Source: Armatimonadota bacterium (lineage in GTDB: Bacteria > Armatimonadota > UBA5829 > JAUSEB01). From it: a stretch of 55,688 nucleotides of DNA. The position numbers and the translations under genes are program-made. The notes under the pieces were generated by a model that had not been told where the DNA came from, made no database searches, and was given only the letters and a program-made list of their open reading frames with translations. Every line of letters starts with the position of its first letter. The stretch's first letter is position 1. The stretch covers positions 1-55,688 of the forward strand of contig JAUSGG010000133.1 in NCBI GenBank assembly GCA_030649165.1, written 5' to 3'. Shown one piece after another: positions 1 to 55,688 of this stretch.

Positions 1-1
1 T

Positions 2-1492
2 GTGGACGCGACCCAGGGCGTGGAGGCGCAGACGCTTGCAAACGTCAATCTGGCAATGGCGCACAACCTGGAGATCATCCCGGTCATCAACAAGATCGAT
101 ATGCCGATGGCGGACCCGGACCGTGTGCGCGAGGAGATGGAGCGCGTCTTGTCCGTAGTCAGCTCGGACTCCATCCTGGCAAGCGCGCGCGAGGGAACGG
201 GCGTTGATGAAATACTGGAGGCGATCGTCAACCGCATCCCGCCGCCGAGCGGCCATCCTGACGCTCCCCTTCGCGCGTTGATATTCGACTCCCATTTCGA
301 TCAATACCTCGGAGCGGTCGCATATATCCGCGTGGTGGACGGGAGCATTAAGCCCGGCCAGCGCATAAAGATGATGTCCAGCGGCAAGCAATTCGAGGTC
401 GCGGGAGTCGGAGTCTTCAGGCCGGAGATGGTCCAGGTGGACACTCTCACCGCCGGCGAGGTCGGCTACCTTACGGCCGCAATGAAGAACGTGGATGACA
501 GCCGGGTCGGTGACACCATCACGACCGCCTCTCACTCCGCGCGGCATCCTCTCATCGGCTACCGCAAGGTCAAGCCGATGGTCTTTTGCGGGCTCTACCC
601 GGTGGACAGCACGCAGTATCCCGAAGTAAGGGAGGCGCTCGCCAAGCTTCAGCTTAACGATGCGGCGCTCTCTTTTGAACCGGAGACGTCCGTCGCGCTT
701 GGTTTCGGCTTCCGCTGCGGTTTCCTGGGATTGCTCCACATGGACATCGTCCAGGAACGCCTGGAGCGGGAGTTCGACCTGACCCTGATCGCAACCGCCC
801 CGAGCGTCGTGTACCGGATAACCGGGACCGACGGCGTCGTCGTTGAGATAGACAACCCGGCGAATTTGCCGCCCGTAACGAATATCGAGAAGATGGAAGA
901 GCCCTACGTGGACGCCACCATCATTGTCCCGTCCGACTACGTCGGCGCGGTCCTAGATCTGTGCCAGGAGCGCAGAGGGCTGTACGGCAATATGGAATAC
1001 CCCGCGCCGGACCGGGTGATCGTGACCTACAAGCTTCCTCTGTCGGAGATCCTGATGGACTTCTTCGACCAGCTCAAGAGCCGCACCAAGGGATACGCTT
1101 CCTTCGACTATGAGTTCACCGATTACATGGAGTCGAAGCTCTCCAAACTCGACATCCTGCTCAACGGCGCTCCGGTCGACGCGCTCTCATTCATAACGCA
1201 CCGCGACCGCGCTTACCCCCGCGGCAAGCTGCTGGTCGAGAAGCTCAAGGAGCTGATTCCGAGGCAAATGTTCGAGATTCGGATTCAGGCCGCCATAGGG
1301 AATAAGGTCATAGCGGCTGAGTCAGTCAGCGCCCTGCGGAAAAACGTCACCGCCAAGTGCTACGGCGGCGACATCACCCGAAAGCGCAAACTGCTGGAGA
1401 AGCAGAAGGAAGGCAAGAAGCGGATGAAGCAAATCGGCAGCGTGCAGATTCCCCAGGAAGCGTTCATGAGCGTGCTTAGGGTGGGGGACTGA
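2..1492 (+). CDS. lepA: Elongation factor 4 (LepA), 5' end outside window
   Basis: This is a translational GTPase that acts on ribosomes (EF4, back-translocase or assembly/fidelity factor). The window opens inside the G domain: the first codons read [15 protein letters not shown], typical of the region between G3 and G4, and the G4 motif NKID follows about 30 residues in. Domain II, an EF-G-like domain ([20 protein letters not shown]) and the LepA-specific C-terminal domain ([12 protein letters not shown], then [13 protein letters not shown]) are all intact. About 496 residues remain of a family usually near 600, so roughly the first 100 lie upstream. The GTG at position 2 is an internal valine codon, not a start. 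hemW follows on the same strand, a pairing seen in many bacteria. Identification is secure. Confidence 0.97.
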
Positions 1493-1512
1493 GAGAGCGC
1501 TGAGTTCTGAGT

Positions 1513-1580
1513 GGACCTCACCCCAGCCCTCTCCTGGAAGAAGAGGGAGTTCCCCCTCCTCTTAGGAGGGGGTTAGGGGC
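1513..1580. repeat. C-rich palindromic dispersed repeat
   Basis: Two hairpin-forming units sit side by side: CCTCACCCCAGCCCTCTCC followed by a short loop and GAGGGAG, then CCCCCTCCTCTTAGGAGGGGG. Similar units lie between genes at 5.8, 7.9, 9.2, 21.5, 23.5, 38.5 and 51.1 kb. Confidence 0.7.
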
Positions 1581-1586
1581 AATACG

Positions 1587-1674
1587 GTTCACTTAAGCGG
1601 ATCCCCCCCTCACCCCAACCCTCTCCCGCCCAGGGGGAGAGGGGGACTTGGCGGATGCGCCACGTTAAGTGAAC
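1587..1674 (+). repeat. 88-bp MITE-like element, copy 1
   Basis: Perfect 10-bp terminal inverted repeats GTTCACTTAA and TTAAGTGAAC enclose a C-rich stem (CCCTCTCCC, then GGGGAGAGGG) and a GGCGGATGCGCC hairpin. An inverted second copy at 41856-41942 matches at about 81 of 88 positions. No coding capacity is seen. Confidence 0.7.
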
Positions 1675-1817
1675 AGTGTTGGGGCTAGGGGGAGGTCACT
1701 ATTCACCGTTCACTGTTCAGCCGTTTGGGCTTCTGCCCAATTGGGGACACAAGAAGCGAGTGCGCCGAGGCTTTTTTCTGTTCACTGATCACTGTTGACT
1801 GACAGGAGGCCGATCCT

Positions 1818-2978
1818 ATGAACGCCGAGCGCGCAATCTACATCCACGTTCCGTTCTGCATCTCGAAGTGCTTCTACTGCGACTTCAACTCGTATCCGGG
1901 GATGGAGGAGATCTTCAACTCTTACGCCGAGGCCGTCGCGAAGGAGATGCAAACGGCTGAACGCGGGCAGTCCCGCGGGGCGACGCTGTACATCGGCGGC
2001 GGCACTCCCACCGTGATGAACGAGCAGCAGTTGATGGTCATGACGGACGCGGCGCGCTCCGGGCTTGGCCTGCGCCGGGACGGCGAGGCAACCATCGAGG
2101 CAAATCCGCTGACGGTCGATCACTCCAAACTGGAGGGCCTGCTGACCGCCGGATTCAACCGCATCAGCATCGGCGCGCAGTCGTTCGAAGACGAGCTTCT
2201 GAAGCGAATCGGACGCGGGCATACGGCCGCGGAGGCGAGGCAGGCGGTCGCGGACGCCAGGCTTGCCGGTTTTGCCAACCTGAGCCTGGACCTGATCTAC
2301 TCCCTGCCCGACCAGTCGCTGGAGATGTGGCGGGACACGCTCCGGGAGACGGTCGATCTCAAGCCGGAGCACGTCTCGCTTTACGAGTTGACCGTAGAGC
2401 CGGGAACGCCGTTTGCCAAACTGGCCTCGCAGGGAAAGCTCGACCTGCCCGGTGAGGAGCAGCAGATAGAGATGTACTCTCTGGCCGAAAGCGTGCTGGA
2501 ATCCGCGGGATACCGGCGATACGAGATATCCAACTTCGCCAAGCCGGGGTTTGAATGCGCCCACAACCAGTTCTACTGGCGGAACGACGAATACTACGGG
2601 TTCGGGGCGGGCGCGGTGTCCTACATCGGCGGCAAGAGGATGAAGAATGTGTTGAGCCCTCAGGAATACGTCGAGCGGATTCGGGAGAGCGGCTCCGCCG
2701 TGGAAACGTCCGAGGAATTGTCGCCCGAGGGCCAAATGGGGGAGACTATGATGCTGGGTCTTCGCATGACCGAGGGTGTGGACTGCATACGGTTCCGAGA
2801 GCGTTTCGGAGTGGACGTTGACAGGATCTACGAGGCCGAATTGGAGCGGCTGACCGAACAGGGCCTCGTCGAGTTCTGCGACGCGCGCCTTCGCCTGACG
2901 CACCGGGGGACTCTGCTGGCGAACGAGGTAATGGCGGAGTTCGTGAGGCCGGAGGCAGTCGTCAGTTCCGAGGTATGA
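1818..2978 (+). CDS. hemW: HemW-type radical SAM protein (heme chaperone)
   Basis: This 386-residue protein is a radical SAM enzyme of the HemN/HemW family, often annotated as oxygen-independent coproporphyrinogen III oxidase; HemW members act in heme trafficking. The cluster motif C14-x3-C18-x2-C21 (CISKCFYC) binds the 4Fe-4S cluster, and the SAM-binding glycine motif YIGGGTPT follows near residue 56. The HemN C-terminal domain is present at the end. The protein lacks the N-terminal extension of true HemN, and CxxxCxxC without the extra HemN cysteine fits HemW. The ATG at 1818 follows CAGGAGG by about 9 nt. It lies downstream of lepA, a known neighbourhood for hemW. Confidence 0.92.
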   Translation: MNAERAIYIHVPFCISKCFYCDFNSYPGMEEIFNSYAEAVAKEMQTAERGQSRGATLYIGGGTPTVMNEQQLMVMTDAARSGLGLRRDGEATIEANPLTVDHSKLEGLLTAGFNRISIGAQSFEDELLKRIGRGHTAAEARQAVADARLAGFANLSLDLIYSLPDQSLEMWRDTLRETVDLKPEHVSLYELTVEPGTPFAKLASQGKLDLPGEEQQIEMYSLAESVLESAGYRRYEISNFAKPGFECAHNQFYWRNDEYYGFGAGAVSYIGGKRMKNVLSPQEYVERIRESGSAVETSEELSPEGQMGETMMLGLRMTEGVDCIRFRERFGVDVDRIYEAELERLTEQGLVEFCDARLRLTHRGTLLANEVMAEFVRPEAVVSSEV

Positions 2979-3059
2979 GGTATGAGTGAGGGAGTCGAGG
3001 GAGTCGAGGGAGTCGGACAGATAGGACGGATAGGACCGATCAGATGGATAATACCAGGA

Positions 3060-5573
3060 TCATCTTCCTACGGTCACCACGCTGTCCGCCCCCTCGAACG
3101 GCCAGCCAGTGGGGGTTTGGCCGGTCAGGGTGGCTGAGGTAGAGTCTCGGGTGAGCGACAACCTTTGTGAATCGAACCACAGTATGAGGTCGGTGTCGCC
3201 GTCGCGGTCGATGTCCTTCTTCTCGCAGAAAAACCTGTTCCCCCGCCGATCTACGGGAGCGCCGGCGAAGATGATCGTTTCAGGGTCCACGGAGGATGCG
3301 TCGAAGGTTTCGGAGCTGAGAAGCGCCACCGGGACCAGTCCCCTGCTCCCCAGGTTGATGTGGTTCGGAGACTCCCCCGGCCTGATGTCGATCTTCGCGG
3401 AGATCGGCCAAAGCTCGTCTGCCCCTATATCGACTGTCCCCCAGCAAATCCGGCCCTGCCCATCCATATCGACGGCGGGAAGGCCGGGCGCGCCGTTCCA
3501 TCCGGCGTCGATGCAGGGGGAACCGGGCAGAAGGTGGTAGTCACCGTTCGCGGGGTCGGCAAACAGTGGGTCGGCGGAGATGTCGTAGTCGTGGGGATAC
3601 CATTCGGGCGAATAGTCCGTCGAGTTGCCGAACACGTTGTTGCTGCCCAGCGCCGGCGCGCTCGCGCCAATATACATGCCGATCCCGTTGAACGCCGCGA
3701 TATTATTGACCAGGAGTGGGGCGCCGCGGAAACAGGTGACACCTATTTCGTTGTCGGCGACCGTGTTGTTTGTCAGGATGCCCTGGCTGTTCACGAAAAT
3801 GGCGCCGTTGGAGGTGTTGGCCGTGATGACGTTGTTTGCCGCCGTCGGAAAGCCGTTGTACACCGAGATCCCGGCATAGGAGTTGCCCGTTATAGTGTTG
3901 TTCGTCACCGCGGGCCCGCTGTAATAGGAGAAGACGCCCCGATACGCTCCGCGGATGGTGAAGCCGTCCACGGTGGAAATGTTCGCCCCGAAGATTCCGC
4001 TGGCCTCTCCGGTAAGATGGGACACGTCGATCACGGACGGATGCCGTCGCCAATTGCGCTCAACGCGCTCGTTCTCGACTCCGGCAAATCCCCCGTAGAT
4101 GTGCGCGAAGGGGCGCATGAGGACCTGTTCCGGGTACGTTCCCTCGGCGACCCATATCTGGGCCGGTCCGCGCGGCAATACGTCGTCCACGCCGGCCTGC
4201 AGTGCGTTGTACGCCGTGGCCCAACTCGACCCGTCCCCGCCGGGGGGCGCGGCCGCGTTAACGTAAACTACCCTTGGAGCGACAATCGGGGATTCGCCGT
4301 AAGACTCGTCCGCGCCGATATCCATTGCGCCGCCTTCGGGGCGCGGCTGTCCGTCGATGTCTATCATGAGGCCCGGAGTTACGGTTCCTGGAGGCGGTCC
4401 GCTCGGTATCCAGGCGTCGCGACAGGGGGAATCCGCTCGGATGTGGAAGTCGCCTGCCTCCGGGCAGACGAACAGAGGGTCAGCGGAAATATCGCCCTCT
4501 CCCGGCTCCACGCCGACATAATCGAACGGCCCATTCCCCCACACGCAGTTGCCTCTGAATTTCGGCGACCCGCCCGAGACAAACACGCCGTAGTAATTCG
4601 AGGTGAAAATGCAGTTCTGGACCACGGGACGGCTGGAATAAGAGCCAACGCCACCCAGGCTCCCGCAAACGGTGTTATTGGCTACCAAAGGTGAACTGCC
4701 CGCGTAACAGATGATCCCCAATGACGTGTTGCCGGCTATGACGTTATTGGCGATGAGCGGCGAGCTGGTCGCGCAGTAAATCCCGCTGTGACCGCAGCCC
4801 AGTATCGTATTGCCGGTGATGTAAGGGGAGCTTGTCGCGCAGTAAATGCCGTAAACCTCGTTCTGCCAAAGCCTGTTGTTGCGGATCGTGGGACCGCTCG
4901 ACTGGCAGAACACACCCGCGTAGGAGCATTCGGCAATCAGGTTGCCTTCAATAACCGGCGCGCTCCCGAAGTAGCATCCGACTCCTCTGCCGTTCCGCCG
5001 GATGGTGTTTCCGGTTATCGCGGCCAAGCCGGGCGACCACGACGTTATGCCGTCCCCGTTGTCCTCGATGACGTTGCCGGATACGATTGCCGCGGACGAA
5101 CTGAGCCAGACGGCCGCCTGCTTGTTGCCGCGTATGACGTTATTAGTTATCGTCGGGAAGCTGCCCGAGCAGTAAAAGCCCGCGTAGCCGCCGGTAACCG
5201 TGAAGCCGTCTATCGTGGCCGGACCCAGGAGGCTGACCGTTTTCCCGCTCGTGGACGTGTTTTGCGCGTCGATTACGGTGACGTAGCCGCCCGGATCGCG
5301 GAGATCGCCCTCGCCCGCAAATCCACCTTTGGCGACCGTCGCGCTCGTGACGGTGAGCATCTCCACGTAATGGCCTTGGGCGACCCACACTTCCCCGCCG
5401 GTGACCGCCGCATCGTCCAGACCGGCTTGAATCGTATGGAAAGCCGTGTCCCAGGAATCGCCGTTTAACGCCGGACCGGGGGAGTCGTGCTTGACGTAGA
5501 CGACCGCGGCGCAGGGGCCGGGCAGAAGCGCCGGGAGCAACAGCGCGATGATCAGCAGGACGAATGGTTTCAC
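3060..5573 (-). CDS. Exported right-handed parallel beta-helix protein
   Basis: This 837-residue protein starts with a Sec signal peptide ([19 protein letters not shown], cleavage near CAA). Two similar halves each begin with a YVN/KxxxxGxxGxSWxTAxxxxQAGxDD segment (about residues 27 and 440). That segment is followed by many NNxIxGN-type rungs, which build a right-handed beta-helix like NosD and polysaccharide lyases. The last 110 residues ([19 protein letters not shown] onwards) form a small beta domain often found at the C-terminus of such exported proteins, with a [10 protein letters not shown] Ca-binding-like loop. A polysaccharide- or surface-binding role is likely; no catalytic residues can be assigned. 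The ATG at 5573 is preceded by a TTGACG promoter-like box. Confidence 0.85.
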
Positions 5574-5581
5574 ACAAACAT

Positions 5582-5620
5582 GATGGCCCAGGGACGCCGG
5601 CCCGTCAAGCTGGTAATTGT
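5582..5620 (-). promoter_or_regulatory. Possible promoter of the beta-helix gene
   Basis: On the minus strand ATTACCAGC runs directly into TTGACG, and CATCAT follows about 17 bp downstream as a weak -10. The ATTACC-to-TTGAC junction resembles the right half of the module upstream of the three giant exported proteins, but the left half-site is missing. Confidence 0.35.
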
Positions 5621-5702
5621 GCGGGGGATGGGGGAAGGGATGAGGACTGAGTCATTCATAGCGCTTCGCGCCGGCCAAGGGGATGAAAGCGCGTTGCGGC
5701 CT

Positions 5703-5769
5703 CCTGCGGGAACTGACTTCGATGATATTCGATAACCTGGGTGTATGAGGCCATTCCCGCAGGATAGGG
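5703..5769 (+). repeat. ~65-bp structured dispersed element, copy 1
   Basis: The ends pair as CCTGCGGGAA with TTCCCGCAGG. The interior carries the conserved block ACTGACTTCGATGATATTCG and GTATGAG. Other copies are at 30354-30423 (inverted) and 37262-37327. Confidence 0.65.
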
Positions 5770-5802
5770 GTCTGTTTTCGAGGTAGGTATGAGGACTAAG
5801 AA

Positions 5803-5878
5803 CCCCACCCCAACCCTCCCCCGAAGGGGGAGGGAGTAGGTTTTCCCCCTCCTCTTAGGAGGGGGTCAGGGGGAGGTC
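5803..5878. repeat. C-rich palindromic dispersed repeat
   Basis: CCCCACCCCAACCCTCCCCCG/AAGGGGGAGGG-type hairpin followed by CCCCCTCCTCTTAGGAGGGGG, as found between lepA and hemW. Confidence 0.65.
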
Positions 5879-5879
5879 A

Positions 5880-5941
5880 CTGCTCACCGCTCACTGCTCA
5901 CCGCTCACTGCTCACCGTTCACCGCTCACTGCTCACTGTTC
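5880..5941. repeat. Short tandem repeat (CACTGCTCACCGCT-like)
   Basis: About four imperfect 14-bp units of CACTGCTCACCGCT. The repeat supplies the last codons (NSEQ) and the TGA stop of the glycosyltransferase gene that ends here. Related tracts occur at 1698-1800 and 27664-27690. Confidence 0.7.
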
Positions 5942-6639
5942 TTACTCGCCCGTATTGCCGATCCGGCCTGCCTTGCGGCTTTCACTATGGCGTGGCCGTT
6001 TGTAACGACGCGGCCAATCTCGTAGTACATCTTCAGTCTTGCGCCGAAGCCGCGCACGAGGCCGATCTTTTCTTCCTTCATCGAGTGGGTAACGCCGGAG
6101 AGGACTACGTGTTTAACTTCCAGGCCGGTTACCCGGAAGTACTTTGTTATCGCGACTTCCACGCCGGAGCGGACCTTGCGGAGTTCGGGTATCGAGACGA
6201 ACACTTCTCTGCGCAGCGCGCGCTGCCCCGAGATGTAAGGGACCAGGATTTGCGCCCAGTCCGTCATCTTCCTCCCCGCCCTGAAGACGCCGACGGCCAT
6301 ATCGGCCTCCCCGGTCACTACAGGCCGAACGAGGTCGTCGATCTGCTCCGGCTTCAACCCGATGAGATCGGCGTCCAGGAATAACAGCACGTCCGCGTCG
6401 GAGGCCGCCGCGCCGGAGCACATAGCGCCTCCCTTTCCGATATTGGCGGCCAGGTCCAATACGGTGACCGCCGGGTCGGACGACGCCACCCGGCAGGTAC
6501 CGTCGGTGGAGCCGTCGTTGACTACGATGATCTCGTCCACGAGTCTCGCCTGCTTAATGGCGGCGAGCACCGTGGAGACGCGATGCTCCTCGTTATACGC
6601 CGGCACAACGGCGGTTGTTTTCGGTTTACTTCTCTGCAC
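5926..6639 (-). CDS. GT-A family 2 glycosyltransferase
   Basis: This 237-residue soluble protein has the GT2 fold. TAVVPAYNEE sits near residue 10, VNDGSTDGT near 41, and the metal-binding DxD equivalent is LFLDADL. It resembles polyprenyl-phosphate sugar synthases and glucosyl-3-phosphoglycerate-like enzymes but has no C-terminal membrane helices; the donor and acceptor cannot be read from sequence. Its GTG start overlaps the TAG stop of the upstream M48 gene by one base (TAGTG), so the two are probably translated together. The last residues come from a simple repeat. Confidence 0.88.
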   Translation of the reverse strand: MQRSKPKTTAVVPAYNEEHRVSTVLAAIKQARLVDEIIVVNDGSTDGTCRVASSDPAVTVLDLAANIGKGGAMCSGAAASDADVLLFLDADLIGLKPEQIDDLVRPVVTGEADMAVGVFRAGRKMTDWAQILVPYISGQRALRREVFVSIPELRKVRSGVEVAITKYFRVTGLEVKHVVLSGVTHSMKEEKIGLVRGFGARLKMYYEIGRVVTNGHAIVKAARQAGSAIRASKNSEQ

Positions 6640-7382
6640 TAAGGGCTTGCCCCCGATTTTTGCTGGTTCAGATAGGTTTGCGCTCGGTCGATCCTTTCAG
6701 ATGTCACCGGGTGTGTCCTCAGAAACGCCAGAGACTTGGACCCACTCCCCGATTTAGCCTGCAGAAGTTTCAGAAAGTCTACCAGGCCCTGCGGGTTGTA
6801 CTGGGACCCATAAGTGTAATTTATGCCCAGTTTGTCCGCTTCGTATTCATCCTTTCTGCTCCAGCGTAGCAGGCTTAGATTAGCGAATACGTTGGCATAC
6901 TGCGCCGTGTTTCCTTTTGTCAGCACACCTATCGTGATGCCGTATAACGTGGAACGGCTCATCTGTTCGGCCGCGTGCCTCGCGGCGACATGGCCGACCT
7001 CGTGCGCGATTACTCCGGCGAGCTGGTCTTTGTTAACGTTGGCCGGACCGCCCAGGAGATCGATCAGTCCCTTGTAGACGTAAACCCAGCCGCCCGGAAG
7101 CGAAACCGCGTTCACGTCCTTTATGTCGAGTACCTTGAAAGTATACTTCAGATTCGGCCTGTTGGACCGCGCGGCTATGTACTGGCCGATCTCGTTGACC
7201 ATGGCGTTGAGCCGCGGATCTTTACTTACAGGATATTGCCGCTCTATATCTCGCGAAGCCTGCTGGCCGATGTCTACTTCCTGGCTCTCGCTTATGAGAC
7301 TTCCCGATTTGCACCCCGGGATCGCCGCCAGGGCCAGTAGAATCGGCAAGACCAATAGCTTGGAACCCGATCGGCGACGCAT
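6639..7382 (-). CDS. M48-family zinc metallopeptidase, probable lipoprotein
   Basis: This 247-residue protein is a BepA/LoiP/YcaL-like M48 peptidase. The N-terminus has a hydrophobic stretch ending in IPGC (C24), a plausible lipobox, so it probably works in the periplasm or on a membrane. The zinc motif is H127-E-V-G-H131 (AHEVGHVAARH), with the third ligand in the KDEYEADKLG segment near residue 184. These enzymes degrade or chaperone misfolded envelope proteins. It is the middle gene of a three-gene minus-strand unit, 14 bp after the coiled-coil protein gene and overlapping the glycosyltransferase gene by one base. GAGGAG lies 9 nt before the ATG. Confidence 0.9.
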   Translation of the reverse strand: MRRRSGSKLLVLPILLALAAIPGCKSGSLISESQEVDIGQQASRDIERQYPVSKDPRLNAMVNEIGQYIAARSNRPNLKYTFKVLDIKDVNAVSLPGGWVYVYKGLIDLLGGPANVNKDQLAGVIAHEVGHVAARHAAEQMSRSTLYGITIGVLTKGNTAQYANVFANLSLLRWSRKDEYEADKLGINYTYGSQYNPQGLVDFLKLLQAKSGSGSKSLAFLRTHPVTSERIDRAQTYLNQQKSGASP

Positions 7383-7396
7383 GATTATCAGCTCCT

Positions 7397-7789
7397 CTAC
7401 TTGCGCTTCGATTCCTTCGCAAACTGCTTCCAGAGCCTGTCCATCTGGCTCTTCAGTTCGCGCCAGGCTTCGGTCAATTCGCCGTTCCCGACGTTCCGAT
7501 TTACCATCTTGGACACCTCCGCAAGCTTCCGAAGGCTTCCGTCAAGCTCTCGTCTGGCTTTCCGCGTCTGCCCGCGGTCCAGAGCTGTTCTGGCGCGCCT
7601 CAGTCCCTGAGTCGCCTCAGCCAACAGACGCCTGGCGTCCTCAGCGGCGGGGGCGGCCTTTTGATACTGTCGCCGCGCGACGGCGGCTTTCAACTCCGCC
7701 ACATCCGCCTGCAGGCGCGTAACCTGCCAGTACGTATATCCGGCGAGCGCCGCAACCAAAAGAAGCAGCAGTGTTCCAAATCGTCTCAC
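7397..7789 (-). CDS. Membrane-anchored coiled-coil protein
   Basis: This 130-residue protein has one N-terminal membrane helix (FGTLLLLLVAALAGYTYW, residues 4-21). A charged, alanine/leucine-rich region with heptad character follows (about residues 27-100), then a basic tail (KESKRK). I do not recognise the family. The GTG start at 7789 follows GAGGAGG by about 10 nt. It is the first gene of a unit with the M48 peptidase and the glycosyltransferase, which suggests an envelope role. Confidence 0.75.
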   Translation of the reverse strand: MRRFGTLLLLLVAALAGYTYWQVTRLQADVAELKAAVARRQYQKAAPAAEDARRLLAEATQGLRRARTALDRGQTRKARRELDGSLRKLAEVSKMVNRNVGNGELTEAWRELKSQMDRLWKQFAKESKRK

Positions 7790-7884
7790 GTCAGCGCTTC
7801 CTCCTCAAGGCTCGCCATTGGAGCTTGCCGAATTGCCCTCCCTCTCTTTGTACCCGACATCGAATTCGGCTGAAACTGCGGAGG

Positions 7885-7933
7885 GAGTCCCCCCTCCTCT
7901 TAGGAGGGGGTTAAGGGGGTTAGGGGGAGGTTA
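7885..7933. repeat. C-rich palindromic dispersed repeat
   Basis: CCCCCTCCTCTTAGGAGGGGG followed by TTAAGGGGGTTAGGGGGAGG, in the gap between the CelD-type gene and the coiled-coil protein gene. Confidence 0.65.
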
Positions 7934-7959
7934 GTCTCTCAACTCTCAACTCTCAACCC

Positions 7960-9150
7960 TCAACTTCCCCGTATGCCCATCACGCGTTCTTTGAAGGCCC
8001 GTTCGGCGCGGCCCTCCAGCCGATGCAGGGCCGCCGCGGTGTGCGATCTGGCGCCGCTCTTTCGCACAAACAGGCGGCTGTTGACCGTAAGCCGCGGTTT
8101 CCAGCGGCGCTTATACTCCTCGTTGCCGCGGAGCAAATCGAACCTGGACAGACCGCTCTGTATCGCTTCCCGTATCGCATGCGCCGTCAGAATAGTCCCG
8201 AGCCCGTACTTCGCCATCTCAGGCTCAAATCCACCGAGATAATAATACATTGCGTCCTTAAAGGCAAAGCAGTAGAGCGACGCCCGCGTTACGCCGTCGA
8301 GCTTCAGATAGTACAGCCGCAGCCGGCCGCAATCCAGAAACCTGCGCGCGACCTCGCGATGGAACTCGCGGACCTTCCGGCTTGCGAGGACTCCCGGCAG
8401 CCAGCGTTTGCGCCATCGTCGCCCGTGCAGGCGGAACAGCGCTTCCATTTCCTCGTTCAGATTGCTTTCGTCGGCGGCCCCTATTTCAACCTTGTACTGC
8501 TTCCGCAGAGACCGCTCGTAGTAGCCGATGTTGAACCTCAGGCTCTTGCCGAGCGATCGCGTGTAATCCTCCCACGAATCCGGCAGGTCCACAACCGGGC
8601 AGACCTCGTGCTCGACCACCTCAGCGCTCATCCCCGGCGGACGGCCAACGATCTCCGCCAGCTCGACCGCCGCGCCTGCCTCGGGAATCTGATGCAAATC
8701 CACGAAATCCCACTCGCCGCCGCAAGATTCGAGATACTCACCGACCGCGGCCATAGCGTCCGATCGCTTGTCCGGGTGGACAATCACATCGAGATAGTCG
8801 CTGACTCCTGTTCCGAGGAACGCCAGTTCGCGAAGCTGGGGAACCACGTAAGGTCTGATCACGAAGGGAGCGATTCCGAAAGGTTTGCCGCCCGCTGAGG
8901 CATCCGACAAGAGCAGGACCAGCGCCGTGCCGCGTCGCCCGAAATGCCGGAGCCACGTATACTGCCATTCCCAGGTCTGAAAGACCGTCGCGCCGGGAAT
9001 GTGCTCCAGCGTCTCGTTCCAAGCGGGCCGAAGACGCTCGATCTCGCGCTCTCCCCTGATTTCGGTGACGCGCACCGCGCCGTCTCCCGCCCCTGCCCCG
9101 AGCGGGAACGCAGCTTCGGCAAGGCTGTCCGTTACCGTGGCCGCTGCCAT
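7960..9150 (-). CDS. CelD/BcsL-type GNAT acyltransferase
   Basis: This protein of about 396 residues belongs to the Acetyltransf_6/CelD group, named from cellulose and exopolysaccharide clusters, with a FemAB-like double GNAT layout. Typical segments are FQTWEWQYTWLRHFG near the start, KSLRFNIGYYERSLRK in the middle, FRLHGRRWRKR, and the C-terminal FDLLRGNEEYKRRW, where an acyl-CoA fold is expected. The substrate is unknown. Two ATG codons are possible. The first (9162) lies inside the TATAAT box of the only good promoter, so the second (9150), 12 bases downstream, is preferred; its transcript would have almost no leader. Confidence 0.82.
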   Translation of the reverse strand: MAAATVTDSLAEAAFPLGAGAGDGAVRVTEIRGEREIERLRPAWNETLEHIPGATVFQTWEWQYTWLRHFGRRGTALVLLLSDASAGGKPFGIAPFVIRPYVVPQLRELAFLGTGVSDYLDVIVHPDKRSDAMAAVGEYLESCGGEWDFVDLHQIPEAGAAVELAEIVGRPPGMSAEVVEHEVCPVVDLPDSWEDYTRSLGKSLRFNIGYYERSLRKQYKVEIGAADESNLNEEMEALFRLHGRRWRKRWLPGVLASRKVREFHREVARRFLDCGRLRLYYLKLDGVTRASLYCFAFKDAMYYYLGGFEPEMAKYGLGTILTAHAIREAIQSGLSRFDLLRGNEEYKRRWKPRLTVNSRLFVRKSGARSHTAAALHRLEGRAERAFKERVMGIRGS

Positions 9151-9160
9151 AACGTTTGCC

Positions 9161-9189
9161 ATTATAGCAGCAAGGCGGTGGCAAGTAAA
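9161..9189 (-). promoter_or_regulatory. Sigma-70-type promoter of the CelD-type gene
   Basis: On the minus strand TTTACT (9184-9189) and TATAAT (9161-9166) are separated by 17 bp. The expected start site is at most a few bases before the ATG at 9150. Confidence 0.6.
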
Positions 9190-9214
9190 CGGCGTGTTGC
9201 GGATGCTGAATGGA

Positions 9215-9262
9215 CTCTCACCCTCACCCCAGCCCTCTCCCTCAAGGGAGAGGGAGTCAGTG
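9215..9262. repeat. C-rich palindromic dispersed repeat
   Basis: CCCTCACCCCAGCCCTCTCCC, short spacer, then GGGAGAGGGAG. It lies between the divergent CelD-type and aminotransferase genes. Confidence 0.65.
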
Positions 9263-9345
9263 CCCTCGACTCCCTCGTCTCCTTCGACTCGTCCTGGTCT
9301 TGTTCACCTCCCCCGCTGTAGAGTATACTCATTCCAAGGACACAG

Positions 9346-10536
9346 TTGACATTGAGCAGCGACTACACAAGCGCGCGCACGGCCAGCTTCACGGAATCGG
9401 TCATTCGTGAGATGACCCGGCGCAACAACCTGGTAAACGGAGTAAACCTCGCCCAGGGCTTTCCGGATTTCGACCCGCCGCGGGAGGTCATCGAGGCGGC
9501 CATCCGCGCGCTTCGGGAGGGCTACAACCAGTATTCCATCACCTGGGGCAGCCCGAGACTGCGGGAGGCGATCTGCGAAAAAGTCAAATGGTATAACGGC
9601 ATCGACGCCGACCCGGAGAAGAACGTTACCGTGACCTGCGGCGCGACCGAGGCGATGATGTCGGCGCTGCTGGCCATCATCAACCCGGGCGACGAAGTGA
9701 TCATTTTCGAGCCCTACTACGAGAACTACGGCCCGGACGCGATCATTTCCGGCGCAAAACCGGTCTACGTTCCCCTGATCGAGCCGGATTTCCGTTTCGA
9801 CCCGGACGACCTGCGAGCGGCGTTCACCGACAAGACCAAGGCCGTCATAATCAACACCCCTCATAATCCGTCGGGCAAGGTCTTCACGCGCGAGGAGTTG
9901 GAGATCGTGGCGGAGCTGTGCGGGAAGTACAACGCGCTGGTCGTCACCGACGAGATATACGAGCACATCCTGTACGACGGCGCCGTGCACGTGTCACCGG
10001 CGGCCGTGCCCGGACTGCAAGATCGAACCGTCACTATAAGCGGACTTTCCAAGACTTATTCCGCTACCGGTTGGCGGGTCGGCTACGTCATAGCTCCTGA
10101 GGAGATTACAAACTCGGTCAGGAAGGCTCATGACTTCCTGACGGTCGGCGCGCCGGCCCCGCTGCAGGAGGCGGGCGTGGTCGCTCTGCGCCTGCCGGCG
10201 GAATACTACACCAAGCTCGCGCAGTTCTACCAGCACAAGCGGGACCTGATCTGCGCCGAACTGTCGAACGCCGGGTTTATACCATTTCCGCCAAAGGGCG
10301 CCTATTACGTGCTGACGGACATCTCCGGCTTCAACGCGAAAGATGACGTGGAGTTCGCCCTTTACCTGGTCGAGCAAATCGGCGTGGCTACCGTGCCGGG
10401 CAGTAGCTTCTATTCGCGGCGCGAACTGGGGCGCAACAAAATCAGGTTCGCGTTCTGCAAAACGGAGGAGACGCTGCGGGCGGCGGTTGAGAGACTGGCC
10501 AGGTTGTCACAAGGGAGAGCAAACGACCATGTATGA
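9346..10536 (+). CDS. PLP-dependent class I/II aminotransferase
   Basis: This 396-residue fold-type I aminotransferase resembles aspartate/aromatic and kynurenine-type enzymes. NLAQGFPDFDPP lies near residue 34, the cofactor contacts are TPHNPSG (171-177) and D202 (TDEIYEHI), the Schiff-base lysine is K236 (SGLSKTYSATGWRVGY), and the substrate arginine lies near the C-terminus (KIRFAFCK). The cytosolic substrate cannot be fixed from sequence. No ATG is available. TTG at 9346 (5 nt after AAGGA) or TTG at 9352 (11 nt after it) is the start. Its end overlaps the next gene by 8 bases, implying translational coupling. Confidence 0.92.
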   Translation: MTLSSDYTSARTASFTESVIREMTRRNNLVNGVNLAQGFPDFDPPREVIEAAIRALREGYNQYSITWGSPRLREAICEKVKWYNGIDADPEKNVTVTCGATEAMMSALLAIINPGDEVIIFEPYYENYGPDAIISGAKPVYVPLIEPDFRFDPDDLRAAFTDKTKAVIINTPHNPSGKVFTREELEIVAELCGKYNALVVTDEIYEHILYDGAVHVSPAAVPGLQDRTVTISGLSKTYSATGWRVGYVIAPEEITNSVRKAHDFLTVGAPAPLQEAGVVALRLPAEYYTKLAQFYQHKRDLICAELSNAGFIPFPPKGAYYVLTDISGFNAKDDVEFALYLVEQIGVATVPGSSFYSRRELGRNKIRFAFCKTEETLRAAVERLARLSQGRANDHV

Positions 10537-11233
10537 CGATACCTTTCCGACTGCGCTGGTCGTGTTGGGCTTCGCCGCATTTGCCGCCTTTGTCGTTATT
10601 GCGATTGTTCTCACACTGCGCGCCCAGCAGAAACGCAGAGAGGCGCTCTTGCAGCTCGCGCTTCAATTGGGCGCGGAGTTCTACGCTGAAGATCATTTTA
10701 ACATCGACTCGCGGGCCGATTGGCGCGAGGAGTTCAGCCAGGGCCACAGCAGGCGGGTGAGCAATGTCATTTCCGGACGGATGGATGACTGGGACCTCAA
10801 AACCTGCGACTTTCACTACAAGACCGGCAGCGGCAAGAACGAGTCATCGCACAGCGTCTCAGCAATCCTTCTCGATACGGGACTTCTCTTTCCTACGTTG
10901 ACGATCCGGCCTGAGACCGTCTTTGACCGGATAGCAGGGGTTGTCGGTTACAACGATATCGATTTCGAGTCGGACGAGTTCAGCCGCAAGTTCTTCGTAC
11001 GGTCGGCGGACAAGCGGTTCGCTTACGGGATCGTGCACCCGAAGATGATGGAGTTCCTGCTTGCCGATCCCAAATGGAGCCTGAGACTGTCGTGGCAGAG
11101 TCTCATACTGCATAACAACCGGATTCTTACGCCGGAGGAGTTCCGTTACGCGATCGACCTGGGCAGGAGCTTTCTCAAGCTTATGCCCGACTATCTGAGA
11201 GAAGAGCTGCGCAAGACGCAGGAGACCGTCTGA
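10529..11233 (+). CDS. Membrane protein, DUF3137-like, LemA partner
   Basis: This 234-residue protein has one N-terminal helix (ALVVLGFAAFAAFVVIAIVL) and then a soluble domain reminiscent of the DUF3137-like proteins often encoded beside lemA: a conserved FHYKTGSG strand, LLDTGLLFPTLTIRPE, and a C-terminal helix rich in acidic and basic residues. A longer reading frame exists upstream (from 10343), but it only shadows the aminotransferase. The ATG at 10529 follows AAGGGAGAG by about 9 nt and overlaps the upstream stop. The GTG of lemA begins directly after its TGA, so the three genes form a compact unit. The function is unknown. Confidence 0.75.
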   Translation: MYDDTFPTALVVLGFAAFAAFVVIAIVLTLRAQQKRREALLQLALQLGAEFYAEDHFNIDSRADWREEFSQGHSRRVSNVISGRMDDWDLKTCDFHYKTGSGKNESSHSVSAILLDTGLLFPTLTIRPETVFDRIAGVVGYNDIDFESDEFSRKFFVRSADKRFAYGIVHPKMMEFLLADPKWSLRLSWQSLILHNNRILTPEEFRYAIDLGRSFLKLMPDYLREELRKTQETV

Positions 11234-11839
11234 GTGGAAGTACAATACTACAATTCCTACAGTCCGGCGCTGATCCCGGTGGTATTTGTCGGCCTTTTCG
11301 TGCTGTTCTTTCTGATATGGATCGTGGTGATATACAATCGGCTGGTCAACCTGCGCAATGTTATCTCGGAGTCGTGGTCGGACGTCGATACCGAGCTTCG
11401 CCGGCGCCACGATCTCATTCCGAACCTTGTGGAGACGGTAAAGGGTTACGCCGCGCACGAGCGGCAGATCTTCGAAACCGTGGCGGAGGCCCGGTCGAAG
11501 GCGATCACCTCGATGGCGACTCCGGAACGGCTGTCGGAAGATGAAAGCGGACTCGTGCGGTCAGTGCGTCAGCTATTGGCGGTGGCGGAGAGCTACCCCG
11601 ATCTAAAGGCCGACCAGAACTTCCTGCAGCTCCAGGAGGAACTGGTCAACACGGAAGACCGCATACAGGCCGCGAGGCGGTTCTACAACGGCAATATTCG
11701 GGAATACAATACGGTCGCCCAATCTTTCCCGTCGAGCATTATCGCCGGGGCGTTCGGGTTCGGGACGAGGCAGTTCTTCGAGATCGAAGACCTCGTTGCC
11801 CGCGCGGTTTCGTCGGTAGTGTTTCAGCAGAGCTCGTAA
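11234..11839 (+). CDS. lemA: LemA family protein
   Basis: This 201-residue protein has the LemA plan: a single membrane helix (about residues 11-33, IPVVFVGLFVLFFLIWIVVIYNRL; the run is described in part only) with a short outside N-terminus, then a long helical bundle. Diagnostic motifs are NVISESWSDVDTELRRRHDL, LIPNLVETVKGYAAHE and the C-terminal NTVAQSFPSSIIAGAFGF. LemA proteins are membrane proteins of unclear role. The GTG start touches the TGA of the preceding gene, which indicates coupling. Confidence 0.92.
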   Translation: MEVQYYNSYSPALIPVVFVGLFVLFFLIWIVVIYNRLVNLRNVISESWSDVDTELRRRHDLIPNLVETVKGYAAHERQIFETVAEARSKAITSMATPERLSEDESGLVRSVRQLLAVAESYPDLKADQNFLQLQEELVNTEDRIQAARRFYNGNIREYNTVAQSFPSSIIAGAFGFGTRQFFEIEDLVARAVSSVVFQQSS

Positions 11840-11914
11840 TGGTGGTATAAGAGGAGTTGAGGGTTGAGGGAAAACCAGAGAGGGCCCTCGTGAAGTGGGA
11901 CAGGAGACACAGAC

Positions 11915-12157
11915 ATGACGACCGATACCGCTGAGATAGTTCGGAAAGCACTGGATGCCGACGGCAGGATAACTTCCAAGACAATTCACGTATCGGCTGA
12001 GGACGGCTCAATCGTTCTGCACGGAGTGGTGGACAGCCTTGCGGAACTGGGCATTGCTCAAGAGATAGCGGAGGCCGCGGCGGGAGTGAAATCCATCGAA
12101 AACCATCTGAAGATCGACGGAGAGGTGGACACGGGGCCATGCTGCCCGCAGATGTGA
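11915..12157 (+). CDS. Small BON-domain protein
   Basis: This 80-residue protein consists of one BON fold. It has an alternating pattern with ITSKTIHVSAEDGSIVLHGV, the hallmark glycine of the VxLxGxV strand, and GVKSIENHLKI at the end. A CCPQM tail carries two cysteines. No signal peptide is seen, so this copy is probably cytoplasmic, unlike OsmY-type periplasmic BON proteins. It is 75 bp after lemA on the same strand and is followed by a 13-bp perfect hairpin that probably ends the transcript. Confidence 0.85.
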   Translation: MTTDTAEIVRKALDADGRITSKTIHVSAEDGSIVLHGVVDSLAELGIAQEIAEAAAGVKSIENHLKIDGEVDTGPCCPQM

Positions 12158-12160
12158 AGT

Positions 12161-12202
12161 CATCCAGGTCGGATGCTTTTCTGCGAGCGTCCGACCTGGA
12201 TG
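12161..12202. terminator. Hairpin between convergent genes
   Basis: Perfect 13-bp stem, CATCCAGGTCGGA with TCCGACCTGGATG, and a 16-nt loop. There is no long U tract. It sits between the BON gene and the convergent FG-GAP gene, so it may serve both strands. Confidence 0.6.
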
Positions 12203-12236
12203 TTGAGCAGGAATAAGCTTCGTCAGTCGTCTTGTG

Positions 12237-15200
12237 CTAGGGCCAGAGCCGTCTGATACAGCCGGCGGCGTTTCCCAAGATCAACCTCTCGTAGTGTACT
12301 TCGGGCCAGTCACCGACGGCCAGCAGACTGACCGGGCCGGTCACCGTCACCCAGTCCCCCGTATACCAGTCCCCCGGCCAGCATCTGACGCGCACACCGA
12401 CGTTCGCCTCAAGGTCCGTGTATGTGCCGTCCAACAAGTGAGAGCCGTCGTCAACATACATGTAAAGGCCCGTCTCGCTCTTTTGGGTCACGACCCCATA
12501 CGTTGTGGCCTGCATCCCAACGGTGTTGACGCCCGACGCGCCCGTGATCCCCCGCTGCCCGGCCCCCGTTATCGGGTCGTAGCACCAATCGCCGCCGCCA
12601 ACCGCGCGGTTGCACATGAGCGGCGCATTCGAGCCTGGCGGCGGAGACAGCGGCGTCATTCTTGTGAGCCCGCTGGAACAATACGTGATCGAACCGGGAT
12701 CGTTTGCGTCGATGTACCTCTCACCGTCTGCAGTAGTTCCCAGGGTTCCAATGACGCTTACCGTGTCGCCCGTAATGAAACCGTGGTAGTCGCGATGGAC
12801 CCGGATGCCGGTGAGGCCGCGCCTAACGTACAGGAAATAATGGTCGTCCGGGAAATGCTCCAGGTACTCCTGCACGCCATACACCTCGACGCACTCGTAG
12901 GTAACCTGAGACTCATCGGGGAGGCCCTTAAGTATCTCCACGGTATGTTCGGTCGCCCATAGGCCACCGGCAAAGGCGGTGTCTACGGCCTGGACGCTCC
13001 AGTAATATTCGTCGGCGGGCAGGAACTTAAGTTTCCAGGACCGCTTCTTCTGCGCATTGCCTATGGCAGGCAGACGGCGGTAGCCGGACGTCTCGTTCAG
13101 GTTCGCCATCCCGCAGAACACATCGTCGTCTCCCGGCGTGGTCCCCACCCGAAGATTGTACGAAAGACCGGATTGCGGAGTCGCGTCGTCATCGGCCGCC
13201 TGCCAGGAGAACACCGCATCGCCGCCCTCGAAGGTGACAGAAAGGCCCCGCGGGCCCCATGGCTGCATGTTGGTGGGATGATCTCCTATGTTGCAGTAGA
13301 TCCTGCTGATGCGCAAAGGCATGTTAATTCCGTCAGTTGCTCCCGCGAGCGCCAGGTCCAGGTCTCCATCGTTGTCCCAGTCGGCCCAGGCCAGAGAGCA
13401 ACGATCGACACCAGTCAGTCCCGCGGCAATGTCGGTGAACGCGGTAACGTTGTTTCTGTAGATCCTGCTGATGCGGCCACTGCCGTCGCTCATGCCGGCA
13501 AGAGCCAGGTCCAGTTTACCATCGTTGTCATAGTCGCCCCAGGCCAGAGAGCAATGGTCAACGCCGGTCAGATCCGCGGTGGTGGGGGCAAACGAACCAC
13601 CATCGTTGCCATAAATCTTGCTGACGCGAGCGCTGCCGTCGAAGCCCGCGAGCGCCAGGTCTAGGTCGCCGTCGTTGTCATAGTCGCCCCAGGCCAGAGA
13701 GCAGTCGGAAACGCCGGTCAAACTCGCGGTGGTGGGGGCAAACGAACCACCATCGTTGCGATAAATCTTGCTGACACGAGCGCTGCCGTCGAAGCCGGCG
13801 AGCGCCAGGTCCAGGTCGCCGTCGTTGTCGTAATCGGCCCAGGCCAGAGAGCAGTCGGAAACGCCCGTCAGACCCGCGGCGATGGGAGTAAACGAACCAT
13901 CAACGTTACTATCGTTGCGATATATCTTGCTGACGCGAGCGCTACCGTCGAAGCCGGCGAGCGCCAGGTCCAGGTCGCCGTCGTTGTCATAGTCGCCCCA
14001 GGCAAGAGCGCAGTCGGAAACGCCGGTCAAACTCGCGCCGATTGGCGCGAATGAACCGCCACCGCCTATCTCGTTGCGATATATCTTGCTGACGCGGCTG
14101 CTGCCATCGAAGCCGGCGAGCGCCAGGTCCCGATAGCCGTCGTTGTCATAGTCCCCCCAGGCAAGAGCGCAGTCGCGAACGCCGGTCAGACTGACGTAGG
14201 CATCAACGAAGTCATACTGGTCATTGCGGTACAACTGGCTGATTGAAGAGGTGCTGGAGCCCGCTCCGGCAAGCGCCAGGTCCAGGTCTCCGTCGTTGTC
14301 GTAATCGCCCCAAGCCAGAGAACAGTCGGAAGCCCACTGCGTCCACGAATCGGCGACCGGCCAGTCACCCGACGCTACCTCGGCCGCCCAGGCCGACCCG
14401 GCGAACGCCGCGTCGATCGCCTGAACGCTGCAGTAGTATTTCTGCGAAGGCAGCACGTTCTCTGCTTTCCAGGAGAGATTCTTTTGAGCGTTGCCTGTCG
14501 CGGGCAACCGCCGGTAGCCGGACCCGAGGTCCGCCATCCCGCTGAACACGTCGGCTCCTCCCGGCGTGGTTCCCACCCGAAGGTTATATGAAAGGCCGTT
14601 TTGAGGAGTCTGCGCATCGGTCGCCGCGTTCCATCTCACGGTCAGGGTACTGCCTATTACGGTCGTTGACAGCCCGGTCGGCGTCACCGGAGCAGTGTTG
14701 ACCGCCGTCCCGTTGTTGCGGTAGATATAGCTTACGAACACGTTCTCATCGCCCCCTGTGTTTCCCGCGAGCGCCAGGTCCAGGCGGCCGTCGTTATCGT
14801 AGTCGCCCCAAGCGACGGATGAGTGAAAAACGTTTAACAGGCCCGCGCCAATGTCGTTGAACGCCGGGTTATCGTTCTGGTAGATTCTGCTGATTTTCTG
14901 CATGCCATTGTTTTGACCCGTAAGCGCGAGATCCAGATAGCCGTTGTTGTCATAGTCGCCCCAGGCAAGAGAGCAGTATTGGACACCGGCCAGCATCGCC
15001 CCACTGTCGGTGAACGAGCCGCTGCCATCCTGGTTGTGGTAGATAAGGCTTACGCACGAACCCTCGAACTGCTCGCCGGCCAGCGCCAGGTCAAGATAAC
15101 CGTCGTTGTCGTAGTCGCCCCACGCAAGAGACGTACCTTCGGCAACACCTACCAGCCCCGCGCCGACGACCTCGGAGAATATACCGTAATCATTGCTGTA

Positions 15201-15929
15201 GATTTTGCTCACGCGACCGCCAGCCGTATTTCCCACGATCGCGAGGTCCAGACGTCCGTCGTTGTTGTAGTCGCCCCACGCAAGAGAGCCGCTGTAAACG
15301 GGAGTCAGATTCGCTTCTCCGTAGGTGTCCTCCACGAACTCGCGGTTACCACCCGCCTGCTTAATGTTCGCGTAGATCTTGGTGAGCGGGGCGTTAAAGT
15401 CAGAGCCGGCAAGCGCCAGGTCCAGGTCACCGTCGTTGTCATAGTCGCCCCAGGCAAGAGAGCAGGCGGCTACACCCGTCAGCCCCGCTCCAATATCGGA
15501 GAAGTAAGTCGCATACGGCCACGGCCGAGGGTCATTCCTGTAGATCTTGCTCACGAGCACGTTGCCGTTGGCCATGCCGGCAAGAGCCAGATCCAAGTCA
15601 CCGTCGTTGTCGTAGTCGCCCCAAGCCAGACAGGGTTGGAAGGCAACGGGTTCGAGGCCCGCGCCAATATCGATGAAGGTTGTCATACCCATATACGTGT
15701 CGTTCCTGTAGATCTTACTGACGAGGGCGCCGCCGGTGGAGCCGGCAACCGCGAGGTCGAGGTCGCCGTCCCCATCGTAGTCGCCCCAGGCAACAGAGCA
15801 GTCGGCAACACCAGTCAGATTAGCGCCAATCTCGAAGCCTGCCGTTGCCGGGAGGCCCCCCATCGGGACCAAACCGAGCATCGCCAACAGAGCAAACACC
15901 GTCTTCGTCAAATCACTAGCCTTTCTCAA
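12237..15929 (-). CDS. Giant exported FG-GAP/VCBS repeat protein (7+7 repeats)
   Basis: This protein of about 1230 residues starts with a Sec signal peptide (KTVFALLAMLGLVPMGG...ATA). Fourteen repeats carry the Ca-binding core WGDYDNDGDLDLALAG. They fall into two groups of seven, each followed by a fibronectin-III-like domain (SGLSYNLRVGTTPG and FAGxxWA in both copies). Seven FG-GAP repeats make one beta-propeller, so two propellers are expected. An OB-fold-like C-terminal module with MCNRAVGGGDW and TGAGQRG follows. The TTG at 15929 is preferred because GAGGAGGT lies 8 nt upstream; the upstream ATG codons have no ribosome binding site. A cell-surface or secreted binding role is inferred. Confidence 0.85.
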   Translation of the reverse strand: MRKASDLTKTVFALLAMLGLVPMGGLPATAGFEIGANLTGVADCSVAWGDYDGDGDLDLAVAGSTGGALVSKIYRNDTYMGMTTFIDIGAGLEPVAFQPCLAWGDYDNDGDLDLALAGMANGNVLVSKIYRNDPRPWPYATYFSDIGAGLTGVAACSLAWGDYDNDGDLDLALAGSDFNAPLTKIYANIKQAGGNREFVEDTYGEANLTPVYSGSLAWGDYNNDGRLDLAIVGNTAGGRVSKIYSNDYGIFSEVVGAGLVGVAEGTSLAWGDYDNDGYLDLALAGEQFEGSCVSLIYHNQDGSGSFTDSGAMLAGVQYCSLAWGDYDNNGYLDLALTGQNNGMQKISRIYQNDNPAFNDIGAGLLNVFHSSVAWGDYDNDGRLDLALAGNTGGDENVFVSYIYRNNGTAVNTAPVTPTGLSTTVIGSTLTVRWNAATDAQTPQNGLSYNLRVGTTPGGADVFSGMADLGSGYRRLPATGNAQKNLSWKAENVLPSQKYYCSVQAIDAAFAGSAWAAEVASGDWPVADSWTQWASDCSLAWGDYDNDGDLDLALAGAGSSTSSISQLYRNDQYDFVDAYVSLTGVRDCALAWGDYDNDGYRDLALAGFDGSSRVSKIYRNEIGGGGSFAPIGASLTGVSDCALAWGDYDNDGDLDLALAGFDGSARVSKIYRNDSNVDGSFTPIAAGLTGVSDCSLAWADYDNDGDLDLALAGFDGSARVSKIYRNDGGSFAPTTASLTGVSDCSLAWGDYDNDGDLDLALAGFDGSARVSKIYGNDGGSFAPTTADLTGVDHCSLAWGDYDNDGKLDLALAGMSDGSGRISRIYRNNVTAFTDIAAGLTGVDRCSLAWADWDNDGDLDLALAGATDGINMPLRISRIYCNIGDHPTNMQPWGPRGLSVTFEGGDAVFSWQAADDDATPQSGLSYNLRVGTTPGDDDVFCGMANLNETSGYRRLPAIGNAQKKRSWKLKFLPADEYYWSVQAVDTAFAGGLWATEHTVEILKGLPDESQVTYECVEVYGVQEYLEHFPDDHYFLYVRRGLTGIRVHRDYHGFITGDTVSVIGTLGTTADGERYIDANDPGSITYCSSGLTRMTPLSPPPGSNAPLMCNRAVGGGDWCYDPITGAGQRGITGASGVNTVGMQATTYGVVTQKSETGLYMYVDDGSHLLDGTYTDLEANVGVRVRCWPGDWYTGDWVTVTGPVSLLAVGDWPEVHYERLILGNAAGCIRRLWP
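13560..14110 (-). repeat. Near-identical tandem repeats inside the FG-GAP gene
   Basis: Repeats 10 to 13 of the second propeller are nearly identical at DNA level with a period of about 145 bp (blocks containing GSFAPTTASLTGVSDCSLAW). This suggests recent duplication or gene conversion and is a possible place for assembly collapse or repeat-number variation. Confidence 0.7.
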
Positions 15930-16243
15930 ATACTTCAGACCTCCTCGGTGGAATTCGAGCCCGCGCATATTCGAGCCTACGAATTGTTTGACCAGCTTTT
16001 GAGCTGGAGTCCGCAAACTTTAAGTATACGCGCCGATCTGTGAACGCTGCGCCAGACTATCACGCAGGATTCACCATTATGGCGGCTAGGCTAATCGTAG
16101 CTGGGACAGAGCAGGCTGTCAACCGGTAATGTTACCAGGTTTTGTCGAGTGGCTTAAATTATCTTGAATGGCGCTTAAGCTAAGAGGCGCGCAGTCGAAG
16201 TGCGGATGTGGCAGGAACGAATATAGGGTTCGCCCATGGTCGC
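15930..16243. other. Leader and promoter region of the FG-GAP gene
   Basis: No gene is seen. It contains the GAGGAGGT site (15939-15946), a leader of about 158 nt and the promoter module at 16094-16140. A TATACT-like box near 16021-16026 (minus strand) lacks a matching -35. Confidence 0.6.
16094..16140 (-). promoter_or_regulatory. Conserved operator plus promoter, copy 1
   Basis: On the minus strand ACCTGGTAACATTACCGG is followed at once by TTGACA, a 17-bp spacer and TACGAT. GGTAA-CA-TTACC is a perfect palindrome abutting the -35 box, a layout typical of an activator site. Near-identical modules precede the giant exported proteins ending at 36638 and 54549. Confidence 0.7.
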
Positions 16244-16756
16244 TTATCTCAGCGGTTTGCTCATCCTTAAGCTCATGGCGTCGTAGCCGAGTTCTTTGTA
16301 GAGATCGCTGGCGCCTTTGTTGAACGCCCAGACGTTCAACTCGGCGCTCGTCGCGCCGCGATCGAGACCCCAAGCGTGCGCAGCCTTCATCAGAAGACGC
16401 CCAATGCCTCGCCTCCGATACTCGTGACCGACCACCACGCAATCGATGAACGCCAGTGTGCGCGGAACGAACCCGGGACCCTCTTGTGACTTGTCGATCA
16501 TCCGGACGTGCGCAAACCCGGCAATCCCGCGGGCGAGTTCCGCGAGAAGAATCACCTGAGTTTCGTTCCCAACGGCGGCCTCTACGAATTCCCTTGTGCG
16601 AACAGGGCCCTGATATTCCCGAAGGATGTGGGGAAGTTTCCCTCGGTGCAGAGAGTCGATCTCGTCGAACAGCTCGCAAATCCGCTCGTAATCGTCGATG
16701 GTCGCCGCACGGACCCGGCAGTCGGCAGGGAGGTTCTCGGGCTTGGAGCCGCTCAT
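16244..16756 (-). CDS. GNAT family N-acetyltransferase
   Basis: This 170-residue single-domain GNAT protein has a characteristic acetyl-CoA loop in VVVGHEYRRRGIGRLLMKAAHAW (R-R-G-I-G at about residues 115-119) and a C-terminal NKGASDLYKELGY segment. The amine acceptor cannot be predicted. Its ATG overlaps the TGA of the sulfatase gene (ATGA), so it is the second gene of a coupled pair, though a functional link to sulfatase is not obvious. Confidence 0.9.
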   Translation of the reverse strand: MSGSKPENLPADCRVRAATIDDYERICELFDEIDSLHRGKLPHILREYQGPVRTREFVEAAVGNETQVILLAELARGIAGFAHVRMIDKSQEGPGFVPRTLAFIDCVVVGHEYRRRGIGRLLMKAAHAWGLDRGATSAELNVWAFNKGASDLYKELGYDAMSLRMSKPLR

Positions 16757-18123
16757 TTCGTCTCAACAAGCAATTTCTGCAGTCGCGCCTTCAGCGCCGC
16801 GAGGGTCTTCGCATGTGAAGCGTCGTTCACCAGGTTGCGCATCTCCACGGGGTCGTTCTTCAGGTCGTACAGCTCGGGCGTGTTGTCCGAGTCGGGATAC
16901 TCGATGTACTTCCATCTCCGCGTCCGGACGCCGCGGTTGGTCGGGACGGCGAAGCCCCCTTCCCTAAAGTATTCGTACAGGAAATCCGTGCGCCAGCCTG
17001 AGGTCTTGCCCTTCAGCAGTGGTCGGATAGACTTTCCTTGTGTCCCGTTCGGCGGCTGCGCTCCAGCCAGATCCAGAATGGTAGGGCAGATGTCGATGTT
17101 CAGAACCATCTGATCGTTGACGGTCTCCGGGTGGACGAGTTTCGGATATCGTACAAGGAAAGGTATTCGGATCGACTCCTCGTACATAGCGCGCTTGTCC
17201 TTGAGCCCGTGCTCGCCCTGGAAAAAGCCGTTATCACTTGTGAAGATAACAACGGTGTTGTCGAGAACGCCGAGGCTTTCCAGAGTTGACAGAACCCTGC
17301 CGACGCTGTCGTCGATTCCCACGACGGTACGGTTGTAGTTGCGTATGAAATTGTCCAAACGATCTTCTTTTGCCGCGAGAGCCGTCCCCTGAAACTCGCG
17401 AACCCACTTCGGTTTGCCCTCCAGGTTTTCGCGTATGCTGGCCGGGCGGGGTATCTTTACATCTTCGAACAGCTTCGAGTGCCTCAGCGCGGGTTCGAAG
17501 GTAGCGTGAACGGCCTTGTGCGCCAGACACAGGCAGAAAGGCTTGCTCTTGGGCTTCTTAAGCCATTCGACCGCCTGCGCGGTGAGCAGATCGGTCACGT
17601 ATCCGTTGGTCTGAACTCGCTGACCGTTGATGTTCAGAAGAGGGTCCCAGTAAGCTCCCTGCCCCTTGAAGCTGACCCAATGGTCGAAACCCGGACGGGG
17701 ATCGTCAATGTTCCCCATATGCCACTTGCCGACGTAAGCGGTCTCGTAACCGGCCTTCTGCAGGACCTGTGGAAAGGTCTCGGGCAGTTGGCCCTTGAAA
17801 TTGCCGTTGTTGACTACACCGTGCCGGTGCGCGTATTGGCCCGTCAGGAAACAGGCCCGGCTGGGAGAGCAAAGGGAGATGGTCACGAATGCGTTGGTGA
17901 AGCGGACGCCTTCCTTTGCGACGCGGTCCATATTGGGCGTGCGCAGGAACGGATGCCCGGCGCAGCTCATGGCGTCGTAGCGCTGGTCGTCGGTCAGGAT
18001 GAACACGAAGTTCGGCCTGTCCTCCGCGGCTGACGCGCCGCGCAGGTCGACGAACGGGAGGCTGAGGGCGGCGGCCCCCGCTCCTGCGATGAACTGACGT
18101 CTGGATAGTTCTTTGGCGCTCAT
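16753..18123 (-). CDS. Tat-exported type I sulfatase
   Basis: This 456-residue arylsulfatase/choline-sulfatase-type protein hydrolyses sulfate esters, probably of polysaccharides, outside the cytoplasm. The N-terminus is a Tat signal (SRRQFIAGAGAAALSLP, residues 8-24). Metal ligands D45 and D46 lie in LTDDQ. The formylglycine cysteine C85 is in CSPSRACFLTG, which needs an anaerobic or FGE-type activating enzyme not seen in this window. FTSDNGFFQGEHG supplies further metal ligands. ATG at 18123 is chosen because AAGGAG lies just upstream; the longer frame to 18186 has no such site. It follows the GH63-like gene on the same strand after an 83-bp gap with a hairpin. Confidence 0.92.
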   Translation of the reverse strand: MSAKELSRRQFIAGAGAAALSLPFVDLRGASAAEDRPNFVFILTDDQRYDAMSCAGHPFLRTPNMDRVAKEGVRFTNAFVTISLCSPSRACFLTGQYAHRHGVVNNGNFKGQLPETFPQVLQKAGYETAYVGKWHMGNIDDPRPGFDHWVSFKGQGAYWDPLLNINGQRVQTNGYVTDLLTAQAVEWLKKPKSKPFCLCLAHKAVHATFEPALRHSKLFEDVKIPRPASIRENLEGKPKWVREFQGTALAAKEDRLDNFIRNYNRTVVGIDDSVGRVLSTLESLGVLDNTVVIFTSDNGFFQGEHGLKDKRAMYEESIRIPFLVRYPKLVHPETVNDQMVLNIDICPTILDLAGAQPPNGTQGKSIRPLLKGKTSGWRTDFLYEYFREGGFAVPTNRGVRTRRWKYIEYPDSDNTPELYDLKNDPVEMRNLVNDASHAKTLAALKARLQKLLVETK

Positions 18124-18166
18124 AAGTCTCCTTTCCCCGATCGGTCGGGTGAGTCCTTCTACGGCG

Positions 18167-18194
18167 GCTTCGGCTTCAAAGAACAAGCCGAAGC
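18167..18194. terminator. Intercistronic hairpin
   Basis: Perfect 10-bp stem, GCTTCGGCTT with AAGCCGAAGC, and an 8-nt loop, between the GH63-like gene and the sulfatase gene. No U tract follows, so attenuation or RNA processing is as likely as termination. Confidence 0.5.
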
Positions 18195-18206
18195 ATCAAC
18201 TCTCAA

Positions 18207-20138
18207 TCAGTCCCGACTCGATTTACGCGCCAAGTCCATAAACACGGCGCACGTCCAGCCGTAGCCGGGGCATCCGGAAGGATCGCCGCTGCGGGAGCTG
18301 TACAGTTCGTACAGCTCATCGTGCCGCATCATCATGTCGAGCAGCCTGTTGGTGGCCACTTTGCCCTCCTTCTCGAATCCGTACGCTTCGAGCGTCTCGA
18401 CCATAATCCAGGCGATGTTTGGCCATACGGGGCCTCGCCACCAACTGTCGGGTTTGTAGGTCGGATCGTCGTAGGCGACGGTTGGAAATGGATACTTCCC
18501 GAAGAGCCGGTTCGGGTCGAGCAGGTATTGCCGTATCATCCGCCGGGCAACGTCTTTGGGCATCGCCATTCCCGCCCACAGTGGGGTGAAGGAGGCCGGA
18601 GTCAGGATCTTGTGGAACGTCTTCTGATCCACCAGACGGTCGTAGAAGATCTCCTCGTGCGGATCGAGAAGCTCGACGAACATCCTGGCATAATGCCGGT
18701 CTGCGCGCCGTTTCCACGCTTCGGCTTCTTCCTGCTTCCCGAGGAGCTTCGCCATCTTCGCGAGTATGCGCATATCTCGATTGAGATACGCGTTAAGGTC
18801 GACCCCTTCGATTCTCCCCTTGTCGAACCTGGGGCTGTCGTCCCAGCATTCGAACCCGCCCATATACTCGCAAACTCCGTTGCCGTCCTGGTCGCGGTTC
18901 TTGAACCACCACTCCACCATCCGCCCGAGCGGTCCGTACACCGCGGAAACGAGCTTCTTATTGCCGAACTGCTCGTAGAGCCGCCAGGCGGCCCATCCGA
19001 CGAGTGGCGACTGGGTCTCGCCGGGCCGGTTCCAGGTGGCGCAGACGAACTGCGGCATCTTGCCGTCAGCTTCCTGGTTTTCGTAGATATTGAGAAGATA
19101 ACCCTCCGCGAGCTTTTGGTTGAACAGCGCGGCCCCGACGCTTGTGAAGCAGGCGTCCCACAGGAATTGGGCGGCGTAGACACCCCGGCCGGGATAACAG
19201 GCCGCGTGTTTCAGTCTGCCCCTCGGCGCCTTCGTGTTGCTCAGTATCTGGTAGGCGGACTTGGCGTAATGCAGTCGCATATTTGTCGGAACACCGTCGA
19301 AGGTGAACTTATCCAGGGCCTTGGCGAGCCAGCGTTTCGAAGCGGCGCGCGAGTCTCTGGACCCGATGCCTGCCAGGCGGAGTGTTCGAGACTTGATCCC
19401 CGCGGCGGTCTCTCCCTCGCCGATTCCCACGATAAACGTCTGTTCCGCGGCGAGAGCATCGGCCCTGGCCGTCCAAGAGACCTGAACCGCCTCGTCTGTT
19501 TCGGCCGTCAGTCCGCCGCTCAGACTGAACGCCTCCGGCACGATCACGCAGATCGCTAAGGGATGGTCCGGGTCCGGGTCGCGCCCGTCGACCCTGGGAA
19601 AGCGGGTTTCCAGGGTAAGGAGCCTGGTATTCGGATCGTATGCGACGCGCCGCTTGAGCTTAGGCTCCGTCGCGGGGATCGACATCGTTGCCTTTACGCC
19701 CGAAGCGCCCGCCGCCGGGTCGGCCTTCAAATGGTAGCAGACGATGTCCAAATCGGCGAAGGCGATGACGCCCGAGAAGCCGTGCTCGCCTTGCTCCTGA
19801 ATCTCCAGCGCGAAATCGGACCTGGTCTTTGTCTTGCCCGAGACGTCGCTCCCGCGGCCGACTTCGAAGGTTAGGAACTGAGAGGAAAGCAGCGGCGAGG
19901 CTCTGCTGTAGTAGAGCCATAGGTCCTCGATGCCGAGCTTCTCTCGCTTGGAAACGCCGAACCATGAGTAGTGCGGGCAGAAGGCGAGATGCGAGGACTC
20001 GAAACGCAACTTGCCCTTCAGGGTGTCGATGAAGCTCCGGGTCATTTTATTGCTCCTTGGCGGGCCGGCGGCCGACAGCGTTGCCGATAGAAACAGCAAC
20101 AGCAGAACAGCTCCCAGCCTGGTACGCGGCAGATTCAT
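18207..20138 (-). CDS. Exported (alpha/alpha)6-barrel glycoside hydrolase, GH63-like
   Basis: This 643-residue protein has a Sec signal peptide (LGAVLLLLFLSATLSAAG), an N-terminal beta-sandwich and a C-terminal alpha/alpha-toroid. Motifs match GH63 and mannosylglycerate-hydrolase-like enzymes such as YgjK: FLWDACFTS, WNRPGETQSPLVGWAAWRLYE, GFECWDDSPRFD (general-acid region), WWRGPVWPNIAWI, and ELYSSRSGDP...GYGWT (general-base region). It probably removes alpha-linked glucose or mannose from extracellular glycans. ATG at 20138 starts the signal peptide; the upstream in-frame codons overlap the promoter. It shares a divergent promoter region with the Wzz-like gene. Confidence 0.82.
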   Translation of the reverse strand: MNLPRTRLGAVLLLLFLSATLSAAGPPRSNKMTRSFIDTLKGKLRFESSHLAFCPHYSWFGVSKREKLGIEDLWLYYSRASPLLSSQFLTFEVGRGSDVSGKTKTRSDFALEIQEQGEHGFSGVIAFADLDIVCYHLKADPAAGASGVKATMSIPATEPKLKRRVAYDPNTRLLTLETRFPRVDGRDPDPDHPLAICVIVPEAFSLSGGLTAETDEAVQVSWTARADALAAEQTFIVGIGEGETAAGIKSRTLRLAGIGSRDSRAASKRWLAKALDKFTFDGVPTNMRLHYAKSAYQILSNTKAPRGRLKHAACYPGRGVYAAQFLWDACFTSVGAALFNQKLAEGYLLNIYENQEADGKMPQFVCATWNRPGETQSPLVGWAAWRLYEQFGNKKLVSAVYGPLGRMVEWWFKNRDQDGNGVCEYMGGFECWDDSPRFDKGRIEGVDLNAYLNRDMRILAKMAKLLGKQEEAEAWKRRADRHYARMFVELLDPHEEIFYDRLVDQKTFHKILTPASFTPLWAGMAMPKDVARRMIRQYLLDPNRLFGKYPFPTVAYDDPTYKPDSWWRGPVWPNIAWIMVETLEAYGFEKEGKVATNRLLDMMMRHDELYELYSSRSGDPSGCPGYGWTCAVFMDLARKSSRD

Positions 20139-20169
20139 GTGTGTTATCCTATCCAGAGCCGATGAGCTT

Positions 20170-20199
20170 ATTATACGACTGCCCTGGGGCATGGCTCAA
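20170..20199 (-). promoter_or_regulatory. Promoter of the GH63-like gene
   Basis: On the minus strand TTGAGC (20194-20199) and TATAAT (20170-20175) are 18 bp apart, about 30 bp before the ATG. Confidence 0.65.
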
Positions 20200-20208
20200 G
20201 TGCGGAAC

Positions 20209-20238
20209 TTGGCGATCAACCTCGTCGTATGATAAGAT
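20209..20238 (+). promoter_or_regulatory. Promoter of the Wzz-like gene
   Basis: TTGGCG (20209-20214), an 18-bp spacer and TAAGAT (20233-20238), with an extended -10 TG at 20230-20231. It lies about 42 bp before the ATG. Confidence 0.6.
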
Positions 20239-20280
20239 ACACCGGCGACGGCGGAAATCGCGAAGGCAGTGGGAATAGAC

Positions 20281-21528
20281 ATGGCAAAACGTTGGGGAAT
20301 TCGGGTTAGTTTGTTTCTTGCGGTAGCGTTGGCGGCTTCGGCGGTGTTCTACATTTGCGTCAATTCGGCCGGGCGCGGGTTCTACACCGGACGGATTAAC
20401 ATGGTTCGACGCTTGCCGGCGGATCAGGCGTGGCAGCGCGACCCCGCGGGGAGTATTAGTAATGTGGGCGTCATAGTCACCAGCGAAAGGGTCCTGCAGT
20501 CCGCCGCCAGAACCATGTCGCTTCTGAATATTTCGAAGCAACCGGAAGAACTGCTTTCGACCATCAAAGTCAAGCCATCAAGACCGGGCGTGATCGGGAT
20601 CGAGCTAACCTCGCGCGACCCCGAACAGGCAAAGGAAGCAATCGACACCGTCGCGGCAGAGGCGCAGACGGTATATTCGGAGACGATGAACCGTCAGCTC
20701 TCGCCATCGGAACGGAAGAATGGGTTCAGGCTTCAGGCCATAGAGCAAGGCCATGTCTTCCCGATCCGCAACGACGCGCCGGCAAAGACCGCGCTTTTCG
20801 CGCCTATCTTCGCGGGCGCCCTCCTCGTTCTGTTCTTGGGAGTCGGCGCGGGCCGCTCCGCCAAGCAATCCAGGGAACCGCAAGACCGTCAACCCACCAG
20901 ATGGGCCAGGATTGTGATTCCCTCGTGCCTCGCGCTTTTTGTGATATCGGCCGCGGTCTACGTCTATAGCTCGCTCAGCGCGCCGAACCTGTATTGCGGG
21001 CGCGCCAAGTTGATCCAGCTTCCGTCGGAAGAAGAAGCGCGCCGGCCCGATGCAATTAAGCGCCTCGATCGTTTTGCCGGCGCTGCGCTGAGCAAGGCGG
21101 CACGGCCTGCCGCAAGAACGCTCAAGCTTTTCAACATATCCATGTCTCCCGACGCCGTGCTGCGCATGACGAAGGTCGAACGGGTCCCCGACAGCACTGT
21201 CCTGAAAGTCGAGGTTGTGTCATCCGATTCCGAGGCGGCGGAGGTGGTCGCGGACGTGGTAGCGTCGCAGGTTCAACAGGTTTACCGCGGGGTCGTGGAA
21301 GCTCCCGCCGCCGGACACGGGGACGGGAGCATATCGGAGCTTTACACAGTCGAGCCGGCGCACACATATCCGACTCGGGCGGCAGGCTACGACATAGCCA
21401 GGCGGATCTCCGGATACGTTACCGCGTGCATGCTTGTGTTTCTGCTGGGAGTGGGAGTTGGGCGCGTCGTGGGTAGACGGACCTGCGACACTGATTCTCT
21501 CGCGAACCTCCCCCTAACCCCCTCCTAG
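20281..21528 (+). CDS. Tandemly duplicated Wzz-like membrane protein
   Basis: This 415-residue protein contains two copies of one unit, each of about 200 residues. Each unit has a membrane helix, a periplasmic Wzz-like alpha/beta domain (segments SRPGVIGIELTSRDPEQAKE and DSTVLKVEVVSSDSEAAEV correspond) and a second helix ending in LFLGVGAGR or VFLLGVGVGR. Before the second helix of each copy comes the xAxTYP/HVFPxR motif of polysaccharide co-polymerases. No kinase domain and no other capsule genes are adjacent. GTG at 20269 is an alternative start. The last codons (NLPLTPS) and the stop are read from a C-rich dispersed repeat. Confidence 0.75.
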   Translation: MAKRWGIRVSLFLAVALAASAVFYICVNSAGRGFYTGRINMVRRLPADQAWQRDPAGSISNVGVIVTSERVLQSAARTMSLLNISKQPEELLSTIKVKPSRPGVIGIELTSRDPEQAKEAIDTVAAEAQTVYSETMNRQLSPSERKNGFRLQAIEQGHVFPIRNDAPAKTALFAPIFAGALLVLFLGVGAGRSAKQSREPQDRQPTRWARIVIPSCLALFVISAAVYVYSSLSAPNLYCGRAKLIQLPSEEEARRPDAIKRLDRFAGAALSKAARPAARTLKLFNISMSPDAVLRMTKVERVPDSTVLKVEVVSSDSEAAEVVADVVASQVQQVYRGVVEAPAAGHGDGSISELYTVEPAHTYPTRAAGYDIARRISGYVTACMLVFLLGVGVGRVVGRRTCDTDSLANLPLTPS

Positions 21529-21543
21529 CTAGAAGGAGGGGGA
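21507..21543. repeat. C-rich palindromic repeat joining two gene ends
   Basis: CCTCCCCCTAACCCCCTCC, a short loop, then GGAGGGGG. It encodes the end of the Wzz-like protein and lies directly downstream of the convergent phosphofructokinase gene, so it may terminate both transcripts. Confidence 0.65.
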
Positions 21544-21545
21544 AT

Positions 21546-23201
21546 CTACGCTCCCTTCTCCAACGCCAGCGTTATCGTCGGCGCGTCGCAAATCTCCGAA
21601 GGACCGAAGTACTGCACCGGACCGGGGAAGACGTACTCGTCGTTCAGCGCCCAGTTGTCGCGGTTAGCGGCAAACCTCTTGAACGGCTCGCCGTCCAAAT
21701 CGACCAGCGCCTTCTTGATAACCAGCGTCTCCTCGCCTTTGCGGACCTCCTTGTTGAGCATCATCGTCACAGGCGTGCCGCCCGCGATCCATTGATCGCT
21801 CGGCCTGGTCAGGTTCTGTATGTTCACGGTGTAGCCGGTCAGTCTGGCCCTCACGAACTGCGCGGCGGCGTGCCCGAGCGAATAGCAGTAGTCCGCGTCG
21901 AAGTTGGACGGCATCGCGCAGCGGCCTTCGTATCCGAAAAAGTGGCCGAGCGGGCTGAACTTCACTTTCTTGCCGTGAGCTTCCAGCGAGCCCAGCTTGT
22001 CTGACACGAGGTCGATGAGCAAATCCTCCGTTTTCACCTGCGAAAGGGGCACGTTGCCGTGTTCGTCCCGGCGAAGCAGAACCTCCTGAATGTCCTGAGG
22101 CAGAGACCCATAGACTCTTGCGCTGTGGTCGTCCATCTGATCCTGGCTGGTCACGTGCTGGAAACGGTCCTCGTGACTCGGCAGGCTGTGAATGTACTTT
22201 TCCTCCCTGCCAAGTATCGCGCTGAGATGGTCGATGAGCGTCTTGATGTCGCTTATGAACTCAGGAAGGCCCTCGGGAACGACGAGAATGCCGTAGTTTC
22301 TGCCCGCCTCGGAGCGCTTCACAATCACATCGACGATCTGGTCCACGACTCCTTCGAGCGTCGTGCCTTTTGCCTGAATCTCCTCGGAGATGAGAGTGAT
22401 ATTCGGCTGGGTCTGGAGAGCGCACTCCAGCGCGACGTGGCTGGCGGCGCGGCCCATCAGGCGGATGAAGTGCCAGTATTTCACCGCGGAGGTGGCGTCG
22501 CGGCAGATGTTGCCGATGAGTTCGGAGTAGGTCTTGCAGGCCGTGTCGAACCCGAAGGAGACCTCGATCTGGTCGTTTTTCATATCGCCGTCGATAGTCT
22601 TGGGAACGCCGACAACTACCGTCTTCGATCTCTGGGCTTTGAGATATTCGGCCAGCACGGCGGCGTTAGTGTTGGAGTCGTCTCCGCCGATCACCACCAG
22701 GCCGTCCAGGTCCATATCGTTGAAATTGCTCTTGCACGCCGCGAGATGCTCCGTGCTCTCTATCTTGTCCCGGCCGCTCATGATCATATCGAACCCGCCG
22801 GTGTTCCGATATCGGTCGATGACCTCGGCCGTCAGATCCTTGTATCTCCCCTTAATCACTCCCTTAGGTCCCTTGAGGAAGCCGAAGAGCCTGCTCTCGC
22901 TGTTGGCGGCTTTGAGCGCGTCGAAGAACCCGGCGATGACGTTGTGTCCACCCGGGGCTTGCCCGCCCGAAAGCACGACACCTACTTTCAGCGGGGTTGA
23001 CTCCAATCCTTCGCCGTGAACGATCCTGGCGAGCGGCTGTCCGTACGTATTTGGGAACTCCTTCCTTATCGCTTCCCTATCGGTGGCCGGTTCAGTGGCC
23101 GCGCCCAGTTCGACCTTGATCTTCCCGCTGCGCAGCGCCGGCGGCAGCTTCGGCTGGTATCCGGCGCGTTGCTTCTGCAAATCCGAGATTCTTGCGCTCA
23201 T
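21546..23201 (-). CDS. pfp: Diphosphate-dependent 6-phosphofructokinase
   Basis: This 551-residue protein is a long-type PPi-PFK, catalysing reversible fructose-6-phosphate + PPi to fructose-1,6-bisphosphate + phosphate. Its two signatures for PPi rather than ATP use are clear: D175 within GGDDSN (172-177) and K201 within PKTIDGD. The VVLSGGQAPGGHN loop near residue 77 and MGRAASHVALE follow family pattern. The length fits the plant beta-subunit-like clade. ATG at 23201 is chosen: GAGGAAG lies 8 nt upstream, and the frame's earlier codon (23240) coincides with the transcription start of the strong promoter. Confidence 0.93.
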   Translation of the reverse strand: MSARISDLQKQRAGYQPKLPPALRSGKIKVELGAATEPATDREAIRKEFPNTYGQPLARIVHGEGLESTPLKVGVVLSGGQAPGGHNVIAGFFDALKAANSESRLFGFLKGPKGVIKGRYKDLTAEVIDRYRNTGGFDMIMSGRDKIESTEHLAACKSNFNDMDLDGLVVIGGDDSNTNAAVLAEYLKAQRSKTVVVGVPKTIDGDMKNDQIEVSFGFDTACKTYSELIGNICRDATSAVKYWHFIRLMGRAASHVALECALQTQPNITLISEEIQAKGTTLEGVVDQIVDVIVKRSEAGRNYGILVVPEGLPEFISDIKTLIDHLSAILGREEKYIHSLPSHEDRFQHVTSQDQMDDHSARVYGSLPQDIQEVLLRRDEHGNVPLSQVKTEDLLIDLVSDKLGSLEAHGKKVKFSPLGHFFGYEGRCAMPSNFDADYCYSLGHAAAQFVRARLTGYTVNIQNLTRPSDQWIAGGTPVTMMLNKEVRKGEETLVIKKALVDLDGEPFKRFAANRDNWALNDEYVFPGPVQYFGPSEICDAPTITLALEKGA

Positions 23202-23248
23202 CGTAATGGCTTCCTCTTCCTTTGGTATCGTGTGGAGCAAACTCTTTG

Positions 23249-23277
23249 ATTATAGTAATTCCGGCGGGATTTGACAA
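23249..23277 (-). promoter_or_regulatory. Strong promoter of pfp
   Basis: On the minus strand TTGTCA (23272-23277), a 17-bp spacer and a consensus TATAAT (23249-23254). The 5' leader is about 41 nt. Confidence 0.75.
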
Positions 23278-23449
23278 AGCGGGTAGCGGGTCGGCGGTCA
23301 GTCTGGTTCAGGGAAGAACGCGGATAAACACGGATGAGATTAGACAAGGGACCAGGAGGAGTCGAGCGCATCTCAAGTGGACAGGAAGCAAACTACGAAA
23401 GACCTTCTAACTAAGTGCAGCATTTCCTAAATATCGTCGCATATTCCGG

Positions 23450-23523
23450 AACCTCCCCCTAACCCCCTCCTTAGAGGAGGGGGGAATACTCCCTCTCCTT
23501 CTAGGAGAGGGTTGTGGTGAGGT
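23450..23523. repeat. C-rich palindromic dispersed repeat (double)
   Basis: CCTCCCCCTAACCCCCTCC, TAGA, GGAGGGGGG, followed by CCCTCTCCTTCTAGGAGAGGG. Confidence 0.65.
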
Positions 23524-23727
23524 TATTACGTCATCGAACTTATGAAATGAGGTACTAAGAAAAGGAGAAAGGACAAATGCTCCGGGGGAACTGCTCTGAT
23601 ATGCCTGGGGCCCACGCCATTCGGCTCCACAACCGAGGCGATCAATGCAGTTTCTCCAATATCCGCTTCGCGCTTTCCTTCCTTTCGAGTTTTCCTGGTT
23701 AGGCAAGCCTTTGGTGGCCATCCACCC

Positions 23728-23756
23728 TTGAACATCTCCTCCCGCCCGCGTATACT
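23728..23756 (+). promoter_or_regulatory. Promoter of the TauE/SafE-type gene
   Basis: TTGAAC (23728-23733), a 17-bp spacer and TATACT (23751-23756), giving a leader of about 50 nt. Confidence 0.65.
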
Positions 23757-23813
23757 TGAGGTAGGCCCGCGGGCGGTCGGAGTCGCTGCGCGGGCTTTGC
23801 GTTTGAATCGGAA

Positions 23814-24593
23814 ATGATGCACCTAAGTCCAATGCACTGGCTGCTCGCGGTCGCGGCGGCGCTGATGACCGGCGTTTCCAAAACGGCGGTGCCCGGGGCC
23901 GGTATACTGGTAGCCCCCATGCTGGCGGCCATCTTCGGCGGGTTTCAGTCAGTCGGGATCATGCTGCCGATGCTCATCTTCGGCGACGTATTCGCCATCG
24001 CGTGGTACCGGCGCCACGCTCAGTGGGACAAGATAGTCGGCCTGCTGCCCTGGGTGATTGCCGGCATGGGCGTCGGTGTGGCGGCTCTCTGGGTAATAGG
24101 CGAGTCCGACAGCACGAAGGATGTGCTGGGGATGGTCATCGGCGTTCTCGTGCTGGGGATGCTCGCGATGAGCCTCGCGCAGGACCGCCTCGACGAGCGC
24201 TTTACGCCCAGATCGAAGGCCGGCGTCGCCGGAACCGGAGTGGCCGCGGGGTTTACAACGATGGTCTCGAACGCCGCGGGGCCGATCATGACGGTCTACA
24301 TGACCGCGCACCGCTTGCCGAAGAAACAGTTCATGGGCACGCTGGCGTGGTACTTCTTCCTGCTGAACCTGAGCAAGCTGCCGGTGTACGCCGCTCTGAC
24401 GGCCGCGCACCCGGACAAGCCGATCATTACGGGCCATTCGCTTCTTTTCAACCTTGTCATCTGCCCGGTGATTCTGGTCGGAGTGTTCATCGGCAGATGG
24501 CTGTTGCCGCGACTTTCGCAGGAAGTGTTCGAGCGGACTGTCGTCATCCTGGCGGCGGCAGCGGCGGTGAGGCTGATTGCCGGGGCGTTGTAG
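23814..24593 (+). CDS. TSUP family (TauE/SafE) membrane transporter
   Basis: This 259-residue integral membrane protein has about eight hydrophobic helices in two halves. The first half carries GVSKTAVPGAGILVAPMLA (residues 20-38), the second GVAAGFTTMVSNAAGPIMTVYM, which correspond to the repeated TauE motifs. Members export or import sulfite, sulfoacetate or other small anions. It stands alone with its own promoter, so the substrate is open; proximity to a sulfatase about 6 kb away is not evidence of linkage. Two adjacent ATGs (23814, 23817) are possible starts. Confidence 0.9.
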   Translation: MMHLSPMHWLLAVAAALMTGVSKTAVPGAGILVAPMLAAIFGGFQSVGIMLPMLIFGDVFAIAWYRRHAQWDKIVGLLPWVIAGMGVGVAALWVIGESDSTKDVLGMVIGVLVLGMLAMSLAQDRLDERFTPRSKAGVAGTGVAAGFTTMVSNAAGPIMTVYMTAHRLPKKQFMGTLAWYFFLLNLSKLPVYAALTAAHPDKPIITGHSLLFNLVICPVILVGVFIGRWLLPRLSQEVFERTVVILAAAAAVRLIAGAL

Positions 24594-24759
24594 CCCCAGA
24601 AGGATATTCCCGTCTGGATAGTTAAAGCAGAGTATGGATGTGTATTTGCGCCGGCGCGGACCGCGCCGTACGTCGCGAGTCCCGGACCGTCCTCGGGTGA
24701 ACTTGCCCGTTGAGGCGGCACACCCACCGGACTCGATTATCTGCAATGGAGGTCTATAC

Positions 24760-26103
24760 TTGAGCGACGATTTCAAACTTGAGATTTCGAGAAGAAAGTT
24801 CCTGACCGGATCGGCCGCCGGCCTGGCCGCGGCTTCACTGCCCGCATGGTTCACGAAGTCGGCCGAAGCCTCGGATGACGACTACCTGAGCAAGCTGAAA
24901 CGCTCCAAGGGCCGGAAGATCGGACCAAACGACCGGATAAACGTCGCCGTGATCGGCCCCGGAGGCACCCGCGGCGGCTACAGGCAGGGCTTGCACGACG
25001 CGGAGGGCATCGCCGCTCAGGAGGGCTGCCAGATGGTGGCGGCCTGCGATGTAGACGCGCAGCACCTCAAAGAAGCGTGCGAGAAGTTCGGGCCTGATTG
25101 CAAAGGCTACAAGGATTTCCGCGAGCTGTTGGCGCGCAAAGACATCGACGCCGTTGTGATCGGCACGCCGGACCATTGGCACGCCGTGATTTGTATCGCC
25201 GCCATGAAAGCCGGCAAGGACGTATACTGCGAAAAGCCGCTCACGCTGACCATCGAGGAAGGACAGAAGATAGTCAAAGTCGCCAAAGAGACCAAGCGGG
25301 TCTTCCAGGTGGGAAGCCAGCAGAGGTCGCGCGACATATTCCGCCTGGCGTGCGAGTTGGCGCGCAACGGCCGGATCGGGAAGATCAAGAAGGTGGAGAC
25401 GCACCTGCCGACCGGACCGATCGGCGGCCCGTTTGAGGTCAAGCCGGTCCCGGCGGACTTTGATTGGGACATGTGGCTCGGTCCCACTCGAATGACCGAT
25501 TACGTGCCGGAGCGCACGCACGGCGAGTTTCGCTGGTGGCTTGAGTACTCCGGCGGGATGATGACCGACTGGGGAGCGCATCACAACGATATTGCGCAGT
25601 GGGGGCTCGGAACGGAGCGGTCCGGCCCGGTCACCATAGAGGCGGCGGGAAAGGCCGCCGATCCCGGCAATAACTGCTACAACACGTTTCCGGAGTTCGC
25701 AATCACCTACACTTACGCTGACGGGGCTCCGCTGATCTGTACCAACAAAGGCCCCAACGGCGTCAAGTTCGAAGGCGAAGAAGGCTGGGTGTTCGTGGAC
25801 AGGGGCGAGATCAAGGCCAGCGACCAGAAGCTAATCGACGAACCGCTTCCTTCAAATGCCGTCAGACTCTACGAGTCCAACAGCCACGCGCGCAACTTCG
25901 TGGAGTGTATCCGCTCGCGAAAGCCTTGCATTTGCGACGCGGAGATTGGCCATCGTTCGGCGAGCGTATGCCATCTCGGCAATATATCGCTGAGGCTGAA
26001 CGGTCGCAAGCTGCGCTGGGACCCGGAAGCGGAGCGTTTCATCGGCGACGAAGAGGCGAATGCGTATATCAAGCGACCGATGCGGAAGCCGTGGAGGATA
26101 TAG
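24760..26103 (+). CDS. Tat-exported Gfo/Idh/MocA family oxidoreductase
   Basis: This 447-residue protein has a Tat signal at its start (SRRKFLTGSAAGLAAASLP, residues 10-28). A Rossmann domain (VAVIGPGGTRGGY), the family EKP motif (YCEKPLTLT) and the C-terminal alpha/beta domain with DWGAHHNDIAQWG follow. Such exported members occur widely in Planctomycetes, Verrucomicrobia and Armatimonadota and are thought to act on sugars with a tightly bound NAD(P), although the substrate is unknown. TTG at 24760 is the start: GGAGGT lies 6 nt before it and it places the Tat motif correctly. A longer frame from 24634 has no such support. Confidence 0.9.
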   Translation: MSDDFKLEISRRKFLTGSAAGLAAASLPAWFTKSAEASDDDYLSKLKRSKGRKIGPNDRINVAVIGPGGTRGGYRQGLHDAEGIAAQEGCQMVAACDVDAQHLKEACEKFGPDCKGYKDFRELLARKDIDAVVIGTPDHWHAVICIAAMKAGKDVYCEKPLTLTIEEGQKIVKVAKETKRVFQVGSQQRSRDIFRLACELARNGRIGKIKKVETHLPTGPIGGPFEVKPVPADFDWDMWLGPTRMTDYVPERTHGEFRWWLEYSGGMMTDWGAHHNDIAQWGLGTERSGPVTIEAAGKAADPGNNCYNTFPEFAITYTYADGAPLICTNKGPNGVKFEGEEGWVFVDRGEIKASDQKLIDEPLPSNAVRLYESNSHARNFVECIRSRKPCICDAEIGHRSASVCHLGNISLRLNGRKLRWDPEAERFIGDEEANAYIKRPMRKPWRI

Positions 26104-26124
26104 ACCGCGCCATTGTCGATGCGG

Positions 26125-26150
26125 AAGGGCCGGGGCTCGCCCCGGCCCTT
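26125..26150 (+). terminator. Terminator of the oxidoreductase gene
   Basis: AAGGGCCGGGG pairs with CCCCGGCCCTT around a CTCG loop, 21 bp after the stop codon, followed by ATGATTTTGG. Confidence 0.7.
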
Positions 26151-26384
26151 ATGATTTTGGAGGCTTATTGCGCCTGCCGCGGTTTTCGCGTTCGGCTCGA
26201 CATCCTCCAGCGCTCCAATCCCAGACTGCCGCAATATGCCGCCCCGCCTTGTGCAAGTCACTAACCATGAATAGCTTAGGACGTAGCGTATCGCCGGCGC
26301 GACGCGCTTTTTGTCTGATTTTTTGCTCTGACGGTCCTGTCGTCAATGCCGGGACAGGTCAATGCCGTGCGGAGTGGAGGCGCC

Positions 26385-27665
26385 GTGAGTAACCAGGTCG
26401 AAGTCCGGCCCAGAGTCATAGTCTGCACGGACATCAGCACAGTCGGCGCCCGCAAAGGAGAGCCGGATGACACCCAGTCCCTCGTGCGTTTCCTTTTGTA
26501 CGCGAACCATTTCGACGTCGAGGGCCTGATCGCGACCAGCGCTTCGCACGATGATAGGGTCCATCCGGACTACATCAGGTCGATCGTCAGCGCGTACGGG
26601 CGGGTCCGTGACAACCTGGCGTTGCACGATCCCGCGTATCCGACCGCGCGGTATCTGCTGGACCGGGTGAAGGCCGGGGCCGACGACAGGAACGCCCTGG
26701 GGCCCGGATGCGATACGGAAGCGTCCGACTGGATCATCTCCGCTGTGGAAAAGCCCGATCCGCGCCCCATTTGGATCGTTATGTGGGGAGGGGCACGAGA
26801 GCTCGCGCAGGCCATATCCAAGATGGAGCGAGGAGGGGATACGGCCAGGCTGGCGGCTTTCCGGTCCAAGGTCCGCGTGTACGCCATCGGGGACCAGGAT
26901 GCGGGCTGCGCCTGGATCAAGACCCATCACCCGAACGCTTTCTACATAACCGCCCGCCACGCTTACCGCGGCATGTACCGAGACGGCGACACCTCGCTTT
27001 GTACGCGGGATTGGGTACAGCAAAACGTGACGACGGGGCACGGCGCTCTCGGCGCGGCATATCCGAACTACGACGGCGGCGATCCGTGGGGAGCCGTAAA
27101 GGGCATCAAAGAAGGCGACACGCCGTCTTTTCTGTATCTCATTCCCAACGGTCTGGGCAACCCGGAGCAGCCCGCGTGGGGGAGTTGGGGAGGACGTTTT
27201 TCCGGCCCCGGACCGCAGTACACGGACGCAAAAGATGTTGTCGGCGGCGAGAACAGCGAGCGGGCGACAGTGTATCGTTGGCGGGCGGCTTATCAGGCGG
27301 ACTTCCGGGCGCGATTGGACTGGTGCGTGAAGCCGTTCGACAAGGCAAATCACGCGCCGACTGCCTGCGTCACGGGACCGCCGTCGCGAAAAGTGGCCTC
27401 GGGCGGGATCGCGCAATTGGATGCGACCGGCTCCACCGATCCGGACGGCGATAAGCTGGCCTGCGACTGGTATTTCTACCGCGAGCCCAGTAGCTACAGG
27501 GGCGAACTCGCGATCGAGCATGGCGACAACGGCCGCGCGCGGTTTCGGGCTCCGCGGGTGGATTCTCCTCAGACGATACACATCATACTGACCGTCACCG
27601 ACGACGGGTTTCCCGCGCTGCGCGGCTACAGGCGCGTTGTCGTGACGGTGGAGCCTGGACAGTGA
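26385..27665 (+). CDS. DUF1593 nucleoside-hydrolase-like protein
   Basis: This protein of about 426 residues opens with RPRVIVCTDISTVGARKGEPDDTQSLVRFL (split over residues 9-36), a variant of the nucleoside hydrolase DxDxxxDD metal loop that defines the DUF1593 family (Sde182-like, first noted in polysaccharide degraders). A C-terminal Ig-like domain with GSTDPDGDKLACDWYFY resembles a PKD/cadherin module. No signal peptide is seen with either start. GTG at 26385 follows GGAGG by 4 nt; ATG at 26346 has no ribosome binding site but cannot be excluded. The activity of the family is not settled. Confidence 0.82.
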   Translation: MSNQVEVRPRVIVCTDISTVGARKGEPDDTQSLVRFLLYANHFDVEGLIATSASHDDRVHPDYIRSIVSAYGRVRDNLALHDPAYPTARYLLDRVKAGADDRNALGPGCDTEASDWIISAVEKPDPRPIWIVMWGGARELAQAISKMERGGDTARLAAFRSKVRVYAIGDQDAGCAWIKTHHPNAFYITARHAYRGMYRDGDTSLCTRDWVQQNVTTGHGALGAAYPNYDGGDPWGAVKGIKEGDTPSFLYLIPNGLGNPEQPAWGSWGGRFSGPGPQYTDAKDVVGGENSERATVYRWRAAYQADFRARLDWCVKPFDKANHAPTACVTGPPSRKVASGGIAQLDATGSTDPDGDKLACDWYFYREPSSYRGELAIEHGDNGRARFRAPRVDSPQTIHIILTVTDDGFPALRGYRRVVVTVEPGQ

Positions 27666-27833
27666 ACGGTGAGCAGTAAACAGTGAACAGCGCCTCGATT
27701 TGCACGCCTCAAAGCCGCGGCATGTGTGACCTTGCCCGGCTCCCCGCAGTCTGATTGACATAACTGACCTCCGGCGCTGGTAAAGCTCTAATGGTAAGAC
27801 ATATTGCGCGTCGCGCTGGAAAGGGGGCCGGCG

Positions 27834-28103
27834 ATGATTGAAAATAGAGACACTGAGGGACTGACTCCGGCACAGGAAAGAGCGGCGATAGGAACTCCCG
27901 CGGGAGAGGACGCCGCGAAGGGCCGCAGAAGACACGGGACGCGACCGTTGACTGAAGCGGCGGGTTTTTCCGAGCAGGACCGCGAACGGGAAGCAGTTCT
28001 TTCCACACTGGAAGCGGACCAGACGGCTGAGCCTGAGCGGACAGGCGAGCACGCCCGCGGCATAGTGACCGAGGAAGCGCTGGAAGAAGAAATCGAGCCG
28101 TGA
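27834..28103 (+). CDS. Small acidic hypothetical protein
   Basis: The 89 predicted residues are rich in E, D, R and A with almost no hydrophobic core (MIENRDTEGLTPAQERAAIG ... EEALEEEIEP), so the protein is probably disordered or helical. ATG at 27834 follows GGAAAGGGGG by about 6 nt, a better start than the frame's first codon at 27804. No family is recognised. Long open frames on the other strand here look like GC-driven shadows. Confidence 0.5.
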   Translation: MIENRDTEGLTPAQERAAIGTPAGEDAAKGRRRHGTRPLTEAAGFSEQDREREAVLSTLEADQTAEPERTGEHARGIVTEEALEEEIEP

Positions 28104-28225
28104 GGTATGCCGCGGCAGCTTGACAATAACCCCTGCGATAGTCAAAGATAATTGTGGAAGGGCGGCGGTACTGATCACCAAAACGTCGTGAGAAATACCC
28201 CGCCCTCTTTCCTAAGAGGCTCAAA

Positions 28226-29482
28226 ATGCTCAGATTGTCGGCGCTCGTCGCCGCGGTTCTTACCATCGCTACGGCAGTTTCCGCCGAGGTCGTGGCTTAC
28301 AGGCAGTTTCGCTGTATTCCGATCAGCGAATATCGGGACAAGATGAAGGCCGGCTGGATCGGACAGATCGCCGGCGTGTCGTGGGGCGCGCCGACCGAGT
28401 TCCGGTTCCGCGGTAAGATCATTCCCGAGGAGAAGATGCCGAAGTGGACCGACGACACGATCAACAACGCCTTCGGCCAGGACGACCTGTACGTGGAGAT
28501 GACCTTCCTGCGCTCGCTCGAGCAGTATGGTCTCGGCGTGTCCCAAGAGCAGGCGGGGCTGGACTTCGCCGCCAGCAAGTACAAGTTGTGGCACGCCAAC
28601 AAGTTCGGGCGCGATAACCTGCGCAAGGGAATAGCTCCGCCCGACTCGGGACATCCGAAGTTCAACTCCCACGCCGACGATATAGATTTCCAGATCGAGG
28701 CCGACTTCTCCGGGCTGGTCGCCCCGGGCCTGCCGAATATGGCCATATCTCTCGGCGAGAAGTTCGGAAGGCTGATGAACTATGGCGATGGCCTGTACGG
28801 CGGGCAGTTCGTGGGCGGGATGTACGCCGAGGCCTTTTTCGAGAGCGACCCGGTGAAGATAGTCGAGGCCGGACTCAAGTGCATCCCGCTGGGCAGCCAG
28901 TACGCCGAAACCATCCGCGACGTCCTGAGATGGCACAGGCTGTACCCGAATGACTGGGAGAAGACCTGGAACCTGATCGAACAGAAGTATCAGTCCAACG
29001 CGGCCTACCGCCGGTTCTCCTGCGATACGAGGAACGATTTCAACATCGATGCGAAGATCAACGGGGCGTACATTGTAACAGGCCTGCTTTACGGCGCGGG
29101 CGATCCGGACAAGACGATAACCATCGCGGCCCGCTGCGGCCAGGACTCCGACTGCAATCCCTCCAATGCGGCGGGCGTGCTCTTCACCACCATCGGCTAC
29201 TCCAATCTGCCCGCTCGGTTCAAAGCGCGGCTCGATGAGAGCAGGGTCTTCAGCTACACGGCGTACAGCTTTCCGAAGCTGGTCGCCGCCACCGAGAAAG
29301 TGGCGAGGCAAGCCGTCATCGCCGACGGAGGCATGATAGCGTCCGGACCGAGAGACGAAGATTACCTGGTCATCCCGGTTCAGAATCCGATTCCGGGGAA
29401 GCTCCAGCAATGCTGGAAGCCGGGCCCGGCGCCAGGTGTTTCGGGATTTGAGGGTCGGGGCGTCAAACCCATCGGTTTATAG
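28226..29482 (+). CDS. Exported ADP-ribosylglycohydrolase family protein
   Basis: This 418-residue protein has a Sec signal peptide (LSALVAAVLTIATAVSAEV). The dinuclear metal site of the family is intact: KWTDDTINN (TDDT motif) and GQDSDCNPSNAAG (DSD-N motif). Family members cleave N- or O-glycosidic bonds to ADP-ribose or related ribosides; export is unusual and suggests an extracytoplasmic riboside or glycan substrate. AAGAGG lies 6 nt before the ATG. The last 14 residues (VSGFEGRGVKPIGL) and the stop come from the left arm of a dispersed palindromic element. It is followed by a nitrilase gene. Confidence 0.88.
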   Translation: MLRLSALVAAVLTIATAVSAEVVAYRQFRCIPISEYRDKMKAGWIGQIAGVSWGAPTEFRFRGKIIPEEKMPKWTDDTINNAFGQDDLYVEMTFLRSLEQYGLGVSQEQAGLDFAASKYKLWHANKFGRDNLRKGIAPPDSGHPKFNSHADDIDFQIEADFSGLVAPGLPNMAISLGEKFGRLMNYGDGLYGGQFVGGMYAEAFFESDPVKIVEAGLKCIPLGSQYAETIRDVLRWHRLYPNDWEKTWNLIEQKYQSNAAYRRFSCDTRNDFNIDAKINGAYIVTGLLYGAGDPDKTITIAARCGQDSDCNPSNAAGVLFTTIGYSNLPARFKARLDESRVFSYTAYSFPKLVAATEKVARQAVIADGGMIASGPRDEDYLVIPVQNPIPGKLQQCWKPGPAPGVSGFEGRGVKPIGL

Positions 29483-29518
29483 CCCAGCCTTGCATCCCCA
29501 ACCCGGAAATCCCGAAAC
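29438..29518 (+). repeat. GTTTCGGG palindromic element, copy 1
   Basis: Left arm GTTTCGGGATTTGAGGGT and right arm ACCCGGAAATCCCGAAAC pair over 20 of 23 positions around a loop of about 35 nt. The left arm codes the C-terminus of the ADP-ribosylglycohydrolase. Other copies are at 36986-37063 and 42061-42139. Confidence 0.75.
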
Positions 29519-29543
29519 AGGACTACAGTATACGGTGGTAACT

Positions 29544-30338
29544 ATGGATATTGCCAGTGTAAAAATCGCGGCGTTTCAGATGTTTGTGACGCCGGACGTG
29601 GACAAGAACCTTGAGAAGATCAGGGGCGCGATGAGTACGGCCGCCGGCAGTGGATCGGACGTGCTCGTGCTTCCGGAATGCGCCGTGTCGGGCTATCCGC
29701 CGCTTCACCATAGGGAGAAGTCGGACATCGACCTGTCGCGCATTTCCGAAGCCAACGCTGAGATCGTCGAACTGGCCGCCAGGCACGGGGTATGGGTGAT
29801 AGGGGGAACGATCACGCGGAACGACCGGACGCTGTACAACTCGGCGCTGGTGATCTCCCCGCGGGGTCTCATCGGGCAATACGACAAGATGCACCTGATC
29901 GGCGGCGACGGCCTCTTCTTCGGCAAAGGACAGACGCTTCCCACTTTCGATTTTGGCGGCGCGCCGTTCGGCGTTCAGATATGCTACGACGCCAGATTCC
30001 CCGAGCCTTTCCGCTACCTCAAAGGGCAGGGCGCGACGGCCGTTTTCTGCATATTCAATGCGTGCGAGGGCGCCACCTGGAAGGTCCCGGTGCTGGAAGG
30101 AACGTGCCGGAGCCGCGCGGCGGAGAACCACTTCCACATGGTTGCCGTAAACGCGGCCGGACCGCTGCAGATGGTGGTGTCCCGAATCTGCGATCCTGAC
30201 GGTGTCAGTCTGGCCGAGGCAAAGGCGGACACGGAAGAGATGGTGTACGCCAGGCTCGATCTGTCCTCCGTCGGACCCGGCTTCTACGCGGACAGGCGGA
30301 CGGATCTTTACGAGGTGGTGTTTAGGGCAGGGTTGTAG
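29544..30338 (+). CDS. Nitrilase-superfamily carbon-nitrogen hydrolase
   Basis: This 264-residue cytosolic protein has the nitrilase catalytic triad in place: E45 (LPECAVSG), K115 (YDKMHLIGG) and C147 (QICYDARFPE). It hydrolyses an amide, nitrile or carbamoyl group; the QICYDxRFPE context resembles omega-amidase and N-carbamoyl amino acid amidohydrolase relatives. ATG at 29544 follows GGTGG; the upstream part of the open frame is a dispersed repeat. It lies 61 bp after the ADP-ribosylglycohydrolase gene and probably shares its transcript. Confidence 0.9.
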   Translation: MDIASVKIAAFQMFVTPDVDKNLEKIRGAMSTAAGSGSDVLVLPECAVSGYPPLHHREKSDIDLSRISEANAEIVELAARHGVWVIGGTITRNDRTLYNSALVISPRGLIGQYDKMHLIGGDGLFFGKGQTLPTFDFGGAPFGVQICYDARFPEPFRYLKGQGATAVFCIFNACEGATWKVPVLEGTCRSRAAENHFHMVAVNAAGPLQMVVSRICDPDGVSLAEAKADTEEMVYARLDLSSVGPGFYADRRTDLYEVVFRAGL

Positions 30339-30353
30339 GGTTGTAAGGTTCAC

Positions 30354-30423
30354 CTATGCTGCTGGGAACGGTCTCACACAACCTACTCCTCGAATATCAC
30401 CGAATTCAGTTCCCGCAGCAGGC
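30354..30423 (-). repeat. ~65-bp structured dispersed element, copy 3 (inverted)
   Basis: Read on the minus strand: CTGCTGCGGGAACTGAATTC, then GATATTCG, and a closing TTCCCAGCAGC. The terminal stem is kept with one bulged base. Confidence 0.6.
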
Positions 30424-30566
30424 CACCAGCAATAGTCGGTGTCTCGGGGACTCGTTTCCCAAACGTGACACCCCAAGATCCCAAAAAAAGTTTTCTCAGC
30501 CTGCAACTATATGCGCCTGCCAGGCGTCAATGTACATGGCTGGTTTGCACCGGGGTCTCGGGGTTG

Positions 30567-30594
30567 AGCGCCGTGGGACTCCGGCGCTTTTTTT
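30567..30594 (+). terminator. Strong rho-independent terminator
   Basis: AGCGCCG, 8-nt loop, CGGCGCT, continuing into a run of seven T. It is about 230 nt after the nitrilase stop and 80 nt before the EF-Tu-domain-2-like gene, a position fitting an end of transcript, a small RNA or an attenuator. Confidence 0.8.
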
Positions 30595-30673
30595 CAAGCG
30601 CCGCCGGGTGTTTAACCGCTCCACGCGGACGGTACACATTGAATAGGGCTGACGTTGATTTTCGGAGGGCAAC

Positions 30674-30928
30674 ATGGAACGCCAGGTAGGTCACGTCACG
30701 CATTATTTCAGTCATCTTGGCGTGGCGGCAGTGCAAGTAGAAACCGAGGATCTGAAACTCGGCGACCAGATTCACATCAAGGGTCACACCACGGACCTGA
30801 TCCAGCCTGTCGATTCGCTTCAGTACGAGCACGGTGAAATCAAAGAAGCGCACCCGGGCCAAAGCGTGGGAATCAGGGTAAAGGAGCACGTAAGGGAGCA
30901 CGACGTAGTTTTTAAGGTCGCCGCGTGA
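30674..30928 (+). CDS. EF-Tu domain 2-like small protein
   Basis: This 84-residue protein is a single beta-barrel resembling domain 2 of translational GTPases. VGHVTHYFSHLGVAAVQVE, LKLGDQIHIKGHTTDL, SLQYEHGEIKEAHPGQSVGI and VREHDVVFKV follow the barrel pattern. Stand-alone copies are annotated as translation elongation factor-like proteins, and the same fold is found at the C-terminus of U32 peptidases/tRNA hydroxylases. No GTPase is attached. GGAGG lies 5 nt before the ATG. The role is unknown. Confidence 0.85.
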   Translation: MERQVGHVTHYFSHLGVAAVQVETEDLKLGDQIHIKGHTTDLIQPVDSLQYEHGEIKEAHPGQSVGIRVKEHVREHDVVFKVAA

Positions 30929-30992
30929 CGCCCCGCTCCCTCCCTCTTCAGGGGAGGTCGGGGAGGGGTCATGTCATTCCGGCGTTTCACTT

Positions 30993-31946
30993 TCACATCA
31001 ACTGTTCCGCAAGCTCCATAGCCTGGGCTTTGTACCTCAGGGCGCCCTTGGCATCGTTTTGCCGCAATTGCCTGATCACTATGTACTTCTGAATCTCGTA
31101 CATCAAGTAGAAGAGATTCCGCCGTTGCGCCTCTATGGAGGTATCGCGCTCCTGTCCGTAGCCGCGCCAGAACGCCGGTTCTGAAATCCCGCAATAATCG
31201 AGGATGGCGAACTCGATCTCCGGGTCACCCCACAGAGCGCGGTCGAGGTCGATCAGCCCCGTCAGGTTACCTTCGTCGTCAATAAGTATATTCTGGCTCC
31301 AGACGTCCATGTGGAGCAGCATCGAGGGCGTCTTTCGGGTGAAATACTGCAGATTGCTGTCCAACAGCCCGCGCATCATCCGGCTTTCCTTCTCGTCATA
31401 GCGCCCGCAGTCCACAATATCGCTTATCATCGAGTTCCACATTATGAAAAAGGCGTCGAGCCAGTCGAGCTGGGGCTTCATGGGGTGATGCGCGCCGAGG
31501 TAGCCGTACTCGTCCGCGGTGATGCCGTGTATCTCGCGCAGAGCCTGGCCGACTTGGAACAGGATCCGGTTGTGCAGATCCGGAGTCAGGTCGTCGAGGT
31601 CGCTCAGAGGCCGTCCCGGCAGCCGTTCCATGATGAGGAAGTCTCGGCCGACGACCTCGCGGGTCTTGTCATAAGCAAGTATATCGGGGACGGGAACGGA
31701 GGTCCGGCTTCTGATAAGAGCGTGAATCTCGGGCTCCTGCGCCATCATGTTCCGCTCATAGAAGACAAAACCCGCGTCGTCGGGCGGCGCCACGCGCAGA
31801 ATCAGAGGTTTCTCCGCGCCATCCACGGAGTACGTGGCGTTGAACTTGCCAGTGGGAATCCGCCACAGCTTCAGTTCGGACGCGTTGACCGGCAAATGAT
31901 GCGCTAACGCCTCGCGGAGAGTGTCGAGGTCGAACGTTTCGGGCAT
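30993..31946 (-). CDS. APH-fold small-molecule kinase
   Basis: This 317-residue protein has the aminoglycoside/choline kinase fold. An N-lobe lysine-containing strand (PLILRVAPP) is followed by the hinge FLIMERLPGRPL, the catalytic loop H212-M-D214-VWSQN219 and the metal-binding DFD-equivalent LIDLDRALWG (D233). Members phosphorylate aminoglycosides, sugars, homoserine or choline; no resistance function should be assumed. ATG at 31946 is chosen over the longer frame to 32066, whose extension is a low-complexity basic stretch. Confidence 0.85.
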   Translation of the reverse strand: MPETFDLDTLREALAHHLPVNASELKLWRIPTGKFNATYSVDGAEKPLILRVAPPDDAGFVFYERNMMAQEPEIHALIRSRTSVPVPDILAYDKTREVVGRDFLIMERLPGRPLSDLDDLTPDLHNRILFQVGQALREIHGITADEYGYLGAHHPMKPQLDWLDAFFIMWNSMISDIVDCGRYDEKESRMMRGLLDSNLQYFTRKTPSMLLHMDVWSQNILIDDEGNLTGLIDLDRALWGDPEIEFAILDYCGISEPAFWRGYGQERDTSIEAQRRNLFYLMYEIQKYIVIRQLRQNDAKGALRYKAQAMELAEQLM

Positions 31947-32126
31947 AACAGCGACATTGTCTGTTGTTGGGAGAGGAATGTCAAGGGAAGGTTGACGGTT
32001 GTCGGTTGTCCGTTTCGCCGGCGGGCGACGGCGGCGCCACGCTCGTGCTCTCCCAAAGGTGAGCAACGAGGAGGGTCGTACCCCCGATTTCTGAACTCTA
32101 CAGATGAACCCTGGAACCCTACAACG

Positions 32127-35100
32127 CTAGAACACCTGTATATCACTTTGCCGTCGCACCAGAATAACCCGGCAGAGGCCGCTGCCCGTGTTGTAGAGGG
32201 AACTGATGCCCGTGACGACGGCGTACGAGCCGACCGCCGGCGGCGTCACGCCGGACGGTACTCTCACCAACACGCCGCTGCGCTTGTCCGGATTTGCCGC
32301 GAACGCCGTCTCGGACCCGTCGTTCATGTAAAAACTGCCGGCGTCTTTCCAGGTGACCTCGCCCCAGGCGGTGACGAGCAGTCCGATATTATTAAGACCC
32401 GCCATGTCAACCAACGCTCGCTCGAACTCGCCTTCTCCTACCTCGGTCCATTGATATGCCTTTGCCGCCTTCTGACCGGTCATATCGATCGGGTCGAAAA
32501 GGAAACCGTCCCCGCCTATTGCGGCGCCGGCCAGCCCGACGGGAGCCGCGCCGCCGGTTCCCTTCAGGACCACGGTGTCGGCCTCAATGCGCCGCTCATC
32601 CGCCGCTCCGGCGAGTTTGCCGGCAAGGTCTACCCGATCGTCCAGAGTCATGGGCCTGGCAGCCACGACGCGAATCCCCATTCCGTTCTGGTCCTGAACG
32701 TAGGCGCAGTCCGGGAGGGCCGCGGTGACTTTCTTACCGTAAAGGGCAACGGGAGCGTTGTCCGTAAGAGTCTTGGCCTCGGCGATCTTATCCCGCGCCG
32801 GAGCCACCGTAATGCCGTCGCTCGATCCGGTGTAGGTATTCGAGCCGACCGTTCCTCTGACCGTAACATAATACGCGCTTCCTTCGGTGAGGCTGAGCCC
32901 GGTCCTTGTGACCTCGAGCGAAAGGCCGACGCCTGTGAACGGAACAATATCCTGCAGACCGGCGGCCGTCCCTATGGCGTACTCGTAGAGGCTTGCCGTG
33001 GGGGCGACGGGGCTCCATTTTGCGTGAATGCTGTCGCTTGTGGTGTAAGCTCCGTCATCGACCACCGTCGGCGTGACGGGGGTCGAGCCGTTCCAGTAGT
33101 AGAACGGGCCGAAATCCGCGGTCCCGTTAGGAACGCCGTCGGAGTTGAAGCCGCGCGCGTGCACGTAGTAACCGGACCCGTAATGCGGACAGGTGTTCAT
33201 CAGAACGTTGGGTCCGGGAGTTGGCGCATAGGCTCCGTTAGTGTTCCAGGCCATCCACTGGAACGCCCACGCGCCGATCGCGTTGCTGGCCGTATGGCCG
33301 AAGAACGGCCCGACCCACGGGGTCGCGGCGCCGGCCGGCCCCTGTGTAATATTCGTCACGACAACGCCATCGCGGTAGAGCTCGTACTTGGCGCTCGCGT
33401 TGCTGCCGGGAGTCGCATTCCTGAGCGTCAACGTGTAAGTGTGGTACGTGTACCCGTTATCGATCGACTGCTCAGCGCCGCTCATGCTGGGGCCGACTAT
33501 CCGCAGGTAGTCGGGACGGACGATGACCCCCGTCTCAGAACAATCCGCAAGGCTATACCCGAAGTTCGTGCTTGAACTGTACCATCCGTACGGACTCGGC
33601 ACGGCGCGCATTCTGACCATGAGGGTGGCGCCGGTGTCCCTGTTTATCGTAAGGTTCGGCCACAAACCGAGTTTAGCTTTGGTGTTCCAGACGCGCCCCT
33701 GGTCCATCAATACCCACGATGGGATGCCGTTCTCGTTGACTAGTTCTTCCGACATCAATCGCTGAGTAGTGGAACCATCGTAGAGCAGCCAGCCGGTATC
33801 CTCGTCGGTCGGTGAAGACGTGGCGCTCCAGACCGTCCAGCCCGCGCTTGTCGGCGGTGTGATGCCGGGCCAGCCGGCCTCGGTTCCGGTCCACTTATGC
33901 GTGGGCGATTCGTCGAACGCGTACTGGTAGTAAGCCACTTTGCCGGCCCCGAAACCTCCCACGGGCAGCAGCCGGATGTAGTTCAAGGTCTGCCATACGC
34001 CGGGCTGTGGGAGGAGAGTCAACGTGGATGTGGACGGGGGCGCTGAAAGGGTGGCCGCGTAGCCGGCCCTGCAGGCGGCGGAGGTGTTCCCCGCGTCGTC
34101 ATAGGCCGTCACGGCGTAGGAATACTGCGTATTTGGGGAGAGTCCGCTGTCCGCCAAACTGGTCCCGGTAGGCCAGCCGACCGCCGTCGTCCCTCTGCAC
34201 ACCTGGTATCTGGTCGCGCCGGGAACCGTGTCCCATCTCACATAGCTCTGGGTAGTGGAAGCAATGGAGACGGCGAGGTTTTGCGGCTGCGCGAGCATAC
34301 CGGCGGGCGGACCGTAAGAGAGCCTTACGGCGCTGATATAGACGACGTTGGAGGCGCTTCCCACGTAGAGCCGGAAATCGGCCAATTGCGAACCGATGCG
34401 ATGGCCGAAGTTGACCTTATCGAGTTTCCAGGTCGCCGTACGCCACGTCGATCCGCCACTCAGATAGACGGGCAGCAGCGGCTCTTCGTATCCATCCGTG
34501 CCGTCGTAGTACGGCGTGATCGAGCCGGAGGAGCCGTAGTAGTCCACCTGCAGGTAGATTGTCTGGGGTGATCTGTCGTACGCGTATCCGTCGTCGGTCT
34601 TGAAATAGAAGTTGACGTCGCCGGAGCTTGCCGTCGTGCGGCACGATCGTCCGCCCGCCGATGTCGCGGTCGTATCGCCGTCGCCCCCCTGCGGGTGCGT
34701 GATCCCGTCCGAAGTCAGGCTCGCGTCCATCGTGATGTATGCGTTGTCCAGGCCGCGAACGGTGTAAGTCTTGGACGTTGCGGAGCTCAACAGGTTTGTG
34801 GCGGAGAATCTGATCTTATTCCGCGCCGCTTGAAGCGAGCCGAACGGGACCGAGTTGGCGGTGACGTGGTACGCGTCCGTGGCCGCGCCGTCCGCCGTCA
34901 CCGTGAGATCAGTGTGGTTGGTCCAGGTGGCTCCCCCGTTGGTCGAATATTCGACCTGGAAAAGCGCCGGGTTCAGTCCGGCCGTCGCATCGACGATCAT
35001 CGCCGAACACGTCGGGCTCGTCTGGCTGCTGTAGGCAGGGCTGAAATCGCCGTACAGCGTAGACGGCACAGTCAGGCCCAGCTTGCCGGCGGCGTTCATA

Positions 35101-36638
35101 AGGCGCGTGTGGAGAATATCGTAATTCGTATAGCCGGCCTGGAAATTGCTTGCGGCCTGCAAGATCGCTTTCGCGCAGTCCAGATCGAACAGCGACCTCA
35201 GGGTGAGGTCTTTGGCTGCTATCGTGGAGAACGGATAGCGGGTCGGCAATTGGTAGCAGGAGTTGGTTATGTCGAAAGTTCTCTTCAAAGCCGACGCCAC
35301 CCGGGGACCCGCCACGCCTCCGAACCAGTGGTTGGACCAGTATCTGTAAATATCGTCGGAGCTGCAATCCGGGTAGTCGGCAAGGATGTCGAGCGCGCAC
35401 ATGTTGATCCTGTTCGCGCACTCGATGACGCGCGGGTTGATGCCCGGCGCCCCGCCCTGGTCTTCCCGGTCGATCCTGGCCACCACGCCGTCAGCCCCGC
35501 GAGGGACTGAGAAGTCCGTCCAGAGATGTCTCAGGTAATCGATTCCAGCCCACGGTGTATAAGTGTAGCCCCAGTACTCACCGACAAAATCGAACTCGAC
35601 CAGTTCCGGATGTCCCGTACACGTGCCGATTATGTCGTAGTCTTCCTGGATGACGTTCCAGTCTCCGGCTCCCGTGGCTTTGCTCATCATCCAGACGCCG
35701 GGGTCGTTGCGCGCGACGGCGTTGCGGACCCAGCGGTCCTCGCCCGCGGCGTCCGTCCAGTTGCGAATGTACAGAGTCTTGTTGTGTCTCTCGCAGACGT
35801 TCCACAGGGTCTCAATGGCCTGTGTAAGCGTGTCTTCGGGGGTCTTGCCGGTGTGGGTAGTGGCCAACCGATCGTAGAAATCGGCCCCGTTGAAGTTCTC
35901 GCTGAACGTAAAGACAAGGCCGTCGGCGTTCGGGCAGACCTGGAAAAGCTGTTCGTACTGGCCGTCCATCCAGGGCCAGAAACCGGGATCGTCGAGGTTG
36001 ACTTTTCCGCCGACCAAGTACTGCGCGGGCATGTTTGTGTACTGTATGTCGTGCACCCACAATACGACCTCGCTGACGCCGTTCGCGTGGGCGGCGTCGA
36101 TGAGCTGGTTGACCTTGTTGCGTATCGTCAGGTCGTTGATCGGCTCCCAGGCGTACATCATTATGTCGTGGGAAAGCTGCACGTGGTTGACGTGATACTC
36201 ACGGGCATGGGTGAGCAATTCGAGGTGGTACGGCACGTCGTCGCGGATCATGACCCAACCCTTCTTGATGGCGGGCCCAACCACGTTGATGGTGAACCGG
36301 CGCCCGGACGCGCTCCAGGATCCCCAACCGTCGGCGTTGCGCAGCCGGACAAAAACGTAATAGGAGCCATTTGCAAGGGCTCCCACGTCGCAGGAGTCAT
36401 CGGCGCTGCTTACCGTGCCCGAGTCCCACGCGCTCGCGCCGGTCGGCGAGTTAGTAGTGTTGATGTGGACCTCATAAGCATCGTGCGGGTCGCCGACCCA
36501 GCGCATGACCGGGCTTGTGAGAGAGACGATGGCGTCGCCGCGGGGCGTGATGACCTCAGGAGGGTTTGGTGGAACGGCACATGTGACGATTGCGGAGGAG
36601 AGTAAGAGGGCAAGGCACACCGGAACAAGATAACGCAT
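32127..36638 (-). CDS. Giant exported multidomain protein, TIM-barrel-like
   Basis: This 1503-residue protein has a Sec signal (LVPVCLALLLSSAIVTCAV). Inferred domain order: fibronectin-III-like domain (25-110); a large alpha/beta domain that looks like a glycosidase TIM barrel (about 115-560; VLWVHDIQYTN, FTFSENFNGADF, EFDFVGEYWG with possible acidic catalytic residues); beta-sandwiches including a carbohydrate-binding-like domain (about 690-780); more fibronectin-like domains; and the OB-fold-like C-terminal module (about 1290-1503; GLLVTAWGEVTWK, GSFYMNDGSE). It is probably a secreted or surface glycan-active protein; I cannot assign a GH family. AAGGAG lies about 10 nt before the ATG. Confidence 0.8.
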   Translation of the reverse strand: MRYLVPVCLALLLSSAIVTCAVPPNPPEVITPRGDAIVSLTSPVMRWVGDPHDAYEVHINTTNSPTGASAWDSGTVSSADDSCDVGALANGSYYVFVRLRNADGWGSWSASGRRFTINVVGPAIKKGWVMIRDDVPYHLELLTHAREYHVNHVQLSHDIMMYAWEPINDLTIRNKVNQLIDAAHANGVSEVVLWVHDIQYTNMPAQYLVGGKVNLDDPGFWPWMDGQYEQLFQVCPNADGLVFTFSENFNGADFYDRLATTHTGKTPEDTLTQAIETLWNVCERHNKTLYIRNWTDAAGEDRWVRNAVARNDPGVWMMSKATGAGDWNVIQEDYDIIGTCTGHPELVEFDFVGEYWGYTYTPWAGIDYLRHLWTDFSVPRGADGVVARIDREDQGGAPGINPRVIECANRINMCALDILADYPDCSSDDIYRYWSNHWFGGVAGPRVASALKRTFDITNSCYQLPTRYPFSTIAAKDLTLRSLFDLDCAKAILQAASNFQAGYTNYDILHTRLMNAAGKLGLTVPSTLYGDFSPAYSSQTSPTCSAMIVDATAGLNPALFQVEYSTNGGATWTNHTDLTVTADGAATDAYHVTANSVPFGSLQAARNKIRFSATNLLSSATSKTYTVRGLDNAYITMDASLTSDGITHPQGGDGDTTATSAGGRSCRTTASSGDVNFYFKTDDGYAYDRSPQTIYLQVDYYGSSGSITPYYDGTDGYEEPLLPVYLSGGSTWRTATWKLDKVNFGHRIGSQLADFRLYVGSASNVVYISAVRLSYGPPAGMLAQPQNLAVSIASTTQSYVRWDTVPGATRYQVCRGTTAVGWPTGTSLADSGLSPNTQYSYAVTAYDDAGNTSAACRAGYAATLSAPPSTSTLTLLPQPGVWQTLNYIRLLPVGGFGAGKVAYYQYAFDESPTHKWTGTEAGWPGITPPTSAGWTVWSATSSPTDEDTGWLLYDGSTTQRLMSEELVNENGIPSWVLMDQGRVWNTKAKLGLWPNLTINRDTGATLMVRMRAVPSPYGWYSSSTNFGYSLADCSETGVIVRPDYLRIVGPSMSGAEQSIDNGYTYHTYTLTLRNATPGSNASAKYELYRDGVVVTNITQGPAGAATPWVGPFFGHTASNAIGAWAFQWMAWNTNGAYAPTPGPNVLMNTCPHYGSGYYVHARGFNSDGVPNGTADFGPFYYWNGSTPVTPTVVDDGAYTTSDSIHAKWSPVAPTASLYEYAIGTAAGLQDIVPFTGVGLSLEVTRTGLSLTEGSAYYVTVRGTVGSNTYTGSSDGITVAPARDKIAEAKTLTDNAPVALYGKKVTAALPDCAYVQDQNGMGIRVVAARPMTLDDRVDLAGKLAGAADERRIEADTVVLKGTGGAAPVGLAGAAIGGDGFLFDPIDMTGQKAAKAYQWTEVGEGEFERALVDMAGLNNIGLLVTAWGEVTWKDAGSFYMNDGSETAFAANPDKRSGVLVRVPSGVTPPAVGSYAVVTGISSLYNTGSGLCRVILVRRQSDIQVF

Positions 36639-36728
36639 TACGCTGTAACTCCTTGTCCGCCTGCAGCCGAACGGGCGCGCTTACGCGCGCGTGAGGGATG
36701 GCCCGTGATGGAAGCGGCGTATAACTCG

Positions 36729-36776
36729 AACATACCCGTACCGCCGCTGACTGTCAAGCTGTAATAATTACCAGGT
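36729..36776 (-). promoter_or_regulatory. Conserved operator plus promoter, copy 2
   Basis: On the minus strand ACCTGGTAATTATTACAGC runs into TTGACA, a 17-bp spacer and TATGTT. The leader to the ATG at 36638 is about 84 nt. Confidence 0.75.
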
Positions 36777-36985
36777 GGCGCCGCATGCCGGTTCCGGACG
36801 CGGCTTTGACCAACTGTCGGAAAGCGGAATCAGAACTATGGTTTATCGGGAAGAGGGCTGGGGCGAGGGGGGATCTTCGGTTCCTGAATTGTTACACTAT
36901 TGGTAACAGTTTAGTCTTCCGGGCATCGTCATTTCGAGCAACCGACCCCGCAGGCGGGATTATTTCGGAAAGGAACCACCCCGTT

Positions 36986-37063
36986 GTTTCGGGATTTGAG
37001 GGTTGGGCGGCATACGCAGGCTATAGCGGACAGCTTCCGGTCCCAACCCGGAAATCCCGAAAC
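36986..37063 (+). repeat. GTTTCGGG palindromic element, copy 2
   Basis: Arms GTTTCGGGATTTGAGGGTT and AACCCGGAAATCCCGAAAC, extended outward by CACCCCG on the left and CGGGGTG on the right. Confidence 0.75.
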
Positions 37064-37128
37064 GGGGTGCTTCCTTAGGAGCGGAGCGCTAGCGGAGTCG
37101 AGAAATCTGCTCTTGAGCGTAACACAAC

Positions 37129-37185
37129 CGGAAAAAGCGGATTCCTCCACTTCGGTCGGAATGACATTCCCGCGAAACTGAACTC
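37129..37185 (-). repeat. 57-bp dispersed repeat (inverted copy)
   Basis: The reverse complement matches 41972-42028 with two differences in 57 positions. The core is GTCATTCCGACCGAAGTGGA. Confidence 0.75.
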
Positions 37186-37194
37186 ACCCCACTA

Positions 37195-37225
37195 TTGACC
37201 CGCGGGCGCTGTGTTGTGGTACACT
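37195..37225 (+). promoter_or_regulatory. Possible promoter of the UroD-type gene
   Basis: TTGACC (37195-37200) and TACACT (37220-37225) with a long 19-bp spacer. Confidence 0.4.
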
Positions 37226-37261
37226 ATGGTGACGGTCTCAAGACATAACGGCGTAGGGTGT

Positions 37262-37327
37262 GCCGCGGGAACTGACTTCGACGATATTCGATGACTCCGT
37301 TGTATGAGATCGTTCCCGCGGGATAGG
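37262..37327 (+). repeat. ~65-bp structured dispersed element, copy 2
   Basis: Ends GCCGCGGGAA and TTCCCGCGG pair. Compared with copy 1, T-to-C on the left is matched by A-to-G on the right. It lies in the presumed 5' leader of the UroD-type gene, about 40 bp before its start. Confidence 0.65.
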
Positions 37328-37368
37328 TACACGTAATAGCGTCGAGCGGAGAGTCGAGGGCGCGCCAA

Positions 37369-38376
37369 TTGAACAGCCTTGAGCGAATCCTGGCGGCTGT
37401 CGGTTTTGAGAAGACAGACCGTGTGCCGGTAATACCGCAAATCTTCGGCCATGCCGCGGCGCTTTGCGGCATGCGGCTTCGCGAGTATCTTCAGGACGGC
37501 GAGCTGCTTGCCCGCTGTCAGTTGAAAGCCCTGGAGCATTACGGACACGATGCCGTCTTCGCTTTGATGGACGTAGGTGTGGAGACGGAGGAGATCGGCT
37601 CCTCGCTGCAGTATTCCGATGACGCGTATCCGTACGTCAAGTCGTTCGTGCTGTCCAACATTGGCGGTTTGGACTCTCTGAGCTCACCGGACCCGGCGAA
37701 GTCCGGCCGCATGCCTGAACTCCTCAAAGCGAACTCGATCCTTCGCAAGGAAGTCGGCGACACGGCTCTGGTCGTGGGATGCGCGTTGGGACCGGCTACG
37801 CTGGCAATACAGCTTGTTGGGATAGAGAATGCTCTGTATCTCGCGGCGGATGATCCGGAGGCATATTCCCGCGTCCTCGATTTTGCCGCGAACGTGTGCA
37901 TCACGTTCGGCACGGCGCAGATCGAGGCGGGCGCCCATCTTCCGATGCTGTTCGACCCGTCGGCGTCTCCGGCGGTTGTGCCGCCCGGCTTCTACCGCCG
38001 TCACATTCTCCCAAGGCATCAGCAGGTCTTCTCCGCCTTCAAGCAGGCCGGAGCCGTCGCCAACTGGCTGCACATAGCCGGCCCCGCTGTCGGCATTCTG
38101 CGATTCTACCCCGAGGCAGGGGTGGACATAGCCAACCTGGATTTCTGCGTCAGCCCATCGGAAGCCATCTCCAGATTGCCTAGAACCTGCCTGGACGGCA
38201 ATATCAAACCACTGTCCTTCGTCATAGACGAGCCGGACGCAATAGCCGCCGAGTCGGCGAGACTGATCGACGCTTTCCGCGACAGGGGCGGTTTCATCCT
38301 GTCATCGGGGTGCGAGATACCTCCTGATGCAAGACCGGAGAACATAAGCGCGATGGTCCAGGCGACGAGGCGGTGA
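37369..38376 (+). CDS. UroD/MtaA-type methyltransferase-like protein
   Basis: This 335-residue protein belongs to the uroporphyrinogen decarboxylase superfamily, in the branch of corrinoid:coenzyme M methyltransferases (MtaA/MtbA) rather than true HemE. MtaA binds zinc through a His-x-Cys pair and a distant Cys. Here the histidine is H235 (LHIAGP) and the distant cysteine is C315 (SSGCEIPPDARPEN), but the middle ligand position is alanine (A237). A methyl-transfer role is thus uncertain. The TTG start follows GAGGG by 8 nt. No corrinoid protein gene is nearby. Confidence 0.85.
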   Translation: MNSLERILAAVGFEKTDRVPVIPQIFGHAAALCGMRLREYLQDGELLARCQLKALEHYGHDAVFALMDVGVETEEIGSSLQYSDDAYPYVKSFVLSNIGGLDSLSSPDPAKSGRMPELLKANSILRKEVGDTALVVGCALGPATLAIQLVGIENALYLAADDPEAYSRVLDFAANVCITFGTAQIEAGAHLPMLFDPSASPAVVPPGFYRRHILPRHQQVFSAFKQAGAVANWLHIAGPAVGILRFYPEAGVDIANLDFCVSPSEAISRLPRTCLDGNIKPLSFVIDEPDAIAAESARLIDAFRDRGGFILSSGCEIPPDARPENISAMVQATRR

Positions 38377-38718
38377 GGGACGGTTAGTTGTTAGTCGCCG
38401 GCAGGGCGGATGAAGTCCGATGGCCAAGCAAGACCTCACCCCAGCTCTCTCCTATGAGGAGAGGGAGCCGACAGGAGGCAACCAGTCGGTACGGGACATG
38501 ACTCCTCACCCCGGCCCTCTCCTATGAGGAGAGGGATCCCTCCCCCCTCCTTGTAGGAGGGGGTTAGGGGGAGGTTAGCGCGTTCGATCCTTCGATCCTT
38601 CGGTAGCAGAGCGGCAGCGACGCTGCCGAAGAAGACAATTCCCAGCTAGTCCCCGAAGGGGGACTTTGCGTCGTTGGTGCCGTGAATTCATTCGCCGGGC
38701 AGAAGCCCCAAAGGCGTT
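38377..38718. other. Repeat-filled gap between convergent genes
   Basis: No gene is seen. C-rich palindromes fill 38433-38580; the rest contains a short hairpin (GCGGCAGCGACGCTGCCG, 38609-38626) near the end of the M24 peptidase gene. Confidence 0.6.
38433..38580. repeat. C-rich palindromic dispersed repeats (three units)
   Basis: Two units of CTCACCCCNGCNCTCTCCTA with TGAGGAGAGGG, then CCCCCTCCTTGTAGGAGGGGG with TTAGGGGGAGG. Confidence 0.65.
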
Positions 38719-39888
38719 TCAGACCTCCCCGAAGACGCTGTCCAGCTTCGGGCTCATCGGTTCCGCGCCGGACTCGGTTATCTCGTAACCGGTCTCGATT
38801 CTCACCCCGTTGAACTCGGGATGGCCGAAAAAGCTTACGTCAACGCAGACAGTCATGCCCGGCTTGAGCTCATCCGAGCTGCCCGGCCCGAAAAACGGCG
38901 ATTCCGCTTCGTGCAGTCCGATTGTGTGAACGAACGGGCAGACGAGATACTTCGAGTAGCCGAGCTTCTCGAAATGCGCTCTTGCCGGGGCGTCGATCTC
39001 CCTGCCGATCCTGCCGGGCGCAAGCTGGGCCTTTGTGAGCTGAAACGCTTCCTTCAGGACTTTCACGCATTCTCTCTGGGCGGCCGTATACTCGCCGGAC
39101 ACGGGAAGAACGTCGCCGATGACGCCTGCGTAGCCCTGGACCTTTGGCGCCATGCCGATCATCACCATCTCGCCCGCCCGGAGCGTCTTTGAGCCGGCGG
39201 TCGGCACGACGGCGTTGGAGCGTTTGCCGCTGCCGACTATTGCGCTGAACCCGAACCCGCTCGCGCCTCTGCTCCGCGCGGCGAACTCGCCCGCGGCGGC
39301 AACCTCGATCTCGGAGACTCCCTCGGCGATCTTGCCGCGCATCGCGTCGTAGCAGTGGTCCGCCAGGGCGAACGCCGCTCTTATCTGCTCGCGTTCCCAG
39401 GGCGACTTCATGAACCGGAGGCTGACGTAGTCTTCCGTGATGTCCACGAGTTCGACACCCCTGAAGCCCTCGACGATCTGCCGGTAGCAGTCCGCCGGCA
39501 TGCGTCCGGTGCCAACCAGTCCGATTCTCCGCACCTGGCCGAGCGTGGATTTCAACTCCGCAAAAAGCGCGGGGAAATCGGTTATGACGGCGTTGGGATA
39601 CTCCTCGTCCGGCACCATAAATACCGGGAAGTTGCGCGTTTCCGTGATGGCGCTGTCGAGTTTGGCGAACGGCTCGCTCTCCGGCCCGCCAAGTATCATC
39701 GGATATCCTGTCCGGAGAACCAGGACAGCCCCGCTCTCGAACTGCGGACACCAGCCGGTCAGATACCAGCCGTTGCCTATGTTGAACTCGTCGTAATAGA
39801 CGAGCGCCGCATCGAGCCCTTTGGCGCTCATGATGTCCCCGACCCTGGTCAATCTTGCGTCTCTTTCCTGTAATGGCAAATAACCCAT
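38719..39888 (-). CDS. M24 family metallopeptidase (Xaa-Pro peptidase-like)
   Basis: This 389-residue protein has the creatinase N-terminal domain (RDARLTRVGDIMSAKGLDAAL) and the pita-bread catalytic domain. Where active Xaa-Pro peptidases have D-D-H-E-E metal ligands, this protein shows VIGDVLPVSGEY for the DxxG region, HTIGLHEAESP for the histidine and ETGYEI for the glutamate. The first aspartate position reads MIGMAP instead of xxDxG, so the metal site may be incomplete. ATG at 39888 begins the family N-terminus; the much longer open frame upstream runs antisense to the next gene and is not real. Confidence 0.85.
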   Translation of the reverse strand: MGYLPLQERDARLTRVGDIMSAKGLDAALVYYDEFNIGNGWYLTGWCPQFESGAVLVLRTGYPMILGGPESEPFAKLDSAITETRNFPVFMVPDEEYPNAVITDFPALFAELKSTLGQVRRIGLVGTGRMPADCYRQIVEGFRGVELVDITEDYVSLRFMKSPWEREQIRAAFALADHCYDAMRGKIAEGVSEIEVAAAGEFAARSRGASGFGFSAIVGSGKRSNAVVPTAGSKTLRAGEMVMIGMAPKVQGYAGVIGDVLPVSGEYTAAQRECVKVLKEAFQLTKAQLAPGRIGREIDAPARAHFEKLGYSKYLVCPFVHTIGLHEAESPFFGPGSSDELKPGMTVCVDVSFFGHPEFNGVRIETGYEITESGAEPMSPKLDSVFGEV

Positions 39889-39970
39889 ATAATCCCCAGC
39901 CTCCCTGCAGTGGTCGCGTGAGCAAGCCTTAGTTAGGCGTGGGGCAGGGAGAATCCTCTCAGCCGAAGCG

Positions 39971-39999
39971 TTGCGTTTCCCCCGTTGCTCATCTATAGT
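39971..39999 (+). promoter_or_regulatory. Promoter of the GATase/deacetylase-like gene
   Basis: TTGCGT (39971-39976), a 17-bp spacer and TATAGT (39994-39999). The expected start site falls next to the first ATG at 40009, so the transcript would be nearly leaderless unless ATG 40024 is used. Confidence 0.6.
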
Positions 40000-40008
40000 A
40001 TTCTCAGA

Positions 40009-41796
40009 ATGGACGAGCCAGAAATGACAGCATTTAGTTCGCCGCTTGGGGTGTGCGTTCTGCCGGAAGCCGGCGTCAACTCCGCGCGTACGGTCAGCTA
40101 TCCGCATTACGTACACGAGATACTCAAGCGCTCCGGCGTGTGCTGCCAAGCCGTCGATCTTCAGAATCTCCCGGAGGCGCTCCACGGTCTTCGTCTGCTG
40201 CTTACCGTGGGCGAGGCCGAATTGCCCGAGGAGGTTCGAACGCGCCTGCGCCGTTGGGTGGAAGACGGCGGCGCGTGGTTGAGCGCGGCGGGAACGTGCG
40301 GAATGCCTGAGGTGTTTGGCGTCGAGGTCGAGCCGGCGGAGTACGCTCTTGGTCGGACCGGCGGCATGGCCGTGCTGGGAGAGGGGTACCTGGAGCCGAC
40401 GCAGCGATCTCACCCGGTAATGTCTCATATCGAGATTCCCCTGCATTATTTCAATGGACTGCCGGTCCGCGCGACGAGGGGCGACGTATTGGCCGGAACG
40501 CTTGACGCCCATCAGCGATCGACTGAGCGCGCGGGCGTTGTCGAGTCGATATTTGGCAAAGGCAGGACGCTGTTGATCTGTCCCGACGTGACCGGCGCCG
40601 TGGTCCGCATTCAACAGGGCGTGGCGGTGACCAGAGACGGCCTGTCCGCCCCGGACGGCAGGTCGTCCATCTGCGATGGAGCGCTCAAGTCCGACGACGG
40701 CGCGGTCCTGGATTGGATATTCGACCGCGAGCCTGTCCCCGGCGCGCCGGGGCTGAAGGGGTTCTTGCAGCCGGTCGCGGACCAGTGGCGGGAACTGCTT
40801 TTGCGAGGGGTATTCCATCTTGCGGCCCGGGCCGGCGTTTCCCTGCCGGTGTTGTGGCTTTACCCGCGAGACCTGCCGGCGCTGGCGCACCTTTCTCACG
40901 ACAGCGACGGCAACGATCCCGATTGCGCGAGGCGAATGCTCGAAACGCTCGACGCGGCGGGCGTCAAATCGACGTGGTGTATCATTCCGCCCGGCTACGA
41001 GCCGGATACTGTTGAGCAAATCCGTGGAGGCGGTCACGAACTGGCGCTGCACTTCGACGCCCATTCCGACGGCACGGCCTGGAGCGAGGCGGAGTTCGAC
41101 GGGCAATGGAACCTGATCGTCAAGATCTTCGGCGGCGAGAAGCCGGTGACGAATAAGAACCACTTCCTGAGATGGGAAGGAGACACCGAGTTCTTCGACT
41201 GGCTTGAGCGCCGCGGGGTGCAATTCGACGCATCCAAGGGGGCGTCGAAAACCGGCGAGGTGGGCTTCAACTTCGGCTTCTGCCATCCTTACTTTCCGGT
41301 CGATCCGCGGGGCCGGCTGCTCGACGTGCTGGAGATATCGACTTTGTCTCAGGACCTGGGACACTTCGCGCCGGTCGAGGTCGCGGAACCGATTCTCTGG
41401 GCGGCTTTGAAGGTCCACGGGGTAATGCACATGGTCTTTCACCCCGCCCATATCGTTAAGCCCGGAATCGAAGCGAATTTGCTGGCTTTGATCGAGAAAG
41501 CGAGGGCGCTGGGGATGGAATGGTGGACCGGGAGGCAAATCAACGCCTGGGAGCGCGCCCGGCGTGGCGTCACGTGGAGCGACTATCGCGCAGCCTCCGG
41601 GAATGCCTCGGTCACGTTGACGGCGGCGGATAGTTTGGACCACGCTTCGATAATGTGGCTGGGGGGCAGGAGCGCGCGGGTCAACGTCAACGGCGAAGAG
41701 CGTCCGTCGAAGCTCGTCAAACGCTGGGGTTTCGATTTCCGGTCCGTCACGTTCGATATTGAGCGCGGACGTGAATACCGCATTGAGACGGCGTAG
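40009..41796 (+). CDS. GATase1-like plus polysaccharide-deacetylase-like protein
   Basis: This protein of about 595 residues has an N-terminal domain like the class I glutamine amidotransferase/beta-galactosidase trimerisation fold (about 10-230). A NodB-like carbohydrate esterase barrel follows (about 280-520), with LSHDSDGNDP in the first (aspartate) motif and ELALHFDAHSDG in place of the His-x3-His motif. The last 60 residues form a small beta domain (VTLTAADSLDHASIMWLGG). There is no signal peptide, so if it is an esterase it is cytoplasmic. It is divergent from the M24 peptidase gene. ATG 40024 is an alternative start. Confidence 0.75.
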   Translation: MDEPEMTAFSSPLGVCVLPEAGVNSARTVSYPHYVHEILKRSGVCCQAVDLQNLPEALHGLRLLLTVGEAELPEEVRTRLRRWVEDGGAWLSAAGTCGMPEVFGVEVEPAEYALGRTGGMAVLGEGYLEPTQRSHPVMSHIEIPLHYFNGLPVRATRGDVLAGTLDAHQRSTERAGVVESIFGKGRTLLICPDVTGAVVRIQQGVAVTRDGLSAPDGRSSICDGALKSDDGAVLDWIFDREPVPGAPGLKGFLQPVADQWRELLLRGVFHLAARAGVSLPVLWLYPRDLPALAHLSHDSDGNDPDCARRMLETLDAAGVKSTWCIIPPGYEPDTVEQIRGGGHELALHFDAHSDGTAWSEAEFDGQWNLIVKIFGGEKPVTNKNHFLRWEGDTEFFDWLERRGVQFDASKGASKTGEVGFNFGFCHPYFPVDPRGRLLDVLEISTLSQDLGHFAPVEVAEPILWAALKVHGVMHMVFHPAHIVKPGIEANLLALIEKARALGMEWWTGRQINAWERARRGVTWSDYRAASGNASVTLTAADSLDHASIMWLGGRSARVNVNGEERPSKLVKRWGFDFRSVTFDIERGREYRIETA

Positions 41797-41820
41797 CTTG
41801 CTTCAGCTTGCTTGGACAAT

Positions 41821-41846
41821 GTCAGCGTGAGGCTTTAACCTCACGC
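41821..41846 (+). repeat. 26-bp hairpin repeat, copy 1
   Basis: GCGTGAGG, loop CTTTAA, CCTCACGC, preceded by GTCA; identical to 42147-42172. It follows the deacetylase-like gene by 24 bp and may act as a terminator. Confidence 0.75.
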
Positions 41847-41855
41847 TCCGACACA

Positions 41856-41942
41856 GTTCGCTTAACGTGGCGCGTGCGCCAGGTCCCCCTCTCCCCCTGG
41901 GCGGGAGAGGGCTGGGGTGAGGGGGGATCCGCTTCAGTGAAC
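41856..41942 (-). repeat. 88-bp MITE-like element, copy 2 (inverted)
   Basis: Matches 1587-1674 in reverse complement with six substitutions and a one-base gap. Terminal repeats have begun to diverge (GTTCACTGAA and TTAAGCGAAC). Confidence 0.7.
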
Positions 41943-41971
41943 TGTATCCTAGTTAGCTTGCTTCAGTGAGC

Positions 41972-42028
41972 GAGTTCAGTTTCGCGGGAACGTCATTCCG
42001 ACCGAAGTGGAGGAATCTGCTTTTTCCG
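41972..42028 (+). repeat. 57-bp dispersed repeat (direct copy)
   Basis: Reverse-complement partner of 37129-37185, differing at two positions. Confidence 0.75.
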
Positions 42029-42060
42029 ATTGCGTCAGGCCCAAAAGTAGATGCCCCGTT

Positions 42061-42139
42061 GTTTCGGGATTTGAGGGTTGGGCTTGATACTCGTGCGGTT
42101 ACAGCACAACCTCGCCTCCCAACCCGGAAATCCCGAAAC
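42061..42139 (+). repeat. GTTTCGGG palindromic element, copy 3
   Basis: Arms identical in their inner 19 bases to those of copy 2; the loop differs. Outer extension GATGCCCCG pairs imperfectly with CGGGCATG. Confidence 0.75.
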
Positions 42140-42146
42140 CGGGCAT

Positions 42147-42172
42147 GTCAGCGTGAGGCTTTAACCTCACGC
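42147..42172 (+). repeat. 26-bp hairpin repeat, copy 2
   Basis: Identical to 41821-41846; ends 10 bp before the epimerase ribosome binding site, so it could influence translation. Confidence 0.75.
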
Positions 42173-42192
42173 GTTCTGAACAGGAGAAGCGC

Positions 42193-43215
42193 ATGATCAT
42201 CCAGGACATCAGTCATCTTGAGTCCCTGTTGAGCGAGCCGCCGGGTTACGTCGTCGTGTCGCTCGGCAAGCTGGAAGGCGACACAATCGTGCTCGGCGCG
42301 GGCGGCAAGATGGGCCCAAGCCTGGCGACAATGGCGAAACGCGCCTCAGACATGGCAGGCCGGCGCAGGCGCGTGATCGGCGTCTCCCGGTTCAGCTCAG
42401 GCGAAGAGGAGGCAAAGCTCAACGCCGCGGGCGTCGAAACCGTCCGCTGCGATCTTCTCGACCCCAACCAGTTGGCGGAGTTGCCCGAAGTCCCGAACGT
42501 CGCGTTTATGGTCGGCGTTAAGTTCGGCACGAGCGAACAGCAGGCGCGGACCTGGGCGGCGAACTGCTACCTGCCGGGCGCGGTCTGCCACAAATTCCGG
42601 GCGAGCCGGATCGTGGCGTTCTCCACGGGAAATGTGTATAGCATGGTCCCGGTCGAAACGGGCGGCTCCGTCGAGACCGACAGTCCAGGCCCGACCGGCG
42701 AATACGCCATGAGCGCGCTCGGACGCGAGAGGGTTTTCGAATACTTCTCCGACGCGCTGGGCATACCGACCGCCATCATCCGCCTGAACTACGCCTGCGA
42801 GCCGAGGTACGGCGTGTTGGTGGACATCGCGCGGCGGGTCTTCGAGGGCGAGCCGGTGGATTTGTCGATGGGATACTTCAACATCATCTGGCAGGGCGAC
42901 GCAAACGCAATGTCCCTGGCCGCGTTCGACCACGTATCCAGCCCTCCGTTCATACTGAACGTCGCCGGCCCGGAGATACTGAGCGTAAGATCGTGCGCGG
43001 AGCGATTCGGCGAGCTAATGGCCAAAGAGCCCATCTTCACGGGAACGGAAGCCCCCGACGCATTCCTCAGCAACGCAGGCAAAGCCTTCCGCCTCTTCGG
43101 CAAGCCAAGCGTCAACGCGGAGCAGTTGATCTCCTGGATCGCCGACTGGACCACCCGCGGCGGCAAAACCCTCGGCAAACCCACGCATTTCGAGGCGAGG
43201 GATGGGAAGTACTGA
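42193..43215 (+). CDS. NAD-dependent epimerase/dehydratase-like SDR
   Basis: This 340-residue extended SDR-fold protein binds NAD(P) at GAGGKMG (35-41). A catalytic-type serine is present at FSTGNVYS (S144) and the active-site tyrosine is Y171 in EYAMSALGRERVFEY. The lysine expected four residues after the tyrosine is alanine (A175), so classical Tyr-Lys catalysis is missing, or another residue substitutes. The protein may be an atypical sugar-nucleotide enzyme. AGGAGAA lies 4-5 nt before the ATG. Confidence 0.85.
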   Translation: MIIQDISHLESLLSEPPGYVVVSLGKLEGDTIVLGAGGKMGPSLATMAKRASDMAGRRRRVIGVSRFSSGEEEAKLNAAGVETVRCDLLDPNQLAELPEVPNVAFMVGVKFGTSEQQARTWAANCYLPGAVCHKFRASRIVAFSTGNVYSMVPVETGGSVETDSPGPTGEYAMSALGRERVFEYFSDALGIPTAIIRLNYACEPRYGVLVDIARRVFEGEPVDLSMGYFNIIWQGDANAMSLAAFDHVSSPPFILNVAGPEILSVRSCAERFGELMAKEPIFTGTEAPDAFLSNAGKAFRLFGKPSVNAEQLISWIADWTTRGGKTLGKPTHFEARDGKY

Positions 43216-43678
43216 AAGTCGTTAGTCAGACTGGCCCGTGCCATGAACGCAGATGCACGAGAAACCCAAGGGGCGGGCTTCAGGGATATGGGCTACGTCG
43301 TGCCCGTTGGGCAGTGCTGCTACGCTGTTCCTACGGAAGAGTCGCCAATCCGGCTTTTCCTCGTCCGTCGCATCCTCTGTCGCGCTTTGTATATCTCCAT
43401 CCTAGTCGGGACTGGACTGCCGAGGAAAAATGCGCGTTTTGTGAGCTCCTAGCCGTTGTCCTTGAGCAGAAATACGGGGCACCGCCCAACGAGCTATGGT
43501 TTGTGGACCTCTCCACTGGCGACATCACGACCAATTACTCCGGCAGAATCACCGTGCGGAAGCGCTGTGAGCGCGCAGCACGAATGATCCGCCGTCTGCT
43601 GGATAACCCAGAAGGCAGGAATGCGGCGTAGGCTCGCCCAGTGCAGATGATAGTGCTGGATGAAAGGAGGTGCTCACC
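43216..43678. other. Region with at most one weak gene
   Basis: Apart from the uncertain reading frame ending at 43631, it holds only the ribosome binding site AAAGGAGGT (43663-43671) of the next gene. Confidence 0.5.
43314..43631 (+). CDS. Hypothetical protein, start uncertain, possibly frameshifted
   Basis: The C-terminal 80 residues (DWTAEEKCAFCELLAVVLEQ, then GAPPNELWFVDLSTGDITTN and a basic helix ending RRLLDNPEGRNAA) look like a real folded protein. No good ribosome binding site precedes a start in this frame. A second frame from 43243 opens with a plausible N-terminus (MGYVVPVGQCCYAVPTEE) and breaks at 43452, so a frameshift near 43360-43390 may have split one gene. No family is recognised. 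Confidence 0.35.
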   Translation: MLLRCSYGRVANPAFPRPSHPLSRFVYLHPSRDWTAEEKCAFCELLAVVLEQKYGAPPNELWFVDLSTGDITTNYSGRITVRKRCERAARMIRRLLDNPEGRNAA

Positions 43679-43852
43679 GTGGCCAAAAACCCTCCGCCAG
43701 GCGATGGTCATCGCAAAGGTGCGGTGAAGGGCCGGTCTCAGGTGTTGAACCCGAAGACCGAACGATGGACTAAGAGAGACACAGGCAGCGGCCAGTTTAT
43801 GGATGGGAAGTCAGACAAGCAGCCATTCAAGGGCGTACGGAAAGAGAAGTGA
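43679..43852 (+). CDS. Small basic GDGHRxGAVKxRSQ-motif protein
   Basis: This 57-residue, strongly basic protein has the conserved pattern NPPPGDGHRKGAVKGRSQV, NPKT-xx-W-x-KRDTGxGxFMDxK and PFKGVRKE. Proteins with this motif set are, from memory, widespread small hypothetical proteins; no function is known to me. GTG at 43679 follows AAAGGAGGT by 7 nt, a near-ideal start, and gives the family N-terminus (MAKNPPP). It lies directly beside the HD/YwgA-like pair but on the other strand. Confidence 0.8.
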   Translation: MAKNPPPGDGHRKGAVKGRSQVLNPKTERWTKRDTGSGQFMDGKSDKQPFKGVRKEK

Positions 43853-43906
43853 TATGGCTCAGTCAGGGACATCGTTAGGCCGATGCCCCTGATGCTGGTG
43901 TTTTCC

Positions 43907-43928
43907 GCATTTCAATGCCGAAACGCCA
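43907..43928 (+). repeat. Flanking direct repeat A of the HD/YwgA-like module
   Basis: GCATTTCAATGCCGAAACGC; 17 of 22 positions match repeat B at 45939-45960. It ends 16 bp before the end of the YwgA-like gene. Confidence 0.4.
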
Positions 43929-43944
43929 GTTCCGAGTGCGATGC

Positions 43945-44499
43945 TTAAGCGGTGATAACCTGGTTCGTCCTCAGGTATTCAAGCGCCTCAGTGATCTCAT
44001 TCCTGCTGAACTTGCCCGGTTTGAGGGCGTGTACCGTGTCAATGACGTCGCTGTCAGCCACGGGTTTCCCGCGCGCGGCGAAGTAAGAGTACGCATAGTG
44101 CGTGGTAGCGAACAATTCCAGGCTGGTGGCCGACCGCCTGCCAAAGACGTTGATCACGGCGTCAATCTCAGCCTTGTGCTTGTCAAGGAAGTCTTGGGCA
44201 TGCTTCCTGACGTCTTCGTTCTGCGGCCCGGGTGAGATGCTGTATCCACCGTTGACGATGTATTGCACCTTCACGGCGCCAAGGACATCTGCGTAATCCA
44301 GATCGCCCATTAGCGCAGCAGAGAACGGACCGTAAGTATAGAACTCGAAACGGTATCCGAGGGATACGCCCTTCCATTCCTGAAGGAAGTAGACCATTTT
44401 CTGGAGCGCGGTTTTGCCGAACATCTCCACATTGTCGGCAATGTAGGCAATCGCACCGTACCGCTCCCACGGGATCCGTATCTCGATCTTAGTCGACAT
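43945..44499 (-). CDS. YwgA-like protein (Panacea/DUF4065-like fold suspected)
   Basis: This 184-residue cytosolic protein resembles Bacillus YwgA. GKTALQKMVYFLQEWKGVSL and FEFYTYGPFSAALMGDLDY match its core, and the LQKMVYFLQ pattern recalls the Panacea antitoxin domain, whose members neutralise varied toxins. It overlaps the HD-phosphohydrolase gene by 11 bases, with AAGGAAGGAG before its ATG, so the two are co-translated. The ywgA gene is also next to an HD phosphohydrolase gene (ywfO) in B. subtilis, which supports a conserved functional pair. Whether it regulates the HD enzyme is inference. Confidence 0.72.
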   Translation of the reverse strand: MSTKIEIRIPWERYGAIAYIADNVEMFGKTALQKMVYFLQEWKGVSLGYRFEFYTYGPFSAALMGDLDYADVLGAVKVQYIVNGGYSISPGPQNEDVRKHAQDFLDKHKAEIDAVINVFGRRSATSLELFATTHYAYSYFAARGKPVADSDVIDTVHALKPGKFSRNEITEALEYLRTNQVITA

Positions 44500-45907
44500 G
44501 TGTCTCCTTCCTTTCCGTTACCTTCGCCACTATTCCAAGCGCCTCCTCCTTATCCGCATTGTCCACGTACAGCCTTTGTTGGTCTATACTGCGGAGGCCT
44601 TTCACCACGGGGCATATGTCAGACAACGGCTTGTTTGAGCCATCTTCCATTTCTACTACTATCTCTTCTTCCTTTTTGAACTTGTACCACGACTTGGCAG
44701 CCGAGTCCGCCATCCGCACGAGGCTACCGAGTTTGTCCGATATCCGGTTGAACACTTCGATGTCCTCCTGCTTAGGGGTTTCCACTGTTTCGTAGATCCT
44801 CCTGTAGTGGTTTCTCTCTCTGATTCTTCTTGCATCGTCGCTGTGTTTGTTACCCGCGACGATGCCCGCGACACGCCAGTCGTCCCACTTGAGGAACTTG
44901 CTCAGGTTCCTGCGGCTGTCCGGCGGCGGGAAGCCGTACGGCAGGAGTGTGCCGAGCACCTGTTCCAAGTGGTAATCGTAGGCTCGCCTGGTCTTGTGAA
45001 AGTAGACCTGCGTGAACATCGCATACCTAGCAAGAATGAGCTCCTCCGCGGCGTGCCACCCACCCTCTTCGACCCCAAGTCTCAGCCCGAGGCCGCTTTT
45101 TGACCGGGCGACGCCAGCGGTTCCTTCTTCAAGTTCGGTGTCCTCCACGACCGCCAGGGTGTGCAGGAGTCGGTCGATGTCGAACCGGCCGTATTGCACG
45201 CCGCAGTGATACGAGTCCCGAAGGAGATAGTCCATTCGGTCAACGTCCATCTGGCTGGTCAGCAGATCCCGCCAGAACAAGTGGCTGCCCATCTGGGGAT
45301 CCCCATCAAGGATCCCTGCGACATCGTCGGAAGTTATCTCGGCATTTGTTTTGAGACTCCGGTTGCCGTCGATCACGTCACTGAAGAAGATGCGGATCAC
45401 GGCAGCGGAATACTGCTCGTGAGAGTACCTGGCTTGCGCGTCGCTCGTGCCAGCCTTCGACTTCTGAGCCGCAATCGGCATCAGTGACTCTGCCGCATGA
45501 GAGAACGGCCCGTGTCCTACGTCATGAAGAAGCGCCGCCAGGCGCACGATCCATCGGGCTCGCTCAATCCCAAGATCGTTGTAGTGCAGGACGTTCTTCA
45601 GCCTATTGACGTACTTCTGGTTGCGCGTGATCAAGTCGAACGCTTTCCCGGCCAGGTGCATCACCCCAAGTGAGTGCTCGAATCTGGTATGGGCAGCACC
45701 TGGGTACACCATATCGGTGAACGCGAGTTGCCTGATGCGGCGCAGCCGCTGGAAGTACTCGTGGTTGATAATGTCGCGTTCCCAGTCGGTGATAGTTATG
45801 AACCCGTGTATCGGGTCACGGATTTCGTAATACTTGTCGGGATTCAGACCAGTGTCCTCCCACGGCTCAAGGCGTTCCTCTCCGAACACCCGTTTGCAGT
45901 ATACCAT
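44489..45907 (-). CDS. SAMHD1/YwfO-like HD phosphohydrolase
   Basis: This 472-residue HD-superfamily protein is of the dNTP triphosphohydrolase/SAMHD1 type. Metal ligands are H78 (RFEHSLGVMHLA), H128-D129 (LLHDVGHGPFSHA) and D221 (SQMDVDRMDYLLRDSYHCG); H132 and H137 fit catalytic positions. Relatives hydrolyse (d)NTPs, and some act in phage defence or nucleotide homeostasis. The C-terminal third (from about 290) is helical and charged. It is translated with a YwgA-like partner. No strong ribosome binding site precedes the ATG at 45907; AAAGGG is 12 nt away. Confidence 0.88.
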   Translation of the reverse strand: MVYCKRVFGEERLEPWEDTGLNPDKYYEIRDPIHGFITITDWERDIINHEYFQRLRRIRQLAFTDMVYPGAAHTRFEHSLGVMHLAGKAFDLITRNQKYVNRLKNVLHYNDLGIERARWIVRLAALLHDVGHGPFSHAAESLMPIAAQKSKAGTSDAQARYSHEQYSAAVIRIFFSDVIDGNRSLKTNAEITSDDVAGILDGDPQMGSHLFWRDLLTSQMDVDRMDYLLRDSYHCGVQYGRFDIDRLLHTLAVVEDTELEEGTAGVARSKSGLGLRLGVEEGGWHAAEELILARYAMFTQVYFHKTRRAYDYHLEQVLGTLLPYGFPPPDSRRNLSKFLKWDDWRVAGIVAGNKHSDDARRIRERNHYRRIYETVETPKQEDIEVFNRISDKLGSLVRMADSAAKSWYKFKKEEEIVVEMEDGSNKPLSDICPVVKGLRSIDQQRLYVDNADKEEALGIVAKVTERKETHVD

Positions 45908-45938
45908 ACCTTGTCAATACCCTTTGCTAAGCACTTCG

Positions 45939-45960
45939 GCATTTCGACGCCGAAACCCTG
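45939..45960 (+). repeat. Flanking direct repeat B of the HD/YwgA-like module
   Basis: GCATTTCGACGCCGAAACCC, 31 bp upstream of the HD gene start. Together with repeat A it brackets exactly the two-gene unit. Confidence 0.4.
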
Positions 45961-46101
45961 CCACCAGCCCTCCCGCGAAGAGAGGCGCCGCGTCCCTTAC
46001 AGGAACATCCATCCTCCATGCCGAATGGTTCACTATCCCAGCCATTTATGTTGGCCCAGACCATGAACGCAAACATAGAACAAATCCCAGGCGACAAAAA
46101 C

Positions 46102-47988
46102 ATGCCGGAGAAGAAAAGCGGCCCGCGCCCGCGTACCCTTCTGCTCATCCTGCTAACCCAGGCGGTCATCATCGGCTGGGTGGCGGACAGCGAGATTGCG
46201 CGGGGCGTGTACCTCATCTGTTATTCGTTGATGACCCCGACTGTTCTCTACCTCCTGCTGGCGCGAGCGTTGAGACGGTGGCTGCCGTTCGAGAATAATG
46301 AGCTTCTGCTTGCGTACATCGTTCTGACCGCGACAATACCGATCGTCGGCTTCGGCGGGCTGAGCTTCTTAATGCAGGGGATGGGCTACCTGTCCTTCGT
46401 GTCGGGATCGCAGCCGGAGTGGGTCAAGTTCGTCCAACACCTCGCCGGGATGCCGCTGCTTCACGACCCAAAGGCCATCCAGGGACTTTATCTAGGCCGG
46501 ACCGGCGTTCCCTGGCACGCGTGGTTAACGCCGATTGCGTTCTGGAGCGTCTATCTGCTGCTGCTCAGCGGAATATGGCTCTGCCTGGCGGGCATTCTGC
46601 GGCGGGTCTGGATACACCAGGAGAGACTGACCTTTCCGATCACGACGCTGCCTCTGCAGATGATGGACCCCCGCGACGACATATTCCGCCGTCCCATCTT
46701 TTGGGCCGGGTTCGCAATACCCGCCCTCCTTCAGAGCCTGCTCGCGCTCCACGAGTGGTTTCCCGCCGTGCCCGCCGTGCAACTAAAGGCGATGAATATC
46801 GCGCCGATGGTTTTCACTACCCCGCCCTGGAACGCGATCCCGGCGTTCAATATCGGCTTCTACCCGATTGCAATCGGACTCGCCTACTTCGTGCCGAGCC
46901 AGGTCAGCTTTAGCTGCTGGTTTCTATATGTATTGATGACCCTGGTCTACGTCGCCGGCGCTATGTTCGGGGTGGAAGGGACCGGCGCGGGGGTCGGAGT
47001 CGGGGTGGGATCGGCGATGTTCCCTTACCCGCACGAGCAGGCGACCGGCGCGTGGCTGGCCTTCGCCGGCATCATACTGTGGGGCGCGAGAAGCCATTTG
47101 CGCACTGTGATGAAGTCGCTTCCGGTCGAGGAGCGGAACGCCATGCGCCGGCTTCCAGCGTTGGCCCTGTTGTGCGCCCTCGCCTGCGCTGGGATGATGG
47201 TCGCGGTCGGCGTGCGACCCGTCGTTGCGCTCGGAATAGTCGGGATTTACGTGGCCTATACGCTCACCGGCGCGCGGATTCGGGCGGTTGCCGGCGGGCA
47301 GTGGACTTTCGCGCCGCTTTGGACCCCTCACCACATCACGGCCTCGATACTGGGCACGCGGGGAATGGGGGACCAGTCGCTGATCGCGGGAGGGCATTTC
47401 GACCTCATCCACGTCGATATCCGCGCTCAGTCGCTGCCATACTTGATGGAAGGGCTTTGCATCGCGGAGCGGACCGGAATACGCTGGAAGACGATCCTGA
47501 CCTGGGTGGCCGCCGGAACCGTAACTGCTCTGATCCTTGGGTGGTGGTTCGGTCTTACGAAGCTGTATTCCCTCGGAGCCTCCACCGCTAAGACAAATCC
47601 GTATCCGCTGCTCAAGGCCAAGATATGCTTTGACGGCGTAAACAGGCTGGCGACCGCGGGGGGCCACGGCTACCGGGCGGGAGCGCTTGCCATGCTTTTC
47701 GGCGCGGGACTGACGCTGCTTCTGACGTGGACGCGCGGGCTCGGAGTTTACGGCCTGCACCCGATCGGCTACGCGCTGTGCAACACGCTGATCATTCGGG
47801 CGTTCGCCGTCCCATTCTTCCTCGCCTGGCTTGTCAAGGTGATCGTGCTGCGATGGGGCGGCAGCAGGGCCTATCACCGCAGCGTGCCGTTTTTCGTCGG
47901 GGTGATCCTGGGCGATATCGTCGCGCAGGGGTTCTGGACCATTCTCGCGTCGGTCCTGAACCTGCCGGTGTACCAGTTCTTGACCTGA
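46102..47988 (+). CDS. Large polytopic membrane protein (DUF6785/6784-like)
   Basis: This protein of about 628 residues has a dozen or more hydrophobic helices and conserved loops such as NNELLLAYIVLTATIPIVGF, RRVWIHQERLTFPITTLPLQ, GTRGMGDQSLIAGGHFDLIH and LHPIGYALCN. It matches my recollection of the DUF6785/DUF6784 proteins of Armatimonadota and related phyla, which resemble oligopeptide-transporter-like carriers. Substrate unknown. Several in-frame ATGs exist (46018, 46048, 46063, 46102). The last is chosen because AGGCGA lies 7 nt upstream and a short basic N-terminus precedes the first helix. Confidence 0.75.
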   Translation: MPEKKSGPRPRTLLLILLTQAVIIGWVADSEIARGVYLICYSLMTPTVLYLLLARALRRWLPFENNELLLAYIVLTATIPIVGFGGLSFLMQGMGYLSFVSGSQPEWVKFVQHLAGMPLLHDPKAIQGLYLGRTGVPWHAWLTPIAFWSVYLLLLSGIWLCLAGILRRVWIHQERLTFPITTLPLQMMDPRDDIFRRPIFWAGFAIPALLQSLLALHEWFPAVPAVQLKAMNIAPMVFTTPPWNAIPAFNIGFYPIAIGLAYFVPSQVSFSCWFLYVLMTLVYVAGAMFGVEGTGAGVGVGVGSAMFPYPHEQATGAWLAFAGIILWGARSHLRTVMKSLPVEERNAMRRLPALALLCALACAGMMVAVGVRPVVALGIVGIYVAYTLTGARIRAVAGGQWTFAPLWTPHHITASILGTRGMGDQSLIAGGHFDLIHVDIRAQSLPYLMEGLCIAERTGIRWKTILTWVAAGTVTALILGWWFGLTKLYSLGASTAKTNPYPLLKAKICFDGVNRLATAGGHGYRAGALAMLFGAGLTLLLTWTRGLGVYGLHPIGYALCNTLIIRAFAVPFFLAWLVKVIVLRWGGSRAYHRSVPFFVGVILGDIVAQGFWTILASVLNLPVYQFLT

Positions 47989-48006
47989 TCCCTCAGGTGA
48001 GGCGCG

Positions 48007-48108
48007 CCTGGAGGGATAACGGACGACCGCTTTAGGGCGAACACGAGGTTCGCCCCTACGGTTGGACTGCGTTTCCCTATCCCTCCAGGTATCATACCTG
48101 GAGGGATA
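48007..48108. terminator. Repeated palindromes between convergent genes
   Basis: A perfect 31-nt palindrome with 15-bp arms (TATCCCTCCAGGTAT and its complement around one C, 48078-48108) follows a third copy of CCTGGAGGGATAAC (48007-48020) and a hairpin AGGGCGAAC/GTTCGCCCC (48034-48056). It lies between the DUF6785-like and PD40 genes and probably blocks read-through in both directions. Confidence 0.6.
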
Positions 48109-48131
48109 ACGGGCGAACACGGAGGCCGGTG

Positions 48132-49679
48132 TTACTTCGGCTCCAGCAGCCAAATCTCCGGATAGCCCGGCTGTGACTTGGTCTCCAGGCCGGCTTCCTG
48201 TCGCGACATCAGACGGCGGATCTCGGCGACGAGCGCCGTTCGACGCTTGGCCCAGGAGAAACACGATATCCCCGAGTGATCCACCAAGACCCGTTCCTTG
48301 CCGGTCGCAAGATCGCGAACCACAAGGTCCCGATTACCCTCTTCGCCAAGAAAGCCGCGCGCGAAAGCAATCCGCTTTCCGTCCGGGGACCATACCGGTG
48401 ACATGTGCATTCTGCCGACAGCCGACATCATTTGCGCCGACACTTGCTGAAACGCTTCCGTAACAACATCTGCCCGCATGCGTCCTTGCGCGGTGTCATT
48501 GCTCGAATCGCCGCCGGCAGGCTGCAAGTCCGCGGGACACTTCGCTTTCAGTTTGGCGATTTCCCCCATTTCCGTCATTGTCATAGCGCCGCTCCTGAGT
48601 TTCCTGAGCTGCGTCGGAGTCAGTGTGGCGCCATATTGTTCGTCAATCGCTTTCGCGAAGGCCCTGGTCATAGCCGTCCGAACCGCCGTCGCCTGTTCTT
48701 TCGACGGTTCGCTGTGTGTAAGCATCTTCGGGTTCCGCCCATCCGCATCGCAACTCCAGATCGCCACCGTGGTATAGCCGACGTACTTCCTGTCGGAGAT
48801 CTTCAGACTCCCCGAAGTGAGGGAACTGTAAGCGAAGCGCGCTCCTACGGGCGACCAACTTGGGCACAGCGCCGAGGGCTTACCGCGGATGACCTTGCGC
48901 TGTGTCCCGTCTATCGATAGCACAACCAGAACAGAGCCCTCCGGCGCGTTCCTCGCTTCCCGCGGCGTTGGCGTTTCCACGACGCCGATGGATACATTCA
49001 TCGCGAGCTTGCCGCCGGCGTAAACGATCCTTGTGCTGTCCGGGGACCAGGGCTGCTGCCAGACATAGTTCTCATCGGGCAACGCATCGTCGGCAAGGAC
49101 CCGTTCCGCCCCCGACGCTACATCTACCACGCAGACTGAGCTCGATTGCTCGCCCGCGATCCTGAGAAAGGCAATGTGTTTGCCGTCCGGAGACCAGCGC
49201 GGAATTGCGATTCTCCTGGTCATATCGGTTGTGTCTGTGATCGCCAGCCGACGGGTTTCGCCCGGCTTCTTGTTCACGGGGTCGAAAACACGCTTTACGT
49301 AAAGGCCGCCATCCAGCCCTAGGAAAGCAAGGCGATCCCCGTCGGGAGACCAGTCGATGGCGCGCGCGCGCCTATCATATCGGCCCGGCATACGGGCCGG
49401 ATTATCTTCAAGCTTCTTGGGATCGACGGTCGTGTCCTCGTCGATCCGACCTATCCCGCTGAGAAGATAGAGATCGCCCGCAAAATGATCGCCGTCTTCA
49501 TGTGAATAGAAGGCTACATTGTCTCCGTTTGGGGATATTGCGGGACTTACTCCCCCGCTGGTCTTGGAGTAGTCCGGGACCAGTACTTTGAAGGACTTCA
49601 ACTCGTCCGGATTAGGTCCCGCGGCATAAGCCATACCAGCGCAAAGAAATAAGTATGCAGTGATGAGTGATCTCTTCAT
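48132..49679 (-). CDS. Exported PD40/TolB-like beta-propeller protein
   Basis: This 515-residue protein has a signal peptide (ITAYLFLCAGMAYAAG) and at least five PD40/WD40-like blades with the SPDGKxIAF pattern (AISPNGDNVAFYS, DWSPDGDRLAFLG, RWSPDGKHIAFLR, PWSPDSTRIVYAG, VWSPDGKRIAFAR). An insert with a conserved LTPTQLRKLRSGAMTMTEMG helix lies near residue 360. It likely works in the periplasm as a scaffold or sensor. GGTGGAG lies just before the ATG, 10 bp after the anti-sigma gene, so all three genes of this unit are probably co-transcribed. Confidence 0.85.
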   Translation of the reverse strand: MKRSLITAYLFLCAGMAYAAGPNPDELKSFKVLVPDYSKTSGGVSPAISPNGDNVAFYSHEDGDHFAGDLYLLSGIGRIDEDTTVDPKKLEDNPARMPGRYDRRARAIDWSPDGDRLAFLGLDGGLYVKRVFDPVNKKPGETRRLAITDTTDMTRRIAIPRWSPDGKHIAFLRIAGEQSSSVCVVDVASGAERVLADDALPDENYVWQQPWSPDSTRIVYAGGKLAMNVSIGVVETPTPREARNAPEGSVLVVLSIDGTQRKVIRGKPSALCPSWSPVGARFAYSSLTSGSLKISDRKYVGYTTVAIWSCDADGRNPKMLTHSEPSKEQATAVRTAMTRAFAKAIDEQYGATLTPTQLRKLRSGAMTMTEMGEIAKLKAKCPADLQPAGGDSSNDTAQGRMRADVVTEAFQQVSAQMMSAVGRMHMSPVWSPDGKRIAFARGFLGEEGNRDLVVRDLATGKERVLVDHSGISCFSWAKRRTALVAEIRRLMSRQEAGLETKSQPGYPEIWLLEPK

Positions 49680-49689
49680 TGTTCTCCAC

Positions 49690-50436
49690 CTACATCTGGG
49701 ACAGAATCAAGGCAGCCTGATTGACGCTCACCTCTGTTTTGAGCGGCGGGCGTTCGATCTCCGATGCGCCTGTCTCGGGGCGTATCGGGATAACCTCATT
49801 CCGCAGCGGGATCTCGGCAACGGGCCTATCCCCGCCGGCAGCGACTACGATCCGGCTTGCGTTTGCTTCTATATGCAGTTCAACACGGAAATCCACGTCG
49901 GGGACAGCGGCAGTTTGCGGCCGCGTTCTTCGCGGCGGTCTCACGTGGCGCAGATGAGCCATCCGTTTTGGAGAAGCCGGACGGCGATGCTTTACTACAC
50001 GGTCGGGCGCTTGCGGCGCGACAGTATCCGGTCGCTTCAGCGCCGGACGGTGAACTGTTCTTAACGGCGTTCGATTACGAACAACCCGCTCGATAGCTTG
50101 CTTTTTCGCCGCGGGCGGCGCTATGCCTGATCTGCTCAGAACGAGCAGCAGCAGGCAAGCAGCGACTGCTGCTCCCGCGGCGAAAAACCAGACGAACCTG
50201 CGCGCCGGTCTTGGTTCAGGCAATATCCGCGACATAACCTGCCCGGTGATATCAGGCCCAACCTCCGGCTGCGCGAGGCTTCCCTCGATGCAGGACACCA
50301 TCCCCCGGAGCTTCGCAATCCTTGCCGCGCACAGGGTACACTCCCGCAGATGCGCCTCCAGTTCCGATCGCTTCGGCTCGTCGAGATCGCCGCTGTCGAG
50401 AATCAGCAAATCCTCAAACCTTACGTCACAATTCAA
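49690..50436 (-). CDS. Anti-sigma factor, zinc-finger type, membrane anchored
   Basis: This 248-residue protein starts with a zinc-binding anti-sigma domain, H29-x3-C33-x2-C36 (HLRECTLC), in the cytoplasm. One membrane helix (about 82-103, FVWFFAAGAAVAACLLLLVL) and a basic, proline-rich outer region follow. It should hold the adjacent ECF sigma factor inactive until an envelope signal arrives. Its start overlaps the sigma gene by 11 bases, ensuring equal expression. Confidence 0.88.
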   Translation of the reverse strand: MNCDVRFEDLLILDSGDLDEPKRSELEAHLRECTLCAARIAKLRGMVSCIEGSLAQPEVGPDITGQVMSRILPEPRPARRFVWFFAAGAAVAACLLLLVLSRSGIAPPAAKKQAIERVVRNRTPLRTVHRPALKRPDTVAPQAPDRVVKHRRPASPKRMAHLRHVRPPRRTRPQTAAVPDVDFRVELHIEANASRIVVAAGGDRPVAEIPLRNEVIPIRPETGASEIERPPLKTEVSVNQAALILSQM

Positions 50437-50971
50437 CTTCGATCACCGCCAATCGTTCCGCCAGCATCTTAAGGGCGCGATGGAGCTTCACGCGAACGGC
50501 TCCCGGTGAAACTTCCAAAGCTTCGGCTATCTCGGATGTTGAGTAACCTTCCTGGTACCTCAGAACCACCACGCTGCGGTATTCCGGCGGAAGGCCCGAT
50601 ATCGCCGTCCTGACATCCTCGGCCCCGCGGCGCTTCAGGGCTTCACTCTCCGCGGAGTCCACGAAAGGCTGCGCGGAATCCAGCAGAGTGTCGATGTCCT
50701 CGGTAGGGACCCGGTGGGACATTCTCCTGATGCAGCAGTTGACGACGGTTACTCTGAACCACGGCCAGAAATGACCGGCCTCGGAGAAGCCGTCCAAGCT
50801 CCGGAACGCGTTGACGAAGGCGTCCTGAGCCGCATCTTCGGCATCGTCCCAGTTTCCGAGCATACGATAGGCCAGAGTCAACGCCGAACGCTGGTGGCGG
50901 GCCACCAGTTCCCGGAACTCATCGCTTTTGCCCTTTTTCACCCGCCGGATTATCTCGACATCCGATAGCAA
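50426..50971 (-). CDS. ECF-type RNA polymerase sigma factor
   Basis: This 181-residue sigma-70 family protein has only regions 2 and 4. Region 2 (LAYRMLGNWDDAEDAAQDAF, residues 33-52) melts the -10 element; region 4 is a helix-turn-helix (YSTSEIAEALEVSPGAVRVK). It is RpoE/SigW-like and heads a unit with its anti-sigma factor and a PD40 protein, a common arrangement for envelope stress control. TTG is the start. GAGGG lies about 9 nt upstream. The promoter was not identified with confidence; TATAGT near 51011 (minus) has no clear partner. Confidence 0.92.
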   Translation of the reverse strand: MLSDVEIIRRVKKGKSDEFRELVARHQRSALTLAYRMLGNWDDAEDAAQDAFVNAFRSLDGFSEAGHFWPWFRVTVVNCCIRRMSHRVPTEDIDTLLDSAQPFVDSAESEALKRRGAEDVRTAISGLPPEYRSVVVLRYQEGYSTSEIAEALEVSPGAVRVKLHRALKMLAERLAVIEVEL

Positions 50972-51096
50972 GCCCCCACACCCTCGCAGGTCAATCGTTG
51001 CCTTTCACTATAACAGTACTCAGTCGATCGCGGGAATGTTACAGGGATTGGGAGTCGAGAGTCGAGGCAGTCGGAGGACGCCGAGGGCGGGCAACT

Positions 51097-51135
51097 CCCT
51101 CTCCCTGGAAGGGAGATGGTTGGGGTGAGGGTGGA
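51097..51135. repeat. C-rich palindromic dispersed repeat
   Basis: CTCCCTCTCCCTGGAAGGGAG followed by TGGTTGGGGTGAGGG, upstream of the sigma factor gene. Confidence 0.6.
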
Positions 51136-51205
51136 GCTTATCGGTAAAAGCAAGCCGGTCGTCCCGGACAGCACGTTCCGTCCGATCAAGTCCGGCTGAT
51201 GCGCC

Positions 51206-51234
51206 GAGGGCCGGGCGAAAATCGCCCGGCCCTC
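51206..51234 (-). terminator. Terminator hairpin of the 1093-residue protein gene
   Basis: Perfect 13-bp stem, GAGGGCCGGGCGA with TCGCCCGGCCCTC, loop AAA, 34 bp after the stop. Its GGGCCGGG core resembles the hairpin at 26125-26150. Confidence 0.7.
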
Positions 51235-51267
51235 GTGTATGCAGCTTCCAAGCGCTCTTGCTTTCGG

Positions 51268-54200
51268 TCAGTTCAGCGGCATCAGGTCCGCCTGGCTTCG
51301 CACCCGGATCAACGGATACAGTTCGCCATTGTCGACGTAGCTCGTGCAGACCCCGACGACCGCGGCGCTGTGGTCCTGCGCGGGGATACTCAGTCCGGGA
51401 GCGAATACCTTAACGCCGGCTTGTCCGGAGTCGCTGATCGCGCCGGAGCCGTCGTCGAGCCAGAAGGAATCTCCGCTCGTGTTTACAACTCTGCCGGTCG
51501 TTAAGACGGGCAGCCCTACTGTGTTCAAGCCAAGTCCGCTGTATACGCCCTTTTGGCCCGCGCCGGTCAAAGCGTTGTAGAACCAGTCGGTCCCGCCGAC
51601 CGACCTGTTCGTCATCACGGCGGGGACCTCCCATCTGTAACCGATAGTGGTTACCGTGGCTTGCGCGAGACACCGCTCGTCGTTCACGGTCTGCATGCTG
51701 CCTCCGACATCCACCGTCGCGCCGGCCGTAAGCCCGGGCGGTATGCCAAGCGGGCTGACTTTCACGCCGCAGCGCTTGTTTCCGTCGAGGATATAAAAGC
51801 CGTCCGTCAATACCGCGGTGACGGATTTGTCCGTCAAGCCGACTGACGACGTGTCCGCCAGCAGCTTCGCGGCGGCGACCGACAGCCCTGCCTGCGCAAC
51901 AACCGTTATCCCGTCGGAGAAGCCGATGGGACTCGGCATCATCGTGCCGTTCATCGCGACGACGATCACATAGTAAGCCTGCCCCACGTTCAGCGCGAGA
52001 CCGGTGCGCGTGTCTTCGGTCGACAACCCGACGTCAAGCCACTCGCCGCCGGGGATGATCCCGCCCGGACCCGGGTCCATGCTTATTGCGTAACGGTATC
52101 CGCTTATCCCCGTTTCGGGATCGTTCGAGAGCCATTGCGCGTGTATCTGGTCGGTGGTGAGAGTAAACGCGCCGTCATCGGTGACAACGGGCATTTCTGG
52201 TGGCGTCGGATCGTTGCCGAAGTAGTTCTGGTCGAGCTGGTCTGCGCCGACCGGAGGATAGTTCATCATCGGCGGGTCGAACACAAGACCGGGTTTGATG
52301 GGATTGACCGAGCCGGTCCACCCGCAGGGGACTGACCCGGAGTACGTCCCGTCGGGGCCGGTGGCCGGATTACCCGGAAGACCCATCATGATGACTCCCT
52401 CCAACGGAATCAGCATCGGCGTTGTGACACGGCCGGATATGATAAACTGCTGCGGCGCGCCCGTATAATCCTGGTTGATTTGGTTGGACGTGACATTGAT
52501 GTACATCCGCTGCGGAGGCGTGAACGTGTAGCAGGGCATCATGGGGATCACGATACCGGCCCATCCGCACGGCGCCATCGCCGTGTAAAAGCCCGTCGGG
52601 TCAGTCGGCGCCGCGCCCGGCAAACCGTTCATCATCACACCGGGGATAGGAGCGCCGTCCGCGGTCCGCGCGTAACCGGAGATTGTGAACATTTGCGGCT
52701 GGCCCACGTAATCCTGGTTCATCTGGCTGGCAGCCAGGTTGAAGTACGTTCTGGAGGGCGGCGTGAACGTCGTACACGGCCAAGCCGGCGTTACCGTGCC
52801 GGACCAACCAAGCGGAACCTGAACGTTGTAGAAGCCCGCCGGGTCTGTGGGCGGATTGCCAGGCAGGCCGTTCATGGGAACACCCGGCATCGGATTGCCG
52901 CCGCCGTCCCGGACGAAGCCCGAGACGTAAATGGCTCCTCCGGTCCCCTGCACCATGCCCCACCAGGTCCCCCACCTGTCCACGCCTCCGGACGGCGTGG
53001 CCGCGTACTCCTGGATCGTCCACAGGTCAGTATCGTTGTTCGGGTCCACGCAGGTCGCGGAGAAATCACCCCAGCGGTTCTTTGTGCCACTGAAGGTCTT
53101 GTAGTAAGTCGCTTCGCCGGCCTTCAGCACGGTGTCGGCCTGCAGTGTGTTCGCCGCGTCGCCTCCCGCCCGGTAGGAGTAATTCGCGCTGGCGTACTGC
53201 GAGGATGAGAACCTGGAATAGCCGATCAGAGCGTCGTTATACTGGTTGACGGCGATGCTTGGGAACGCGTAGAACGTTGCGCCGCTGGCGTCATCGACCA
53301 GGCCGTTTTGCTGGACCGTGCCGCTCGTGCTGACCTGCCACCACATGACTGAACTGCGCGTGGGAGTGGTTGCGGGGAAGAAGACACTATGCGCGCACCA
53401 CAGGTAGCCGTTGCGGTAGACGCAGTTCTGCATACGGTCATCGTTCGCCATGATCTTGTTGCTGGCGCCGGACTGCGGGGCGAAATCGTTGTTCACGCCG
53501 CCATTCCAGGTGGTCGCGACGGCTGGATACGCCAGGCCGGTCGTAAGCGTTTCGGAGCCGACCGCGCCGGTGATCTTGCTCAGGCGAAGATAGCCGTACC
53601 CACCGGAGTTGCTGTTCCACGTCTCCATAAGATATTCGGTGGCGATTGTGTTGTCGTGGGTAATGGCCGGGGCCTGGCAAGCGCCTCCGGAGGTGTCCTG
53701 GAGAAGCGTGTATGCGCCGGAGCCGTTGGCGTAGAGATTCGCCTTGTCGAAAACGTATATATTGGAGCGGGTGAAGGCGTCGTCGCTCACCGCGAACATG
53801 TTGACCTGCACGACGATCCAGTCTTTGTTGAACCCGATACTCGGATAGTCGGCCCACAATGTGTTCGTCGAGTCGGCGTCCACCCGGTAAAGATACCACG
53901 TGCCGGTGGGATCGCTATTGGCGCTCACGCCGATCAGGACCGATGAGTTGTTGTGTCGCGGCTCGGCGCACGCCGTGAATATCCACCGACCTCCGTAGGG
54001 ATCGTACAAGACCTTCGGATCGAAAGCGCCGGCGCCGGTGTAGAATGGTCCCATACTCGACCAGAAGCTCTGAAGCGACACCGTGCTGAGGTTCGTGCCG
54101 CCGCGGTTCTGAATGCGCACCTCTGTGTTCAGCGTGACCATCAGGTGGTTCGGCCCCGCGGCGCCGTGGGTGTCCGGCGGGATACGGGTGTTGTTGTCAC

Positions 54201-54549
54201 CGAGCGCGGCGAAGCTGGCTGCCGGCGCCGGAGAAAACGGCGGCGGCGCGCCCTCGGGCTCCGGCGTCAGAGCCGACGGCTCGTAAGAAGCTTGGGCCTC
54301 AGCCGGGACCGGAAGGTCGCCCGGAACCGGCAGCGGAGAATGGACCGCGGCCGGCGCAACCGGACGCGGAGCAGCGGCCTCTTGCGCCGCCAGACGCCTC
54401 ATATTGACGGAAGCATGCTTGCTTGCCTTATGCCGCGAGCCGCGAACCGAAGCCGGGTCCGGCCCGACCGGGTTGGCCATCGCGGTGGCGCAAATGGACA
54501 GAGCAAAAAGTGTGAGAATTATTCTCCGCTGAAACCGGGACTGTTTCAA
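51268..54549 (-). CDS. Giant exported protein, propeller-like plus OB-like module
   Basis: This 1093-residue protein has a signal peptide (RRIILTLFALSICATAMA), a proline-rich linker (to about 110), and a beta-propeller-like domain of about 400 residues (NTRIPPDTHGAAGPNHLMVT, FDPKVLYDPYGGRWIF, then repeated YSRFSSS- and WGDFS-type blades). Three copies of an 80-residue carboxypeptidase-regulatory-like repeat follow (ISGYARTADGAPIPGVMMNG, FTPPxRxY). A fibronectin-like domain and the OB-fold-like C-terminal module (MTNRSVGGTDWFYN, TGAGQKG) complete it. TTG at 54549 is chosen: GGGAGG lies 8 nt upstream, and the frame's earlier start overlaps the promoter. It is probably surface-bound or secreted. 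Confidence 0.82.
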   Translation of the reverse strand: MKQSRFQRRIILTLFALSICATAMANPVGPDPASVRGSRHKASKHASVNMRRLAAQEAAAPRPVAPAAVHSPLPVPGDLPVPAEAQASYEPSALTPEPEGAPPPFSPAPAASFAALGDNNTRIPPDTHGAAGPNHLMVTLNTEVRIQNRGGTNLSTVSLQSFWSSMGPFYTGAGAFDPKVLYDPYGGRWIFTACAEPRHNNSSVLIGVSANSDPTGTWYLYRVDADSTNTLWADYPSIGFNKDWIVVQVNMFAVSDDAFTRSNIYVFDKANLYANGSGAYTLLQDTSGGACQAPAITHDNTIATEYLMETWNSNSGGYGYLRLSKITGAVGSETLTTGLAYPAVATTWNGGVNNDFAPQSGASNKIMANDDRMQNCVYRNGYLWCAHSVFFPATTPTRSSVMWWQVSTSGTVQQNGLVDDASGATFYAFPSIAVNQYNDALIGYSRFSSSQYASANYSYRAGGDAANTLQADTVLKAGEATYYKTFSGTKNRWGDFSATCVDPNNDTDLWTIQEYAATPSGGVDRWGTWWGMVQGTGGAIYVSGFVRDGGGNPMPGVPMNGLPGNPPTDPAGFYNVQVPLGWSGTVTPAWPCTTFTPPSRTYFNLAASQMNQDYVGQPQMFTISGYARTADGAPIPGVMMNGLPGAAPTDPTGFYTAMAPCGWAGIVIPMMPCYTFTPPQRMYINVTSNQINQDYTGAPQQFIISGRVTTPMLIPLEGVIMMGLPGNPATGPDGTYSGSVPCGWTGSVNPIKPGLVFDPPMMNYPPVGADQLDQNYFGNDPTPPEMPVVTDDGAFTLTTDQIHAQWLSNDPETGISGYRYAISMDPGPGGIIPGGEWLDVGLSTEDTRTGLALNVGQAYYVIVVAMNGTMMPSPIGFSDGITVVAQAGLSVAAAKLLADTSSVGLTDKSVTAVLTDGFYILDGNKRCGVKVSPLGIPPGLTAGATVDVGGSMQTVNDERCLAQATVTTIGYRWEVPAVMTNRSVGGTDWFYNALTGAGQKGVYSGLGLNTVGLPVLTTGRVVNTSGDSFWLDDGSGAISDSGQAGVKVFAPGLSIPAQDHSAAVVGVCTSYVDNGELYPLIRVRSQADLMPLN

Positions 54550-54717
54550 TACCTTCGCCTCCCTCGATATTCGGAACAACGCCTCAAGCGGATGCTTTGT
54601 GAAAAGCCGCGCTATTGCGGCGCGGAGAATGACCTTCCGTTGCTCTTGGAGTTTAGGAAAACTATTGGTGTTTGCGGCGACGACAGAGGATAAACCGGCA
54701 AGTCGCGCACTAACTGG

Positions 54718-54765
54718 AGTATAGGACGGGGCCGGGCAGGCTGTCAATCAGTATTATTACCAGGT
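54718..54765 (-). promoter_or_regulatory. Conserved operator plus promoter, copy 3
   Basis: On the minus strand ACCTGGTAATAATACTGA runs into TTGACA, an 18-bp spacer and TATACT. Confidence 0.75.
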
Positions 54766-54813
54766 ATTGCCGTAGGCATTGCCCGGGAATTGGCGAGGGT
54801 TTCGGAACATGGA

Positions 54814-54843
54814 GGCCGAGGAAGCGCGCCTGCTCCCTCGGCC
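54814..54843 (-). terminator. Hairpin after the truncated exported protein gene
   Basis: GGCCGAGG pairs with CCTCGGCC around a 14-nt loop, 18 bp past the stop codon at 54861. Confidence 0.6.
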
Positions 54844-54860
54844 AGATGATATTGTGCGCC

Positions 54861-55688
54861 TTACGGCGCTACCTGCACTCGCCACGGCCAGCGGCGCAGC
54901 GGGTCGTCGACATAGCCTCGGTCGCCGGGTTTGCGGCTGGGACCCATGATGTAGTATCTGCCTGAAGCGTCCGTGTGCGCGTAGACCGCCGTAGCATTTA
55001 TAATCGCTCGTCGCCCGTCGGAGAGCGTAGTCAGCGTTCCGCCGACTATGTCGATCGTAGGCAGCATACGGCGCAAGCCGTGGACGGCCCTGTTCAGTAT
55101 CAGAGTCAGCCGCGGCCCGTGCTGGATAGGCTCGAAGGTCTCCTTCAGCCCGAACATCAGCCCGTCCTCCGATTCGGAGATGACCATCTCGCCCGGCAGA
55201 TCGACAACCGCGCCGTCGGGCTGGGAGAGCGCCCAGCCTATTGCCCCTTCGCGGTTGTAACGCTCTTGGAAACAATCGCTTGCCAGGATTTCGTCGGCGG
55301 TGGGATATGGCCACGGCCTGAACGGTCCCCCGCCAGCGGTGCCGTCATCACTGGCCGCCATTGGCCCTGGGCCAAGGCTCATAGCTCCATACTGGCTGCC
55401 TCCGAGATAAACGCGGTCTGGAGTAATGTACTGATCCCCGTTCTCATATTCGCCGGAGACCCCTATGATCGTAACCCTGTCATACAGACTGAAGGAAGTC
55501 GGCCATGAGATGTCTGTGCGCATTGTGTAAGGCCAGCCAGGAAACGAACGATCCTGATGCACTGCCTCGAAGTGGTCGGCAAACTTCAGATAAATGTTTG
55601 CGTCCACCATTCGTACGTTGTCGCCAACCGGAATAGCAGCGAGGTTCTGGTCTACAAAGAAACCCGGACCCCATTCGTAGATGATGGG
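54861..55688 (-). CDS. C-terminal part of an OB-module exported protein
   Basis: At least 275 residues are visible and the frame stays open to the window edge, so the start is missing. The visible part begins IIYEWGPGFFVDQNLAAIP and contains the OB-like pattern SFSLYDRVTIIGVSGEYENG...QYITPDRVYLGG. A second such unit ends in AIINATAVYAHTDASGRYYI. Both units match the C-terminal module of the three giant exported proteins. ATG at 55610 is internal to the OB unit and unlikely to be the true start. What lies N-terminal is unknown. Confidence 0.75.
   Translation of the reverse strand, partial: PIIYEWGPGFFVDQNLAAIPVGDNVRMVDANIYLKFADHFEAVHQDRSFPGWPYTMRTDISWPTSFSLYDRVTIIGVSGEYENGDQYITPDRVYLGGSQYGAMSLGPGPMAASDDGTAGGGPFRPWPYPTADEILASDCFQERYNREGAIGWALSQPDGAVVDLPGEMVISESEDGLMFGLKETFEPIQHGPRLTLILNRAVHGLRRMLPTIDIVGGTLTTLSDGRRAIINATAVYAHTDASGRYYIMGPSRKPGDRGYVDDPLRRWPWRVQVAP

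Follow-up and report, generated by a model that had tools for sequence, protein, structure and literature searches.

The palindromes that precede three genes for giant proteins in the window, the whole 55,688-nucleotide stretch of DNA analysed here, are probably operators at which an activator switches on a regulon for the cell surface and export in a single class of Armatimonadota; small LuxR/GerE-type proteins are the likely activators. The refined operator is the 20-bp palindrome AAACTGGTA-N4-TACCAGTT or close to it, with a TT in common with the -35 box.

At three places on the minus strand the sequence-only reading had described ACCTGGTAA followed by 9-10 bases, TTGACA and a -10 element, and direct reading bears this out (Table 1). 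The window has four copies of ACCTGGTAA where 0.10 are expected, a number reached in 0 of 100 shuffles; the fourth copy, at 9428 on the plus strand, lies inside a long reading frame and has no such promoter downstream. The three genes had also been said to have a C-terminal module in common, and comparing their last 170 residues pairwise with BLAST confirms this (1.4e-11, 6.6e-13 and 1.2e-7). The module has no convincing match in Pfam (best E 0.045), and its best PDB match, an RPA14 subunit (E 0.016), is compatible with the earlier 'OB' label without proving it. The N-termini of the first and second products resemble signal peptides as judged by eye. The listed reading frame of the third gene opens at 54747, within the promoter, so its true start is 54579 or later. 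Upstream of the beta-helix gene, where a weaker half copy had been placed at 5582-5620, one arm (ATTACCAG) and TTGACG are present; the second arm is absent and the -10 is poor (CATCAT). Since a paralogue of this gene (L026; 54% over 167 C-terminal residues) has a full operator, the half site may be a decayed one.

Table 1. Sites, promoter elements and genes in the window
Feature	Position	Strand	Remarks
Site 1, whole	16140-16094	minus	9 bases, TTGACA, 17 bp, TACGAT; direct reading
Site 1, operator palindrome CTGGTAACATTACCGG	16123..16138	minus	read directly and found in genome search
Site 1, -35 TTGACA	16117..16122	minus	direct reading
Site 1, -10 TACGAT, spacer 17 bp	16094..16099	minus	direct reading
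Target gene 1, 1259-aa protein	12237..16016	minus	FG-GAP repeats; C-terminal module common to all three
Site 2, whole	36776-36729	minus	10 bases, TTGACA, 17 bp, TATGTT; direct reading
Site 2, operator CTGGTAATTATTACAGC	36758..36774	minus	1 base longer than the operators of sites 1 and 3
Site 2, -35 TTGACA	36752..36757	minus	direct reading
Site 2, -10 TATGTT, spacer 17 bp	36729..36734	minus	direct reading
Target gene 2, 1503-aa protein	32127..36638	minus	one fn3 domain; C-terminal module common to all three
Site 3, whole	54765-54718	minus	9 bases, TTGACA, 18 bp, TATACT; direct reading
Site 3, operator palindrome CTGGTAATAATACTGA	54748..54763	minus	read directly and found in genome search
Site 3, -35 TTGACA	54742..54747	minus	direct reading
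Site 3, -10 TATACT, spacer 18 bp	54718..54723	minus	direct reading
Target gene 3, about 1100-aa protein	51268..54579	minus	C-terminal module common to all three
Degenerate half operator (ATTACCAG, C, TTGACG)	5603..5617	minus	precedes the beta-helix gene; doubtful on its own
Beta-helix protein, 837 aa	3060..5573	minus	paralogue L026 carries the full operator

A genome-wide search, the test that the sequence-only reading had itself named, gave matches that are not random relative to genes. The palindrome with the -35 pattern is matched 26 times in the source genome against 0 for the reversed control pattern, and 95 times against 9 across 28 genomes of the same class. For the palindrome alone the counts are 68 against 14 over the class and 15 against 1 in the source genome. 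Beyond the class, the motif occurs at about the level of chance, in 5 of 223 genomes, with 3 control matches. There, one site (L101, in G037) precedes a PEP-CTERM gene and another (L098, in G154) perhaps precedes one. Scanning named genomes with a strict pattern returned four contigs (one Armatimonadetes, two Flavobacterium and one Mesorhizobium), by our estimate about the chance level; the Armatimonadetes contig carries the G005 site, which lies ahead of a PEP-CTERM gene.

The targets were surveyed at 66 places, which include one duplicate (L198 = L287) and are three short of the 68 palindromes. A PEP-CTERM gene lies behind 27 of the 66, compared with 10 of 600 random places. Behind 24 more lies a reading frame with a signal-peptide-like start, called by a crude rule of our own, which also picks out 82 of 600 random places. 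Allowing two mismatches, only 11 of the 38 PEP-CTERM frames in the source genome carry the operator, against 0.67 expected, and 7 of its 26 matches are not followed by a clear exported gene. Further targets are giant proteins with the C-terminal module, beta-helix proteins and multihaem cytochromes. As judged from these sequence counts, the undescribed regulon for large exported proteins that had been proposed is well supported; it is broader than proposed, and its commonest recognisable targets are PEP-CTERM proteins and not the giant proteins with the module.

The promoters behind the operators have the form TTGACA-N17-TA...T and do not show the -24 GG and -12 GC of sigma-54 promoters. In 41 sites selected with no -10 in the search pattern, a TA stands out at the expected position (0.64 and 0.71 bits) and the upstream flank is A-rich. 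Phasing was counted on palindromes found with a pattern that contains no -35, as 136 orientations of the 68 palindromes, with the close relatives G026 and G027 counted separately and the offset windows picked after the counts had been inspected. An exact TTGACA is found at offset 31-32 in 14 of the 136 orientations (0.2 expected, p 2e-21), at 42-43 in five (0.2 expected) and at 52-55 in seven (0.4 expected). The offset of 16-17, at which the operator overlaps or abuts the -35 box, accounts for five more (0.2 expected). Outside these windows there are three exact boxes at 65 and single ones at 37, 51, 68, 75 and 76. The 33 exact boxes at offsets 25-75 have a best period of 11.0 bp, broad from 10 to 12. 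Many copies in the source genome and its relatives thus sit further upstream of the -35 box than the abutting window sites. The placement suggested earlier, against the -35 box, is real, and it is joined by a larger set 15-40 bp further upstream. Such offsets have the spacing of an activator that would act from both class II and class I positions. Because an activator requires a quantised distance between palindrome and -35 box, this pattern supports the activator reading, and we infer from it that the promoters of the regulon are activated.

The best candidates for the regulator are LuxR-type proteins that are about 85 residues long and lack a sensor domain. Profiling of regulator domains across the class covered GerE and CRP domains. 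Three GerE (PF00196) proteins of the source genome score 75.9 (L028), 71.4 (L031) and 60.1 bits (L033), against a curated cut-off of 23.5. Over the class, GerE counts were read by eye among the matches listed and used only as zero or non-zero. Five genomes without a true GerE domain among those matches contain just one of the 95 sites and one of the 68 palindromes. Of the 23 genomes with GerE, 20 have at least two of either kind, as against 0 of the 5 without (Fisher p 0.0006), the five representing about two independent losses (G006, G008 and G016 are one genus, G013 is of the same family and G024 of another). G024 was scored as zero because its best match (7.0e-6) is partial and resembles the match of a sigma factor (L034). 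G002 has GerE proteins, yet 0 sites, and two palindromes against four controls.

The operator also precedes some of the candidate genes themselves. In G020 an exact palindrome lies between two divergent small GerE genes, with no TTGACA at a phased offset; in G026 and G027 an exact palindrome with TTGACA at offset 31 lies upstream of an 81-aa GerE gene; and in G023 a one-mismatch palindrome is upstream of a GerE gene. Among 49 GerE proteins scanned, only three have a palindrome within two mismatches: it is exact for L227, has one mismatch for L238 and has two for L214. The three small GerE genes of the source genome have no recognisable operator upstream, and no sign of autoregulation was seen for them. 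No regulator was noticed by eye in the reading-frame lists of the two exosortase loci of the source genome.

It is unlikely, though worth weighing, that the same regulon is governed by another family (GntR, Fur/Zur, TetR, MarR or the like) and that the small GerE genes are mere members of it. GntR-type and Fur/Zur-type operators have parts of their sequence in common with this operator. In Anabaena the PEP-CTERM protein ZepA is under the control of Zur, and, as described in the same report, Zur-like palindromes of 15-16 bp precede zepA genes in other phyla (PMC10957091). As in the present case, a palindrome precedes PEP-CTERM genes, there in several phyla. That system, by the same account, concerns one protein family and zinc, and its motifs overlap or lie below the promoter in a repressor-like manner, whereas the present sites lie above the -35 box at helical steps. 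Exact Fur-like 7-1-7 forms, with one more base between the arms, number 0 against 69 with N4, in DNA gathered with N4 patterns. Moreover, the exact palindromes before small GerE genes in three genomes, together with the single site of 95 in the five genomes without GerE, single out GerE.

Less probable still is a CRP/FNR-family protein acting with class I and class II spacing. The 5-4-5 palindrome is spaced like an FNR site, clear CRP-type domains occur in the source genome, and a match at E 0.001 is found in 26 of the 28 genomes of the class (20 over the cut-off). In addition, of the five genomes without GerE, which are those without operators, four also have no clear CRP. As described for E. 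coli, CRP acts at -41.5 and, with a periodicity of ~10.5 bp, at -61.5 and beyond, one operator standing against the -35 box or upstream at helical steps as in the present promoters (PMC6301791). The half-site here, however, differs from TGTGA and TTGAT. Five drafts that are 97-99% complete lack a clear CRP domain (E 4e-10 or better). Of these, G011, G026 and G027 carry phased operators upstream of PEP-CTERM or GerE genes; in G004, palindromes precede PEP-CTERM genes, and three palindromes occur in G015. In G013, by contrast, there is a CRP match but no operator. CRP as the regulator is disfavoured, since a clear CRP-type helix-turn-helix is not in every operator-bearing genome.

That the palindromes are operators of a repressor keeping polymerase off the promoters is very improbable. 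Palindromes are used by repressors too, and in the abutting sites a consensus -35 adjoins the palindrome, although these were picked with TTGAC in the pattern. Against this, 26 of the 31 phased exact TTGACA boxes lie 31-55 bases below the start of the palindrome, at helix steps, where a repressor would not block. Many palindromes read AAAACTGGTAATATTACCAGTTTTT, a hairpin with a T-run, but intrinsic terminators or a mobile repeat are scarcely credible: the stem is rich in A+T, a T-run is missing from the abutting copies, and neither the fixed -35 distances nor the PEP-CTERM enrichment would follow from a terminator.

On the favoured reading, activation by small GerE proteins, an activator dimer would bind AAACTGGTA-N4-TACCAGTT, with CTGGTAATATTACCAG as the operator form expected to be bound. 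The activators would be proteins of about 85 aa with one helix-turn-helix, without a sensor domain and with the recognition helix SKRTVDFHL or close to it. In the class II layout, that of the three window sites, the dimer would sit against the -35 box with its centre near -43 and touch the body of RNA polymerase. In the class I layouts it would sit near -60, -70 or -80 on one helix face, at sites mostly followed by a T-rich run, and hold the C-terminal domain of the alpha subunit. The regulon would comprise exosortase-sorted PEP-CTERM proteins, giant exported proteins with the module, beta-helix proteins and multihaem cytochromes, and in three genomes the small GerE genes themselves. What the sequences show directly is the operators, with their enrichment across the class, their phasing and their targets. 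Because there is no sensor domain, the input may simply be the amount of activator. More tentatively, and with somewhat less than even confidence, several parallel groups of sensor-less LuxR-type activators of ~85 residues with the same recognition helix and one operator could jointly set the exosortase-sorted and giant-protein surface output throughout the class, from promoters quantised into a single class II and three class I positions, with the amount or pairing of activators as the input and not a ligand or phosphate.

The operator has the CTG-N10-CAG shape of the lux box. Like the lux, tra and cep boxes, it is a 20-bp dyad in which ten bases separate CTG from CAG, and its candidate regulators have a LuxR-type helix-turn-helix. 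Lux-type boxes are described as having dyad symmetry and generally overlapping the -35 (PMC1766932). Unlike LuxR sites, many of the present ones are at class I positions. A quorum-sensing LuxR was rejected as the regulator, the source genome having four Autoind_bind (PF03472) matches, the best at 13.7 bits and none over the cut-off of 23. The published CepR box resembles the operator; it is not relied on because it is the product of a motif finder.

Among small LuxR-type proteins, GerE (PDB 1fse, 74 aa) and PedR (NF052366, 74 positions) are comparable to our candidates, and an 84-aa protein of the source genome matches both over about 60 residues. They belong to other organisms and have other targets, and the match to PedR is 57 bits against a cut-off of 120. 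EpsA (TIGR03020), the XrtB/PEP-CTERM-associated transcriptional regulator, is among the three best NCBIfam matches for each of the three small GerE proteins of the source genome. Only the last 60-70 of its 247 positions, the helix-turn-helix, match, with 48-53 bits against a full-length cut-off of 170. EmbR and BmfR are described as LuxR-type biofilm response regulators with receiver domains (PMC3684757).

For PEP-CTERM genes of Proteobacteria, Haft et al. 2006 described a common sigma-54 element (PMC1569441), and control by PrsK/PrsR and sigma-54 is described there and by Xia et al. 2023 (PMC9850573). As in that system, one cis-element is common to many PEP-CTERM genes and the regulator is named by phylogenetic profile. 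The promoters differ, with -24/-12 sigma-54 elements and an NtrC-type regulator there and -35/-10 elements with a phased palindrome here.

Many environmental bacteria have large numbers of PEP-CTERM proteins. Haft et al. 2006 noted that more regulators and DNA motifs were still to be discovered inside and outside Proteobacteria (PMC1569441), and the present element looks like one of those left open. Its operator and its promoter geometry are defined, and a small protein is put forward as the candidate activator. The promoters offer a natural series in which a single operator takes class I and class II positions, and PEP-CTERM proteins, giant exported proteins and multihaem cytochromes are joined in one programme. 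For the widespread PEP-CTERM surface proteins, this would be a new mode of activation.

The window sites reported by the sequence-only reading are borne out on direct reading, as each of the three minus-strand promoters carries ACCTGGTAA, 9-10 bases, TTGACA and, after 17-18 bp, TACGAT, TATGTT or TATACT. The window contains four copies of ACCTGGTAA where 0.10 would be expected, the fourth lying within a reading frame. The C-terminal module said to be common to the three giant proteins is present as a stretch of 60-165 residues. It has no convincing Pfam match, and its best PDB match, the RPA14 subunit (E 0.016), would be in line with an OB fold. The half copy claimed before the beta-helix gene is weak in sequence, but a full operator stands before the paralogue of this gene on contig C181.

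Operator sites and associated features in the window
Feature	Position	Strand
Site 1	16140-16094	minus
Site 2	36776-36729	minus
Site 3	54765-54718	minus
Shared C-terminal module	12240-12749	
Shared C-terminal module	32130-32639	
Shared C-terminal module	51271-51780	
Beta-helix gene	3060-5573	
Half copy	5582-5620	

The organism's own genome is a 5.48-Mb draft, 99% complete, in which the window is contig 162. There, a first loose pattern gave 21 matches against 12 controls (matches to the reversed pattern), nine of them well formed. CTGGTAANNNTACCAGTTGACA with up to three mismatches gave 26 matches and no control, a set that leaves out window site 2 and its contig 101 paralogue, each one base longer. 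The search of related genomes, which had been proposed along with that of the whole genome, gave 95 places against 9 controls for the class at the same threshold, spread over 21 of its 28 genomes. In the phylum sample with up to two mismatches, 39 places stand against 4 controls, and 18 of 251 genomes match, 13 of 28 in the class versus 5 of 223 outside it. In our reading, six of the 26 own operators precede PEP-CTERM genes, six precede giant proteins with the shared module, and seven precede other exported proteins, which by eye include a beta-helix protein and a pair of multihaem cytochromes; seven have no clear exported gene within the stretch examined. PEP-CTERM tails also recur behind the relatives' operators. 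Multihaem c-type cytochromes, recognized by eye from CxxCH repeats, stand behind the operator in two genomes (L084, at 13944 and 17876; L115 of G005). Recurrent exceptions are a small protein of 151-160 aa, S1-domain-like by eye and lacking a signal peptide (L105 of G027, L106 of G026, L149 of G020), which would be an odd member of an export regulon, and a conserved ~130-aa protein of unknown kind in two genomes (L107 of G022, L145 of G020).

The promoters share more than the search pattern: in 41 sites with up to two mismatches, the 5' flank is rich in A and TA stands at the -10 position, features that the pattern did not contain. To remove the TTGACA bias, the bare palindrome CTGGTA-N4-TACCAG was searched, giving 68 places against 14 controls in the class and 15 against 1 in the own genome. 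Counted in 136 orientations by offset from the palindrome start, exact TTGACA falls at 16-17 (n=5), 31-32 (14), 42-43 (5) and 52-55 (7), windows named once the counts were known, against a background of 0.10 per offset at 80-139; further occurrences are at 65 (three) and at 37, 51, 68, 75 and 76 (one each). Taking TTGACA as -35 to -30, the palindrome centres lie at about -43.5, -59.5, -70 and -80, and most upstream-type sites have a T-rich run immediately below the palindrome. CRP is an activator with one site against the -35 and upstream sites at helical steps, according to the available text of PMC6301791, and by analogy the operator layout reads as that of such an activator. A repressor operator might be supposed instead, but a repressor need not respect the helical steps or the -35-abutting position. 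Enrichment, geometry and targets uphold the original interpretation, and a regulon with activator geometry is very likely. Some palindromes have acGCTCA or a close variant ~30-33 bases below their start (L268, two sites; L130, L177, L294, L299, L194, L092, L290). This subset is mostly before PEP-CTERM genes, several with TTGACA only at 52-55, and the element is perhaps the site of a second factor.

The lux box is a dyad with CTG-N10-CAG. Since the CTG-N10-CAG dyad against the -35 resembles it, LuxR-type HTH domains were sought, and regulator profiling covered GerE and CRP domains. In the class profile search, GerE matches are missing from four genomes (G006, G008, G013, G016) and are only weak in G024; of the 95 sites, 1 is in this group of five, as is 1 of the 68 palindromes. 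At least two sites or palindromes, both kinds counted, occur in 20 of 23 GerE-bearing versus 0 of 5 other genomes (Fisher p 0.0006; about two independent losses). Five palindrome-bearing genomes lack a clear CRP domain, and so do four of the five GerE-less ones. In G020 an exact palindrome lies between two divergent small GerE genes, with no phased TTGACA; in G026 and G027 one stands upstream of a GerE gene for 81 aa, at a distance of 338-340 bp, and is followed by TTGACA at offset 31 and, after 17 bp more, by TAAAAT; and in G023 one with a single mismatch lies at a small GerE gene. By our rough estimate, ~0.04 of 68 palindromes would be so near a GerE gene by chance. No operator was seen upstream of the own genome's small GerE genes, and G002, which encodes GerE proteins, is nearly devoid of sites. 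A LuxR/GerE-type protein is the probable regulator of the operator.

The own genome has seven GerE matches, by eye one sigma factor, two response regulators, three free-standing proteins 84-86 residues long and one HicB-like fusion. In the last (L030, contig 110), a HicB-like antitoxin domain, assigned by eye, is seemingly fused to the LuxR-type HTH; on contig 15 (L033/L143), a small GerE gene directly follows a sigma-70-like gene (by eye). The 42 small proteins (75-96 aa, with starts set by our rule) fall by eye into at least four groups, and, when response regulators are counted too, the recognition helix SKRTVDFHL is exact in 50 of the 84 HTH sequences. Among the nearest NCBIfam models of the own small proteins are PedR and EpsA, of which EpsA is a LuxR-type regulator associated with PEP-CTERM; the proteins miss both cut-offs by far. 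PedR has a redox input. In group B small GerE proteins (L028, L308, L310 and others) the recognition helix is directly preceded by a cysteine (CSKRTV), a feature of 22 of the 84 HTH sequences, and such an input might be conceivable here too.

No paper describing such an operator came up in searches of open-licence literature on PEP-CTERM promoters, regulons and LuxR-type control and on Armatimonadota exosortase. In the available text of Haft et al. 2006 (PMC1569441), a sigma-54 motif is common to only the Proteobacteria among their PEP-CTERM species, and additional regulators are still to be found. Outside Proteobacteria, Zur controls the PEP-CTERM protein ZepA, from sites that, in contrast to the present operator, overlap or lie below the promoter (PMC10957091, available portion). 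Exact palindromes also precede prepilin-like genes (GFTLIEIMIV or GFTLVEIMIV; L178 of G015, L279 of G003), with no phased TTGACA. A PEP-CTERM gene lies within 450 bp of 27 of 66 palindromes (one duplicate) versus 10 of 600 random places, and a signal-peptide-like ORF is behind 24 further palindromes of the 66, versus 82 of 600. The own genome encodes two exosortases. Palindromes with up to two mismatches lie upstream of 11 of the 38 PEP-CTERM-like frames collected from loci of the own genome, against 0.67 expected from shuffling, so that the operator perhaps serves about a third of the organism's PEP-CTERM genes.

Follow-up and report, generated by a model that had tools for sequence, protein, structure and literature searches.

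A conserved HD phosphohydrolase–YwgA gene pair in an Armatimonadota genome, with a possible role in phage defence

Introduction

The window, a stretch of 55,688 nt from an Armatimonadota bacterium, holds two overlapping genes, one for an HD phosphohydrolase and one for a small protein, and we ask here what the two do together and how they came to lie where they do. An earlier note, made from the sequence alone, had seen in them a plausible toxin/antidote or defence unit, inserted as a module between two short repeats. The features on which our analysis rests are collected in Table 1.

Table 1. Positions and strands of features at the locus, in window coordinates
Feature	Position	Strand	Remarks
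Segment non-homologous to the sister-genus locus	43216..46080		In the sister genus these flanks enclose DHDPS-like and DegT aminotransferase genes
Left 40-nt degenerate direct repeat	43232..43271	+	Resembles 5' end of DUF6785 gene; left edge of segment
Small basic gene (60 aa), PDC-S38 / phrog_12550	43670..43852	+	Convergent with the pair; PADLOC candidate
Imperfect palindrome (hairpin), left repeat of the earlier note	43903..43924		Between convergent ends of S38 and small gene; fold z -3.6
YwgA / DarG-C-terminal-domain-like gene (184 aa)	43945..44499	-	Proposed antidote or regulator; 11-nt overlap with HD gene
11-nt coding overlap of HD and small genes	44489..44499	-	AAGGAG before second ATG; putative translational coupling
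HD-phosphohydrolase gene (472 aa)	44489..45907	-	SAMHD1/YwfO-like predicted dNTP triphosphohydrolase; proposed effector
Imperfect palindrome, right repeat of the earlier note	45935..45956		Upstream of HD gene; fold z -2.6
Right 40-nt degenerate direct repeat	46052..46091	+	DUF6785 gene start; right edge of segment

Results

A predicted dNTPase and its overlapping partner

Both reading frames are complete and uninterrupted on the minus strand, where the earlier note had placed them (45907..44489 for the HD gene and 44499..43945 for the small gene), and the 11-base overlap described there is present. A Shine-Dalgarno-like AAGGAG lies 6 nt upstream of the small-gene ATG, within the 3' end of the HD gene, and this motif together with the overlap suggests that the two genes are translationally coupled. 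The HD protein matches PF01966 (1.2e-8, 35.7 bits against a Pfam cut-off of 22) and PF19276, HD_assoc_2 (3.5e-9, 36.9 bits against 23.1), and its sequence finds in the PDB the entry 2hek (1.8e-40), which we take to be an Aquifex protein, followed by 2o6i/EF1143 (6e-33) and SAMHD1 (1e-21). Alignment to SAMHD1 and EF1143 shows the catalytic HD motif and the QRLR, RFxHSLG, HDxGHGPFSH, DRMDYLLRD and QVYxHK signatures, and R75, H78, H128, D129, H132, H137, D223, Y227, D231, Y302 and H304 are invariant across the aligned relatives. With family domains above their cut-offs and all catalytic positions retained, the earlier assignment to the SAMHD1 type holds, and the protein is a predicted dNTP triphosphohydrolase of SAMHD1/YwfO type that should degrade DNA building blocks.

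The small protein matches the PADLOC DarG model at 8.8e-12, exclusively over the last ~150 model positions (178-328 of 329), and the NCBIfam DarG model at 1.9e-8, with a score against full-length NF048014 of 34 bits, under the cut-off of 250. It lacks the N-terminal macrodomain of DarG, and the gene that adjoins its own is the HD gene, not DarT. A PDB search by sequence alone returned chance matches, whereas a Foldseek search with an AlphaFold model built from 44 sequences (pLDDT 97) identifies the DarTG structure 7yk3 (E 4e-5, TM 0.63-0.69); the two M. tuberculosis DarTG chains of this entry, of DarG-domain size, are the sole PDB fold matches below 1e-3. By sequence and predicted fold, then, the small protein is related to the C-terminal domain of DarG, a domain that suffices by itself for DarT sequestration (PMC7003065) and achieves it through mimicry of single-stranded DNA (PMC11481870). 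The likeness to YwgA pointed out in the earlier note is borne out (98.7% in an hhalign comparison of the small-protein profile with Priestia YwgA). The Panacea kinship also proposed there, with an HMM comparison as its check, is not: the match to PF13274 (E 0.0075, 17.6 bits) falls below the gathering cut-off of 25.7, and Panacea structures are absent from the best Foldseek matches. The literature that we searched contains no description of a function for YwgA, nor one of the HD-YwgA pair.

The two genes are inherited as a pair

We searched profiles of both proteins against 291 genomes of the host phylum. Of the 33 strong small-protein homologues, 29 are encoded immediately 3' of an HD gene and in the same orientation; the other four include two at contig ends next to defence genes and one DarG-type macrodomain protein. 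Five further phylum genomes (L240-L244), forming one clade of their own, have the small gene first and the HD gene after it. A nucleotide-pattern search of the genome contigs for the small gene returned no relatives, the sequences being too divergent. At one locus (L044:8006-9323) the HD gene is split into two ORFs, by a frameshift or an assembly error, next to an intact small gene.

The pairing extends well outside the phylum. Among 80 HD loci of diverse bacteria and archaea, 13 also have the small partner, mostly with overlapping reading frames, and paired loci occur in Methanothrix, Clostridium, Desulfacinum, Planctomycetota, Spirochaetaceae, Accumulibacter and others. Priestia megaterium carries the pair in a chromosomal-type gene order that resembles the ywfO-ywgA region, so named in B. 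subtilis, and its YwgA is recovered by the small-protein profile. In Listeria and Paenibacillus the HD gene stands without the small partner, and the HD proteins of Klebsiella plasmids and prophages, which lie outside the paired set, have no partner gene either. Distances among HD proteins and among small proteins correlate with r = 0.78 over 47 pairs, a value reached in 0 of 5000 permutations (maximum 0.17), although the correlation owes part of its strength to shared descent. In being co-translated and staying paired in distant genomes, the HD and small genes resemble Type II toxin-antitoxin systems. The two proteins are a conserved, co-inherited pair, and the pair is a widespread, horizontally moving two-gene module of bacteria and archaea that spans many phyla.

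Relatives of the pair lie inside defence operons and on viral contigs

In two DISARM operons the pair is embedded among the drm genes, as drmD-drmMI-HD-small-x-drmA-drmB (G054, L041) and as drmD-drmMI-(AbiGi-like, antisense)-HD-small-drmA-drmB-drmC, where adjacent genes overlap by a few nucleotides (G159, L206), and in a third genome a small gene directly precedes drmA-drmB at a contig end (G032, L245). These three loci, with the pair or the contig-end small gene just 5' of drmA, belong to three different families of the phylum. The pair also occupies a mod-res type restriction-modification operon in the order DNA methylase-HD-small-ResIII helicase-TnsA-like nuclease (G204, L214), the second half of which recurs in another genome (G211, L248), and it lies directly downstream of HsdM in a Type I system (G173, L218). 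Desulfacinum has an Hma operon with the order HmaA-HD-small-HmaB-HmaC, and a planctomycete has HmaA-HD-small (L125, L129). Three of the five reverse-order genomes have defence neighbours as well, namely HsdR-HsdS-HsdM (G126, L242), a divergent drmA (G177, L243) and HmaC (G046, L240). A tree of the HD proteins places that of the window in a clade with support 99 together with a Methanothrix protein and the proteins of G108 (L212), G204 and G173, of which two lie inside and one near restriction systems; its nearest relative in this clade is 52% identical. Three IMG/VR contigs carry the pair, one immediately upstream of the small and large terminase subunits (L278), one together with an integrase (L280) and one with a CI-type repressor (L281).

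This context, with relatives in DISARM, Hma and Type I and Type III restriction operons, lends the defence idea of the earlier note independent support. A PADLOC neighbour comparison with 22 unpaired HD loci of the phylum finds methyltransferases near a few of them too, so the defence association may belong to these HD enzymes generally, and we argue the link between pair and defence from operon architecture, not from counts. Most paired loci in the phylum have no defence neighbours, and the window copy itself lies outside any DISARM, Hma or restriction operon, on a contig where its neighbours, S38 excepted, are housekeeping genes.

S38, the small basic gene that the earlier note had placed beside the pair, is real: its product matches the PADLOC candidate PDC-S38 at 2.1e-31 and phrog_12550 at 4.2e-19, members of a short family that is frequent on plasmids. 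Two others of the 61 relatives carry PDC-S38, both beside restriction-modification genes. One copy (L262:5749-5916, a family of ~60 aa) sits inside a Type I restriction-modification operon with an RmrA gene, and the other (L261:4747-4923) near a Type IIG-like methyltransferase.

An acquired segment flanked by degenerate repeats

The earlier note had proposed a comparison with relatives that lack the pair, and the sister genus (G001) is such a relative. Its locus, pieced together from two contigs that overlap by 55 nt, reads deacetylase-epimerase-DHDPS-like-DegT aminotransferase-DUF6785, with the flanks in the same order as in the window and with the HD gene, the small gene and S38 all absent; three further relatives of the order likewise have an epimerase followed by DHDPS. 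Because the sister genus lacks the pair and has DHDPS-like and aminotransferase genes in its place, the segment must have been acquired. S38 lies within it. The GC content of the segment drops to 0.53-0.60, where the flanks mostly have 0.60-0.65. The closest DegT protein elsewhere in the window genome is just 47% identical, from which we infer that the DegT gene was probably lost. At the edges of the segment, the 40-nt repeats match at 28 of 40 positions, a level that none of 400 shuffles reached, and a 22-nt core of the repeat has two genomic matches only. The left copy probably also explains the start of the possibly broken gene of the earlier note (43243-43631), a frame that returned no family matches. 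Elsewhere in the window, 80 nt at 41973-42052 are 92.5% identical to a sister-genus copy, where coding genes reach ~70%, and represent a conserved dispersed repeat.

The 22-nt repeats that the earlier note had taken as brackets of the inserted module exist, at 17 of 22 matching positions (43907-43928 and 45939-45960) and at 19 of 22 once the frame is shifted (43903-43924 and 45935-45956), 21 nt beyond the small-gene stop and 28 nt before the HD gene begins. None of 1000 dinucleotide shuffles reached 19/22 (maximum 17), although among 600 pairs of chunks drawn at random from the window, 10 scored at least 18/22. What does not stand is their reading as marks of insertion. With up to 3 mismatches the palindrome TTTCGGCATTTNAATGCCGAAA occurs at ~7 sites in the 5.5-Mb genome, its reversed control at none, and the sister locus, where the earlier note had looked to a single remaining repeat, offers best matches of 16-17 of 22 and no single copy; we therefore reject the 22-mers as target-site duplications. 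The dispersed palindrome takes the form TTTCGGCATT-N2-AATGCCGAAA in the host genome, with copies at 43902-43923 and 45934-45955 of the window and also at L003, L273 and L275-L277. It is possibly a REP-like or terminator element, and the left copy is a probable bidirectional terminator between the convergent gene ends. The 40-nt repeat is the likelier scar of acquisition.

Discussion

We favour the view that the pair is a dNTPase effector restrained by a DarG-like protein and serves in phage defence, and we put its probability at roughly 0.6. The HD enzyme would be an effector that depletes the dNTP pool and whose toxicity is conditional, and the small protein would bind it and hold it inactive, in the way that DarT is bound and occluded by the C-terminal domain of DarG. 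The enzyme would be freed when a phage infects, or when a partner restriction system is inhibited, and would then starve phage replication of dNTPs. Restraint by the DarG-like protein and release on infection are proposed by analogy, with Clover as the precedent, in which a dNTPase toxic by itself is kept in check by the product of its neighbour in the operon (PMC12265719). The broader proposal, to which we give somewhat less than even odds, is that HD-YwgA constitutes an undescribed and very widespread form of two-protein dNTPase immunity, with a direct antidote of DarG-C-terminal type, that is carried by phages and has repeatedly been recruited into DISARM, Hma and Type I/III restriction systems as a built-in fail-safe.

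The strongest competing reading is housekeeping control of the dNTP pool, in which the HD enzyme sanitises nucleotides, the small protein regulates it or serves as its allosteric subunit instead of being an antitoxin, and the operon simply happens to be mobile. We consider this unlikely, though clearly ahead of the remaining alternatives. It draws on the chromosomal Priestia pair in typical Bacillus gene order, on the solitary HD genes of Listeria and Paenibacillus, on the scarcity of defence neighbours at paired loci, and on the proposal that YwfO is a house-cleaning pyrophosphohydrolase (PMC4993169). The Priestia order, together with the HD genes that lack a partner in Listeria and Paenibacillus, indicates that the HD enzyme is not always a toxin in need of an antidote. 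A housekeeping regulator sits poorly, however, with a patchy and mobile distribution, with pairs on viral contigs and with repeated siting between drmM and drmA, mod and res, or HmaA and HmaB.

That same embedding in DNA-modification systems would suit an accessory role in which the HD enzyme lowers dNTPs when the restriction or DISARM machinery of the host cuts DNA and the DarG-like protein is a sensor of single-stranded DNA, not an antitoxin; since the DarG domain mimics single-stranded DNA, the roles of partner and sensor may overlap. Many copies are solitary, the window copy among them, and we regard this alternative as improbable. More improbable still is the independent mobile cassette of the earlier note, with the 22-mers as target-site duplications: their identity exceeds that of shuffles and the segment is missing from the sister genus, but they are imperfect palindromes found at several genomic sites, no single copy marks the sister site, and they leave out S38, which is also new at the locus.

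Should the restrained-dNTPase reading be true, immune enzymes that deplete dNTPs would be joined with antitoxin domains of DarG type in one portable unit, and the role of YwgA proteins beside YwfO-type enzymes would be explained. PrrC-type nucleases are a back-up in some Type I loci, and restriction-based systems would, on the same reading, often have a dNTP-depleting back-up.

Among known systems, ywfO-ywgA of Bacillus has the same gene order and the same two families as the window pair, but in Bacilli it is fixed on the chromosome, whereas the pair described here is mobile, patchy and often found within defence operons. The single-gene anti-phage dGTPase (NF041026, PADLOC dGTPase) shares the HD superfamily with the window enzyme, with weak matches (15.9 bits against a cut-off of 400); it acts as a single gene, whereas the window HD protein is paired with a second protein. 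Panacea/SocA (PF13274, PMC8832971) offers the idea of a promiscuous antitoxin and a weak likeness over the same N-terminal stretch, with the small protein below threshold. Clover, like the unit proposed here, consists of an HD dNTPase effector, the dGTPase CloA, which is toxic when unrestrained, and a restraining partner, the nucleotidyltransferase CloB (PMC12265719). CloB makes an inhibitory nucleotide, whereas the window partner, in which we find no nucleotidyltransferase match, is DarG-like and would be expected to act by direct binding. DarTG (7yk3) shares with the small protein the fold and sequence of its DarT-sequestering C-terminal domain, but the window unit has neither macrodomain nor DarT, and the partner in their place is an HD phosphohydrolase.
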